A stretch of DNA of 64,000 bases from the NCBI GenBank assembly GCA_910890315.1, contig CAJVGD010000005.1, positions 1,915,260-1,979,259 of the forward strand, written 5' to 3'. This DNA is from Serendipita indica DSM 11827. Lineage: Eukaryota; Basidiomycota; Agaricomycetes; Sebacinales; Serendipitaceae. Made by a program: the position numbers and the translations under genes. Shown in pieces: positions 1 through 64,000 of this stretch; position 1 is the first letter of the stretch, and each line of letters starts with the position of its first letter. The notes under the pieces are model-generated. The model had not been told where the DNA came from, made no database searches, and saw only the letters and a list, made by a program, of their open reading frames with translations.

Positions 1-1380
1 ACCCTGACTCTGCTGTCGTCCTCGTTTCGCGGCGTAACTCAGGCTCACATTCGGAGAATGAGCCCATTGGAAGGAGATATCGTTTCTGATCCTCTTCATT
101 TTGTCCCCATCCCCAGGGCTCGTTTCGGTGTGATGTGAATGTGTCGATTCACCGAGATGGCGAACCAATGGGGACCAGAACGGAAGTCAAAAACCTCAAC
201 AGTATTAAGAGTGTCATCCTCGCAACTAGTACGTACAGGGAAAGTGTTTCCTTTTATGAGTGGCTCACCTCTAGGCAGATGCGGAAGTTGTTCGCCAGAT
301 GGCCATTTTAAACGCGGTGCCCTCTTCCTCTTCGAATTCGCCCAGGATCGCCCAGGAGACCCTGACGTTTGACGAAGACACAATGCTGACAAGGCCATTA
401 CGGAGCAAAGAGGGTGTCGAAGATTATAGGTTGGCCTCTTGCCTTCTTTGTTTATATTTTGCGGGTCAATGACGGAGATTCTTGCAGATACATGCCAGAC
501 CCCAATCTTCCGAATGTTCTGTTTCGCAAGGACGATGTATCGTCCATTCAAGATGAACTCATCGCGCTTGGTATGACTGGCCATGGACCAGATGGGCACG
601 TCCATTATGGCTGGTATGGAACCAAAAGGCGATTACAGTCACTCTTGGATGTTTCCGCACCGTCCTCGAGCGTGAGCGATGTGAAGCATAGCAACGCCAT
701 GGAGCATATGCTGAGGGACTTGGAAGTCTTGATGCTCCTCGATGCCGGCAAAACCGTTGGTTGGGATGGCGAAGTCGAGAATGGGGCCGTCGCATTCTTT
801 GAACGTGCCATCAAAGGCGACCAGCATTCGACGCATCGACGAGATCCCAAAGTTGTCCTTAATTGGTGAGAAAAAAGCTGCTCAGTAAACCGTACTAACA
901 TGGCATAGGATGATTCACGAGTTACTTGGTCAATTAACCTATCGCCAACTAACGTTTGCGCAAAATCCACTCAGTGCAGAGCAACTGGGGGATATCGTTG
1001 ATGCCGTCGAAGCAAGTCAGATCACCAACACTGCTGGCAAGACACTACTCCGACATATTCTCGACGCTGCTACACCGCTAGCGTCAGATTCCTCGACAGA
1101 CTCCACCCATACACCACCTAGTCTTTCTATTCAATCTCTTATTGATCAACTTGGCCTCGCAAAATCGCGTTCGGACACAGACTTGGAGGAATGGTGCCAA
1201 CGTGCGATTGACGAGTTGCCGGACAAAGCCGAGAGGGTGAGAGAAGGCAAATTGAACGTAATCAATGCCCTCGTCGGCAGGGTTATGAAAATCAGCAAGG
1301 GTGCGGCAGATGCAGTGTCGGCAAGGGCTGTTTTGGCGACAAAGCTCGGCATACAGCTCCAAGATGGGAAGAGTGAATAA
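1..1380 (+). CDS. PET112: Glutamyl-tRNA(Gln) amidotransferase subunit B, mitochondrial (3' part)
   Basis: C-terminal part of the GatB/Pet112 subunit of the mitochondrial Gln-tRNA amidotransferase, which converts Glu-tRNA(Gln) to Gln-tRNA(Gln). The gene starts before the window. Exons read by frame: about 1-81 (join uncertain), 117-228, 279-429, 488-865 and 909-1380. They spell family hallmarks: [16 protein letters not shown] with [29 protein letters not shown] at an exon junction, then [10 protein letters not shown] and the helical YqeY-like tail from [11 protein letters not shown]. Splice sites are GT-AG; the intron at 82-116 would be only 35 nt, so that first join is doubtful. The TAA at 1378-1380 ends the protein. 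Family identity is secure; only the 5' truncation limits the annotation. Confidence 0.88.
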
Positions 1381-2446
1381 TTTCGTAATTCATCGGCGTG
1401 TCTTACTGATTGCACACGGTCGGTTGGTAAGAGCAGCGAACCGAGTAGCGGGATGGGTGGGAGGCTGACTGGTTGACAGATTCCAATGATCGGAAATTGG
1501 TGTCCCAAGAAACATTGTTGTCGTAGTGTTAACACGGGACCGTATGGCAGTGCACGAGGTCGGACGTCGGTATATCATCGCGGCAGTCGCTATAGTTATT
1601 TTTCATGCCGGTTTTAATCCTTTAACTTGGATTTGTTCCCAAATTATAAGCTTTTATATGTGGAGAATTGTCGTATCGACTGCGCTTGGCTGGCATGGTT
1701 AGCTCGCGCTGAGCAATGTCGGATCTGTTATAACTACGATGTATTTGCCCGAAATGATCTCTGAAGGTGGTGATTCGACGAGAGGATTTGTATAAACAGT
1801 GATCCTTAGTTTCCCGACAGCAAGCAGAGACCTTATGTGAATAATAATTGCCAAATGTGCCTGCACCGCCAGACATATGAGCTCTTGTATGATTTCAATG
1901 ACTCCACTTTACAAATCATTCTCATTGGATAATAGCGGAAGTGGTCATATCAGAAAGAATATTTGATCGGGGTTGGACGGAATTTGAGCGTAAACCACTC
2001 GGAAACCCTGGCTTCTCAGGTGAGCCAATGGTCGTGCCCTGAGAACCCATGAGCCGCAAATCTCCGGTGTTTCATTTACCAGCCAAGTGGCTGTCAGATT
2101 TACGGGCACCGCCAGTCCAACCCAACCGTTCATGTCCACTATCTTGGCCATCAGTGAGAACAACGTGCAACCGTGCGCAACCATTTATGAAATGCTATGA
2201 AGACATATCATGTTAATTAATTATTACTTTGATGGACCCGCCTGCTGCTACCTATGGGTGTGTTTACATGCGTACGTCTATAGGGCGTAGATAGAATTGG
2301 TGAGATAAGTTAGGAATGGAATAAGTTTTACTCGAAGTGGATGTATAAACTGTACAAGCTCCCGGGAGCAACTTGCTGACCAGAACTGTTGCATGAATTG
2401 AGGCAAGAGGACGAGAGAGGCCGATTTTGAGTGAGAGAGGAACAAA
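1381..2446. other. Intergenic, nothing recognised
   Basis: About 1.1 kb between the tail-to-tail PET112 and first C2H2 gene. Only short open frames without recognisable domains occur. It presumably holds the two 3' ends. Confidence 0.5.
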
Positions 2447-3737
2447 TCATGGTGTTGATTTTGCGGTGCAGTATCGCTTTCGGTGTCTGCTGATATTCTT
2501 CTTGCGAAGCTCTTTACCGCTGATTTTTTCATTATGAGTTCAAATCACACGTAAGAAAATGAGCGGACATACCACGTCTCACAAATGATCATTGCGTGCT
2601 GCGTATGGCTTTGAAGCGACTCTTGAGAGAAATAGGATCGATCACTGTCATAGTCCATCGTCAGGACCGGTCATCAAACACAAACTTGTAAGAGCACCAT
2701 ATGGCGCTCCTAATTGACGGCGGAGTGGAAGCGGCGTATACGGCCCGATGGGCATGCCCCGATGATCACCATCTCCAACAACGGGAGGGGACGAAGAAAA
2801 GTAAGACGTACCACCCCAGATTTCCACAGCTTCCTTCACACCTATACGGCCGTGTATTGATGTGCACATTCACATGTGCCTGCCCACGATCGCGCCGTCT
2901 GAATTGCTTGAAACAGTGGGGACATTGCCATTGGCCGGACGGCAGCTTTACGAGCTCAAGTCCCTCATCTCCACTTGCACTGGGTTCGCGGGTAGACGGC
3001 AGCTGTTGCTGGTCCACTGGTTGCTCCTGGACCTGGACCAGGGGTTCGGCACCCGTTTGAGACACGAGTGGGGCAGGGGAAGAAATCATATCAAAGGGTT
3101 GTATGAGAGTATCGAGTGCTTGTTGGGGCGGTTGATAGGGCACCAGAGGATGCATGCCCGGAGAGGTCATGTAGCCTATCGATGGGCTCCCGTGTGCATG
3201 GAGCGGGTCGTACAATGCACTCTGTGGACTTGTCGCTGCGGTCTCGACGTCGGGTACATACGGAGGCGAAAGACTACGCGTCCTGTCAAGGCCCAAATCG
3301 AAATATGACCCGGCATCATGCGAGTGCGAGTGGGAGTGTCCGTGGTCGTGTAAGGGAGACGTATGATGGTGTTCGCTCGCGTTACTCTCGACGATGGCTT
3401 GGTGGGCCTGGGCCGCGTACAAGCCATACGTAGACGTACTCGGCGCGGGTACGACTGTCGTAGTCGTCGACTGATAATTCTCTTCGAGGTGAATCTTTGT
3501 TGCAAACGGATACTTTCCGAGCGTATTCCAGTCATTTGTCCCTATTCCCCTCTCGTCAGCCAAAAGCGCTTCCGGAATATCGGTAAAGGGCATACGCCAG
3601 TAGGTGTTGCACTCATGCACGGGGGTAGGCTTTGAGCTCGTCGACGCAGCAGGCGATGGCCAGTCGTGGGTTTGCATAATGTAGGTCGTGTCGAGGGGAT
3701 ATTGCACAAACGGGGGGGAAGCACAAGCTGCGCTCAT
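2447..3737 (-). CDS. C2H2 zinc-finger protein, paralog 1
   Basis: Probable nuclear DNA-binding protein. The first exon (2813-3737, or 2812 at its edge) encodes about 300 residues rich in Ser, Pro, His and Gln, then a classical finger beginning WQCPHCFKQFRRRDRGQAHV. Two introns follow: 2645-2811 (donor GTACGT) and 2520-2572 (donor GTATGT). Splicing adds a second finger-like segment, RCEGSCGNLGCDRSYFSQES then a His pair, and a third, ETCGKELRKKNISRHRKRYC. Exon 2 is 72 nt and exon 3 is 73 nt, as in the paralog at 11446-12332. Start chosen as MSAACASPPF; an in-frame ATG at 3878 would add 47 residues. Both introns split a Cys codon as TG|T or TG|C. Target genes are unknown. The family resembles small basidiomycete C2H2 factors; no specific regulator is claimed. 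Confidence 0.8.
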
Positions 3738-4672
3738 CGTAGTATATCTACTATCGTCGTCGTTTGGGCGAGGTCGAAGATGATGAAGAGGTGAGGAACA
3801 AGAAGGGGGGCCAGCGTGCCACCCTCTTTGCGGCTTGGAGTCTACTCTTTTAGAGCTCTGGGCTTCTAGCATTAGCATAATGGAAATATTTTAAAATAAT
3901 AATGACGGACAATCTTCGCCTCACTGCATCGACAAGTCGGACGGAGTTAGGCGGTGGTACCCCGGAGAAATAGATCCGCGAGCTGACCGAGGTTGCGCCG
4001 TCTATGGGTTGAAAAAGTTTGAAATGCCGAGGTCGAGGAGTGGTGTACCTAGCACTGGATCGTCGCGTGTTTCCGTAGACTCGAACGCGAATACTGGCGA
4101 CCGTCACTCGATTCACAGCCTGCTCTGTGACATGCTAAGGATGACAGCTCTTGGGTGTGCCGAAAAATCGGACATTGACATGGTAAATGCAACAAAAATG
4201 TTTGCAATGGCTCACCAGCACCGAGTTCTAACCCCTCCATGACCCTCGAAGTCTACTCAAAGTTTCGTCTGTTTCGTTTACCGTGGACGTGGCCACCACA
4301 GCGGTTTCCTCGGAAGCACCTCCTGCATTGTCGGATCAACCTGAGCTTATTTAAGACACCCACCGTTCCTGTTTGATAATGCTTGAATGCCCTTCTAGAC
4401 GCGCGGTCGGCCCTGACGAGTGCGAACGCTTGTTCGTCTCGTTCCGCCTTCCCGCCCCTAGCCGGCTCGATTTCTGATCCATGGAGTCATCGCCAGGGTC
4501 GACTGTCCATGAATGCGTGATCTCCAGGTTCCATTACGTGTGAAAGAGCCCTTGACGTAAAAGAAAAATGATGTCGCGTTCACAAATTACGAGGGCCGTA
4601 ACAATTCCTACCTGATCGGAGACACGCCTCGGAGTACTCCCGTTGCCCGTCTTGAATGGTTTTCCCTTCCCC
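3738..4672. other. Intergenic with promoter of C2H2 paralog 1
   Basis: About 0.9 kb between MDM34 and the C2H2 gene, both on the minus strand. An AT-rich stretch near 3885-3903 reads on the minus strand as a TATA-like block about 150 nt before the C2H2 start. No gene was recognised here. Confidence 0.4.
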
Positions 4673-7465
4673 TTAGTATCTCGATCGGCCAGAAGTCGTC
4701 CGCTGTCGTCGCCCATGGCCACCCCCCTCGAGCGACAGCGCTGGTGGAGGCGATGCCACTCTTCGCAATTGCGGTTGTGATTGTTGTTGCTGTTGCTGCT
4801 GCTGTAATTGCTGTTGTGGCAACGGTTGGTGCTGTTGGATCGGAGACTTGTGAAGATTTGGTCTCGGCGAGAGCGGCACTCCTTCCTCTCTCCTGCTCGA
4901 GTCTCTTCGGGCTCTACTGGCCTCGCTTGGCCTCCTCGTCCGGAAATAGTGCTCCACATCATCTTCCGAATCTTCCTCGTCTTCTTCATACCCCATACCC
5001 CGTTCCATCACCGTCCTCCGACCAAAGGTAATATCACCTCCACCCGTATACCGTCTGACATTGGTAGATGCGCTGCGCAGTCCACTTCTCTCCTTCTCCT
5101 TCTCTATACTTTCTTTGCCTTTGTCATTCCCACCTTGTGCGACTCTTGCGGCGCCAATCCTATGGACGCGTTTCCTCCGGGCTTTCTTGACCTCTCCACT
5201 CCTCCCAAGTGCACCATGCTTGGCATCGCTCGGGAATGGCATCGTATTGCTCACCACGGTCTTGGGCGGCCCACTTCGGACCGTGAAATGCGAAAAGGAT
5301 CGCGTAAAAGGGGAGAGCGTCTGGTTTGACCTCGACAGTGCACTTAATTGTGACACGCTCTGGTTTCGCAATATGATCCCACCCCCTCTCCGTGACAAAC
5401 TGCCTGTCCAGTTTCGTTGCTGGTCGAGGGCAGTGTCATTGAGCAAATTGTCGTGTGTAATGAAACCGTCCGTCACGTCTTCGTCTGATAATGTCGGTAC
5501 CGCGGCCGTTCGTTGAGAAGGTGAAGATGGGGAACGTGATTGTGTTCGCTCAAATTGTAATGCGTCATCAAATGATCCTTCTTCGTTCTCTCCTTGTCGT
5601 TTTGGTTTCTGATGATGATGGATTTGGGGATCACGTCTCGTATACGACCTAGATGCCCCAGTATGGGATCCAGGTCCACGGCGGACATCGCTATACTCAG
5701 GGACCCGACGGCCAGACTTGGATCCGATCTCAGACGGCGTGAATATTGGTGGCGCCGAAATGGGAGGAGATCGCCTGTGCATGCCCTCCTCTTCCCGGTG
5801 ATACTCGCGGTATGCCTCACCAAAGTACGGATTATACGCGCCACGGCTGTTTCCGTCTTCATTTCCCGCCTCTATCCATTGGTCCGCCAGGGAAAACGTT
5901 GAGCGCGTACCCCGTCTGGTTTCTCCAAAAGGCGCTTGGGCAGCCGTGCTGGAGGGAACACCCCTTCTCGGGCGTAGACGTGTCACAAATCCTCCGCCCA
6001 CTGCTGGGATGGTCTCCAAGTCCTCCAGCGGAGCTGGTGCTGGCGGGGGCTCATCGTCCACGTCGTCCATCCCCGCACCTGTGGTCGTATCATCCTCCCA
6101 GTCAAGAACATCGTATGTACTCTCGCCGTCCAGACCGCCGTGCTCACTCCTCCCTCCCTTTACCGGCGCTAAGTCTGCCAAGCCACGGCTCGCACCAAAC
6201 AGCTTGCCCAGCCCCGAATACGTCGTCTGATGTGGGACATTATCCGATCGTAGACCGTATGTAGGGTCAAAGTTTTCAATGTCGGGCACGGTGGAGAGCG
6301 GGTTTTGCGGAAAGCCGGACGAGTGTGCTGAACCAGCGGATCCCGGGTAATTACGTGGAGACTTTGAGAGGTGAGAATGTGTTCGTGCACTAATGGAGGA
6401 AGGTGGATTGATTGACGGTGGAGGTCGCCTGGATGATACAGAAGAGGGTGGTCCACCCTGTCGGCGCATACTAAAGCCAGGTGTACTTGCGGTAGGATGT
6501 AAACCAGGGTGGAGACCGAGACTGGCCGACATGGGTATGCCTGTCCCAAATTCGTACTCTTCCTCCCTGTACGATGGTCGAGAAGTCGTCGACCGTGCTT
6601 TGTGTGACTTTGCTGCTGTTGAATGCGATTTACTTGGTCCCGCAGACGACGGTGGGGCAGGATAGACTGCTCCTCTGAGATATGGTGCTTCGACTCTTGT
6701 ACGCCCAGCGACCCAACGTTGACTGAGCCGATGGATGATCCCAGGCAAGTCCTCTCTAAACATCTCCCTCAACTGATCCTCAATTTCCCGCTGAATAAAG
6801 CTCTGGATGACGGCAATCGAATCAAACGTCGACGACACTTGCACAGTCTGGAGTGGGTCCGTCTTGAAGACGAGCGTACAGCCCTTTTGCTTGGAGAGCA
6901 CGAGTACTACGTACGAATTGAGGCGAAATTGCGAAAGACGGAGGAGCATGGGGACGACGAGAGGCTGGTGCGCAGCGAGGATTCCACCGCCGCTCCCACT
7001 CCCACCACCCAACAAGGACGAAATGCTCGTATCACCATCCGAGGGCGTCGAAGTCGCGCGGTGTGTAAGCGGGTTGGCCTGGACTTTGGTCCGCAAGACG
7101 ATAAAGGCGTCACCGGAATACGTCAACTTGAAGATGCCTCTAAACTGGTCCTTTGTCAGTTCACCAACGTCTTTAATCTCGAGTTCGGGCGGCTACGCTG
7201 GGCGAGTTCCACAAGTTTCAATAATCGAGGGTGCCAAAAGCGGCGGAAACAGCGAGGAATAAACGAGGCGGTAGGAGCGCATTGTCAGTCGAGAAATTCA
7301 ACGAAAACAAGACTTTACCTGTGAACCCATGTCGAGTTCGACGACCTGAATCTCGTCGGCAATGATGGGCGGTTTGGAGCCCTTGTTGAGTGCATTATAG
7401 AGCAGTTCTCGCGCTTCTTGATGGAATCGGTCTGAGAAACGTGGCCACGTAAATGTAAACGACAT
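4673..7465 (-). CDS. MDM34: Mdm34, ER-mitochondria tether subunit (SMP domain)
   Basis: Mitochondrial distribution and morphology protein 34, the outer-membrane subunit of the ERMES complex that joins ER to mitochondria for lipid transfer. The N-terminus MSFTFTWPRFSDRFHQEARE, then KGSKPPIIADEIQVVELDMG, is the family signature. After an intron (about 7190-7318) the SMP lipid-binding domain continues with PPELEIKDVGEL, FRGIFKLTYSGDAF and the IQREIEDQLREMFREDLP block near residue 200. The remaining ~600 residues are low complexity, Ser/Pro/Arg rich and acidic, with a Gln tract (runs of up to eight Q) near residues 780-800. The protein is longer than yeast Mdm34 because of this disordered tail. 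The stop at 4673 is taken from the long open frame; a further 3' intron cannot be excluded. Confidence 0.92.
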
Positions 7466-7785
7466 TGCTAGCCCCAGCTGGCCAGCAGCAAAAGTTGTGG
7501 TCAGGGTGCAAGTTTCGTCGCCGACTCTTCGTCACTTCTCCGGCGAGCAAATCTCACAGATATAGCACACATAATGAGGGTAAACATCTAATTTTTGGAT
7601 TCCAAATGTTGATTCCATATGCAAGGTATGACATGAATGCAAGAAAGAGACTAAGCCTAGGACGAACAAACGTGTCCATGATCGCTGGCATGCAAGTAAA
7701 ACAAGTCCGTAATGGATGGATGATGATGATGATAGCAGGAGAAAACATCACAAAGGGCCTCTTGCTCCCGGAAATTGGATAGCGT
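7466..7785. other. Short intergenic between MDM34 and kelch gene
   Basis: 320 bp between two minus-strand genes. It should contain the MDM34 promoter and the kelch-gene terminator. A short GAT repeat is at 7719-7733. Nothing else was recognised. Confidence 0.4.
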
Positions 7786-10700
7786 TTAGGATAATGTATC
7801 GCCATTGGCAATAAATAGTCGTCGTTTTGGCACCACCGTGACAATGGAGACCTGTCGAGTCGTCAGCAATCATACTATAAGATAGTCAAAAAGGGACATA
7901 CGTCTCGTCTGCCCATCTCACGTTCAATCTCCTCTCCTTCATCCTCCTCGTCCTCCCTCCCGGCATGAGCGACGCCGTCATGTGGAGGGTAAAAAGCGCG
8001 CGAGGCACGCGACGAATGCACCGTCACGCCATCCACGAGCGGCGAAATGGCTCGCTCCCTCTCCACACCATTCACATCTTCCTCCCCATTTGACCCATGA
8101 GGCACCGAACCAGAAGGATAGTGTCCACGCAATCGTCCGAATCCAACGACAAGCACGCTCCCTTCACCCGGGCGCCCTCGGAGCGCCAGCAGCACCACGC
8201 CGACATAGTACGCGACCGCGCAGAGGACAAACACGACACCAAGCGGTACCCCCAAGTTGCCTCGCGTCTTGGAGAACAACGCGACGGCAGTGTAGACAAC
8301 CAATGCGCATAGGAGCGCATGGAACATGAGGTGCAAAAGCACGACACGCCGTTTTGGAAACTCCATCCCTCGTCTCCCGCTCGCCAACGCACGCGGCGAG
8401 CGGTCGTGTTCAGAATGCCCATCTGGCGACACGTCCATGAGAGCAGAAGTCGAGTGTCGTTTGGACGAGCGTAGTTGGGACATTGCATAATCCATCTCGC
8501 TCACGAGGTTCATATTCCGCCGGCGTTCCAACCAACTCACGTCGCTGAGCGTCACGGGACCAGACCTTGCTCCGTTCCCATTAGTATGGCTCGGAGTCGC
8601 GTGCGTCATACGGTCCAACGCATGCCGTCCACGGTTGAGGACAACAAATCCAGTCTCACCACCGGCAGCAGGCGCAGAGGCATCAACAGAGGCAGGACGT
8701 GAAGGAGGTTGGGTTCCTAATGAATTGCGAGGGAGCATGGGTGTAGACGCTTGTGACGAGAGTCTTCGACGACCCTTGGTATCTGCATCTTGTCCTCTCT
8801 TCACCGGCGTCGGTAGTACAGTCCAAGAGCTCGGCCACTTGAAGAAGGCAGACGGAGCAAACGCAGGCCGACGCGCTCTCAATCGTTCCCGATGGCCCGC
8901 ACCCAAAGGTTCGTCTCCATCGTCTTCGTCCCCCGTCTCCTCTCCTCTTGATTTATGGGCTCGCTCTTGCTCTCCGCCTCCTTCGAGCGTATTTAACGCC
9001 GTTGCAATCGAGGGATTGTTCAACGCTGTACTCATCGACTGAGAATGAACAGAGGAACGGATGTTGTGGGATCCAAAAGGATGTGCCTTTTCGCCTGGCG
9101 TTGAATTGGCAGACGCGTCCCTGCCATAGCCATGATGCAACGTCGGCAACTCTTCGACTTGCCCATTCGCCTCTTTTCTCCCTTTCTGCATCCGTTTTCG
9201 CGCGTACGAACGAGAGAGTATGACGAGCGGGGTGAGGATATAGGCCGCTCCAAAGAGCACACAACCAACAATTGCATGAGGGGTCGGCCCAAATACACTC
9301 CCACCATCCCGTCTGATTAGTCTGGCCTTGCTCGTCGCAGAGGTAATCTTGCGAGTCGACGTAAACGACACGACAAACCCAACGACGCCGAGCATCCAAG
9401 ACGCAATCGCGAGGAAAAGGAGCGCCATCTTTGTCGTGGTGGTGGTCGTCGTCTTTGGATTCTCATCGGTCGAGGACGCCGCATCGACAGAGAAACCCGC
9501 CCATCGCGCAAAGAGGACGGTCATCAAAATGGCAAGAACGGACGTTCCCGCTAAAACTTGATGCGCTGTACCAACGCGATACGTCGGTCCAACCGAATTA
9601 AAACCAGAATGGCCATTTGAACCACTCGGCTGAGCGCCTCCACTGCTCGTCGTCGAGCTGGGGCCAGAACCAGATGCAGGAGACGAACAATCTGTCAAAA
9701 ACTAGACCAAACCATGAGTTCCCGCTCAACACAAGTCGACCCGAACGCACCTGGACACTAACACCTTGACCATTCGTATCGGGTCCACTGCCCAGCGTTC
9801 CATCCCCAAACTGTGCACCCCACGTCGTCTGATTCGAAAACGTCGTTTGCGCAGCCGTCGCCCGCAGGATCCACACATCACTCAACACATTTCCATCTTT
9901 ATCCTTTCCACCAAACACAATCACATCCGACGCCTGACCATCCGCAATCCCCGTTCCGACAATCGGATTAGGCGAACTAACCACGGCCGCACCTTGACGC
10001 GCGACAGGACACGGTGGAGTCGACGACGGGTCGCATGAAGGAACCACACGCGTCCATACGCCCTGCGACAGACTCAATACGTCAATTTCGCCCTTTTCCT
10101 CTAGCGCCGCGGCGTCGGTGGTATTAGCATTGGGCGAAAGGCCAAAGAGGAGAAACGCCATGTCACTGAATAAGTGATTGAGCGTCGGCACAAACGATGC
10201 ACCGACGCGCGGACTTGGGCATTGGGCAATCGTCTCCCAATTCGGGCTACTATCCCCCGTCGAGAGCACATATGAATCCGCCTGGGCGCACTCCTGATTG
10301 ACAGAAGCAAGTGTTTGGAATTGTGAACCTGTGCACCCGCCATAGATTCCCAATTTTGCTTTCCCCTCGTCTGTACGATAAACGAGGCCTGCCTGTCCTA
10401 TTCGTCCCTTGACATTACTAGCCGTCGACGCGACTTTGGCCCAGGTAGCGGTGCCATCAATGTAATTCTGCGCAACAGTGCCGCTCATTTGGAGTCGATA
10501 CACGTCGTTGTAGTCGAGCGTTTCGACGGCTTGTCCATTGGACACGACTGTCGCTCCGCCGGCCATCCAAAACGTGGTCAGCAAGTTGGAATCGATGTTG
10601 TTCACGACGGGAGGGTCTCCTCCGCCGACTGCGCCCCAACGGGGAGGAGGGATATCGCCCCTGACGGTAATGTTTGTCCAAAATTGACCATTAAAAGCAT

Positions 10701-11280
10701 ATTCCTATACAATTTTTTTTTGAATTGAGCACCCTTGATACGGTGATTTAACATACCCAAACGTCGGAAAGGGAACTTCCATCACTTGCACGCCCCCCAT
10801 AGAGAAGAAAGCCGTTTCTGCTAGAGGAGTCTTAGCGGGAAAGTAAAAGGGGGACCAATCAAAGCGACGCACTAGGATGCAATTAAATCATGTGCGCCCA
10901 AAGCTCGAGAGCGGGCGGGAGGTTTGGCACTGCCAATGCCAGTACTAGTCGTGGGCGGGGATGACCAATTGAAGGAACGAAGATTGAGGAGATGAGTATT
11001 TCCATCCGTGAGCCCACCGCTCGTCTCGCCGCCAAAGAGGACGAGGTGGGAATGAACGGTGTCGATGGCGGCGGCAGCATAAGCCAAGGCGGGTGCATTT
11101 GTCGTCGTTTGTAGTCGAATCCACTGTATTATTTTTATCAACAAACCAGTTTGGGGGGTTCAATATGATCGATTTGGGTAAACAGACCTGTAGAGGTGGA
11201 ACGGGAACGGTTACAGCTTGCGACTGGGACTGGGCGCGGACGAGGCCGCAAAGGAAAAGGGAAAAGAAGAGGAAAATCAT
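7786..11280 (-). CDS. Kelch-repeat membrane protein with five-helix C-terminal domain
   Basis: Large multi-exon gene. The start at 11280 gives a signal peptide, MIFLFFSLFLCGLVRAQ. Downstream exons carry kelch-type blade motifs (LVLFGGETSGG, FLLYGGRASDGSSLSDVW, LGIYGGC, DVIVFGGKDKDGNVLSDVWIL), so the lumenal or extracellular half is probably a beta-propeller. After an intron at about 9702-9753 five hydrophobic segments appear (for example VLAGTSVLAILMTVLF, MALLFLAIASWMLGVVGFVV, AIVGCVLFGAAYILTPLVIL, LLHLMFHALLCALVVYTAVA), separated by a long Ser/Arg-rich loop. Histidines sit in or by helices 1, 3 and 4, recalling cytochrome b561, but this is inference. A last small exon gives VSIVTVVPKRRLFIANGD before TAA at 7786-7788. 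An upstream in-frame ATG exists at 11349. Function is unknown. Confidence 0.8.
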
Positions 11281-11445
11281 TGTGAAAAAGATGGCGGCGT
11301 GGTGCACGCCTGGTCGGAATGCTGAAGACCAGCGAGAAAAGGTCGGCAAAGGTGAGGTTCAAGAAGGGTAGCGTGTATATATTCTTCGACGGCGAGGTAT
11401 AATGGTACATGAGAGGAGTAGATACTATAAGCGGGCAACTTTTGA

Positions 11446-12332
11446 TTACTTTGTAGCAAGCGCGTGACAATGCTGGTTTTGGTGTCGGAGGATATTCTTC
11501 TTCAAGAGCGTCTTTCCACTGATTAACGAGTGAGTGGTGGAGCATTAGAACAAGGACAAATACCCACCAGGATTGGCATTCTGTCATCATTGGGTTGAGA
11601 TGGACGTCGAGCGACTCGCGGGTCGCAAAGGATCTTGCACTAGAGGATATAAACACAGAGCAAGTAGAGTAGAAGACCAAATACACACCAATGGCCCTTG
11701 CCGCACATGCCATTGCAGGCGAGGCGAACGTTTCCATGCTTGTTCATGAAATGAATCAACGCCCGCTGCTTTCTCCGTAATTTTTTGTTACAAATAGCGC
11801 ATTTCCAAGCTCCTGAGCCAGCATAGACAATCTGGTCTTGGTCAACGTTGCCGTTGCCGTTGCTCGCGGCCGTGGCTGTTGGTGATGGCGGCTGGGCGCT
11901 AATAGCGGCATCCGATGATGGACTCTGGATCGGAGGAGTGAACGAAGGGTTGACGAGGGTGAGGGCGGGCGAGGGATGCAGCGGACTTGGAGGATTTGCA
12001 AGACTGGATGCTGCTGGCACCGTTGAGGGCCATTGGTCAAGATGGTGTGTACTCTGAGGAATATACACGCGTTCTGATGGGCCACGTCCGGAATCAAGTT
12101 GAGTGGCCAGCGGATAATGTCCAACAAGCTGAGGAGCATACAGCTCTGAATAGTACTCGACGGCTGGATAGCTGCCCAGCGGAGAGCTCGGCCAGGTCTG
12201 CCCATAATCTACACTATACGACTCTGCAGCAGCCCGGTGAACATAGTCGGACATTGTTGTGGACAGCACGAACTCACGATAACCACTCCCACTCACAAAC
12301 GGCACAAGTCCTGCCGATGAATAATGTGCCAT
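11446..12332 (-). CDS. C2H2 zinc-finger protein, paralog 2
   Basis: Second member of the local C2H2 family. Exon 1 (11689-12332) has about 160 residues of Ser/Pro/Tyr-rich sequence, then a finger WKCAICNKKLRRKQRALIHF with HGN. Introns at 11640-11688 and 11519-11567 are both 49 nt. Splicing yields MCGKGHCARSFATRESLDVH and then ECQSCGKTLLKKNILRHQNQ with HC. Exon 2 is exactly 72 nt and exon 3 exactly 73 nt, identical to paralog 1. The TAA is at 11446-11448. Each intron splits a Cys codon (TG|T). The N-terminal regions of the three paralogs do not align by eye; the finger block does. It is probably a transcription factor; targets are unknown. Confidence 0.78.
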
Positions 12333-12885
12333 GGGCCTAGACTTTTCAGCCCAAAGGAAGAAGAAGGACAGCCGTGCTGTATTTAAAGCTTAGTCGGTCC
12401 CACTTCTCAGAGTCCCCGCCATCAGGTTTCCCTCTTCCTCATTTCGTACTGTAATAGCAACGCTATTTCTATTCATTTCTGGGGTCTCTCATCTCCGCTT
12501 CTAGCGTACCACCGGTTTACTTCCGCTCCGTCTGCGTCGATCGACAGGTGGTTTTCAGGTCGCCTACTGCGCGTTTTCCGCGCAAGTCCTGGTAGCCCTG
12601 GCAGTATATAACGCCCGATATGCCCTTGAGACGCATCGGACCTGTCAATCCACCGCTTCACGGGCTCATCTTTTGTTTACCGCACCATCCAATAATATAA
12701 GCTTTTGATGGACGTAAATTTGATCCGATCAGAAGAACCCGGATGTAATGAGCAAGTTCTGGAGCTAAATCCAATTCCACTCACATGTCCTGTTCCCTTG
12801 TGGAGGCCCACCTTGGAGGCCACCGTCTGACTCTGGTTTCATTTCAAACTCACAATAACCCCCTAAAAATAAAGTAAACAGACCA
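12333..12885. promoter_or_regulatory. Divergent promoter region
   Basis: 553 bp between the divergently read C2H2 paralog 2 and the candidate ribonucleotide-reductase inhibitor. It has TATA-like blocks near 12378-12387 and 12604-12610. At 12568-12584 there is a perfect palindrome, TGCGCG, five-base spacer, CGCGCA. No coding sequence was recognised. Confidence 0.4.
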
Positions 12886-13683
12886 ATGGAAGCATCGCCA
12901 CAGAAACGCATCTTGACAGAAGCTGCCTTTGAACAACGCAAGCTCCCCCGCACGGCCGCAACCCAATTGTACGTTGCTCATAACCTTTTTCCTTTTAATC
13001 ACTCAACAATCAGCTTGTCCGACGAGTTGATCGCACAGCTCGCCAATGTCGGTCGTCGCGTCCGCTACAGTGCGCCATCCATCCAAATCTACAATAAATC
13101 CTAAACTCTAACAAGATGAACAGACGTAAGCCAAGGTTACGCAAGCAACCGCAATACACCACAGTCCACTCCATATGGATCCCCCGTCAAGCCCATACCC
13201 ACAAACCCATCCAACACACCCCAAACGTCCCCAGTCCGCTTTAGCATCTTTCGTACCGAACATGAGATTATCCACGAAGCCGCCGGCGAACTCGAAAACG
13301 TCCATCTCGACTCGACGAATACAAAGCCGCCAATGACGACGACAAACGAGGAAAAAGTCGACTTGGTGGAAAAGATGATGGCAGTCGGAGAGAGTAGTCC
13401 TCGCAAACGACGACGAGCGACGCATGATGAAGATTATTACAGTGGCACAGAATACTCTTCTCCAAACGACGACGAGGACAATTACTCTGAAGACGAAGAG
13501 GACGAGGACGATGACGATTACAATCCGAGGAACAAGTCCAAGTCCAAATCCAAGCAACCCAAACGCTCCGTCAAAGCCCTCCCAAAGACAAAGGCAATGG
13601 CCAGCGGTAGAGCCCGTAGACCTGCGCCATTTGCAGATGCAGACAAATCTGGTCCATCAGAAAAGAATCCATTCCTCGTCTGA
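12886..13683 (+). CDS. Candidate ribonucleotide reductase inhibitor (Spd1/Dif1-like)
   Basis: Small acidic protein in three exons (introns about 12966-13011 and 13070-13128). The N-terminus MEASPQKRILTEAAFEQRKL is followed by SDELIAQLANVGRRVRYNVS and QGYAS across the second junction. The pattern VGxRVRxxVxxGY resembles the short motif of fungal RNR-inhibitor proteins (Pfam RNR_inhib: Spd1, Dif1), which hold ribonucleotide reductase inactive or relocalise its small subunit. The C-terminal half has a basic KRRRATHDEDYY stretch, a run of Asp/Glu and Lys/Ser repeats, and is probably disordered. The motif is short, so the assignment is tentative; an unknown acidic nuclear protein is the alternative. 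Confidence 0.55.
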
Positions 13684-13802
13684 GCGCTTTCTGCGATTCA
13701 CAAAAGGTCTGCGTCAATTCATCTAAAGCGGAAACTGTATACCAGATAGCTTGTACTGTAACAAACAGAGCGGAAAACGTGCGACCTATTAAGAGTCTAC
13801 GG

Positions 13803-16418
13803 TCACCGTTTTCGACTGCGTCTCATGAGCCGATATGCGCCCCAGCTCCCCACCCCTCCGATCCCGACCAAAAAGCAGATGATCCCAATAAACCATGCAT
13901 ACCCAGTTTTCACGTCTTGCCCCGGTACGTGCACGTTCATCCCCCACAGACCTGTCCAACCCATGAGCACAACGAGCAAAACCCCACAATCGTCCTCACC
14001 CGTAATGAGATTCATCGGAATCAGGATAGTTCCCATTGCCGTCAGCCGCGAAAGCACGTCGTTGATCTGATTATTCGCGTCGGTCATCTCGATACTAATC
14101 TGCGCAAGGTAATTGGAATGCGAGCGTGACAACAGCTTTTCGTAGTGGTTCAACGATTGGGTCATCGTGATCAAATGGTCTTGAATGTCAGACAGGTAGA
14201 GTCCCTAGACAAACCAGATCAGGAATGGCAATCTAATCACCCGAGAGAGAGACGTACAATGTCCGACTTTGGCGCCATGCTCCAGTTTTCGTTGCATCGT
14301 TTCGCGAGTCCTTTGACGACGTCGGCTTTGTTGCCCATCAACCTCAACAATCCCATGACCTTTTTGCGACATGTGCCAATCCTGTAAAGCGGTGAGCATC
14401 CCTTCATCATTCATCGCGACTCCCGCACCTTCGCAACATGTCACTCTGCTCGGCTTCACGAAGAATGAGCACAAGCTCGTCGATGCTGTCGACCTCATAC
14501 TCGATACTCTGAATCAACGGACCAAACGCATCGGTAATGTCGTCGATCAGCGCGTACGATATCCAGTCCGACGTCACGCTAATATAGTCTTTCAACTGTT
14601 TGATTCGTCGGCGCACGTTTTGTGGGTGTGGAGACTGTCTGAAATGAAACTAGCAAGGCCGGTGAGCAATAGTAGGAACAACGGCGCGGACATACCGAAA
14701 GAATACCCTCTCTAAATACCACAATATAATAGTTGATCGGCTCCAGATAGGTCGGACTGTACTGGTTCTGATCAAAGCTCCGGAAACAGACGAGGTAATA
14801 GTCCCGGAACAGCTCAATCTTTTCGCGTGTTTCCTCCATTTGAATATCTTCGGCTGTGAGCGGGTGGATTCCAAAGCACTTGCTGAGCACGCGCATTTCT
14901 TCATCTTAAAACCAGTTAGACCAAACAACGGAAACGAAACGGAACCGTACCGGTTGCACATAGTATATCCAGCCACCAACTATTTGCATCCTCGTCTTCT
15001 TTCCACGTCGTACCGCGACCAGGTATCCCAGAGTCACGTTTTGCCGATACAACGTCCATGGGCAGATTGACCAAGGATGGATCCTGGCTCGCAACGCCTT
15101 GTTTGGCAGGGGCCGTCCGTTTCCCCTGGAACAGCTCTTCAAAGCTCTGATTTTCTGCTGGGAGCTCACTCAGCGTTCGCGCATGAATCGTAGACCGAAG
15201 GTTATTGGAGTAAAATGAAAAGCGGTACGGTCGAGTCTCGTGCTCCCAGCTATTCGCAAGAGGCGGCAAATCGACCGGCTGGTCGGTAGGTGAAATTCCG
15301 TTGGCCGGTGGGAGCGTCGGTCCAAGCATGGGTGACGCAGCTGGGGGCAAGTCAAAGGGCGGGAGGGTCGCTGTTGCGCTTTCGAATTGCGCCAATTTCC
15401 CGCCCGTCTTGCGTGGCTGAAGCAGGGTTTCGCTTTCCCTTCGGTGTCCTTGACCGACTGTCGTTTCGCTTGGCAGACCTTCTGCGCTTCTTGCGGCACT
15501 TTCTTCATGGATAACAGTCGTCTCTGTGTTTCGAGTTGGCTTCCTGCGAGTGGAGCCTTTGGTCCAATCTGTGTTGCGCGTGATTCCAAGTCGCTGTCGT
15601 TCCTCTTTGGCAAACTCTTCCATGACTCCAAAATCAAACTTGCTCCTGTAGTAGCCACCGCCAATCCGATGCTCGAGCTCGGGCTGTGCGGCCGTGTGAG
15701 GCGATTCAAACGGTGGAGATTGACTTTGAGTCTCTTCGTGTGTACGTTCATGATCGCACGCGAGGGGACTCTGGTTCCGAAGTTTAGAGCTGACGCTCGT
15801 CACCAACAGATCCGGTTCGTGTGCTTGATTCATCATCAACGAAGGATCTATTCCACCGCTGAGATGATATGGAGCAGGTGTTTCGCTCCCAGAGCCCATT
15901 CCAGAGACATGATCGACATGTGTTGTCGGAAAGTAGCTCCGTTCTTCCTCGTCCTCTGGGTCTAATGCCGTCCTTATTGGAGGGGTGGGAAGGTCTTGAG
16001 TCGACGGCACATGGGCGACCGCGAAACTGGCACTTCGAGCGCGAGCTACTCGGCGGCATCCGACAAAAATAGCGGTGAGATATAATAAGACGGTATCAGA
16101 GAGCAAAATAGCCGATGTATATAGATACAAAATGATGTCAGCTCCCGTCCGTCACCAAATGGATATCTACGTACACAATTGCATTGCGAAATCTGCATCC
16201 ATGGCTCTCTGGCGCTCCACTACGTCTGGATCAGAAGGATCATACGTCCTTGAAATTGTTGGCGACAGTCTTGCAGGATGCTGAGGCGAGTTGACATTGT
16301 TAAACGGCGAATTTGGCTGGCCATCCTCGGGAATGGACGACTTTGCAAGTCCATGCTCACTCGTGTCCATTCTGAGTGTTCTAGGTGAGACTGGAATAGG
16401 CCGTGGTGCTGAAGCCAT
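13803..16418 (-). CDS. CorA-like magnesium transporter (Alr/Mnr2 type)
   Basis: Membrane channel for Mg2+ of the CorA superfamily. The diagnostic GMN motif is made by a splice join: MNLITG, then LWGMNVHVPGQD. It follows the first pore helix (LTAMGTILIPMNLI) and precedes the second (GYAWFIGIICFLVGIGGVGS). Upstream is the cytosolic alpha/beta and helical domain with FGIHPLTAEDIQMEETREKI and FRDYYLVCFRSF, preceded by ~400 residues of low-complexity, Ser/Pro-rich N-terminus. That long N-terminus is typical of fungal Alr1/Mnr2 proteins. At least six introns are inferred. The start MASAPRPIPV at 16418 is the first ATG in frame; coding-like sequence continues upstream without an ATG, so an extra 5' exon is possible. 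The stop is at 13803-13805. Confidence 0.9.
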
Positions 16419-16994
16419 GGTCGTGGAAAGCTGCAAACTCGACGCGGTTGGAGACCATCTTGGATTCCGCCTTGTCCCACTCGGCTCCTGCGCGATTGCC
16501 AGACGTGGTGGTGTACGCAAGTATTGATGCTCGTGACTCTCCTGGAACCCTTGGAAGCCTCGATCGAGGCCCACAAGCAGGCGCGGAAATGCTGGGATCC
16601 AGTCGTGTCAGTCGGAGTCATCCACAGTCACACTCTCCATAATCAGAAAATACGAGTCTATCCTCATCGATTATTCTCAAATGGCATCTCATTCGCTGGC
16701 TGTGCACGGAATAGCCTAGAACTGCAAAGACTACGCGCCCTTCAGTGTAGTACTCCCTCAAATCGTGTTACTCACATGTCAACATATGTCACCGGCTTGC
16801 AGATTCACGCGCCCTCCATATGTTTGAGTACCTCAGGACAACCAGTGTTAGTGCTTCAAAATGGAGAATGTTGGTATTCGAATCTAGGAAATTTGAAACA
16901 AGCGGTGAGCATATCATAAGTTATAAAGGGGGATTGAAAATGTCCTTGGGGCTGTCACGAGCTACTCGTCAAGAGTTCATCCGGCACAATAAGT
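16419..16994. other. Intergenic, possible extra 5' exon of the CorA-like gene
   Basis: The first ~170 bases keep an open minus-strand frame continuous with the transporter (for example LLVGLDRGFQGFQESHEH), so they may be exon or 5' UTR. The rest shows nothing recognisable. Confidence 0.35.
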
Positions 16995-17884
16995 CTATTC
17001 GGCGCCCTGATATAATCCACCACAGTGCGTATTGAGATGACGGGACATGTTCTTCTTTGTCACAAGATGACCGCTAAAAGGCACAAGGGCTCTGTCAGTT
17101 TATTTTCTGCTCGGACCAATGAACCCGCTAACCATTTTTTGCAGACTTCCCTGTCCTTCTTCTTATGAGCTCCAAGCGCCTCGGCTGAAGTAAACGAGAC
17201 ATCGCTGCGAAGAGCCGGTTTCAGCAATCAGAACTGACTCAGAGGTCACGTCCTCTACGTACCAATTTGTCGTTCCACATGATCCGTCGCATCTGTAGAG
17301 ACGGACATCTAGGTGAGTGTTGAGATGACTCTCCCAGCGCGATTTTCGATCGTAGGATTTTCCGCAATGTGGGCACGTAAACGTTCCCATCGTACTTTCT
17401 ACGCTGTGGCTCCCGACAATATGTGGTGACTGAAGGACCCCAGCTGTGGCCATTCCTCCAGGAGCGAGCAGTGGCAACCCGTTTGACGGCGGGTACGCTA
17501 TGCCGTTCGCGGCAAAGCCTGCACCAGATGCATTCACGTATGCAGAGCTTCCAACATTGACAGGATGGCCATATCCAGAGGCTATTCCAGGTCCATGCCC
17601 CCCTGCGCCGTACGTTGCAGGCGGTTGATGGTTCCAAGAAAGTTGCTGGACCCCAGGCGGCAATGGAGTAGAACTCGTCACGACATACTGACCACCTCCA
17701 GGATTTACTTGGGCATATTGCAGGGATGAACCTGCTTGCGCGTAGCCTTGTGTCCCGGCGACTCGATGAGCGTGATGGTTAACTGGTTGATGGAAAACCT
17801 ACCTGCGGCATAATACTGATGGGAATAGTTCCGCTCATTATCATTCTCGTTTGCAGAGTTGTCGTAATTAGAGTTGGAAGCCAT
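16995..17884 (-). CDS. C2H2 zinc-finger protein, paralog 3
   Basis: Third local C2H2 family member, in four exons. The start MASNSNYDNSANENDNER is at 17884; a first intron at 17747-17802 leads into a Gly/Pro/Ala/Tyr-rich region. The first finger reads FTCPHCGKSYDRKSRWESHL. The introns at 17205-17262 and 17074-17132 sit where those of the other two paralogs do and again split Cys codons (TG|C). Spliced products are CDGSCGTTNCDVSFTSAEAL and CKKCGHLVTKKNMSRHLNTH with C. The exon between the two introns is 72 nt, as in both other copies; the last exon is 79 nt. An early TGA at 17060 is reached only if the last intron is retained. It is probably a transcription factor. Confidence 0.78.
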
Positions 17885-19366
17885 ACGATAGCCAGAGTCT
17901 AGGGGGTGGGTGAGAACAAGGTGAGTGCGGCCAAGTCATACACACGTCTGTTATTATAGTGATTCATGACCGGAAATGTTACTTGCTAAAGTCGGCCTTT
18001 TGCTTGACCCTTTATATCCAAATTTTCGTGCTCTCTTCAGTCGAAACCACGCCGGAGTCGTGTCGCCTCGCCAGTTTGACTGAGCGCCCGCACATTCCAC
18101 TAAAATACCGCTCGAGTCAGGCTACTTGGGCTCGTCCGACAGCCTCCGTCGCTGGGTTTATCCAAGGCGCCAGCTTACACTGCGGCGGTTTGGAGCGGAT
18201 AGGCGGAAGGCGGGGTACGGGGGCATAAGATGCGATGAACAACCTCAATTGCATACAAGAAAATATTTAAATTATTTTAGTACCGACATTTGAAGATATT
18301 GTTGAGCCTCCTCCTCCTGGGGCACGGAGCACTGGTCCGCTCTGCCATGTCGAGCGGGTGAGAGGCAGGAACCTCTCTTCTGACATTTACCTGCGATGAA
18401 AAGAGCCCGAATACGGTCATACATGCCCGTGAGTTCGTCCATGAGCGCAACCGCTGGTTGGAAACCTTGAGCCTTTGACGGTAACTACCAGGGAATAGGG
18501 CGGTAATATGTTGTCAAAGATGCTCTATACAACCGGATATCTTTTCGCCTCGATTGCTAAACGCTCAGATCTCTTGTGTGGCGAAGCTGTGGGGGGCCTG
18601 CTCGTAAACCACACGGTGTGGCCCAATTAGAGGGATAAAGAGATTAAAATGGAGTACAAAATCTGCTTTAGAGTCGAGAATAATCTCACAAAGTCCAGAA
18701 GCAGCCCCAATGTGTCTAATGACTCGAAGGGGATTTAGAGGGCTGCACTTCCCAGAACGTCAAGAGGCCGCTTGATCAACAAGAGGCGCCATTGATTCTC
18801 GGATCTCGCTTGGTTATCATTCTGTAGCCTCCGACTCGACTATCCCGTTGAGCGCTCTCTCCCAGATTCTGAATATTGTGAGTTCCGAGAAAAGAGGACA
18901 GACGTGGCGTCATTTCATCTATTATCACCCCACATCTTATCACGGGAGAGTGTCCAATGCTACACGTAGCCACGAGCAACGTGAGCTAGCGACGGTAGCC
19001 CCGTCACGTTCGACTCTCGATCAATTTTAAGCGCCAGCTTGACATTTGACATTTATTAGCAAGGTCACCTTTCGAATTCCGCCTCGCGGTTGGTGTTTGC
19101 AAAGGGATTAGCGCCTTTGACCCGCGGAGGGGGGATCAAGATCTCATCAGATTGCATTAAGAACGAGTAGATAGACGTTTACAATGCCATTGATTATGTA
19201 CCGATACAGTCCAAGCTCAGCGTCTACTCCTTTCGCAAAAATTGACGCCTTGTCGGGACCCAAACGGTAAATGAAAGAGAAGAAAGCCTCCGAAGCTTCA
19301 TCGCAGCTACGATTGGAGTGAATAATCGAACGGCCCAGAGCCACGAGAGAGTCCAGCCAAGTAGTC
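17885..19366. other. 1.5 kb intergenic, nothing recognised
   Basis: Upstream of C2H2 paralog 3 and downstream of PEX2. No domain, repeat or RNA gene was recognised. A 65-codon minus frame at 19147-19344 has no recognisable features. Confidence 0.4.
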
Positions 19367-21019
19367 CTATTCGGACAAATCTTCGGACCCTGAAAACGTC
19401 CTCAGACCGATGCTGCTGACGCTATCGAGGTCCATGGCTGAAAGCTCCGAGTCGTCCAACTCGCTCGTACCGTAGCCGTGTCCCAGCCGACTCGCACTGC
19501 TACTTACGAGACTATCCCATCGTCGACCAGCGGCGACTCCAACTCCTCGTGATTCCACAGAATTGCCGTCATCATTCTGTCTAGCAGGCCTTCTGCCCAG
19601 CCGTTCCGAAGGCTCCCATCGTGTCGCCTGGTAGACTTGCTCTTCGCACCGTAAACACTCCCAATATTTCTCTCCTTCGTCTGCTGCTCGAAGAAGTCTG
19701 TCTCCAATACAGATGTAGCAATATACATGCCCACATGACGCACGGCAAGGCGTATGAATGGGGTATGAAATTGCATGCTGCGAGCCGGACAATGTCTGCA
19801 TATAGGTCGATGATCGCGATGAGTTTGATTCGGCGAGTGAAGAGAGATCTATTGACGCATCCTCTGCGCAAATGGCACAGTCCGTCTCTGGGAGACGGTA
19901 GTAGGGCCCTTGCCTGACGTATGACTGCGGCCTATCGCCTTTGGCAGCCAGCCTATCGGGAATTAGGGAACTGGGAACGATAACTCTCCAGTCGAGGCCG
20001 GAAAGAAAGCGAGATATCCGTCGGCGGAGCGTCCTCGTGTTGATTATAGGAAGGAGGAACAATAAGAATTCCTACAGGCCCACATCACAAGTCAGTGAGG
20101 CAACTGAAGAGAGAATTATAACTTGCCGTAAATGCATGCCAAACCATCTGACGGTTCATGAACTCATAGCTGACATTGCGGTTGAGGTGGCTGCTGGATG
20201 GACTTAACTGGAGACCGAGGATCCGATCAGTGATGGTTCTGTACCTATGGAGAACGGCGACTCAGAGGAGTTGGTCGATGGTAACGGCTAAGCACTAACC
20301 GGCCATTCCAAAGAAAAGCAATAAAACTAAGGAGTCCCAAAGTCGCATGGGTGGATTCCATCTTGAGAGCCAGTTCCCAGATCTTCCTGCGCTTATCGAA
20401 TGATGGTGCATCCGGCCAGGCATTTGACAAGGCGTAGGAGCGGAACCTCTTGTCAATATACGGAAGGACAACCGTGACAAATCCGTGTAACCACAGTGTT
20501 CTAGCGGGCAGCCCTGATGCTGCTACATGTTCAGTGATGATTGATGTCTTCGTTTGACAGCACCTACGAGCAAGCTTTGTCCGCCGAGGAACCTGTCGCC
20601 TGCATTTGTAGCGAAGGTTTTGCAATTTAGCCCCATATGTCGCTCCGGTATCCCATATAGAGTATTTGTAGAGCAACAGCTGAAGGATTAAGGATAGCTC
20701 CGGCTCTGCTGCCAACTCCCATCCGCTCTAGCAACCGTCAATAGTCGGCAACATGTGCGTGACTGGTATAATATACCTTGATCAGGCTAAATGCCTTTAA
20801 CAAAGGTTCCTTGAGGATCTGAAGCAGTTCGTGATCGAGCAGCTCTGCGTCGACCTGTCCGACTCTTTGTGTATGACTTGGCAGCACCGGCAGTGCTCCA
20901 AGAGATGCCTGCAGAGATCTCAACTGGAGTTGAGCGTTGTCCCAGGTTTGCTGCCAGAACGCGGGATAGGCCATGAATGAAGCCGGGTCCAAACTGTGAT
21001 TTCTTGTTGCCGGCCGCAT
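19367..21019 (-). CDS. PEX2: Peroxin-2, RING ubiquitin ligase of peroxisome import
   Basis: Membrane RING E3 ligase of the Pex2-Pex10-Pex12 complex that ubiquitinates the receptor Pex5 for recycling. The N-terminal domain begins RVGQVDAELLDHELLQILKE, the standard Pex2 opening, and continues through helical segments (PYIDKRFRSYALSNAWPDAP, THATLGLLSFIAFLWNGR, FMNRQMVWHAFTEFLLFLLP). The C-terminal RING has CAIC, then CGHVYCYIC and CLRC, a complete C3HC4 set. At least five introns are inferred. The start at 21019 lies 2 bp from the LOA1 start on the other strand; an internal in-frame Met at 20974 (MAYPAFWQQT) is an alternative that would free some promoter space. Confidence 0.9.
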
Positions 21020-21021
21020 CC

Positions 21022-22447
21022 ATGGAAAAATTCAGCGCATATAGGGTTTGTTTTCTATGGTTTTACTTGAACCTGTGGTACTTACTATAAGGGTTTTAGG
21101 ATGCTGGAACGGGAATTCAGGTATGTATACGTACAAACGCACGAAATACCAGAAGTCAGACTCTTACCTGTAGCCGTTTCTTACTCCAATTCCTTCAAAT
21201 TCTCCTCCAACAACACTTCAAATAGTCCAACCACTCATCTACGCGTTTGCCGTTATTCGTTTCGTGCTCAGTTTGATTGTGCTGGCGGAGCACTTGCTCT
21301 TACAGGCAGTCATCCTCGTCTTCGTATGCCCTCACTTGCTTTCTTTTGACATATCTCATCTCTTCGCATTCATAGTCCCCAATACCGCCCCTGTACCGCT
21401 TCCTGGCTTGGCTCCTTACTGCTATCCATTGTCGGACGTTGCTTGCGCTCGCAGGATATGGTCGAATCAAGGTGGAGCTGACAAGCAAGAAGAAAGGGTA
21501 ATCTTTCACTGCCCACTTGTTCCTATATTTGGTGCTAACCTGAGATTAGACGTGTTACCACGCAAGGCGAAGCATGGTCACCAAAGGCTGGAGATCTCAT
21601 TGTTTCAAACTGGTGCTCCTGGGCCGAGATTCTTTGGCTAGCTTTTCGGTTCGTTTCTGCCACATTGCGAGGAAAGTGACTCATCGACGTCAGCTTCAAT
21701 CCAATCTTCATCATGCCGGTTGCAAATGCACCGCAGCAAGCAGAGGAAGATAGCATGAACCTCACTGGAAGAAGGACAGGAACTGGATCAGCTGCCATTC
21801 ACAGGAACGGCGCAATGCAAAGGACCGCCATTGCCGGCTTTCACCGTGTCTCGTTGCTCAAGATCCTTTCGTCGCTAGGCGAAACACCATCGACGAACGG
21901 GCTGCCTATAGCAGGAGCAATGTCGCTCGAGAGTATACGCAAAGATGCCGACAGACCGGTGGTCGTCTTTCCTGAATGCACCACCAGTAACGGCCGCGGG
22001 CTTCTGCGGTTTGTCGATGTGTTTGAGTCAAGCCATGCCGTCCCTGTCAAGGGCTATGACGTGTTCATCATGTGCGCTCGGTGAGGCTCTCGTCTTGATC
22101 TTTGGCCAAAACTGATTTCCTCTAGGTATGACGCGCCAACTCACTGGAAGCCCTCTGCCACGTGCTCGATTCCCAAAAAACTTCCGATTCCTCTTCCAGA
22201 GCCTCTGGTGCAAATGTTCACCATCCCGTTTGAGCCGTCCCGCCTCACCATCCGTCTCCTCCCACTTTCAGAAGGTCCAAGTTCGGCCTTATTTCTCTCA
22301 AGTGATACGCTGGTCGGAGGAGGAACGAAAGACACACTTTCAGAAGCATGTTCAGTCCTCATCTCCCAAGTTGGCAAGTTGAAACGTACTGGTCAAGGCT
22401 GGGAAGAGAAGAGCTCGTTCTTGTCCTTTTACTATACCAAGAGTTAG
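21022..22447 (+). CDS. LOA1: Lysophosphatidic acid acyltransferase Loa1/Vps66-like
   Basis: Acyltransferase of the Loa1 type, which makes phosphatidic acid at the ER and lipid droplets. Seven exons were joined by hand: 21022-21045, 21100-21120, 21174-21323, 21376-21497, 21550-21648, 21694-22080 and 22126-22447, giving 374 residues with every phase matching. The first two exons are tiny (24 and 21 nt), coding MEKFSAYR and DAGTGIQ, then PFLTPIPSN. A hydrophobic segment follows (IVQPLIYAFAVIRFVLSLIV) and the catalytic part has GDLIVSNWCSWAEILWLAFR, FNPIFIMPV and the family block VVFPECTTSNGRGLLRF. It is head to head with PEX2. Intron lengths are 45-54 nt. Assignment rests on the FPECTTSNGRGLLRF and SNW motifs and is strong. 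Confidence 0.88.
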
Positions 22448-22536
22448 ACGCAACGTTGTTACTTAATTCTGCTTTGGATTAGAGTTTGGATATTATACAC
22501 ATAGTATCCCAAGAATATAATGTACATGCACATACA

Positions 22537-27042
<4,506 letters not shown>

Positions 27043-27157
27043 GGATCGCGACAGAGACCAAGCTTGACTCCCACTTTCACCTCGATTCGGCGACGAAATA
27101 TCGTCAAACTTGCTGGAAGATATTTATTATGGAATTTATCGACGACATTTCCTGGTA

Positions 27158-27698
27158 TCAAGCTTTTGCTCTGCCATTGCCGAGCTCACCTATTACTTCA
27201 TACACGTTGAATGTGGGAATGGCACCCATTGTTCCGAATAGTGGGACCAACTCCTCACGATATGCTATTCGCCAACCTCTTTCGATCCGACTGGAAATTA
27301 CCGACCGCGGGGGAGTGAATAGGACTTGAGAGACACCAAGAGAAAGACCAAGCTTCACTTTTGTCTCGTGGAACATCTCGGCAGAACTTTGAATCCAGGC
27401 TCTTTTTCATTCCACGCCAAGGCGTGCGAGGCGGCTGTTGATAGGCCGTAGATACAATATTTGTAGACTTGAAGTAAGTTTTAGCCCTCTCATCAGTCAC
27501 GAACAAAGTGTTCTCAGGTCCAATTCGTCTATACAAGTTTAAATTTCGTTCAACCCCATCGATCAATATGGTGGCTGCAACTTTCTCACGCAAGGGAGTA
27601 TGCAATGATCGCCATCGCCTCGTGCAGCCACCGTTGTTGGGCTCAAACGTCCAAGTTGCATCGCCTTCCTCCGACCGGTGCTCCGACGCCTTTTGCAT
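27158..27698 (-). pseudogene. Unknown ORF pair in two frames, possible frameshifted gene
   Basis: A 147-codon frame from ATG 27698 includes NLNLYRRIGPENTLFVTDER and TAYQQPPRTPWRGMKKSLDS. Near 27376 a second overlapping frame takes over with MFHETKVKLGLSLGVSQVLF and GTMGAIPTFNVYEVIGELG. Both halves look coding, but there is no usable GT-AG intron between them, so a frameshift, a sequencing error or two chance frames are possible. No domain was recognised. Confidence 0.35.
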
Positions 27699-28287
27699 TA
27701 AACCCTATGTGGACGCCCAGAGTAACAATTGTCGAGGTGGAAGATGCTGTTAACCTGGTAACTTTAGACTGACCGTCCGTTAGGTCATTTTGTCAGGATA
27801 GGCAATAGGCAGAGGTCCATGCATCCAGGCTAGGCACCTGGGCACTCACGCTCGCAGCTTCTGAGTGCACAACGCTAGAAATGAGAGCTGAGAAAACGCA
27901 CAGGTCCAGAAGGGATCGCTACCGGACGGCCGCCGGCTGTGGGAGGCTAAGCTCCGTGGCGGACGGATTACAGCCAATCCGCACGTCGGTGCTGAATTTC
28001 ATCGATCCCTGAACTGTTATGCGATGGCTCGAAGCGCGATTTAGTGGACCCAGGGCTCTGGATCCGGTTCGTTCTCTGGCATAGTGAGAGAGCCGTGTAA
28101 GTACCCTGCCCAGATTTGACGTTGGACCTCTCCTCATCCATCTCTCAACCTTTCCTACTTTTCTGAGGCCCCGTACACAGCTGCTCTCCACGCCACCTTT
28201 CGCCTTGTCGAAACTCGCCAGCAGCGTCAAAAAAAAAACACGAGGCACAGTATCGTTCGAGACCTATAGGCAATACAAGGCGTCGAT
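27699..28287. other. Intergenic before the surface-protein array
   Basis: About 590 bp with no recognisable gene. It contains the presumed promoter of copy A. It lacks the CATCGG/GCGTGGGA/AGGCGCTAA module found upstream of copies B-E. An A-tract lies at 28231-28239. Confidence 0.4.
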
Positions 28288-30390
28288 ATGCCTCGCTATG
28301 CAATTATCGACGACACCGACCCGATGATCACCTATACGGGTAACTGGACTGTCCTCAGCATGTTGGATCCCAATCAGCCAGAGTACAACGGGACGGTCCA
28401 TGCCACCAATGATCCCGACGCAACGATTGAGCTCAATTTCTACGGTAAGAATAGCCTCTGATACCTTTAAGCTCACCATTACTGACTATATCGTTTTCTT
28501 CCGAATAAAAATCTGCGTCCAAACGTCTTGCCCCTTCACGCAACTCCGCCGCTCTCGCCGCTAAACCGTATTCAATCCATGAACGCTCTATTGACCTTGG
28601 CGGCGGGCCTCCAACCTCCACGCCGAATCCGATTTCCCGTGTGTACCACGGGACCACTCTTACAGGCACTGTCGTAAATGCGTACGGTACAATCGACGCT
28701 CCCGATAAAAAAGGGCTCCCTGCCTCGAGATGGACCCTTGACGGCAAGCCTCCAGTCGACTTCCCCCAACCGAATACAATTGGAACATATGATATCAACG
28801 GGACAACATCCCATGTGAGCATCTTTCGTTCTGGAAAGTTTGCAGACGGCGCGCACAAGCTTAAGATAGAAATCAATCCAGCTTCGGGAGGTGAGTTTTC
28901 TCACAATCCATTCCACGGAAACTATCGGGTCATTAACGAGCCCCTTCTTCTTTCCACGGTCGTGAGTAGTCAACGGCAGCCCACCGCCGATGTTCTATCT
29001 GGATTTTTTCGCGGTATTGGCTGGTGATCCCATCTACGTGGAGGATGTAATTTTGGATGCAGGAAACCAGTTCACCGTCGTCGACGGCTCTTGGACAGCG
29101 CAGAATGTGACCGGGGCGTATCTTAATTCGGCGGTAGTAGCGCCTTTAAATGGTGGCTCTACATGGCTGGGGTTCCATGGTAATACTCTTTTTGTCATCC
29201 GCTCGACCTACGCTTACGCTCTTCAAGGGACCGAGATCACGGTATACGGCACACTCAACGGGACCTACAACCCAAATGCGACCTTAGGCTACTTCTCCAT
29301 CGACGAAGGCGTGAAGAAACCTGTCTATCTCCAGAATATAACCCAAGTCGTTCAGACGAACGGCCAACCAATTGGAAACTCTGATTCGATAACAAATCTC
29401 CCGGGAGTAACTATGCTGGATAATGGCTGGATATCGGTTCCGACACCACTTATGCATCAAGCGATTTGGAGAACAAAGGGATTGAAGGATATCGGGGACT
29501 TTCAGCATACTCTCACCATCTCGATAGAGGCGCAGCGCACTTCGACAGCGTCTTCTTCAACTGGGTCGAGTACAGGTACCTCTTCCACCACCAGTAGCTC
29601 GACCTCTACATCCGGTGGCCCGACACCAGCGCCAACTGTATCTCCTTGGCTTTTCGACTACGTCGTCTATGGTCCATCTTCGGCGATTGGAAGCGCGACT
29701 CCCGTGGCTTTCCAACCAAGCGGTGGATCCTCGGTTTCGTCTGCAGCGGAGCGCGGCGCCATAGCCGGCGGTGTCCTGGGCGGACTCGCATTCCTGACCA
29801 TTGTCATTGTCGGCATTCTATTTTTCCTACGACACAAGCGCAGGGAAGAAGAGAAGCGCCGAGCGCCCACAGAGTATACCGTCCCAGCGTCAACGAACCC
29901 CATCTTGGCCGGACTGCGGAAGAGTTTCCACAAGTCTGGAGCAGATAAAACTGCGGAAGCCACGGCTCGAGCCGAAAAGGGTGCTGTCCGGCGAGACGAG
30001 CCTGGTGTTGTCCGACAGGAAGAGCCGCTGGTCCTGGATATCAGTGCAAATGCGACTCCCCAGGAGCACTCTGCAACTGCGCAACAGGGTTCCACGCCAC
30101 TCGTTCGTAGACAGGGAAGCGTCAATGTCGAGACATCGACCACGGTTACCGCGACCAATACGCAAAGTCCGAGCTTGGGAGACGCGACGGCGATGAGCGC
30201 ATACGACTACATTCGTCCAAGTCCGGGTAATCTCTATACGAGAGATGGATACTTTTCCTCTAGCGCCGGTAACGTCAATGCCATTCGGGAGGTTGACGGT
30301 GGTGTACGGCTTGCGTCTGGAGACTCTGATGAATCGGTACATGCTGAGCCTAGCGTACCCATTCTTCCCCCTCAGTACTCACGGTACTGA
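28288..30390 (+). CDS. Single-pass surface protein family, copy A (divergent)
   Basis: First and most divergent tandem copy. It starts MPRYAIIDDTDPMITYTGNW, the family opening, and the first exon ends at the shared intron site after LNFYG. Exon 2 holds TLTGTVVNAYGTIDAP; a further intron leads to FYLDFFAVLAGDPIYVEDVI, the start of the second module. A Ser/Thr-rich linker precedes the helix GAIAGGVLGGLAFLTIVIVG with FFLR and a basic stop-transfer (RHKRREEEKRR). The tail ends IREVDGGVRLASGDSDES, then ILPPQYSRY. There is no cleavable signal peptide. The ectodomain has several N-x-T sequons. Function is unknown; a beta-sandwich carbohydrate- or protein-binding role is plausible but unproven. Confidence 0.8.
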
Positions 30391-30698
30391 GATTTCCATT
30401 GTTTTCCCCTTTAGTTTCCTCTCCCGTCATGCTCTTTCAGGTTGGTCTCGGACAGTTTCGTCATCCTTAGTGTACTCTCAGTCTCTCTTGTCAATAGGCG
30501 TACTCCTTTGCAATGAACCTCACATGATCAGATCATGATTGGGCCCTGTTTGGATAACTCGTCGTCGGTGTCGTTTGTAAGCTCCTCTCAAATGAAGCTA
30601 AAGACAATCAACCGAGCAGTTGTACCCATCTAGTATACATGGTATCCTTGCAACGTAAAAGTACGCATGGATCGGACACGGCGTATCATTGCTGGCTG

Positions 30699-30740
30699 TC
30701 ATAGCTTCAGACTAGTCATAGCTTCATTCAGACTAGTCAT
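30699..30740. repeat. Imperfect two-copy tandem repeat
   Basis: Unit TCATAGCTTCAGACTAG at 30699-30715 is repeated at 30716-30736 with an ATT insertion, followed by TCAT. This looks like a slippage duplication. Confidence 0.7.
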
Positions 30741-30912
30741 CGACATTCTCTTGGCATCATAAGCATTCCACAAGGAGCTTAATGACTGTGCGGCAGAGCG
30801 GGCATTGGCTACGCGTGTAAATTGAAAAGGAGAAATTTACCACCTTCTTTATTACGGACTAAGCCAGATGAATTCTCTATCGCTGTGCAATATGCCGAGT
30901 AAACCGCTCCGA

Positions 30913-30943
30913 CATCGGGCAATGCGTGGGAAGGAGGCGCTAA
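30913..30943 (+). promoter_or_regulatory. Shared upstream module of copy B
   Basis: CATCGG (30913-30918), GCGTGGGA (30924-30931) and GGCGCTAA (30936-30943) in the same order as before copies D and E. It ends 93 bp before the copy B start. Confidence 0.5.
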
Positions 30944-31036
30944 ACCTACTTGTATGTACCGGAGCGGCCTCCATGTTTGCGTCTCAACCTTTGGATTGTC
31001 CCGTCGAGCTTGTAGGGTGCTTGGAACACAGGAGAG

Positions 31037-32548
31037 ATGTCCAAACTGGTTATTATCGATGATAGCCATCCAGCCATTACGTATTCCTCTGGATCCTGGG
31101 CGGGTGCAGTAACAACGACCCACAACGAGTACAACTCTACTCTTCATTCCGCTGTTGCCACCGGAGCGACAATAAAGTACCAGTTTCGGGGTTTGTACTC
31201 TCTTCTCGGCATAGAGGAATACGACTAACTTTGCAAAGGAACTGGTATCTTTGTCTATGGAACCCTCACTCAGCCGGTCACGAATGGTTATCCCGAGTCC
31301 ACCTTTCAAATTGATAACAACCGCGTCTCCAACTGGAATCTGACTGGCATGGTAATCGACAATGCGACTACATACTCTCACGTCGTCCTCTTCAAGTCAG
31401 CACAATACAATTACGGTGACCACACGATCTCCATCAATGTCGGACAGTTTGATGCGACGACAACGGGCCGCTTCAATTTCGACTACTTTGTGGTCACTGG
31501 TGCCACGGAGGAGGATGCTCGCAACGCCGGGGGGCTCGTCATTGTGGATGACAAGGATACCGCTATTGGCTACGAAGGCAACTGGTTTGCAACCGGAAGC
31601 AAGGCAGAATACCAATGGTCCGCCCATCGCTCACCAGCCGCGTCCAATACTGGAACGGCTACATTTTCATTCAATGGAACGAGCGTCTCTGTCTATGCAA
31701 CTCTTGATGGTATCTATCCATCTAACCCAATCGCCAGCTTTGTAGTAGACCCCGGCAGTGCGAACGAAGTCCAAGGAACAGTAGTCATCCCAGGATCGGC
31801 CCCAAAAAAGTATCACAGTCCCATATTATCAGTATCTGGTCTTTCAGAGGGGTCACACACTCTGGTTGTGACTTCTCTCAGTGACCAGACCACCAGTTGG
31901 TGGTTAGACTATATTCTCTATGGCTCCCCTTCTTCCGGTAGTGTCGTCAACTCGAACGGCAGCAACGGAACAGCGACGTCGAGCAATCAAGCCATCGGCC
32001 AAACTCAGAGCAACGGCCCCAGCAAAGCTGCCATTGCCGGAGGGGTGATAGGTGGCGTGGTCGCATGTCTTTTGGTCATTTTCTTCCTCTTCTACTATTT
32101 AAGAAGAAGAGGCAGGAGGAACGATCGAGTGGAAATAATCGATCAATATCGTGGGCCGATAGACGAAAAGCCATTGGCAATGCCGACCGAAGTGGCCACT
32201 TCTCCGCCCACGACTTCAACGGCGGCGATGGTAGCCTCGACACATACTTCAACACCACTTTTGTACATTCCGCCTACAAAGGGACAGAGCCCCCACCCAA
32301 CACCTGTCGAGCGACCAGCAGTCCCGAGACCGAGCATGACCGAAACAAATCACCTCCAAGACTCAAACACTCTTGCATTTACTTCTTCGAGTAATCTGCA
32401 AAGTATCCCCGATAATGCCTCGTCCGCACGAGAAGAGAGCCAACCACCTAGAGTGAGAGAGTTGGATGGCGGTATACGCTTGGAATGGACAGACCAGGAC
32501 GGTGCTCATGACACGCTTCCTCCATCTTACTCCAACTATCAATCGTAA
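31037..32548 (+). CDS. Single-pass surface protein family, copy B
   Basis: Two exons around one short intron (about 31190-31238). Module 1 starts KLVIIDDSHPAITYSSGSW and module 2 starts GGLVIVDDKDTAIGYEGNW. Each module has a VYGT/VYAT strand, a conserved HxxxL segment and ends FDYFVV or LDYILYG, so the ectodomain is an internal duplication. A short Asn/Ser linker precedes the helix AAIAGGVIGGVVACLLVIFF with LFYY and then RRRGRR. The tail carries the family boxes IDQYR, LLYIPPTK, RELDGGIRLEWTD and DTLPPSYSNYQS. There is no signal peptide. It is a close paralog of C, D and E. Confidence 0.85.
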
Positions 32549-33028
32549 TGAATATCCCGGCGATGTTTATCGAGTATTTTGTTCTCTGGCAGGGCCTAAT
32601 TCCTTAGTTATCTGATATGACTGTAATGTACTTGAATTCGTTTTCGAGATGGATACCTTGTGCTGCGTTGTGGCAGCTGGGCTGAGCATACACTCACCGC
32701 TTGGCTTTCATCCCCGTTGACCTCGCTTTTGAATTCGGCCCAACACAGTCTGTAAAGCTCGAGAAATCTTCGGGATCCAGCCTAGTTTCAAGGGGGACGG
32801 ACCTAGTGAAACGGTGGCTCTGTTCGTCACTACTAACGGCCCCTAAGGGTACCTGTCCTGTCTACTCTTCGAGGTATGATGGTACTTGATGCAGAGCCTG
32901 GTACGGGGAGTGCAATTCGGCCGCAGTCGTGACCATATGATCAATGAATAAGTGAATGGATCTCCTACTCGAGCGGACATGCTTTTTCACACCCTCATTA
33001 CAAACTGTATGTACAAACTATGATCCGT

Positions 33029-33077
33029 CATCGGGCCCATTGAGACCGTGAGACGCAGTTGAATAGACGCCGCTTGG
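33029..33077 (+). promoter_or_regulatory. Shared upstream module of copy C (weaker match)
   Basis: CATCGG at 33029-33034, then ACCGTGAGA and GAATAGACGCC, a diverged form of the module before B, D and E. It ends 84 bp before the copy C start. Confidence 0.4.
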
Positions 33078-33161
33078 ACATTAAAACCTGGGGCGGGGAA
33101 CTGTGAGGTATCGACGTTTAGATGCGTAGGGTTTTCGAAGAGCTCCGAGGTCCTCGCAAGG

Positions 33162-34685
33162 ATGCCCATTGCCATCATCGACGACACCAATCCCGCGATC
33201 GTTTACTCTCAAGGGACATGGGCCAGCTCGCCGACAAACGAGTACAACGAGTACATGTCCTCGTTCCATTATCCGACATCTGCAGGTGCGACAATGAAGT
33301 ACCGATTTCGAGGTTCGCTTTCTCAGCTTTACAAGAGTTCACAAGGTCAATGTTGAACAGGGACCAGCATTCAGCTCTTTGGAACTGTTACACAACCCGT
33401 CACAAGGGGCTATCCGAAGGTCACCTACCAGATCGACAATAATCCCATTGAAGAATGGGACCTCTCGCCAGGGCTACAGGACACGGTCAACACGCAGTCT
33501 CATGTAGCTTTCTACAAGTCCAGGGAGTACACGTATGGAGATCACACACTTTCAGTCAATGTTGGAGACTTTGATCCCAGAACAACTGGTCGCCTCAACT
33601 TTGACTTTTTCATCTTCTACGGCGCAACGGAGCAGGACGTGAAGAATGCAGGCGGCCTCATGTTTCGAGATGACAGCGACTATGGTCCTGTCTATGAAGG
33701 CGGATGGTCCTTAGCTCGGGGCATGAAGCAAGAGTTCAAGTCTGGTGCCCACCAAACACCGGCTGGCTCCGAGGGCACGGCAATACTTCCATTCAATGGA
33801 ACGTGTGTCGAGGTCTATGCGACCCTTGATGGTGATTATGGCTCTAAACCCATCGCCAGCTTCGTGGTGGATCGAGGCACGTCGCATGAAGTTGTCCGAA
33901 CCTTTCCTGGACCAGGGCGTGTCACGACGCAGTTCAATACTAGGCTGCTGTCAGTACATGGCCTAGTGGACGGGCCTCATAGCCTGACCGTCACCGCTCT
34001 TGGGAAAGATGTCTCCCCCTGGCGATTAGACTACTTTGTCTATGGGGTCTCTAACGAGACAAATATTGATAATGGAACTGGTGGTGGTGGGGCTTCCGGA
34101 GTATCGAGTTCGGTCGAACTTTCAACCCGGAGTGCAACTCCTCGAGTCGTGACAAGCACTTTTGGAGGAAGAGTATTCACGACGACAGAGTCAGTAAGTC
34201 CTCTTGTTTCTAGCCTCAACTCTCCTGAGGATACTCACGGAGGCGTGAGCTCGAATCAACAAACGGTCGGGGAAACGCAAGCCCATTGGCAGTCAAAGAG
34301 AGCTGTCATTATTGCGGGAGTTCTTGGGGGCATAGCCGCTGGAATTCTTTCTATGTTGCTTCTGTGCTGGTGCATACGAAGGCGTAGAAACACCAAGAGT
34401 ATAGCATCGATTGATCAGTATCGAGACTCCATAAAGGACGATATATCTCGCCGGCCAACAGACATGGGTCCAGTTCCTCCAATTCCGCGCACCAAGGAAC
34501 CAAATACCCTTCCATACCCTCATTGCCACAGTCCGCGTCCCAGCATTGACACGGCTTCGTCTGTAACGCGAACCAACCAACCACCGAGAACAAGAGAAGT
34601 GGATGCGGGAATACGCTTGGAATGGACAGACGAAGAAGGCCCTCACGACACACTTCCACCGTCTTATTCTAACTATCAGTCGTGA
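33162..34685 (+). CDS. Single-pass surface protein family, copy C
   Basis: Two exons. MPIAIIDDTNPAIVYSQGTW opens module 1, and the intron falls at the conserved site after KYRFRG. Module 2 begins GGLMFRDDSDYGPVYEGGW, with the second acidic pair shifted to RDDSD. A linker rich in Ser/Thr leads to the helix VIIAGVLGGIAAGILSMLLL with CWCIRRRRN. The cytosolic tail is the shortest of B-E (about 100 residues): ASIDQYRDSIKDD, then REVDAGIRLEWTDEEG and LPPSYSNYQS; the LYIPP box is missing. No signal peptide. Function unknown. Confidence 0.85.
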
Positions 34686-34809
34686 TAACTTTGGTTCTAA
34701 ATCCGTTTCTTCCGCGGGTGTTGTCTAGCTTTACTTTTTAGGGATTATATACTTGCATTATCAATGAAAATATTTCACTCGGCATCAGAGCAGTCGCTTA
34801 CGACTGAGC

Positions 34810-35064
34810 TTATACCTTGGATTCCGCCCTGTCAATGTCAATTTCGAGTTTCGTCAATTCAGGATCCGAAATAAGCAAAATACCAAAGTAAAAGTCAGCG
34901 AGAGACTCACGGCCCCTCTGCGGCGTTTCGCTATGACACTGGAAAAAGTCGCCACAAGCCGTTATGATGTTGCTCATTTCCCAATACTCTACGTGCTCTT
35001 TGTAGTCCCAGAACGCAGAAACTTGCACTGGGTGGACGTTACAACCTCTAAAGTTGATGATCAT
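34810..35064 (-). CDS. Short hypothetical ORF
   Basis: An 84-codon frame from a true ATG, MIINFRGCNVHPVQVSAFWD and onward, with balanced amino-acid use and no low complexity. No domain was recognised. It lies wholly in the C-D spacer and could be a small gene, an exon or chance. Confidence 0.2.
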   Translation of the reverse strand: MIINFRGCNVHPVQVSAFWDYKEHVEYWEMSNIITACGDFFQCHSETPQRGRESLADFYFGILLISDPELTKLEIDIDRAESKV

Positions 35065-35259
35065 CCTTCAGTCTCCTCGATAGGTGGGCCAACTGCGTAC
35101 ATAAGCAGATAAATGACAGGCTAGTCAACACGGAGTATAGTTATACCGTCTGTCGTCACGGTTAATGGAAAAGAGCTGCGCGTACGGTCAGACGTTGTCG
35201 AGCCGGTGCGTGATCCATGTAGTGTACAGTTATTCAGCAATTGATAGGCAATAAGCCGT

Positions 35260-35305
35260 CATCGGGGAAGCACAAAGCGTGGGACAGCGCTCAACAGGCG
35301 CTAAT
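35260..35305 (+). promoter_or_regulatory. Shared upstream module of copy D
   Basis: CATCGG (35260-35265), GCGTGGGA (35277-35284) and AGGCGCTAAT (35296-35305), ending 86 bp before the copy D start. Confidence 0.5.
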
Positions 35306-35391
35306 CGCTAATTGGCGAGACCTACTAAAGGCTCCTACCGACGATCGCTGTCCATGTCTCTAGGTCCCTTCTAGTAGCTTGGACTCTCAAA

Positions 35392-37040
35392 ATGCCAATC
35401 GTAATCATTGACGATACCAATCCGGCGATCGTCTACTCCCAGCGGTCATGGAGAGGGGTGTCCGGAAACACGAACAACGAATACAAGTCTTCTCTACATT
35501 ACCCCACTGCCGTCGGAGCAACCATCCGATATCAGTTTCGAGGTCCGTTCTCTGCCTTCTATCTCAAGCGCCCTTAAGCCAACGTCAACCAGGAATTGGC
35601 ATACACGTCTACGGGACCGTCACACAGCCAGTTACAAAGGGTTATCCGAATGTCACATACCAGGTGGACAATGATCTCCCCCGAGGTTGGAATCTCTCCC
35701 TGAGTTTACAAGATACGATCAACACCCAATCGCACGTAGTCCTCTTCAAATCTGCAGAATACGACTACGGAGATCATGAAATTACCGTCTATGTTGGGGA
35801 TTTTGATCCTGGAACAACTGGTCGCCTCAACTTCGACTTCCTGCTTGTCATTGGTGCAACTGAGGAGGACGCGAGGAACGCTGGTGGCCTCATTCTCTTG
35901 GACGATAATGAAGCCGGTTCCATCTACGACGCGGGCTGGTCTCTGACCGGTGGATACAAGCAAGAAATGAGGTTTGGAGTGCATCGTTCACCTGCTGGTG
36001 CAACTGCAACGGCTACGCTTCCCTTTACTGGGACGAATATCGAGGTCTACGCGACACTCGATGGAGACTACGGCTCGAACGCGATTGCCAGTTTTGCAGT
36101 TGATCGTGGTACTGCGAATGAGGTTGTCCGAACCTTCAATGGCCCAGGACGCGTCACAAGGCAATTCAATACCAGAATCCTGTCGTTACTAGATCTAGCG
36201 GATGGGTCTCATACTTTAAGTATCACTGCGCTGGGGAATGGCGCGGTCGGTTGGCGCTTAGACTATTTCATCTACGGTACGCCCACCGTCGCATCCTCCC
36301 CTGCAGATAGCGGTGCCGTTGGTGACAATAGTAGCAATGGTGGAGTGTCGGGCTCATCAGCATCGCAGTCTGGGGGTGCAACCTCGCAAACTGCAACAGG
36401 GGTGATACAATCACCTATCCCTGGCTCCGACTCGGTCACTTTGTCCAGGCATATCAACGGGAGTGCGGGTCTAAATGAACAACCCGTTGGGGAATCACTC
36501 GTTCGCGGGCAATCAAGCAAAGCAGCTATTGCTGGTGGAGTGATTGGTGGCATAGCCATTATGGCCCTAGCCATCTTCTTCCTGTGCTTGTATCGACGAA
36601 GACGAAAAAAAGAGAGAGAGACAGCGTCAATAGATCAGTATCGCGTCTCTGTGGACAGTCATGGCCCTCACAATTCCGCAAATGCGACCGCTTCAAGCTC
36701 CACGACACCAAAAAGAGGCGACATTACTCTCCCTGTGCTCTATATTCCTCCCAACAAAGCTCCACTTACCATCGCTGCTCCGGCTCAGCCAAACTTACCC
36801 CGAGCTACGACTCTAGCGACCGTACAGGAGAGTCACGAAGCCGAGAGAAACCGTGTCCAAGGCGGTTCGACCCTCCCGCTCTTTTTTAGCACCGACCAAC
36901 AAGGTCTCCCAGAGGCGACGTTACCTGAAGAGGAACACCAAGGGCGATTGAGAGAGCAAGATGGTGGGATACGCTTGGAATGGGTTGATAATGAGGGCGT
37001 TCACGAGACACTTCCACCATCCTATTCTAACTACTCGTAA
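35392..37040 (+). CDS. Single-pass surface protein family, copy D
   Basis: MPIVIIDDTNPAIVYSQRSW begins module 1; the first exon ends at YQFRG and the intron closes near 35590, resuming with GIGIHVYGTVTQPVTKGYPN. Module 2 is GGLILLDDNEAGSIYDAGW. A Gly/Ser/Thr linker precedes the helix AAIAGGVIGGIAIMALAIFF and then YRRRRKKE. The tail holds ASIDQYRVSVD, LYIPPNKAP, REQDGGIRLEWVDNEG and ETLPPSYSNYS. About 500 residues after splicing. The same region can be read without splicing from another start, but the spliced form matches the paralogs better. No signal peptide. Confidence 0.85.
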
Positions 37041-37383
37041 AATCTTGTCCTTTTCTTCCAATTATTCATGTACATTCGAAGTTGCTTCGTTGCATCATAA
37101 CATCATAGGGTATGCGGCTTCATTTCTTCTGGCGAGTCGGCAGACACGTCTTTGTTATGTACCTGTACATAAAAGCGGACTAACCTTCCGGAATGAATCT
37201 TGGTTTATAGGTGTTCCTTTTTGCAATGTGTATGGACTATGATCCGCCATCGGAGCAGGCGTGGGATGACATTGAATAGGCGCTAATTGGCGGGGCCTTT
37301 AGAGCTCGGAGGGGTGGTCGTTTACTTTCAGCTTTGTTCTACCCCGATAAAATACTCAGAGAACCATTTCACAGACCGGAAGA
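37041..37383. other. Spacer between copies D and E
   Basis: 343 bp, the shortest spacer of the array. It holds the shared promoter module (37248-37287) and no gene. Confidence 0.5.
37248..37287 (+). promoter_or_regulatory. Shared upstream module of copy E
   Basis: CATCGG (37248-37253), GCGTGGGA (37259-37266) and AGGCGCTAAT (37278-37287), ending 96 bp before the copy E start. Confidence 0.5.
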
Positions 37384-39081
37384 ATGTCAAATCTCGCTAT
37401 TATCGACGACACCAACCCGGCAATCCTTTATTCTCCAGGCTCATGGGTTGCAACATCTACCGACACTAATAGAGAGTATAACTCTACTCTGCATTACGCA
37501 ACCTCTCCTGGGGCGACAATCACCTATCAATTTCGAGGTCGGTCGGGCATATCGTCTTTTGATAGCATCGTGAAGCTAACATGCAAAGGAACCGGAATTT
37601 TTGTCTATGGGACCATCACTCAGCCCGTCACAAATGGGTATCCAAAGGCCACCTATCAAATTGACAATGCTCGACCTGTCGTCAATTGGAACACTGCAGG
37701 GATGTTGCAAGATGCCGTGAGCACCCAGTCACACGTCACACTCTTCAAATCTCCACAATATCCATACGGAGACCATACAATCACAATCTCCGTCGACCAA
37801 GTCGATCCGACAACAACTGGTCGGTTTAATTTCGACTTCTTTGTCGTCACGGCCGTGACCGAGGAAGACGCTCGACGGGCGGGAGGACTCATCATTGTAG
37901 ATGATAAGGAACCTGTCATTCAGTATGGTAATGGGTGGACCTATACAGGAGGTAATAAGGCAGAGTATCTGCTCATGGTACACGGCTCTCCAGCTGGTGT
38001 GGATGCGATTGCCTCGTTTCCATTCACTGGTACGAGTGTCTCCGTATATGCCACTCTTGACGGTGATTATGCTTCAAGACCTATTGCCAGCTTTGCGGTG
38101 GATGGTGGCACCCCAGACGAAGTTGTCCGAACCTTCACTGGTCCTGGACGCGTCACAAGGCAGTGTAACACTCAGCTGTTGGGACTCTCTGGTCTAGCTG
38201 ACACTTCCCATACTCTGACTATCACTGCCCTCGGTAGAAACTTGCCGGGTTGGCGGCTAGACTATATCATTTACGGCACACCATTCCCTGCGCATGGCAC
38301 TGGCACTAGTATCGCGAGTGGTGGTAGCATCGGAGGGGAGGGGAGTGGGCTAACAAATTCTCTGGCGTCAGCTACAGGGGGCCTCGAGAGCGTATCAACC
38401 CGGGTAACAACATTCACGTCCAATGGGACAATGTTCATCTCGACGGAAATGGTGACTCAGAATGTCCCAGGCTTCAATTCTCCTTGGGGAACCAGCCAAA
38501 GCACGGGTTTGACTCAGCAAGCTATCGGAGATGTGACCACTGGCGGGAATTCAAAGAGAGCCGTGGTAATTGGAGGAGTAATCGGTGGAATAGCCCTTGG
38601 AATCCTCCTCATCGCCCCCCTCGTCTACTATCTAAGACGACATAGGAAAAATCGGAGAAGGATGCTTATCCACCGGTATCCCAATTGGAGGGTGGATGCA
38701 TATGATAGGGAGACCGACGCGGCACCTTCATTGCCCATGGCACCAACAAAGAGTGATACGGTATCCCTTTCGGCCCTTTGTATCTCTCCAACCAAGGGAA
38801 GCACAATCTCAAATACTATTTCATCGATCCACGGCCCGCTCCCATCGACAATGGTTTCCGCTCCATCACCAAAGGGCAGCGAGGCCGAGACAAATCATTT
38901 TCGGGACTCTTCGACGCTGCTGCTCTCTTCATCCATTAATCTACAAAGCCTTATGGAGACTATATCACCAGCAGAGGAGTCGAGAGTTCGAGAAGTCGAT
39001 GTTGGGATACGGCTGCAATGGACCGATGCTGAAGGCGCTCATGATACTCTCCCTCCCTCCTACTCTAATCTGCAATCATAG
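37384..39081 (+). CDS. Single-pass surface protein family, copy E
   Basis: MSNLAIIDDTNPAILYSPGS opens module 1. An intron at 37538-37588 is exactly 51 nt and stop-free, so spliced and unspliced forms share one frame; the paralogs show that splicing gives QFRGTGIFVYGTITQPVTNG. Module 2 begins GGLIIVDDKEPVIQYGNGW. The linker is long and Ser/Thr/Gly-rich. The helix is AVVIGGVIGGIALGILLIAP with LVYYLRRHRKNRRR. In the tail the IDQYR box is degraded to LIHRYPNWR, and the end reads REVDVGIRLQWTDAEG, then LPPSYSNLQS. No signal peptide. Confidence 0.85.
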   Translation: MSNLAIIDDTNPAILYSPGSWVATSTDTNREYNSTLHYATSPGATITYQFRGRSGISSFDSIVKLTCKGTGIFVYGTITQPVTNGYPKATYQIDNARPVVNWNTAGMLQDAVSTQSHVTLFKSPQYPYGDHTITISVDQVDPTTTGRFNFDFFVVTAVTEEDARRAGGLIIVDDKEPVIQYGNGWTYTGGNKAEYLLMVHGSPAGVDAIASFPFTGTSVSVYATLDGDYASRPIASFAVDGGTPDEVVRTFTGPGRVTRQCNTQLLGLSGLADTSHTLTITALGRNLPGWRLDYIIYGTPFPAHGTGTSIASGGSIGGEGSGLTNSLASATGGLESVSTRVTTFTSNGTMFISTEMVTQNVPGFNSPWGTSQSTGLTQQAIGDVTTGGNSKRAVVIGGVIGGIALGILLIAPLVYYLRRHRKNRRRMLIHRYPNWRVDAYDRETDAAPSLPMAPTKSDTVSLSALCISPTKGSTISNTISSIHGPLPSTMVSAPSPKGSEAETNHFRDSSTLLLSSSINLQSLMETISPAEESRVREVDVGIRLQWTDAEGAHDTLPPSYSNLQS

Positions 39082-39303
39082 ATTTATGTTATTGTAAAAA
39101 TTCGAACTTTTTACATGTCATGCGTGTAATTGCATCTTGGAGTCAACGCCTGCGACGGGCTGACCCTCAATCGGCAGCCTCTCGGCTATTTATACCAAGG
39201 AGTGGTTGTACTTCAGTAAGGAAACATATTAAGTGGACTCGGGATACAGTCACGGACTGACGAATGCGGGAATTGATGGCTATGTCTTGATTCAAAAGTG
39301 AGT

Positions 39304-39734
39304 ATGCCACGCAGTCAAACGGAGATAACAGAATACACGCTGTATGTACGCCTGTCCATTTCCATGTCACCAAAACTCTATAAAGTCGTAGATTGGCCCT
39401 TCAAAAGACAAAATGGGGCCACAGCGAGTGGCCAGAGCACAGGCATGATGGCCGCAAGCGAGGTCGATATCATGCATGTCATGCAGAAATGCAGGCGCTT
39501 GCATTTTTGGACGAGGAAAATGACAGCTCTCATTCAGCTCCGGGCAAGGGACTACATTCTCCAGATGCGACACTCCTCGTGACAAGCAAGCCATGCGAGG
39601 TTTGCGACAATAATCTGAAGAACTTTTGCCAAGGTCGCCACATGATCCTCCGTGTGGTGTACCCGCAATATCATGATAACGAATCCGATGCATACCCATA
39701 CCGGAGGGTACGAATATACGGATACGATCAATAA
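39304..39734 (+). CDS. Stand-alone cytidine-deaminase-like protein
   Basis: Two exons (39304-39341 and 39392-39734; 50-nt intron, donor GTATGT) give 126 residues from MPRSQTEITEYTLLALQKTK. The zinc and proton-relay motif of the deaminase fold is intact: CHAEMQALAFL (H-A-E) and SKPCEVCDNNL (P-C-x-x-C). Known members use His plus two Cys to bind zinc and Glu for proton transfer. The rest does not look like a standard cytidine, tRNA or dCMP deaminase to me, so the substrate is unknown. It sits directly after surface-protein copy E, facing the same way. Small stand-alone deaminases of this size include nucleotide salvage enzymes, RNA or DNA editors and toxin-type domains; no choice is made here. 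Confidence 0.7.
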
Positions 39735-40098
39735 GACGTGCATCTACAGCTGAATAATGTGAGTCACATATAGAAATCCTTTTTTTTTTCCTGTCACTGA
39801 TTATTCAGGAACCAGATGGAGGATCAAAGTATCGGGATGACCTGGACTAGGTGAAATGACGGTATTGCTCCATAAGAGAGTCAATATGTGGGACAGATTT
39901 CATCTGTTGTGATCAATTTCGAATCAAAATATGATATTTTTGACGCTCTGCGATTGTCGCTACTACGACTCGACCTCACGTGCACAAGGAACTCCTACTG
40001 GTAAACATACGAGAGCCCTACCTAATACATGTTTCAGCGACATGAGGACGAGGTCATTGGCTGGTCGCCTAAAAGTGAGGAGAGATGCGCGAAGAAAT
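39735..40098. other. Spacer after the deaminase gene
   Basis: 364 bp with a T-tract at 39780-39789 just after the deaminase, suitable for 3' processing. No gene was recognised. Confidence 0.4.
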
Positions 40099-40647
40099 CT
40101 AGTGGACCTTGCTTTGGTAGTTAGTATATATCCTTTGGAGACCGGGAAATAGCGACTTGCTCGTGTCCTTGAGTGCTGCTGCCACTGTCGAATACTTGCC
40201 GCCAGACGACGGTGATGCCTCCAGTGGGACACAAGGGTTTGAAGGAGGCCTATGGCGAGTAGACCTATGACGCTCGGGAGCCATATAATGGCGGTTGTGA
40301 ATATGATATATGGGAAGGAAGAGTTTGAGCGAATGCGGGGTATATTCCATGCCATTATACTACCTCCAAGCAATGCATGGGGTGCAGTCATTCAACGGCA
40401 CCGTTCTCCGCGCGCGAGGTGATGAAAGGCGTTTGTTGATCGGAGGTGAGAGCGAAGAAACGTTGCTGGAAGCCGCCTTCAACTGTTCGTGTTCGGGATC
40501 CATCACATCGCGAAGTGAATCCGACTCAGGCTTCCAATCGTGAGCTTTAGCTGCAGATTCTTGCAAGGCGGAAGAGAAACCGTCGCAAAGAACCAATATC
40601 TCAATTCGCGGCTTGAAAGAGTATTCGCAACCCGAATCTCGGATCAT
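40099..40647 (-). CDS. Hypothetical small protein
   Basis: The frame from ATG 40647 begins MIRDSGCEYSFKPRIEILVL and contains PESDSLRDVMDPEHEQLKAA. A GT-AG intron of about 100 nt (donor GTAGTATAAT, acceptor GTCATAG) would join it to PSNPCVPLEASPSSGGKYST, then SLFPGLQRIYTNYQ and a stop at 40099. The intron itself encodes a hydrophobic stretch in another frame, so a membrane isoform is also thinkable. No domain was recognised. Confidence 0.35.
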
Positions 40648-41223
40648 AGGGGGCTCCCAGATTCAGTTAGCCGACTTTACCACTCGGGCCGATTCGGTGT
40701 CCATATTTGAGATATAATTGATGTACAGTGGGCCCGTAAATTATGTTAGGGTTCAAATGGAGGTGATAGCACAAGTCCACCGGCGTCAGAGTCAATGGTG
40801 GGGACCAAGTTTGGACCTCGCCTCTTTCAGCTGGTTCAAGTAAATGTCACAGAAATTTCGCAAGAAAGCCTTCTTTATTGGGGACTGTGGGGTCGGTCAC
40901 TTCTGAATCAGATCAAGCAGTGAGGACGGCATTCCCAATCTGGGACATGCCATTAAGGATAGGAAGTACCTCAGAGGAACAATACAACCCAGCACCACGC
41001 TCATCATCAGGTTTCCAGGGCCTATAATTACGAAGTGGCAGTCGCCGTAATATGTCATCAGGCAACTCAGAGAATGTAATCCCGGAAACGTATCGACCAC
41101 GACGTAACGGAACACCACATTCACGTCCAATCATTTCTCACTCACAGCCCTCCTTGTTCATGTCCGTGTATACTGGATTAGACTCCACTGGATTAACACA
41201 CCATACCCCCTCGAGGACGGTCA

Positions 41224-41520
41224 ATGGCATGCTTCCTACGAGTGAGCGAGGTTGAGATTCACATGAAGGGCACGTCTCTGGTTTTTAGGGACATGCTCTC
41301 TGCTTCAGAAACTCCCAGATCAAGTCTGACCAGAAGTTCTAGGGGGCCACCTGCCGACCTCGCTCGATCGAGTGAGTCAACATTCCTTAATAGGCGCGCT
41401 GGTCCCGCAGCTCCAGTCTGCGGAATCGAGACTGGTATTCGATTGGATCACTGGGATGATTATGATGGCCTCCCAAAGAGACTTTGCCGCCGTCTTATTC
41501 GACTATAGCTATCTCTCTTG
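41224..41520 (+). pseudogene. Decayed C-terminal tail of the surface-protein family
   Basis: The text reads CGIETGIRLDHWDDYDGLPK in one frame and then, in the next frame, ETLPPSYSTIA. This matches the tail of copies B-E (VDGGIRLEW..., DTLPPSYSNY) if one base is lost or gained near 41470-41480. No ectodomain with the I-D-D motif and no GGV.GG helix was found upstream, so this looks like a truncated relic. The Ser/Pro-rich frame at 41052-41255 may be more of the same tail. Confidence 0.45.
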
Positions 41521-41941
41521 TCTTCTGCACTAATTTGGGAAATCACATTGCATGCGCATTGCGGACCAGAGATGAAGTTGACTTAGATTCTTGGTCGTAG
41601 CTTGCCTACCTCTCACCCCGTTATCGAAAAACTCGGACTCAATATGCTGGCCCATAGGATCCGAATGTTGAAACGGTGGAGACTGAAACGGGGTATCCCC
41701 GACAATTAAGGTCAATTCAGATGCCATACGGCCTCGTTGCGCCGTTCAGAGTGGGACGTCTCTAGAAGTCTTGTGCCAAGTCGCTCCATCCTGGGAAATC
41801 CTGCCGTCCGCCACCCCTGCCTCCAATTCAGTGTCATACGCTGATTGAACGACTATGTTGACGTGCCTTCGAGCGATCAAATCGATTCCTATGACTTATT
41901 TGGCTGGGCTCTGGGATGCGTTTTGCTCCTGCCCTCGACAT
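41521..41941. other. Spacer before the RhoGAP-like pair
   Basis: About 420 bp, nothing recognised apart from the expected promoter. Confidence 0.35.
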
Positions 41942-44030
41942 ATGTCAAGAATTCTCAAAGGACGCAACGTTACGACGGAAGATGGAAAAGCCCCAAATAA
42001 TCCGCCAGTTATACAGGTGATGCAAGCCAATCAAATAGGTATGCAACTTCTCGTTCACCTCTTGGTAGAGCGGTCAGTTCACTAGTCATTTGGATTTATG
42101 TTGTCGCTGAGTTCGATAGGAATGAACTGGAAATTCAACAGTGAGTAGGGTCATTTGATAACCTCGTCTCGCCTCGATTCCTTACGCTTATCCAGCATCT
42201 CGAAAACGAGGTTTCTGCTGGCAGACCTGACACTCATTTGGCGGAAAATTCAAGGGATTAGCTCTCATCTCATCAAGTTATGGAATGGATTGATTATGAT
42301 GATGAATATTGGTGAGCCTTCTTCGTGGCGCCCAACTTCTCCAGGCACTGAGCCGTGCGAGCAGAATTCACGATGCGCTGGAAGAAGGCGATAGAAATGC
42401 GCAAAGAACTAAACTCACTGCGTTCCGCTATTGTACGTTTCATGTTGCCTGACAACTCTCGAACTAAGCCGCGGATTCCCTCAGATGGACAATATGAAGC
42501 AAACGGAGGATCTATCGGATACAAATCTGCGTAAACTAGCAGTAGAGGCAGAACAGGCGTGGAGATTGGCCCGTAGTCGACCATCGGTAAACAAAAAGCA
42601 TACATCGAGGAAGACAGCTGACGATATATCTAGACAGCGGATCCCCAGTCCAATCTTAGCAGTAGTGGAGAAATCTCTCCCGCGACCTCTGTCACGGATC
42701 CGAAGCTCTCTCGAGAGCCACTTCGCTTCGAGAAAACTGGTATGTGAATCGTGGAGAAATACATCATCCAAACCCACTGTCCCTACATAGTCCTCAAATA
42801 CCGCCACAAACTATCACAACTGGACAATGCAAGGCGTCGCTTCGTAAGAGAGGCGAGTAACAAGATCCCGGTCAGTACATCCGTTCATGGTACATTTGTC
42901 TGAACATATCTTCAGCATTGGATAGAAATACAACAGGACTCTGCCGAACTTCTCAAGACCTTTCTTAATCGTCACTGGCTGATGCAAAGGTGAGCTACTG
43001 GTACATCGAGCAAAACTGACTCATTTACTCATCGGACAGTGAGCTCGCTTGCCATGTTTCTCTGAGTTGTTCGCGGGTGACCGCATTATTGGACAAGAAC
43101 CTCTTTCCACTGAGGATCTCTGCTCATCTTCACGCGGCATTTGAGCAGGATCTCTCGGAGTTTCCATATAGCCCGCGGATCTACAAAGAACCAAGCACGG
43201 AGAAAAACAGGAGGAAGATGCTGTTCGGCGCATGCTTGAACCACGAAGAAGATCTTCAACTCACCGTTCTACATACTTTGCTACAAGTTGCAAGGAAGGA
43301 GACACGAGTTAGTCGTAAAGTAAGACTTCTCCCATGTGATTGTAGTGGGGGGACTAAATCAATTCTAGAGACAGAAATCTGCGGATGACACTGGAGAGGT
43401 ATGCAAGCTTCGGCTCCGTAAATTATACTCTGATAGCTGTAGACAATTGCGTATCTCGAAGCTTCTTGGCAGTCGGATCCCCAGGCGAACTTGACTCTGG
43501 TTGAGCGACTCCCTTTTGCCATGCGTGATGCCCTCATCAAAGTGAGTGTGCTTTCCATGAAACCTGTCTATTTGTGACTGCCTGGTTCAGCTCTACCTAT
43601 CTTCTCTTCCGTCTCCGCTACTTCCAATCAGCAACGACATGTTCACCAAGTACGCACTTCAGCAGGTCCGTGGTGAGTATCTTTGAGGGCTCAAACCCGC
43701 AGTGGCTCATCTTCAGCAGTGAAAGGCATCATAAGGTCTATTCCATGTCGAAACGTCACTCTTTTACGCGATCTGTGCGACTATGTAAAGAGGATTGCCG
43801 AAGTGGACCACCGAGCCACACGTGCGTACGGAGTTTTGATTATCAGAGCGAGTAGCAACCTGATGAGTGACGCTTCAAATGAGGTAAGTCTAGCGCCGGA
43901 TCGGTTTCATTCCCGACTCAATATCCTCTTTCAGAAAACAATTGTTACTCTCATGCGTCAGATGATCGCTTATTTTAGAAAAGAGTTGGAGGAGACTGTG
44001 CTGGACATCTCCCCTCCTCCGCAGTCATAG
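41942..44030 (+). CDS. RhoGAP-like protein, tandem copy 1
   Basis: Multi-exon gene beginning MSRILKGRNVTTEDGKAPNN. Small exons follow, with RNELEIQ, TRFLLADLTLIWRKIQ and AMRWKKAIEMRKEL, and helical charged sequence that could form a BAR-like or coiled domain. Further on come LFPLRISAHLHAAFEQDLSE and then the RhoGAP-like core: ERLPFAMRDALIK joined to LYLSSLPSPLLPISNDMFTK and NVTLLRDLCDYVKRIAEV. In true RhoGAPs the LxxLPxPLLP block follows an arginine-finger loop; I could not find a clear GIFRxSG here. Last residues SPPPQS. It is collinear exon by exon with the next gene, so the two are a tandem duplication. Exact exon borders were not all fixed. Confidence 0.65.
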
Positions 44031-44404
44031 GGCTGCTCCCAGCCACGTTGGATGCATGAAACAATTGATTGAGAAGGGCTGGCACCCACAGAGTCATAAT
44101 ATATAGCCAGTGTATCCTATTGGAGCGTATGAGAAATAAGAGAGCAAAGTTGGTCCCTGAAGTCTTGGCGAATAGTTTTGCATTCTTCATCTCGGATCCA
44201 CAAGAGGCGGTCAGGCTTGTCAATACACGGATCCTGACACATCATAGCCGACGCGTGTCAGCGTCTAGCAACACCTAACCAATAGCGTAGTAACTATCAA
44301 ATATCTGTCGGACGTTTGCTATTCTCACGCTTCATTAACCGTCGGTTTGCTCTAGAATATTATATAGCACGGACTAGAATGCAACAGCCGCCCTCTTCTC
44401 AGAT

Positions 44405-46498
44405 ATGCGCAGCTTTACCAAGTCGCGAACCCTAGACATTGATGATACTCAACCGCCAAATCGACTATCTATTAGTCGAGAGATGGGTTCAAACAAGCTC
44501 GCGATGAGGATTTTTGCCCTTCTCCACTTTCAAAGGTGAGCCCCGGCTCCGCTTACCTTGCAGTACAGTCGACCTTATCCTTTAGAAATGAGCTAGAGAT
44601 TCAACAGTAAGAAGTAACATCGAGCTCATAGATGACTCAACCTCCATGCTCTAGTATTGCTAGTACGAGGTGTCTCCTTGCAGACATGACGGCGCTCTGG
44701 GCGAAGATTAGTAAGAAAGACTTGCAACTTGAACGCATGTGGGTCTATTTCATCAACATGCTTAAAGATGGTATCTAGTTTCTAGGGATTAGTCACTACT
44801 TGCACCGCTGATACATAATTAATTGTAGAGTATACGATGCGCTGGAACCGCGCACTTGCTCTGCGAGAAGAATTTGAATCTCTTCTCGAGAAAGCCGTGA
44901 GTACTCTATGATCTCTGAACGCGGATCTCACCCACGTAGACGGACCTCACCACCCCCGAAACGGTAGTCTTTGACGGCAGTCTTCAGAACGCATATTTGG
45001 AAGTTGAGAAATCCTTCGAACTTGCTCAACCGGGTGTAACGAGACGACGGGTCTGACCTAAGCATCCTTCTTTTGTCACCAAAGCTGACTACTTTTAAGC
45101 ATAGCTGTTTGCGGGATATTAGGGACAAGATTTCAACCTCTGTAGGATCACGCCAGAAGGGACCCTCACAAAGCTATAACTTGTTGGACACAATTAGTAT
45201 GTCGTTGTCGAGTTTCGTCCTTTGGTGCCTTATGTCCGCAACAGATCTGGCATATCGACATAATCTTTCAAATTTGTATTGTGTTAGACGCCTGTTTGTA
45301 GAAGAGGCGCGCAGTTCGATTCCTGTCAGTCCCCAACCTCCAAAACTTGGACTCCTAACACTCATAACTGCAGAGTCTGATCGAGGCACAACACGATATT
45401 TTCGTACTCCTTCAAGCATCTACCCAACGCTTTATCTGTTCTCAAGTGTTAGTATTTTACTCTCTTTTCGCACAGACTAAGGGAGTGTGTAGCGAGCAGG
45501 CTGCGACTGCCTCCGTTCGCTGTTCTCGTTTCGAAACTTTGCTCCACGAACGCGTGTCTCCACTACGACTTTCCGCTAATCTCAATCACTCGTTCCAACT
45601 GGAAATCGCGGAGACGCTATATTGCCCTCGACCCTACATCGACCCATCAAGCGGCGAGAGGAGAGAGATGCTTTTCGGAAACAGCTTGGCGAACGAGAAT
45701 GATTTAGATCTCACTATTCTTCACACGATAGTGAAGGCTTCACGAGAGGGAGCTTCGTTTGCAGTATGGACAGTTGTCATTTCATGAACCGTTTGGCTAA
45801 CGAATTGGAAGCAAAAAGATACGAACCCAAATATCAAGGACGTATGTTGTGCAATCTCCTTTACTCAGCTTCCTCACTAAATTGTAGCCTGTGCGTTTCC
45901 TCGAGTCCAATTGGCTGACCAATGCCAACGATAATGCTGCCTTGGTTCGACAATTGTCATACAAGACGCGTGACGCTCTCCTCGAGGTACTAACAGAGTC
46001 TTAGTTTTGGATGCTCAGTCTGATCATCTGCACAGACGTACTTGAGGGGTCTACCCGAGCCACTTTTGCCTATCACGGAACAGGACTTTGCAGCCTTTGG
46101 GCTCAGGCATAGACGATGTAAGTGAAGGGAGTAAATATACATCGATTGTTGAACAAGTTGGCCTTCTAGTAAAGACCATTCTCTCCACGGTCGCTCGTAG
46201 CAACCTCTATCTCCTTCGAGACCTGTGTGAATACGTAGAGAGGCTTTCAGGTCACAACACAGGAGCTCGACGAAGATATGGATTGCTCGTGCTGAGGCTC
46301 GGTAATGGTGAATTTAGATGCGACAATACTATCGAGGTGATATTTTCCGTAAGACGTAGAAATTAGCTAATCTACTCCCAGATAATGGTCGAAGATCTTA
46401 TGTACGTGATGATCCGTTATTTCCGAACTGAGAGGGAGACCGATAGCCTGGTCAGCCGCGTGTGTGCTACTCCGCGGACAGGCACAAGTGTCATTTAG
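44405..46498 (+). CDS. RhoGAP-like protein, tandem copy 2
   Basis: Paralog of the preceding gene. MRSFTKSRTLDIDDTQPPNR is exon 1; micro-exons give RNELEIQ, then STRCLLADMTALWAKISKKD, EYTMRWNRALALREEFESLL and SLIEAQHDIFVLLQAST. The central block SPLRLSANLNHSFQLEIAET is shared with copy 1. The RhoGAP core is clearer: KTRDALLE joined to TYLRGLPEPLLPITEQDF, then NLYLLRDLCEYVERLSG. It ends TGTSVI at 46496-46498. Expected role is GTP hydrolysis on a Rho-family GTPase if catalytic, but no arginine finger was recognised, so it may only bind. About ten introns; internal joins between 45020 and 45370 are uncertain. Confidence 0.7.
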
Positions 46499-46747
46499 TG
46501 AATATTCGTTTCATATATTATCTATAAACTACGCTATCTAGTTCTATGGTTCACCTTGCTTGGTGGTAGTTGCCACTTGGAACCGCACCCGGGTGGACAT
46601 TCGACGAACAAACCTGCGCGATCTCGCATTATTTCGACACTATATTCACAAAGAGCTTATTAAGATCATTTCTACGTCGATTCCCAGCACCCAATCGCTT
46701 GTCACTCACGGTTAGAGCCTTATCTGCTCCAAGTTGCGCCGAAGAGA

Positions 46748-47911
46748 ATGTCCAAAGATCAGCAAAGCGACACTATCGGAAATATAAACTCATCAAATGC
46801 TTCTTTCGAAGCGAATAGGCCGGCAACAGAGTGAGCGCCATTGTCATCACTTTGAACGTGCACTGACATATCGCCCCTATAAGGGCTACGCCTCTTTTGG
46901 ACGATGCGAGAGACCAAAATCGAGCAAGAGATCACGAAGGCGATGAAGGAGAGGGCGAGAGCGCCGTTAACAAGTGGCGCTTCGTTCCTTCGTGGGTCAA
47001 GCGAGACTTTGGCTATGGAGTATTGCTAGGTATCCCAGTCATCCTCTTCATTCCTTCACTGGTCTTTTTTATCATGACCTTGAACCTACGAGCCAACCTA
47101 CCGCCATCTTCCTCATTGGAGACCATTACAAATCTCACGCATCAAGTCTCGAGACTCTCACGGTCGCTTTCTACATGCACTGACAATACAACACGGCTTG
47201 CTACGGAACTCCAGGACGAGAGATCGAGGGTTGATATCTGTCGGGAAAGCGAAAAGCGGTTGGCGGAGCGCGTTGACCTTGTGGAAGGGATGCTGGATAC
47301 GTGTCAGAAAGATGCATTGACGCTGAAGGGCAAGCTGAATGATGTTACCCATGACCTGGGAACATGCGTGGATGAAAAGGAGGAACTCAAACGCCAAATG
47401 GAGAGTGGAGTCTACGTGCAGTTCCTCGACATGGTCAAGAAGATGGGGACCGGAGGGTAAGCATTTGCTACTGATACTTTAGCTGGTCTCATCTTCTCCA
47501 CAGCGATTCGTGGGTGTGCTCAGATACGACAGAGCTATGGTCGTACGGCTATACACATCAAGAGTCTCCGCATCCGACGATCAACATACAGACCTGGACG
47601 TCAGAGCTGACAGACGCCCAACATTCTACTTCACCCCTTGTCTTCCCGCCAGTGTCAATGCGACACAATTCACGACGTGGTAGTAGTGAACAACCTCCTC
47701 CAGAACAAATATACAACGCAGCGTCCCGAATCGTCGGATATACACGGTTTCCTCGGGAAACCTCTCCGGTAATAACGGCTGGTGGCGTATCACCAAATTA
47801 CCATCGTTCGCCGTGAAAGGTGGGACTATCGAATTCTTTGCGCAAGCTGCAAAATGGTATGGAAGCGCGGCCAAGTACCAAGTCACCGTCTTCTGGGTCG
47901 GAAGTCAATAG
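46748..47911 (+). CDS. Type II membrane protein with coiled coil and C-terminal lectin-like region
   Basis: MSKDQQSDTIGNINSSNASF opens exon 1 (46748-46830); an intron to 46883 joins it to EATPLLDDARDQNRARDHEG, an acidic cytosolic head with a dileucine-type ATPLL. One helix follows (GVLLGIPVILFIPSLVFFIM), then a predicted coiled coil with regular Cys (STCTDNTTRL, VDICRESEKRL, LDTCQKDALTLKG, LGTCVDEKEELK). After an intron from 47457 the frame is ambiguous, but the end RPTFYFTPCLPASVNATQF, IYTVSSGNLSGNNGWWRITK and QVTVFWVGSQ is clear. Topology would place the coil and C-terminus outside. Function unknown. Confidence 0.6.
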
Positions 47912-48348
47912 GCCCAGTCTGTTGGAAATTAGTATGCAGTATTCTTATATTCTCTGTAGCTTAGCAATCCTCTGTACGCTACTTTTTCAATCGAGCCCCT
48001 TGTCATCGTTGCCACTCTCTTGACTACTGACCATCTCCCTGTTTGGCCGGCGAGTCCTCAAAATTTGCTCGATTCTCTGCCGATACTTGAGAATTAGCAT
48101 ATTGACCGTGTTATACTCCCTTATTTCTATTACCGCCCGTCCAGTATCTACTTTTTTCATCTCCACACGACCATTCGGCGAGCCCACGCCGCAGTGTCTG
48201 CCAAACTGCCATTACATTTGGGTATGCATACTCTATAAATATGCAGTTTACCTTCTTTCGGTGATTGGGCTTACAGTATTTCCCTCCTCCTCAGCTTCTA
48301 ATTCGACCATTATCTGTATAACCACACGATCGTCCAATTTTCAGCATC
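47912..48348. other. Intergenic before RRN3
   Basis: 437 bp, AT-rich near 48230-48245 with a TATAAATATG block about 110 nt before the RRN3 start. No gene recognised. Confidence 0.4.
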
Positions 48349-51113
48349 ATGTCGGGTCCAATGGGTGTTCCAACTCAGCACGTTTCAACAAAATCATCCT
48401 CCTCCCGACAACGACCAGCGGCCCTCTCCAAAACGCCATCGTCACGCTCAAAAGCAACAGTATCGACTCGAAATAACATTGAAAAGGACATGTCGTCCTT
48501 GAAGCCCTCCAAAAATGGCTTGCTTCAGGCTCCAGACCTCACCGCCGCCTCCCTCGCCACAACCAAGGAAATGACAATAGAAAAGAAGAAAACTACGGAC
48601 CTTTCTATTCCAAATGGGGGTCGTAAGATTGCATCCAACTCGCGCATCAGACGAGATGAACAGAACAAACGGGATATGTATCTTGCATTTGTGAACAACG
48701 CGCTCAAAGCCAAAGTCCTAGTGAGTTTGTTGACGCATCTTTACCGTCTCATGACGTTTACTTTCATTTCCCCTTCATAGGGTAATTCTGGTCCATTTGA
48801 CGAGCTTGTGGCGCAATTTTCCACCACCCAAGCAGATTATTCCCAACTCAAACGTTGGATTCTCGCCCTATCACATGTCGTTTCCCAAATAGATAAGCGA
48901 CATGCAGCGCTGGTAGAAGCCCTCGTCTACATGCCATGGACGACAAACCACGACGAGGCATTTGTAAAGTGCTACATCAGTTTCATTGGAATGCTGGTTA
49001 GTGCGCGCACAGAGTGGCTTTCGATTGTTGTCGCGAGTGCTGCTCGTCGGCTGACCCATCGTGAGTCAAGCACTCGGCACCGAAAAGTCCACTGACAATG
49101 TGACAGATTGCCCATTGAACGCACCCCCCCGAGCCTCACAGTCGACTCCGACTCCGACCCCTGTACCACTCAGGAGTGTGTTCAATCGCGTACACCTTCT
49201 CATTCAGAGCTTGCTCGAATTATTCCCAACTTTGCCGGCAACTCTGCCTACCCATCTCCTCCGTCACTTCCCACACAAGGCTCAGTCTACCACCAGTCTT
49301 ACAGTCTACTGCAAAAACTTGGTCGAGATCATGAGCTATTGTTCTCAGGTGTGAAACTCCTAACATTGTCTCGTCAATATTGATATCTCGCAGCTTGTCG
49401 AGCCAGTCCTGTCGCTCATGATTGAGCGTGCTGTCGGTATAGACGTCGAGATTCAAGTGGAGTTAGAGGAGCTAGAGGAACTCACCGCATCAAACGAATC
49501 GAGTGGAGCCGTTCAGTCAGGAACCGGCCTTCTCGCTGACTTCGATCCATTCGACATTCTAGCGGGCCAAGAATCCGACTCTGACGATGAAGAAGATGGA
49601 GAGGAGGAAGCAATGGCGAAGCTGCAGAATATCGATACCTTTAGCGACGTCTCATCAGAGGCGGATAACGACGAGCGGGATGACGACGTGGTCGATCCAA
49701 AAGAGGCGGAGAAGCGCGCTCTTAGAGTGAAGGAGATGGTCGCCAAGCTAGACGGGATGATGAACATTCTCCTCCGGTGGCTCGAAAAGACGACGCCAGA
49801 GCCATCCGACGGTTCAGCTGCCACCCAGCATCCACACTTCGTTACACTCCTAGCCATCTTCGATCGTATTATCCTGACGACTTTCAAATCACGTTACACC
49901 CAATTTCTCCTCTTTTACATTGTCTCCTCACCCTGGGCCCAGTCAACGCTCGTGTCCAACGAATCAGCACCACTACATACCCAAGTACAGCAGAACCCGC
50001 CTAACGCTCACGCCGACATTTTCCTAGGATCCCTGCTCCACAACGCGCTGGTTCCTCAAACCCCTCCAATTCCCATGCTCACTCGCATTGCTTCCGCCGC
50101 CTATCTTTCCAGCTTTGTCTCACGCGCGCTGTGTATCGGGAAGGATGATTGTAGAAGTGTCGTCATCGTTTGCTGTCAGTGGGCTGATGGTCATATGGAA
50201 GAGCTCGAAGCCCTCATGTCGGGAAGTTCCGCCCCGCTGGATGCGGCGACCGTCAATGCTCACGACGAACTGGGCGTCTTCTACGCGGTGGCTCAAGCAA
50301 TATTTCTCATCTTTTGCTTTCGCTGGCGAGACCTGTTGGAGCAGTCGACAGAGGACGACCCAGACGAGGCTGAGGAGGCACCCAAAAAGTGGATCCACGA
50401 ACTCAATGTCGTACAACGGCTCATCACAAGCCCTCTCAATCCTCTCAAGGTACGCTTCCCTTATTCCTCATATCGGAATCATCTAAATTCCACGACAGAT
50501 CTGCTCCCCCAATGTCGTTCATCAATTTTCACGAGTATCGGAAAAGGCGGGGTTTGCCTACTGCCGATCGATTATTGAAGGCAACAAGCGATCACTGAGT
50601 CTAATGACCTCTCAGCCGGCTCTCGCTCTCGCGCCACTCACGCCTGTGGGTGACTCCTCGAATGGCAACCTAGCCGCGTCTGGAACACCTCTCAATGCAT
50701 GGAACTCATCTGCTGTCCTCTCTGTCATGACAGACCTTCAAGCCTTCTTCCCATTCGACCCGTACAGACTTCCCACTAGCAGCAAATGGTTCGAAGGGAC
50801 CTATCGTGATTGGTCAATGGTCGCAATCGAGGACGACGAGGAAGAAGAAGAGTCTGATGATGAGGAAGAGAATATTCTGGCTGTTGGATCTGCCCCTCGA
50901 GGTGGCGAGGGAGACTCTGATAACCAAGAAGAGGAGAATTCGGAGAGCTCGGACGAAGGCTCGGATGAAGATGCCACTTATGGTGTCGCAATGGAACTTG
51001 GATCCGTTCGGGAACGCGGAAATACGCTAGAAAGACTCCAGGTTGCAGAATCCTTTGGCCAAATGAGTATCAGTCCCGACGTTGGTGGTATCCACCGATC
51101 GTCGCGAGGGTAA
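48349..51113 (+). CDS. RRN3: RNA polymerase I initiation factor Rrn3
   Basis: Rrn3/TIF-IA binds RNA polymerase I and makes it competent to start rRNA transcription. The start MSGPMGVPTQ is followed by a basic, Ser-rich leader and MYLAFVNNALKAK. HEAT-repeat helices follow, including FDELVAQFSTTQADYSQLKR and ALVEALVYMPWTTNHDEAFV. The conserved core is FLGSLLHNALVPQTPPIPML and TRIASAAYLSSFVSRA. After the last intron comes ICSPNVVHQFSRVSEKAGFA. An acidic insert (SDSDDEEDGEEEAM) interrupts the middle, and a second acidic stretch lies near the C-terminus, both usual for Rrn3. At least four short introns. Assignment is firm. Confidence 0.92.
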
Positions 51114-51693
51114 TTTACTCTGGTGTTTGTTTATGTCTTATGTGCTGTAAAATAGGTGTCGAAATTATGGATGAGTGGCGTTACAAGCCTCGTCAAACTA
51201 AGGTCTATTTGAGGATATTAGAACAAATACTCAAAGTGGTAGACTGTCTTTGGAGATAAAGTATTGAGGTGTCTTGGGATGAGATTTGCAACACCCGTCA
51301 ACTTTATCGTTATCTGGGCGATGAGGTCCTTCGGTTGGGCCTGATTCTCCTTGTTCATTTCGGCATGAATGGAGGCATGCGGCTTTACATCCCTCGCATC
51401 GCTTATCCTTCCTGATCTGAATTCAGCATAATGGTCAGTCACCGATGAGACTTCGCACTGTCCCGACTTCCAATAACGTATCGCAAGGGGCGACAAAGGG
51501 AATGTAAATCGCCCCGAAGAGATTCTCGTATCATCGGGGAGAGGAAACTCTACTTCAGCCCCACGGCTTAGTTGAATATCAATACGACAAACTTGGACCT
51601 CACTCTTTCCGACGTTTCCGTCGAGTGCAATCAAGACAGAATCCACTACAGACAAACTTCAGAAGATTTCCCTGATATTCCTCTACATTTGTC
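51114..51693. other. Intergenic between RRN3 and NOB1
   Basis: 580 bp holding the RRN3 3' end, the NOB1 promoter and a minus-strand open frame described separately. Confidence 0.4.
51218..51655 (-). CDS. Unassigned minus-strand open frame
   Basis: About 145 codons reading SVLIALDGNVGKSEVQVCRI, then LPDDTRISSGRFTFPLSPLA and a stop at 51218. There is no ATG at its head; the upstream TCTGTAG at the NOB1 5' edge could be a splice acceptor, so it may be the last exon of a gene whose start overlaps NOB1. No domain recognised. Confidence 0.3.
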   Translation of the reverse strand: MSVVDSVLIALDGNVGKSEVQVCRIDIQLSRGAEVEFPLPDDTRISSGRFTFPLSPLAIRYWKSGQCEVSSVTDHYAEFRSGRISDARDVKPHASIHAEMNKENQAQPKDLIAQITIKLTGVANLIPRHLNTLSPKTVYHFEYLF

Positions 51694-53189
51694 ATGGCCT
51701 CGACCAGTCCGCGCGTTCAAGCTTTGGTCCTCGACGCAGGTCCGCTTCTGTCCCTAGCACCGTTAAGAGGGCTCGCAAAAGAATACTATACCGTCCCCCA
51801 AGTCCTAGGAGAACTAAAGGATGAGAAATCGCGGACGCACTTCCAGAATCTAGGTCTCTCTGCAGGTGTAAAAGTTGAAACGAGGGTCCCAGATACTGCT
51901 GCGATAGCTCACGGTGCGTAATTCATTTATAAAAGATTATTTTCACGACTTGAACTTGGCCCGGATGACGCTGACCCGAATGCCACCCATCGATAGTAAC
52001 CCTCGCGGCCAAAAAGTCGGGCGACTACTCAGTACTTTCAACCGCGGATTTATACGTTATTGCGCTTACATATGCTCTTCATCAAGAGTATATGGCTCGT
52101 AACGCAGCGACCAAAGATGTACGTTACCACCCTCATCGTTTTTGGCAACTTTCTAAATTAATCCAGGAAATAGGTACATCAGCAGAGAGCAAAACTCGCG
52201 AGGATGCACTTCGAATATCGGAAGACTGCGACAAAGTGGAAGAGCAGGTTATGAACGAGAAGGAACTAGACGAATTAGCGGCAGAGTTCGAAAGGCTACC
52301 GCTCTCCTCAGAGATCCATGGATCCAAGGAAAGCAAGGTTCCTGCCGCTAAGGACACGACGCACGAAGACGAACCACTCTACGACGACCCCTCTGACGAG
52401 GATGATGGTCAAGGAGAATGGATCACGCCAACCAACGTTGCATTGCACAAGTCACGAGCACTTGATCTGCTACCGGACGCAGCGAATCAAAAATCCAAGA
52501 AGAAACCAGTCGACGCAGAACCAGTGGTTGTGGGCTGCATGACAGCAGATTACGCCATGCAAAATGTTCTGCTGCACATGGGTCTCAACCTCGTTGGCGT
52601 CGAAGGTACGCGGATATCGAGCGTAAAGAGCTGGGTGCTTCGTTGCCATGCCTGCTTCAAGTGAGTCTTTCCTCCGTCTAGGGAAGTATATTGACTTGGG
52701 TGTAGAATTTGTAAAGACTCTTCAAAAAAATTCTGTCCATCCTGTGGAAATCCTTCTCTATTACGCACGACCATTTCTACAACCGCTCCTACGACACCAG
52801 GTGGACAGGCAAAGGTGCAGATCCATCTGAAAAACAACTTCCAATACCGAACCAGAGGCACAAAATACTCTATCCCAATGCCAAAGCCGGGCACCTCTAA
52901 GACAGGCAGCGGTACTGGGATCATCCTACGAGAGGACCAGCAGGAGTATATGAAGGCGGTCGAGAAAGAGGCAAAGAGAGAGAAGCGGGAACATGATAAG
53001 CTCATGAAGACCGTTATGCAAGCCGACTCGCCCAATAGCAACGCGGGGAGCGTTAAAGTGGGGGACTGGAATGACCCAGATTGGATCCCAGATATGCTTG
53101 TTGGTGCTGGTAAGCGACAAGATCTGCACGCATTGCCCACCATTGGTATGGGTCGAAAGAATCCAAACGAGCGACGACGGAGAAAGTAG
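51694..53189 (+). CDS. NOB1: Nob1, 20S pre-rRNA D-site endonuclease
   Basis: PIN-domain nuclease that makes the 3' end of 18S rRNA in late 40S particles. The N-terminus VQALVLDAGPLLSLAPLRGL carries the first catalytic Asp; YTVPQVLGELKDEKSRTHF follows, and after an intron SGDYSVLSTADLYVIALTYA carries the other acidic residues. An acidic middle (YDDPSDEDDGQGEWITPTN) precedes CMTADYAMQNVLLHMGLNLV and the zinc ribbon: WVLRCHACFK, an intron, then FCPSCGNPSLLR. The end GMGRKNPNERRRRK is the typical basic tail. Four short introns. It converges on RTF1 with only 64 bp between stops. Confidence 0.93.
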
Positions 53190-53253
53190 ACAGCCTGATC
53201 CAAAAGTAGTGTATGGTGGAAAGCTATATTGTAATCGTAGTCGTAAAACTGCG

Positions 53254-55284
53254 TCAAAAGTCCGGCAGGTCAATCTCGACCATATGCGCCATTTTCGTCC
53301 CAATGTCTTTGTTGGCCAAGTCAGGGTTTTTATCAACGACATCTTCCATCTTCTGAACGTTAATATCTGATCCATCCTTCTGAGCGGCACTGTGATACGT
53401 TAGTGTAAAGATATTGCGGAGAGAAGCGAATACTCACGCAGCCTTTGCAGCCTCCTCCTTTAGGCGTTCTTGGTGCGCCCTTCGTCTCCTTTCTGCATCA
53501 GCTATCTGGACTTTGCGCGCATGTTCGTGATTCAACTGCCTGTTACGCCTTGAGAGTTCTTCGAGAAGTGACTCTGCACCACTTCCTGCTGCGCTATTCT
53601 CGCGCTTTATACCAGGCCTGCGCGCGATTTCATGTTCGCTTCCGGAGTATGCACTATCATTCTCGCCATATTTTGCATTGTAGGCGTCGAGTTCGGCGCG
53701 CAACCTGGTGACTTCGGCATTGTCACTTCGCGCCAGCGCTGCGTTGAGCTCTTGACGGATCCGACTGCCCTCTGCAATCCGCTGCGAGAAGCTCACTTCG
53801 TTGGGGTTGATCGTTCGTCGACGGGCAATCATAGCAGCGACGTCCGCCTAAGGATGAGGATAAGTGGGTATTTAGTACGTCGGGAAACGGTCCAACCTCT
53901 GTGAGATTGCGCGCTTCACATGCTTTCATGCCTTGTCTCTTCTCTTGAATCTGAGAAGGCTTTGGAAGAGGCAACGCTCCTGCTTGCAAGTCGCAACTAA
54001 TCGATCAAACTCGCGCTGCAACCGTGTAAGAGCCTATCATGTAATTGGAAGATTGCTTACCTCGGTGAACGCACTATTCGACACTTTGTCCATATTGAAC
54101 AAGCGCGTGCTTTTGGCAAACGCGAGCTCGAGTTGCTGGTTCATGGTCACATTCTCAACCGTATACGGGAGGACAGTCCGCGAGCCGATAGCTTTAGTCC
54201 GTTCAGTGAAACAGCCGGAGGTCTTTACTAAAGCAAGCTCACACTTTATCTCGCATATTCGGTAGACGGCTTTCCCCTCGTTGGACCCAATCAGATATCG
54301 TACCCAGGCGCCTGAAGTGAATGTTAAATGTAGTCCGCGGGGATTAGTATAGTCTAACCTGTGACATACTCCTCAAACCACGGCTTCATATACTCCTTCG
54401 CGAGTTGGGTCCGCGTGAGCTGAAGCCTACCAAGGTCTTGCACTGTAATGTCCCGGTTGTCTTCTTCCACTTTATTCTCACTTCGTTTTCTCGATCGAGG
54501 CTTCTCTTCCTCGTCCGTGCTCATGTTCATATCTGACGAAGCTGAAGACGAGCTCCTTCGCCGTTTGGAGGGTGATTCGCGAGTCCCGGGAGTCTACAAG
54601 CAAATTAGGTATCGCGATATTGGAGAAAGTGATCCTACGTGATGAGCCCGTCGTTCTTCCCTCGCTTTTCGACTGGCTTTCAATGCATCTCGGGTGCTCG
54701 CCTTTTCTCGAGCTGAGTTGGTCATATTCCGTTTACCTGTCACATATCGAACACGGTGAGCTATTTCAACATGGCGCTCGGAGTACTTACGCTTCGCAGC
54801 TTGCGCAACACTATCGTCTGCCAATCCACCACCATCTCCTCTGTTCGCCATGAGCTTGGAGAGGTTGTGCCTATCTGCTATTCGCTGCATCTCTTCTAAC
54901 CGTTGGGCGAGGATAGATTCTCTCTCCATTTCAGGAAGTTCCTCGAGCCTAAGTAACAAAAGATGAGCAAACTGATATTCGACGGAACCGTGTCGTACTC
55001 CATTTTCTCTTTGAAGCTCTTGTATTTGCCTTCGAATGGATACGGATTCTCCGCGTCGGTTCCTTCGTCGCTGTCGTCCATATCCGAGCCACCCAAGCTG
55101 TTATTCCGCCGATTGGAGAGTTCATATATTAGCAGCAGCATGTAAATCAAGTTTCCAGCTGCACCCACTCTGTCCTCGCCCGCTTTCGCGAGCTCTTGCC
55201 CTCGGACGGTCTCTTCTTCCGCTTCTTGTCACCTCCTGTCGCGAGCTCGTACAGCTCATCATCGAGTAAAAAATCGTCGGACAT
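53254..55284 (-). CDS. RTF1: Rtf1, Paf1-complex subunit with Plus3 domain
   Basis: Subunit of the Paf1 elongation complex, required for H2B ubiquitination and H3K4 methylation. MSDDFLLDDELYELATGGDK starts at 55284, followed by a basic NLS-like run and an acidic DDSDEGTDAENPYPFEGKYK. The family helix MERESILAQRLEEMQRIADR leads to a Lys/Arg-rich region, then the Plus3 domain: LTRTQLAKEYMKPWFEEYVT, an intron, WVRYLIGSNEGKAVYRICEI, VNVTMNQ-like strands and an FNMDKVSNSAF end. A C-terminal coiled coil carries RRTINPNEVSFSQRIAEGSR and LLEELSRRNRQLNHEHARKV. The last exon reads KMEDVVDKNPDLANKDIGTK and ends at 53254-53256. About seven introns. Confidence 0.92.
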
Positions 55285-55618
55285 GCTTTGAGTGTCGAGG
55301 GTGGAGGCGGCTGGGTGCAACGTTTGTGCCAGGCGCGTATTGGTAGTCTAGACCCAGTTCGCATTAAATTTCTATATGATCATTCAGTTTTGTATATCAG
55401 ATACGGCACGATGAGATCAACTGTTGATGGATAGGTTAGCTATGCGGGAATACAACTCATAACCAGCAATCCTGACAATTAGAGGACTTGCATTTGGTAA
55501 AATGTAGTCTCGTGGATTTAATGTACAGTTGGGTCGCTAGGTGGCAAGCAACTTGGCCCGCGCTACGTTCGCAGGAGAGCTGAAAACGGCGCTAACACCA
55601 CATAGAGAAGCCGCTGAG
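55285..55618. other. Divergent spacer RTF1 / C2H2-RING gene
   Basis: 334 bp between two divergent starts, so a shared promoter region. Open coding-like sequence extends upstream of the C2H2-RING ATG without an in-frame ATG. No other element recognised. Confidence 0.4.
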
Positions 55619-56873
55619 ATGAACAGGAATCAGGGTTCAAGACCACAGACTGGATCTCGGACCTGTGTTCGTTGCTCACGCACCTTTCGGAATGCATACG
55701 CGCTTGTACAGCACGTCCGAGACTCACCCAGACACCACGTCTGTAATCACTGCAACTATGATCATGAGACGAGACACGAGATGAATAACGTGAGTATCGC
55801 CTTCCGAACCGGCGGTTCAACTGACCCGCCCCATTTTAGTGTGGATGTACGGCGTCGGAAGATGACTACGACGAATCAGCAGGGACATTGTCAGACGAGG
55901 GACTGGTAGCGTGGGGCTATCAAGAACATTACGATGACGGATGGTGGAGCGACGACGATCATGGCCCCACATATATGGACGACATGGTTACTTGGATTGG
56001 AGGAGATCGATATCACGACCACGACCACTACGATACCTATGGCAGTGGTTATGGCTCGAGCTCCCAGAACTGGAGCGAGAGCGAAATTGACGATGGTTCC
56101 ATCTCAGACAATTCTCATCTATCAGGTCGCAATGTTCCCGACCCAGCAGCAGTTCCGTATTGTCAAAGATGTGACCGCACGTTTATGACCCAACAAGGTC
56201 TCGAATCCCACTTGAGGCAGAGTTCGCAACACCCGTTTTACTGTCTGGCGTGCAAGATTGATTTTGACCGTGTCGATGATCTGAGGGTATGCTCAAACTT
56301 CGAGAAAAGATAATTTCATCTAATGTTTGCATGATAGGCACATGCAGAGTCTGGCCATCGTCAGCCTGAAACTGTTCAACGAGTGGGCGGGCAAGGTCTG
56401 ACGCCACCCTCACCACCTCCGGTGTTCACTCGCGCGTATGCAGCAGCTAGGGCTGCAGAGGCCGCAGCTCGTCGCCAAGCCACAACAGCGTCAGCGGCGT
56501 CAGCAGCAGACACATCTCTGTCCACAATCCGGGGTCCCGAGGGCTCTCCGATTGCCGCAACGTCTCAAGTTCCCACCTCCGTTGGAGGGATTGCTCCCAG
56601 CTCGTCTAAAAATCCCACCACTACCAAGCCGGCCATCACAGTGACCTGCCCCCTGTGTCTAGACCGGGCGGAGGCCCTTACGTCAACGCTTTGCGGTCAC
56701 GTTTTTTGCAAAGAGGTAGGTACCTCCAACGGAGCTCACCGGGCTCTTACATGTATTCACTCGATTCACAGTGTGTTACGGCTGCCGTTCAGCACAAGCC
56801 CGAGTGCCCTGTCTGTCGTGCGTACTCACACCCTAGAAGCTTGCATCCAATATACCTCAACATTCTTTCTTGA
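55619..56873 (+). CDS. C2H2 plus RING finger protein, probable E3 ligase
   Basis: MNRNQGSRPQTGSRTCVRCS opens with a finger CVRCSRTFRNAYALVQHV ending in an H-x5-H pair, then CNHCNYDHETRHE. An acidic Asp/His/Tyr/Gly region follows, with several DHD and HYD repeats. Two more fingers read YCQRCDRTFMTQQGLESHLR and FYCLACKIDFDRVDDL. An Ala-rich helix (RAYAAARAAEAAARRQATTA) and a Ser/Thr linker lead to a complete C3HC4 RING: CPLCLDRAEALTSTLCGHVF, CKECV after splicing, and ECPVCRA. The last intron divides the RING between CKE and CVTAAVQH. Predicted to bind E2 ubiquitin enzymes; nucleic-acid binding by the fingers is inferred. The start is the first true ATG in frame. Confidence 0.75.
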
Positions 56874-57275
56874 CTTTCCTACTTGGCCGACGGTGTCGCA
56901 ACCAATCGCCGCGAGCCATATCCGTGTATTTAACGCACATAGTGTTCGATTGCCACGATATTGACCCCCCAAAACCTTGCGAATCAAGTAAGTGTATACG
57001 CTGGAAGGGCGCAGTGTTAACGAGTAGGGCACTATTGATTGTCTGGCCTTGGAGCAAAAGAAAGAGTGCAAGGACTAGCCTATCAGAAAGCAATTGTTCC
57101 TGAAACCAATTGCCCCTTTCGTTTTCTTCTGGCACGTAATCCAGCGGTTCCGAATAGTGGCGCGCTAGAGGACGACCGTCCGGGATAGATTTCGTGGGTA
57201 TGATAGGTTGGTGGCTCTGGGTCTGGGTCGCGCCGCCATCCCTTCCCTGTTCCTTTCCTCCTCACCGCGAATTCC
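56874..57275. other. Intergenic, nothing recognised
   Basis: 402 bp between two plus-strand genes. It holds the 3' end of the C2H2-RING gene and the promoter of the next; no further element seen. Confidence 0.4.
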
Positions 57276-57940
57276 ATGCCCATCACAGCGGAGAGCTGGC
57301 AACGAGCGACGCAGAACTGGACGGCGGATGAGATCTCGCGCGGGAGGCGTCTCTTGGACTCGAACGGCCATGTCGTTCCCGCGGCGGTAGCCATGCAAGA
57401 GGAAGATGAAAACATCATCTCCTGCATCCGATACGAGAACGCGTACTATATCACCAGTGCAGATCTCTTCGTGTGCTACCGCTTCCAGACTGGCATCAAC
57501 GTAACCGACAGGAAAATGCGGGCCAACATTCGCAGAGGATGGGATACAAGACCCGCTATCAATTATGGATTCCTTGTCGTCGGTCCTGCGACGCATTCTG
57601 AGCTGCACGTGCGGCTCCAGACGTGGTTTACCAGACGAGACTCGTACAAGCTGTTTGCTTGGGAGAGCTGTGGGGCTGCTTTGGAAGTCATCACAGAGAA
57701 ATTGGTGTGTTGATCCTATTTATATTCTCGTTGGACGGATTGCTGAGCAAGGTTGTGCCCCAGGCGGATCGCGGTCACATTAACATCTCTGCGACGAGCG
57801 AGACGAGAAACTTGTTGACCGAATCGCTGATACGTGCTCCGCAACCATCTCTCATGACACATCCTCCCAATGATCCTCAAGGTGCCTATTTCAGCATGCC
57901 AGCGATATCCGATGCGTCTCAGCAAGTCGTACAATTATGA
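57276..57940 (+). CDS. Unknown protein, possible fungal DNA-binding factor
   Basis: Two exons. MPITAESWQRATQNWTADEI is followed by GHVVPAAVAMQEEDENIISC, YYITSADLFVCYRFQTGINV and DRKMRANIRRGWDTRPAINY, then YKLFAWESCGAALEVITEKL. An intron from about 57703 to 57750 joins the C-terminal VVPQADRGHINISATSETRN, ending VVQL at 57938-57940. The compact, charged, Trp/Arg-rich first part looks like a folded domain with a basic surface, but I do not recognise the family. The second exon is Ser/Pro-rich and likely disordered. Confidence 0.6.
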
Positions 57941-59505
57941 CAAGGCAGGGATCTCTGATTCCGATATACACACTTCTGACGGCCATTTTCTCTACCAGAA
58001 TTAAAATCAGCTTGCAAGTATGGCGTCTGCGCGGACGGTTTCCCAACCCCTCCCTGGTTCCTGACCGTCGGAGGAAGTCTGGACTCCCGCCCAATTCATA
58101 TTACGATATCCTGGATCCATCTAGTCACTCAAAACCCGCGTTGATCCCTCTTGTTCACGTCACGCGCCGCAGGAGTTTGAAATGCTTGTGTGATGGGACC
58201 TCTGCACGCATCCGAACGCATGGTATGCGATGTCCGTACATGGAAAAGCGCCTTTTTTGGCTCGTGCTACATTTGTGGTCCATGGTATTTTCTGGTACCC
58301 TGACCCCATGCATCCAGACGCGGAGCATGCCCAGTCTCTCTGAACACGTTTTCTCAATTTATCTGGGACATAGGCGATAATTTATATTTCTTATTCTCTT
58401 GCACAGATCCCGTTAGTAACCCGATGCATTCGTGGTGCAGCCGCCCAAATCGCGTGAGCCTGAGACGTTCGAATAAAAACGGAGGCAGCCCTCCCCGAAG
58501 AGTACTTCTACTCGTAGAGAAGATGCGATGCTGATAACAACCGTTGATTTGGGGCCAAGCTACGATACACTAGAGCGCTCGTCATTCGATCAGTGGCTAC
58601 ATCCTCTTTGTGAAAGAGGGGTACCCCATTGGAGTTGACTGCGGAGAAAGGCTTGAGTTAACTCGATACAGATAACAGACCCCCTAGGATCCAATAGCAG
58701 GTTTCAGGAACTGGGTAAAACTCAGATTCAACTCCGCTGTGCAAGGAATTGAGTATGAGATATTATGTATCCAAAGCACAGCGTCCTCTGGACGCCATTT
58801 TTAAATATTCACCTTGATTTTAGGCGCAACCAAAGTTGTTTCAGTGGCCCGGGGCGCAGAGCATTGGTAATTGTTCGGCTATCTAAGCGCAAGGTGTATC
58901 ACCTCAATATTTCTGCCCTTTTACCGCACGTGCCTCAGCAGAGTTGAGACGGTGTTTGCCACGACGACCTTTTTCTCGGGTCCGAAGCGAACTGTCACAA
59001 AGATCTACATTTCTCACGCCACGTCAGGAACCGACTTGCGGCTCAGTTTGGCGGATGTCATCCATTCGCTCTATGGCCCCCGAGGGGATGCCAAAACACA
59101 TTGGCATCTGAGGATAACCGCGATTTTAGAGTTGTTTTAGATATTTCCATCGGCACTGACATCAGCGCGAGCCCCTAGTCCGTTCCGCCAAATAAATACG
59201 AAAGACGAAGATTTAGTCATATTGCATTACGCCCAGAAGACGAAATTCCTGCTGGACGAAGCTGATGATTTGTCGACGGCCGAGCTCTCGAAATAGCGAT
59301 TAGCCTCCGGCAACATTAGCCTTCGACAACGGCTTCCTCGGCCTCGGTATTCGAAATCATCTCCGGCCTCGTATATCATTGGACGACTCATTGTGGTAGT
59401 ACTACATAAGATCGTACTCGAATATGCACAGTTCGTTCTCTCCTCCTCCCCTTTCTCGACGCGACCTGGAGTTCCTCTCCGACGTACCTCTTACTCTGCG
59501 ACAAA
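57941..59505. other. 1.6 kb intergenic, nothing recognised
   Basis: Several short open frames without domains. A TATA-like TTTTTAAATATT lies at 58797-58808. No transposase, LTR or repeat was recognised. Confidence 0.4.
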
Positions 59506-60964
59506 ATGTCATTTGCACTACAACAATTCTTCAAGGATTTCTACAATATTCGAGTTTCAAGTTATACCTGTGGCGCGGGAATGGTAGTGCTCCTTTACGA
59601 TTTTGTCCTTACTTTTCCGGAGGTACGGCCATGCATACCTCTCTTCTTAACTAGTCAAATTCAGATGCTCCAGGAGATCAAGTACATTTGGAGCGGCAAG
59701 CAGACATTCAATGCAGTGAAACTCATGTTTCTCTGGGTACGTCCCATTGGGGCCGGGAGTGAGGTAGAATTGAGTTTATACGTAGAATCGATACCTCGTC
59801 GTCCCATGGATTGTCTTCTCGAATTTTCGTGAGTACTTTGGTAACCTGGTAATGGCTCTCAATCGCGCTTATAGATATAGCTGCGATTAGGGGACCGCTA
59901 ACCGACACGGTACGCTGACATGCCTCGTCAAAGACGATGTTTCTGATGATTCTGTAGTTGTGAGTGCAAAGTGCGTAGTGTGACGGGTATACTTATGCGA
60001 CGAAGCTGCCGAATCTTCATACCTGCCAATGCTTTGATACAGGGCATATCTATTATCGTCGGAATTCAGTTAGTCAGTTCAATGTCGAGTTTTAATCATG
60101 GCGACTTACATATCCTAGCTGGCCCTTCGAGTACTTGCACTTTACAGGAACAACATCCGGGTCCGTTTGGCACTATATGCCTACCTAGGGGTATGCCATA
60201 GCATACTTTTTGTTCTTGTTGGAATCTCTATGTCACGTTTCGTGCGTACGTGGCCCGTTTGTTGAGTAGTCGACGGCACTTACTGTTGGCAGCGTATCTC
60301 AAATATCTTGATTCAAACAGTCATGCTACACCATCCCGGATCCTCTGATCAAGGTCATTTACATCCCACCTGTACGTCTTGATTACCTGAGCCAGTCCCG
60401 GAAATTAACTAGATCCTATAGCTGGCAGCTGAAACAGGTATCATGCTTTTACAGATATTTAACCACTTTCAAAGAAGGAAGGAGCATAATCTGCTCAGAA
60501 CACGGCTGATGTCAACCTTGTTCCGCGATGGATACCTCTGGTACATAACTGTACTCAGTGTCCGATTGTTATGCATCCTAGTGGTATGGTCTCTATAACT
60601 TTCAAAGGAGAAGACGCTGAAGAGAGTATAGTACGAGTTTGCACCGCTCAGCCTGTGGTTCGTTGGCAACCAACTTGAGTGGCCACTCTCGACGGCGCTC
60701 ATCTCCCGTTTCTTCCTTCAGCTCCGTGGTGCAATTGATGAGGAGCAAGCCATGTTCCTGCCAGGACCTGATACCGCAGGCTCGTTGGGATTCGTACGTG
60801 GCAAACATCAACACTCCTCACCGGGTGTCGACTCGGTACCAGCTCGCGCATACCCCACATTCAACCCAAATCAGCGAGAGGTGTATATCGATGAGTCTCC
60901 ATTACCGCTACAGGAGCTCAGGCGGATGAGAATTGGGAATACGCAGCACCTCGCCAAGGTGTAG
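59506..60964 (+). CDS. DUF6533-type multi-pass membrane protein
   Basis: MSFALQQFFKDFYNIRVSSY is followed by AGMVVLLYDFVLTFPE and, after an intron, IKYIWSGKQTFNAVKLMFLW. The pattern LLYDxxLTxxxE...IWxGK...K.xFLW is the N-terminal DUF6533 domain found in many agaricomycete seven-helix proteins of unknown role. Further exons (not all fixed) give more hydrophobic segments and SLWFVGNQLEWPLSTAL. The soluble tail is LPGPDTAGSLGFVRGKHQHS and NPNQREVYIDESPLPLQEL, ending at 60964. It lies immediately before surface-protein copy F. Confidence 0.65.
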
Positions 60965-61331
60965 GCCGGAGATTGGATGCCTTTCTCACAAGACATATGT
61001 CCAAGTTTTGTAACATAGATGCCGTATAACATTCTCTTGAACTCATCGGGGTCACAGGTGGAATCAACGCCTTTTTCTGACATCCCACACCGCATTCCCT
61101 GCGATGAATACCCGCACCCGAAACTCTGTACCAGGGAACGACAAGTAAGCTCATGAAGCCGCCGCCGAGACAGAGAAGTCAGGGGCGGCTACAAGAGAAC
61201 GGCATCCAGATTCATCTCGGGATAAATACTCACTGATCCAGTCTTTGCCGAATACCGCAGTAATCCCTCTTGGGCACAGACACTGTACAGACTTTGTACG
61301 AGACTATATTAGAGGGTAGAGCATTCAGAAC
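60965..61331. other. Spacer before copy F
   Basis: 367 bp with the presumed copy F promoter. A CATCGGGG-plus-GGTGGAA block at 61048-61066 only weakly recalls the B-E module. No gene recognised. Confidence 0.35.
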
Positions 61332-63057
61332 ATGGGCAAGAAGGTACTCGTAGACGACACGGACGAGAGGATCCAATACAATGGTATTGGGTGGAAGCCG
61401 TTGTTCAGCCCGTTCGGCGACACAACAAACGAGTACAATCAAACGTTGCATTACAGCCGTAATCCAGGGTCAACAATGACCTATACGTTCAATGGTGTGT
61501 ATTCTGTGATACTGTCTGATGTTTAGTAACGACGGTATTCTTGTCAAACAGGAACTCGAATTACAGTGCTCGGTACATTCGTCTCGCCTTTGACTTTGCC
61601 CGCATCAACGTACAGTATTGACGAAGGGACCCCCTCTTTCATAAATTCCACCGGTGATATGCCGCATTTTGGGTCAACGACCAAGTGGCCCCTTGCTCAT
61701 GTCCCTTTCTACACCTCGCCGATCCTCCCTCACGGCCAGCACACTCTCCACGTCAGTGTAGATGTCGCAGTCAACCAAACATATTTTTTCGACTATCTTA
61801 TCATCGAGGTAGATGACGACGCGGCCAACATGGGAGCAGTGGCGGTAGACGACCGGGACCCAGCCGTCGTCTATACAGGGCTCTGGGACCATTCGACGCC
61901 ATGGCTCCTCGAGTATGATACGACATCATCGCGCGCCAACGTCGGTCAGAACCTGACCGCATCCTATTCGTTCATCGGCAGCGCGATTGCAGTCTACGGG
62001 ACGATTCAGGGTGACTACGGCCCCTTGCCCATTATGAGCTGCACACTAGACCCATCTCGAGAACCCGCTTCTAGCGATGCCCAAGTCTTCACCCGCACCG
62101 ATGTCTTTTCGGTCTCTGGTTCTGTCACCCAACACAAACACCATCGACTCTGTTTATTCGAAGATCTGCAAGACATACCAGGGAAAAACAGAGGCGAACA
62201 CGAAATAGTCCTTTCATCGCTTCCTGAGGCATTGAGCCCATGGCGCTTTGACAACTTCGTGTACCTCCCCGTAGGGAGCACATTGCGTTTCAACTCCAGT
62301 GCGTCAAACCCCGTAGTCACAGGCAATAGTATGGAGGTGACATTTGGACCATTGACCACAAACTCGACACATCAGCCCCAGAGTGAGAAGACTAATACAC
62401 CGTCAATCATTGCGGGTGTCGTCGTCGGAATAGCTATTATCGCTCTGCTAGGTACCATTGTTCTTTGGTGCCGATGGAAGAAGAGGAGGGTGCTTACGCA
62501 TGGCAAGGGGAATGGAAAACTGAACGGCTTAGGCCATTATGCACCGTACGTGATCCACTATGTTCCACAGTAGCATTCAGTGACCACGTGTGATTAACAG
62601 CGTCGTTAAATTGAGACAAGGAGGGGATAGGATGGACGCCGCTGTTGTTCTCCCGCTAAAATATCGCAATGGGCACCATGATAGCCAAGGACAAACTGGG
62701 ACTGTGGACGGAGTCAGAAGCACACTCTTGTCATCTTCCAGCATCCATAATAGTCCCTCAGCAGATTCAGCTGGCCCTACACTACGTACATCACATATAA
62801 CTCGGTTGCATATTGATACTCTCGAGGGGCCGGCCAGTTCTCATCCGACATCTGCATCCGGGGAACAGGAAGAAAGTAGAAGAGCCCCTAGATTCACAGG
62901 CTCAATTATACAACGCACCAGGTATTCAGTTTCTTCCTCTGCTGCCGGGCAGGAGTGGATTCAAGAAGTTGATGGAGGTGTGCGGCTGGAGCCATGTGAC
63001 GAAGATGATGATCCCAGACCAGTACTACTACCTCCAAGATACTCTGATTATCGTTAG
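61332..63057 (+). CDS. Single-pass surface protein family, copy F
   Basis: A diverged branch of the family. MGKKVLVDDTDERIQYNGIG opens module 1 and TMTYTFN ends exon 1 at the conserved intron site; exon 2 resumes GTRITVLGTFVSPLTLPAST. Module 2 is MGAVAVDDRDPAVVYTGLW. The helix is SIIAGVVVGIAIIALLGTIV with LWCRWKKRR. An intron from about 62539 joins GHYAP to VVKLRQGGDRMDAAVVLPLK; the tail ends EVDGGVRLEPCDEDDD, then LLPPRYSDYR. The tail shares the VDGG[VI]RL and PPxYSxY boxes with copies A-E. No signal peptide. Copies F and G resemble each other more than A-E. Confidence 0.82.
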
Positions 63058-63374
63058 TTGTAGAAGGTGACATCAGCGGAGTGCTATTGAACCTTGGCGT
63101 TCCCACACTGCATTTGCTGTTCAATGTCGAACTCTGGAGAAGTGAGAAAGAACTCAAATAACTGAACAAGAGGGTTGACTCTGAGATTTCAGGCACAGTT
63201 TACTCACTGGTCTCCCTCAAACAGCCGGCATCGGATATAGAAGCGGCACCAAGCGACGGTAATATTGGAGTCCAGGATTCAGTAAGCGATGGACAAAAGA
63301 AGGGTCTTGTCTGGAGCTCTCTCACGACGTCCAATCCCTAGCATCCCTGTCGGGACTGACAGCAGGTTCGTCTG
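63058..63374. other. Spacer between copies F and G
   Basis: 317 bp, no gene recognised; it should hold the copy G promoter. Confidence 0.4.
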
Positions 63375-64000
63375 ATGGGCAGAACAGTGTTGATAGACGA
63401 TACAGACGATCGAATCGTATACGGGGGAGTAGGGTGGAAAATTTTGGGACACACATTCAGTGCTACGTCCAACGAATACAACAGGACGATGCATTACGGC
63501 CCGAGCCCTGGCCTAACAATGTCATATACTTTTAACGGTACACTTGTTCGTAGAAACCAATCTCTCTTAGTTAACCTTTCTGTCCAGGAACCCGGATTAC
63601 GCTCTACGGGACGCTCCTGTCCCCTACCAATCTACCGGCGTCGACATACAGCATCGACGACCAACCTCGTATGCCCATCAATGCTACGGGAGATATGCCG
63701 CACATCTCCTCGTCGGTGAAGGGACCCCTCTCACATGTACCTTTCTACACTTCACCCGTCCTCCCGCATGGCCAGCATACACTTCTCGTTAACGTCAACG
63801 TCGAATCCGATCATACATTCTTCTTCGACTATCTTGCCGTCGAGACTGATGACTCCATCTTTGGCTCTATTCCCCAAGATGGAGCAGTTGTAGTCGACGA
63901 CCGAGATCCATCTATCGTGTTCACTGGCGCATGGAATGATACCTCGACACTGCTCCTAGAGTACAACGGTACATCGACTCGAGCGCCATGGCCAGATGAC
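63375..64000 (+). CDS. Single-pass surface protein family, copy G (5' part, cut by window end)
   Basis: MGRTVLIDDTDDRIVYGGVG starts module 1, with NEYNRTMHYGPSPGLTMSYT and FN before the intron (about 63537-63587). Exon 2 reads GTRITLYGTLLSPTNLPAST, then SIDDQ, VPFYTSPVLPHGQHTLLVNV and the second module opening DGAVVVDDRDPSIVFTGAW. It matches copy F closely along its length. Helix and tail lie beyond the window. Confidence 0.82.

Follow-up and report, generated by a model that had tools for sequence, protein, structure and literature searches.

The seven genes described here lie in the last 64,000 nucleotides (the window) of a 1,979,259-base contig (C5) of the 24.7 Mb genome of Serendipita indica, a root-symbiotic agaricomycete (PMC3192844). 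We consider it about an even chance (roughly 0.5) that they encode single-pass plasma-membrane proteins with a glycan-binding ectodomain and a turnover controlled through PPxY and Rsp5, belonging to an uncharacterised family present in several groups of Agaricomycetes. The computed components of this reading are the gene set, the duplication of a module, the fold class of that module, a transmembrane (TM) helix with asymmetric flanking charges and a conserved PPxY motif.

A tandem gene set at a contig end

Using tblastn within the window and splice reading, we located seven of seven copies (A to G) where the initial annotation had put them, all on the + strand, with A to E in tandem and F and G forming a second cluster. 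Copy A (28288..30390) comprises exons 28288-28444, 28666-28890, 28970-29179 and 29228-30390 and encodes 584 residues, with a tail terminating in LPPQYSRY. It is followed by copy B (31037..32548; exons 31037-31190 and 31239-32548; 487 residues), copy C (33162..34685; exons 33162-33312 and 33361-34685; 491 residues), copy D (35392..37040; exons 35392-35542 and 35593-37040; 532 residues) and copy E (37384..39081; exons 37384-37537 and 37589-39081; 548 residues). Copy F (61332..63057; exons 61332-61494, 61552-62545 and 62601-63057, the last intron being a pick from five candidates) encodes 537 residues terminating in LLPPRYSDYR, and copy G (63375..64000; exons 63375-63537 and 63588-64000) is incomplete, being cut within module 2 by the contig end, where the window also stops. 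Copy B showed no differences over 487 aligned residues from the public S. indica protein CCA70237.1, whose model is longer upstream, and copy D none over 532 from CCA70239.1 of S. indica DSM 11827.

The family had been described as having seven members and is in fact larger: at least three more close copies (the genes H, I and J) lie on contig C27, at roughly 2.1-3.7 kb and 19.5-23.0 kb, and a small number of distant relatives occur at other loci, these counts being lower bounds. Three of the ten distant loci that were read (L041, L049 and L062) have module-like stretches, preceded at L049 on contig C1 by a leader-like hydrophobic stretch, two others (L042 and L046) have the TM and tail only, and the remaining five, including L033, gave nothing under the filter. 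Many of the distant matches within the genome span the TM region only.

Protein searches named relatives in Serendipita, Cantharellus, Lyophyllum, Infundibulicybe, Trametes, Crepidotus, Pholiota, Mycena, Laccaria, Collybiopsis, Cerioporus and Cubamyces, those outside Serendipita at E-values of 7e-13 to 1e-3; P0010, P0024, P0034 and P0037 are short matches, with a BLAST cover of 5-10%. This spread is a lower bound, since about 8,000 candidates were scored per search. No description of the family was found in the open-access literature, which is weak evidence of absence. The S. indica copies are a real tandem set within an uncharacterised family.

An element, CCGNCATCGGR, stands on the + strand ahead of copies B (30909..30919, at -128), C (33025..33035, at -137), D (35256..35266, at -136), E (37244..37254, at -140) and G (63225..63235, at -150). 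Copy I carries it at 9 of 10 places (at -110), and the best likeness within 400 bases upstream of A, F, H and J reaches only 7-8 of 10 places. The genome holds 91 matches, compared to 57 for the reversed pattern. As the pattern was picked after the sequences were seen, its chance estimate is optimistic. A 14-base upstream motif was dropped, its frequency being no higher than chance.

Module duplication, fold and divergence

Two modules per protein, as initially annotated, are seen in copies A to F, while the second module of copy G lies only partly within the window. The common intron position noted in module 1 held throughout, with a phase 1 intron at the F-x-G/T junction in 7/7 copies. Copy A has a further intron (29180-29227) at the corresponding position in module 2, as does its C27 relative J, in which the frames were read by eye; since these module 2 introns match the module 1 site, they mark an internal duplication whose second intron was lost in B to F. 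Comparison of the module 1 and module 2 profiles (13 proteins each) by hhalign gave a probability of 99.8% and an E-value of 3.4e-28 (pairwise, not database-corrected), ruling out a chance repeat. In a tree of 30 modules, modules 1 grouped together (96/94) and modules 2 grouped separately (93/89), with B to E clustering as a group of their own within each, and so the module duplication is older than the Serendipita gene copies. The exception is Lyophyllum P0022, whose own two modules pair together (91/83, branch not starred), and the duplication may have happened more than once. In our proposal, the S. indica cluster would have arisen when a gene with an already duplicated module was copied locally in tandem. 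The Ser/Thr linker assigned to every copy required correction, as the Ser/Thr stretch of copy A interrupts module 2 itself and the linker of copy B is short (~36 residues). Eight residues (D, D, W, F, G, D, H and D) are invariant in the modules and may be structural.

The module had initially been recognised as no named domain, with structure prediction and a fold search proposed as a check. Both were run on whole copy D, whose model shows the N-terminal modules, the TM and then a low-confidence tail. The top whole-chain Foldseek matches among those listed (xanthan lyase, tandem CBM22, Cry proteins and reelin) had TM-scores of at most 0.22 by query length, and because whole-chain scores were this low the search was read domain by domain. 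It then returned CE2_N / CBM35-type jelly rolls, the modules adopting in the model both the jelly-roll fold of the CE2 N-terminal domain and the CBM35/CBM6 beta-sandwich fold, and these per-domain matches ruled out a new fold.

In a Pfam scan of whole copies A, B and E, the matches were of two kinds, marginal ones and ones below the cut-off that lie on or close to the TM, and CE2_N (PF17996) gave no match at E <= 1. Searched exon by exon through the genome, CE2_N gave nothing above the cut-off and one subthreshold match outside the window, at L033. At E <= 1 it matched 2 of 19 single modules from the window and its relatives, and one relative, P0022, passes the cut-off (29.1 vs 27.9 bits). The absence of a named domain therefore stands as far as Pfam families over the modules of A, B and E are concerned, but fold and profile evidence point to the modules belonging to the CE2_N / CBM35-type beta-sandwich (jelly-roll) group. 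No esterase domain was detected by Pfam in A, B or E, and the rest of copy D consists of the TM and the low-confidence tail. Matches to TM_ErbB1, Syndecan and similar Pfam families, and to ErbB, EGFR and amyloid precursor entries in the PDB, coincide with the TM helix and were discounted as reflecting TM composition, TM_ErbB1 nonetheless exceeding its cut-off in P0033 (31.8 vs 27.1 bits).

The recognition role put forward in the initial annotation would make these proteins receptors for allorecognition or host recognition, diversified under positive selection. Copies B to E are 46-70% identical per module and form their own group in modules 1 and in modules 2; the most variable ten-residue blocks, in copy D numbering, are 21-30, 81-90, 151-180 and 261-270, and loops hold slightly more residue types per column than strands (1.99 vs 1.85), all of which would suit such receptors. 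Against this, the proposed dN/dS comparison, run per region on B to E, gave values of 0.09-0.49 in 20 of 24 region pairs (dS being infinite in the remaining four), all finite values thus lying below 0.5, though these are rough because every finite dS exceeds 1 and is saturated. Among B to E, invariant columns make up 41% of loops and 40% of strands. Copy C differs from P0004 at 1 of 447 aligned residues, and in the one cross-strain pair compared, P0005 and P0006 (Serendipita sp. 400 and 405), 8 of 31 differences over 603 aligned columns fall in the first ~310, the ectodomain half. Nothing in the dN/dS, column or pair data points to a fast-evolving ectodomain, the diversified recognition role is unsupported by them, and we regard receptors of this kind as improbable.

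Topology and the PPxY tail

The plan of a surface protein with one helix and a cytosolic tail fared well, being supported by TM prediction, charge asymmetry, sequons and leader-bearing relatives. One TM helix is predicted in the copy D model, and in copies A to F 1-2 K/R residues lie within 15 residues before the TM, compared to 5-7 after it. In 18 chosen proteins, the ectodomain holds 99 sequons against 69.7 expected and the tail 18 against 19.1 expected, an excess that is uneven across copies (2 vs 4.1 expected in E and 3 vs 3.1 in C). The single helix would span the membrane with its positive flank inside, leaving the N-terminal half, with its two CE2_N / CBM35-type jelly rolls, outside the cell on a Ser/Thr-rich stalk that is probably O-glycosylated.

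Neither a signal peptide nor a hydrophobic leader was found in copies A to F. In all seven copies, the first D-D falls at residues 7-9 from the start Met and an in-frame stop lies upstream of the ATG, and the first beta-strand of the copy D model begins at residue 3, observations that would also fit leaderless proteins which are not at the surface at all, inserted so that the modules are cytosolic or in an internal membrane and the tail is lumenal. The positive charges C-terminal of the TM and the sequon excess on its N-terminal side argue against that arrangement, as do the PPxY motif, a cytosolic ligand, and relatives in which the same kind of module follows a leader-like stretch (strong in P0027 and in Mycena P0030), and we give it little credence. 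Among 42 rows, several incomplete at the N-terminus and P0009 left out as its match begins mid-module, 20 begin with M and reach the first DD or DN within 15 residues. Our preferred inference is an N-out topology that relies on an internal signal-anchor, although the export of some 300-380 N-terminal residues is unusual because there is no signal peptide; the S. indica copies may also have an unseen upstream leader exon.

PPxY is present in the tails of all six copies A to F. Among 39 rows taken as fungal, which are not independent because many are close relatives, 32 carry it within the last 25 residues, compared to a maximum of 3 of 39 over 500 tail shuffles; the seven without it are P0008 (labelled partial), P0010, P0022, P0032, P0035, P0036 and P0038. 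PPxY binds the WW domains of Rsp5/Nedd4-type ligases, and WW proteins other than Rsp5 can bind it as well. WW matches adjoin HECT matches at three loci of the genome (C44:182-184 kb, C44:204-206 kb and C1:1702-1704 kb; domain matches rather than gene models), an arrangement expected for Rsp5/Nedd4-type ligases. The disordered cytosolic tail would, through its terminal PPxY, recruit such a ubiquitin ligase, and surface levels would be set through endocytosis and vacuolar turnover. According to PMC3517545, ubiquitination is a widespread means of regulating fungal surface proteins, and diverse transporters recruit Rsp5 as their ligase.

Possible glycan binding and relation to known systems

Judging from the predicted fold, which is best known from carbohydrate-binding modules, the ectodomain may bind glycans, whether those of the fungal wall itself or those on plant or microbial surfaces, and act as an adhesin or sensor, bearing in mind that many proteins of the CE2_N / CBM35-type fold do not bind sugars. 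CE2_N itself (PF17996; 2waa, 2wab and 3u37) is the N-terminal jelly roll of family 2 carbohydrate esterases, with which the modules share a fold; unlike those enzymes, the S. indica copies lack an esterase domain, score below the model in the copies scanned and carry their modules in tandem on a membrane anchor. CBM35, CBM6 and CBM61 are likewise similar in fold, with no sequence match found; carbohydrate-binding modules are usually parts of secreted enzymes. Homologues are found among unnamed hypothetical or transmembrane proteins of Agaricomycetes (Serendipita, Lyophyllum, Trametes, Pholiota, Crepidotus, Laccaria, Mycena and others), which share IDD-type modules, one TM and, in most, a PPxY near the end; they have one or two modules and some have leader-like stretches, whereas S. 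indica has a tandem expansion of the two-module form.

The modules might instead grip the fungus's own glucan or mannan, the proteins anchoring the wall or guarding its integrity with a tail that signals wall stress, as in Wsc/Mid2, and recognising nothing foreign. Wsc/Mid2 sensors have the same general plan of a lectin-like, glycan-binding-type head, a Ser/Thr stalk, one TM and a charged tail, P0033 matches Mid2 at 17.4 bits (below the 23.2 cut-off), and relatives in Trametes, Pholiota and Mycena, which mostly decay wood or litter, argue for a general function. However, A, B and E gave no WSC or Mid2 match at E <= 1, Wsc/Mid2 sensors have signal peptides and other ectodomain domains, and the local expansion in S. 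indica suggests a function beyond housekeeping, and we therefore consider a purely wall-directed role unlikely. A parallel to the leaderless plan is offered by the LysM-TM proteins of P. indica, which PMC3192844 describes as having no predicted signal peptide and which also combine a glycan-binding-type head with one TM. Like Wsc/Mid2, they differ in their ectodomain domains, and neither group has a Pfam domain in common with A, B and E.

The fold class is known, and what is new is that tandem jelly rolls lacking a leader are joined to a PPxY tail. Little is known about single-pass receptors in mushroom-forming fungi. A broader proposal, which we hold only tentatively and regard as unlikely, is that a large and so far undescribed class of single-pass receptors without leaders exists in Agaricomycetes, with carbohydrate-binding-type modules placed N-out by the TM itself and recycling through a C-terminal PPxY that binds Rsp5, and that this class was locally amplified in a root endophyte to read plant or fungal glycans. 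The lack of a leader recurs in several genera and would represent an unusual case in which a long N-terminal domain is exported with no signal peptide. If glycan binding and Rsp5-controlled turnover are true of our preferred reading, that of glycan-binding plasma-membrane proteins, a family now listed only as hypothetical proteins would acquire a role, be it in sensing the wall, in adhesion or in colonising roots.

A shared sequence upstream of five family genes

In copies B, C, D, E and G of the family of two-module putative surface proteins, the 11-base sequence CCGNCATCGGR starts 128-150 bases 5' of the ATG (window positions 30909, 33025, 35256, 37244 and 63225, respectively). The motif, which was picked after inspection, occurs five times in the window versus 0.28 expected, and it is possibly a promoter element common to these five copies.

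Surroundings of the two clusters

Between the first cluster (copies A-E) and the second (F and G) lie RRN3 (49364-51110, + strand) and a PIN-domain frame (51975-52661, + strand) with a weak match to the NOB1 Zn-ribbon. The window end (64000) is also the contig end and falls inside copy G, and so the second cluster may contain additional copies past those visible.

Immediately 3' of copy E sits a deaminase-like reading frame (39393-39734, + strand), which matched SsdA_C, the Pfam model for the C-terminal part of single-strand DNA deaminase toxin A, at 31.4 bits (cut-off 27); further Pfam deaminase families matched it too, all below cut-off.

Candidate ligases

WW adjoins HECT at three places in the genome (C44:182557-184372 and C44:204627-206521 on one contig, C1:1702428-1704175 on another), and thus the small S. 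indica genome possibly holds three Rsp5/Nedd4-type ligases, the proposed partners of the PPxY motif in the family's tails.
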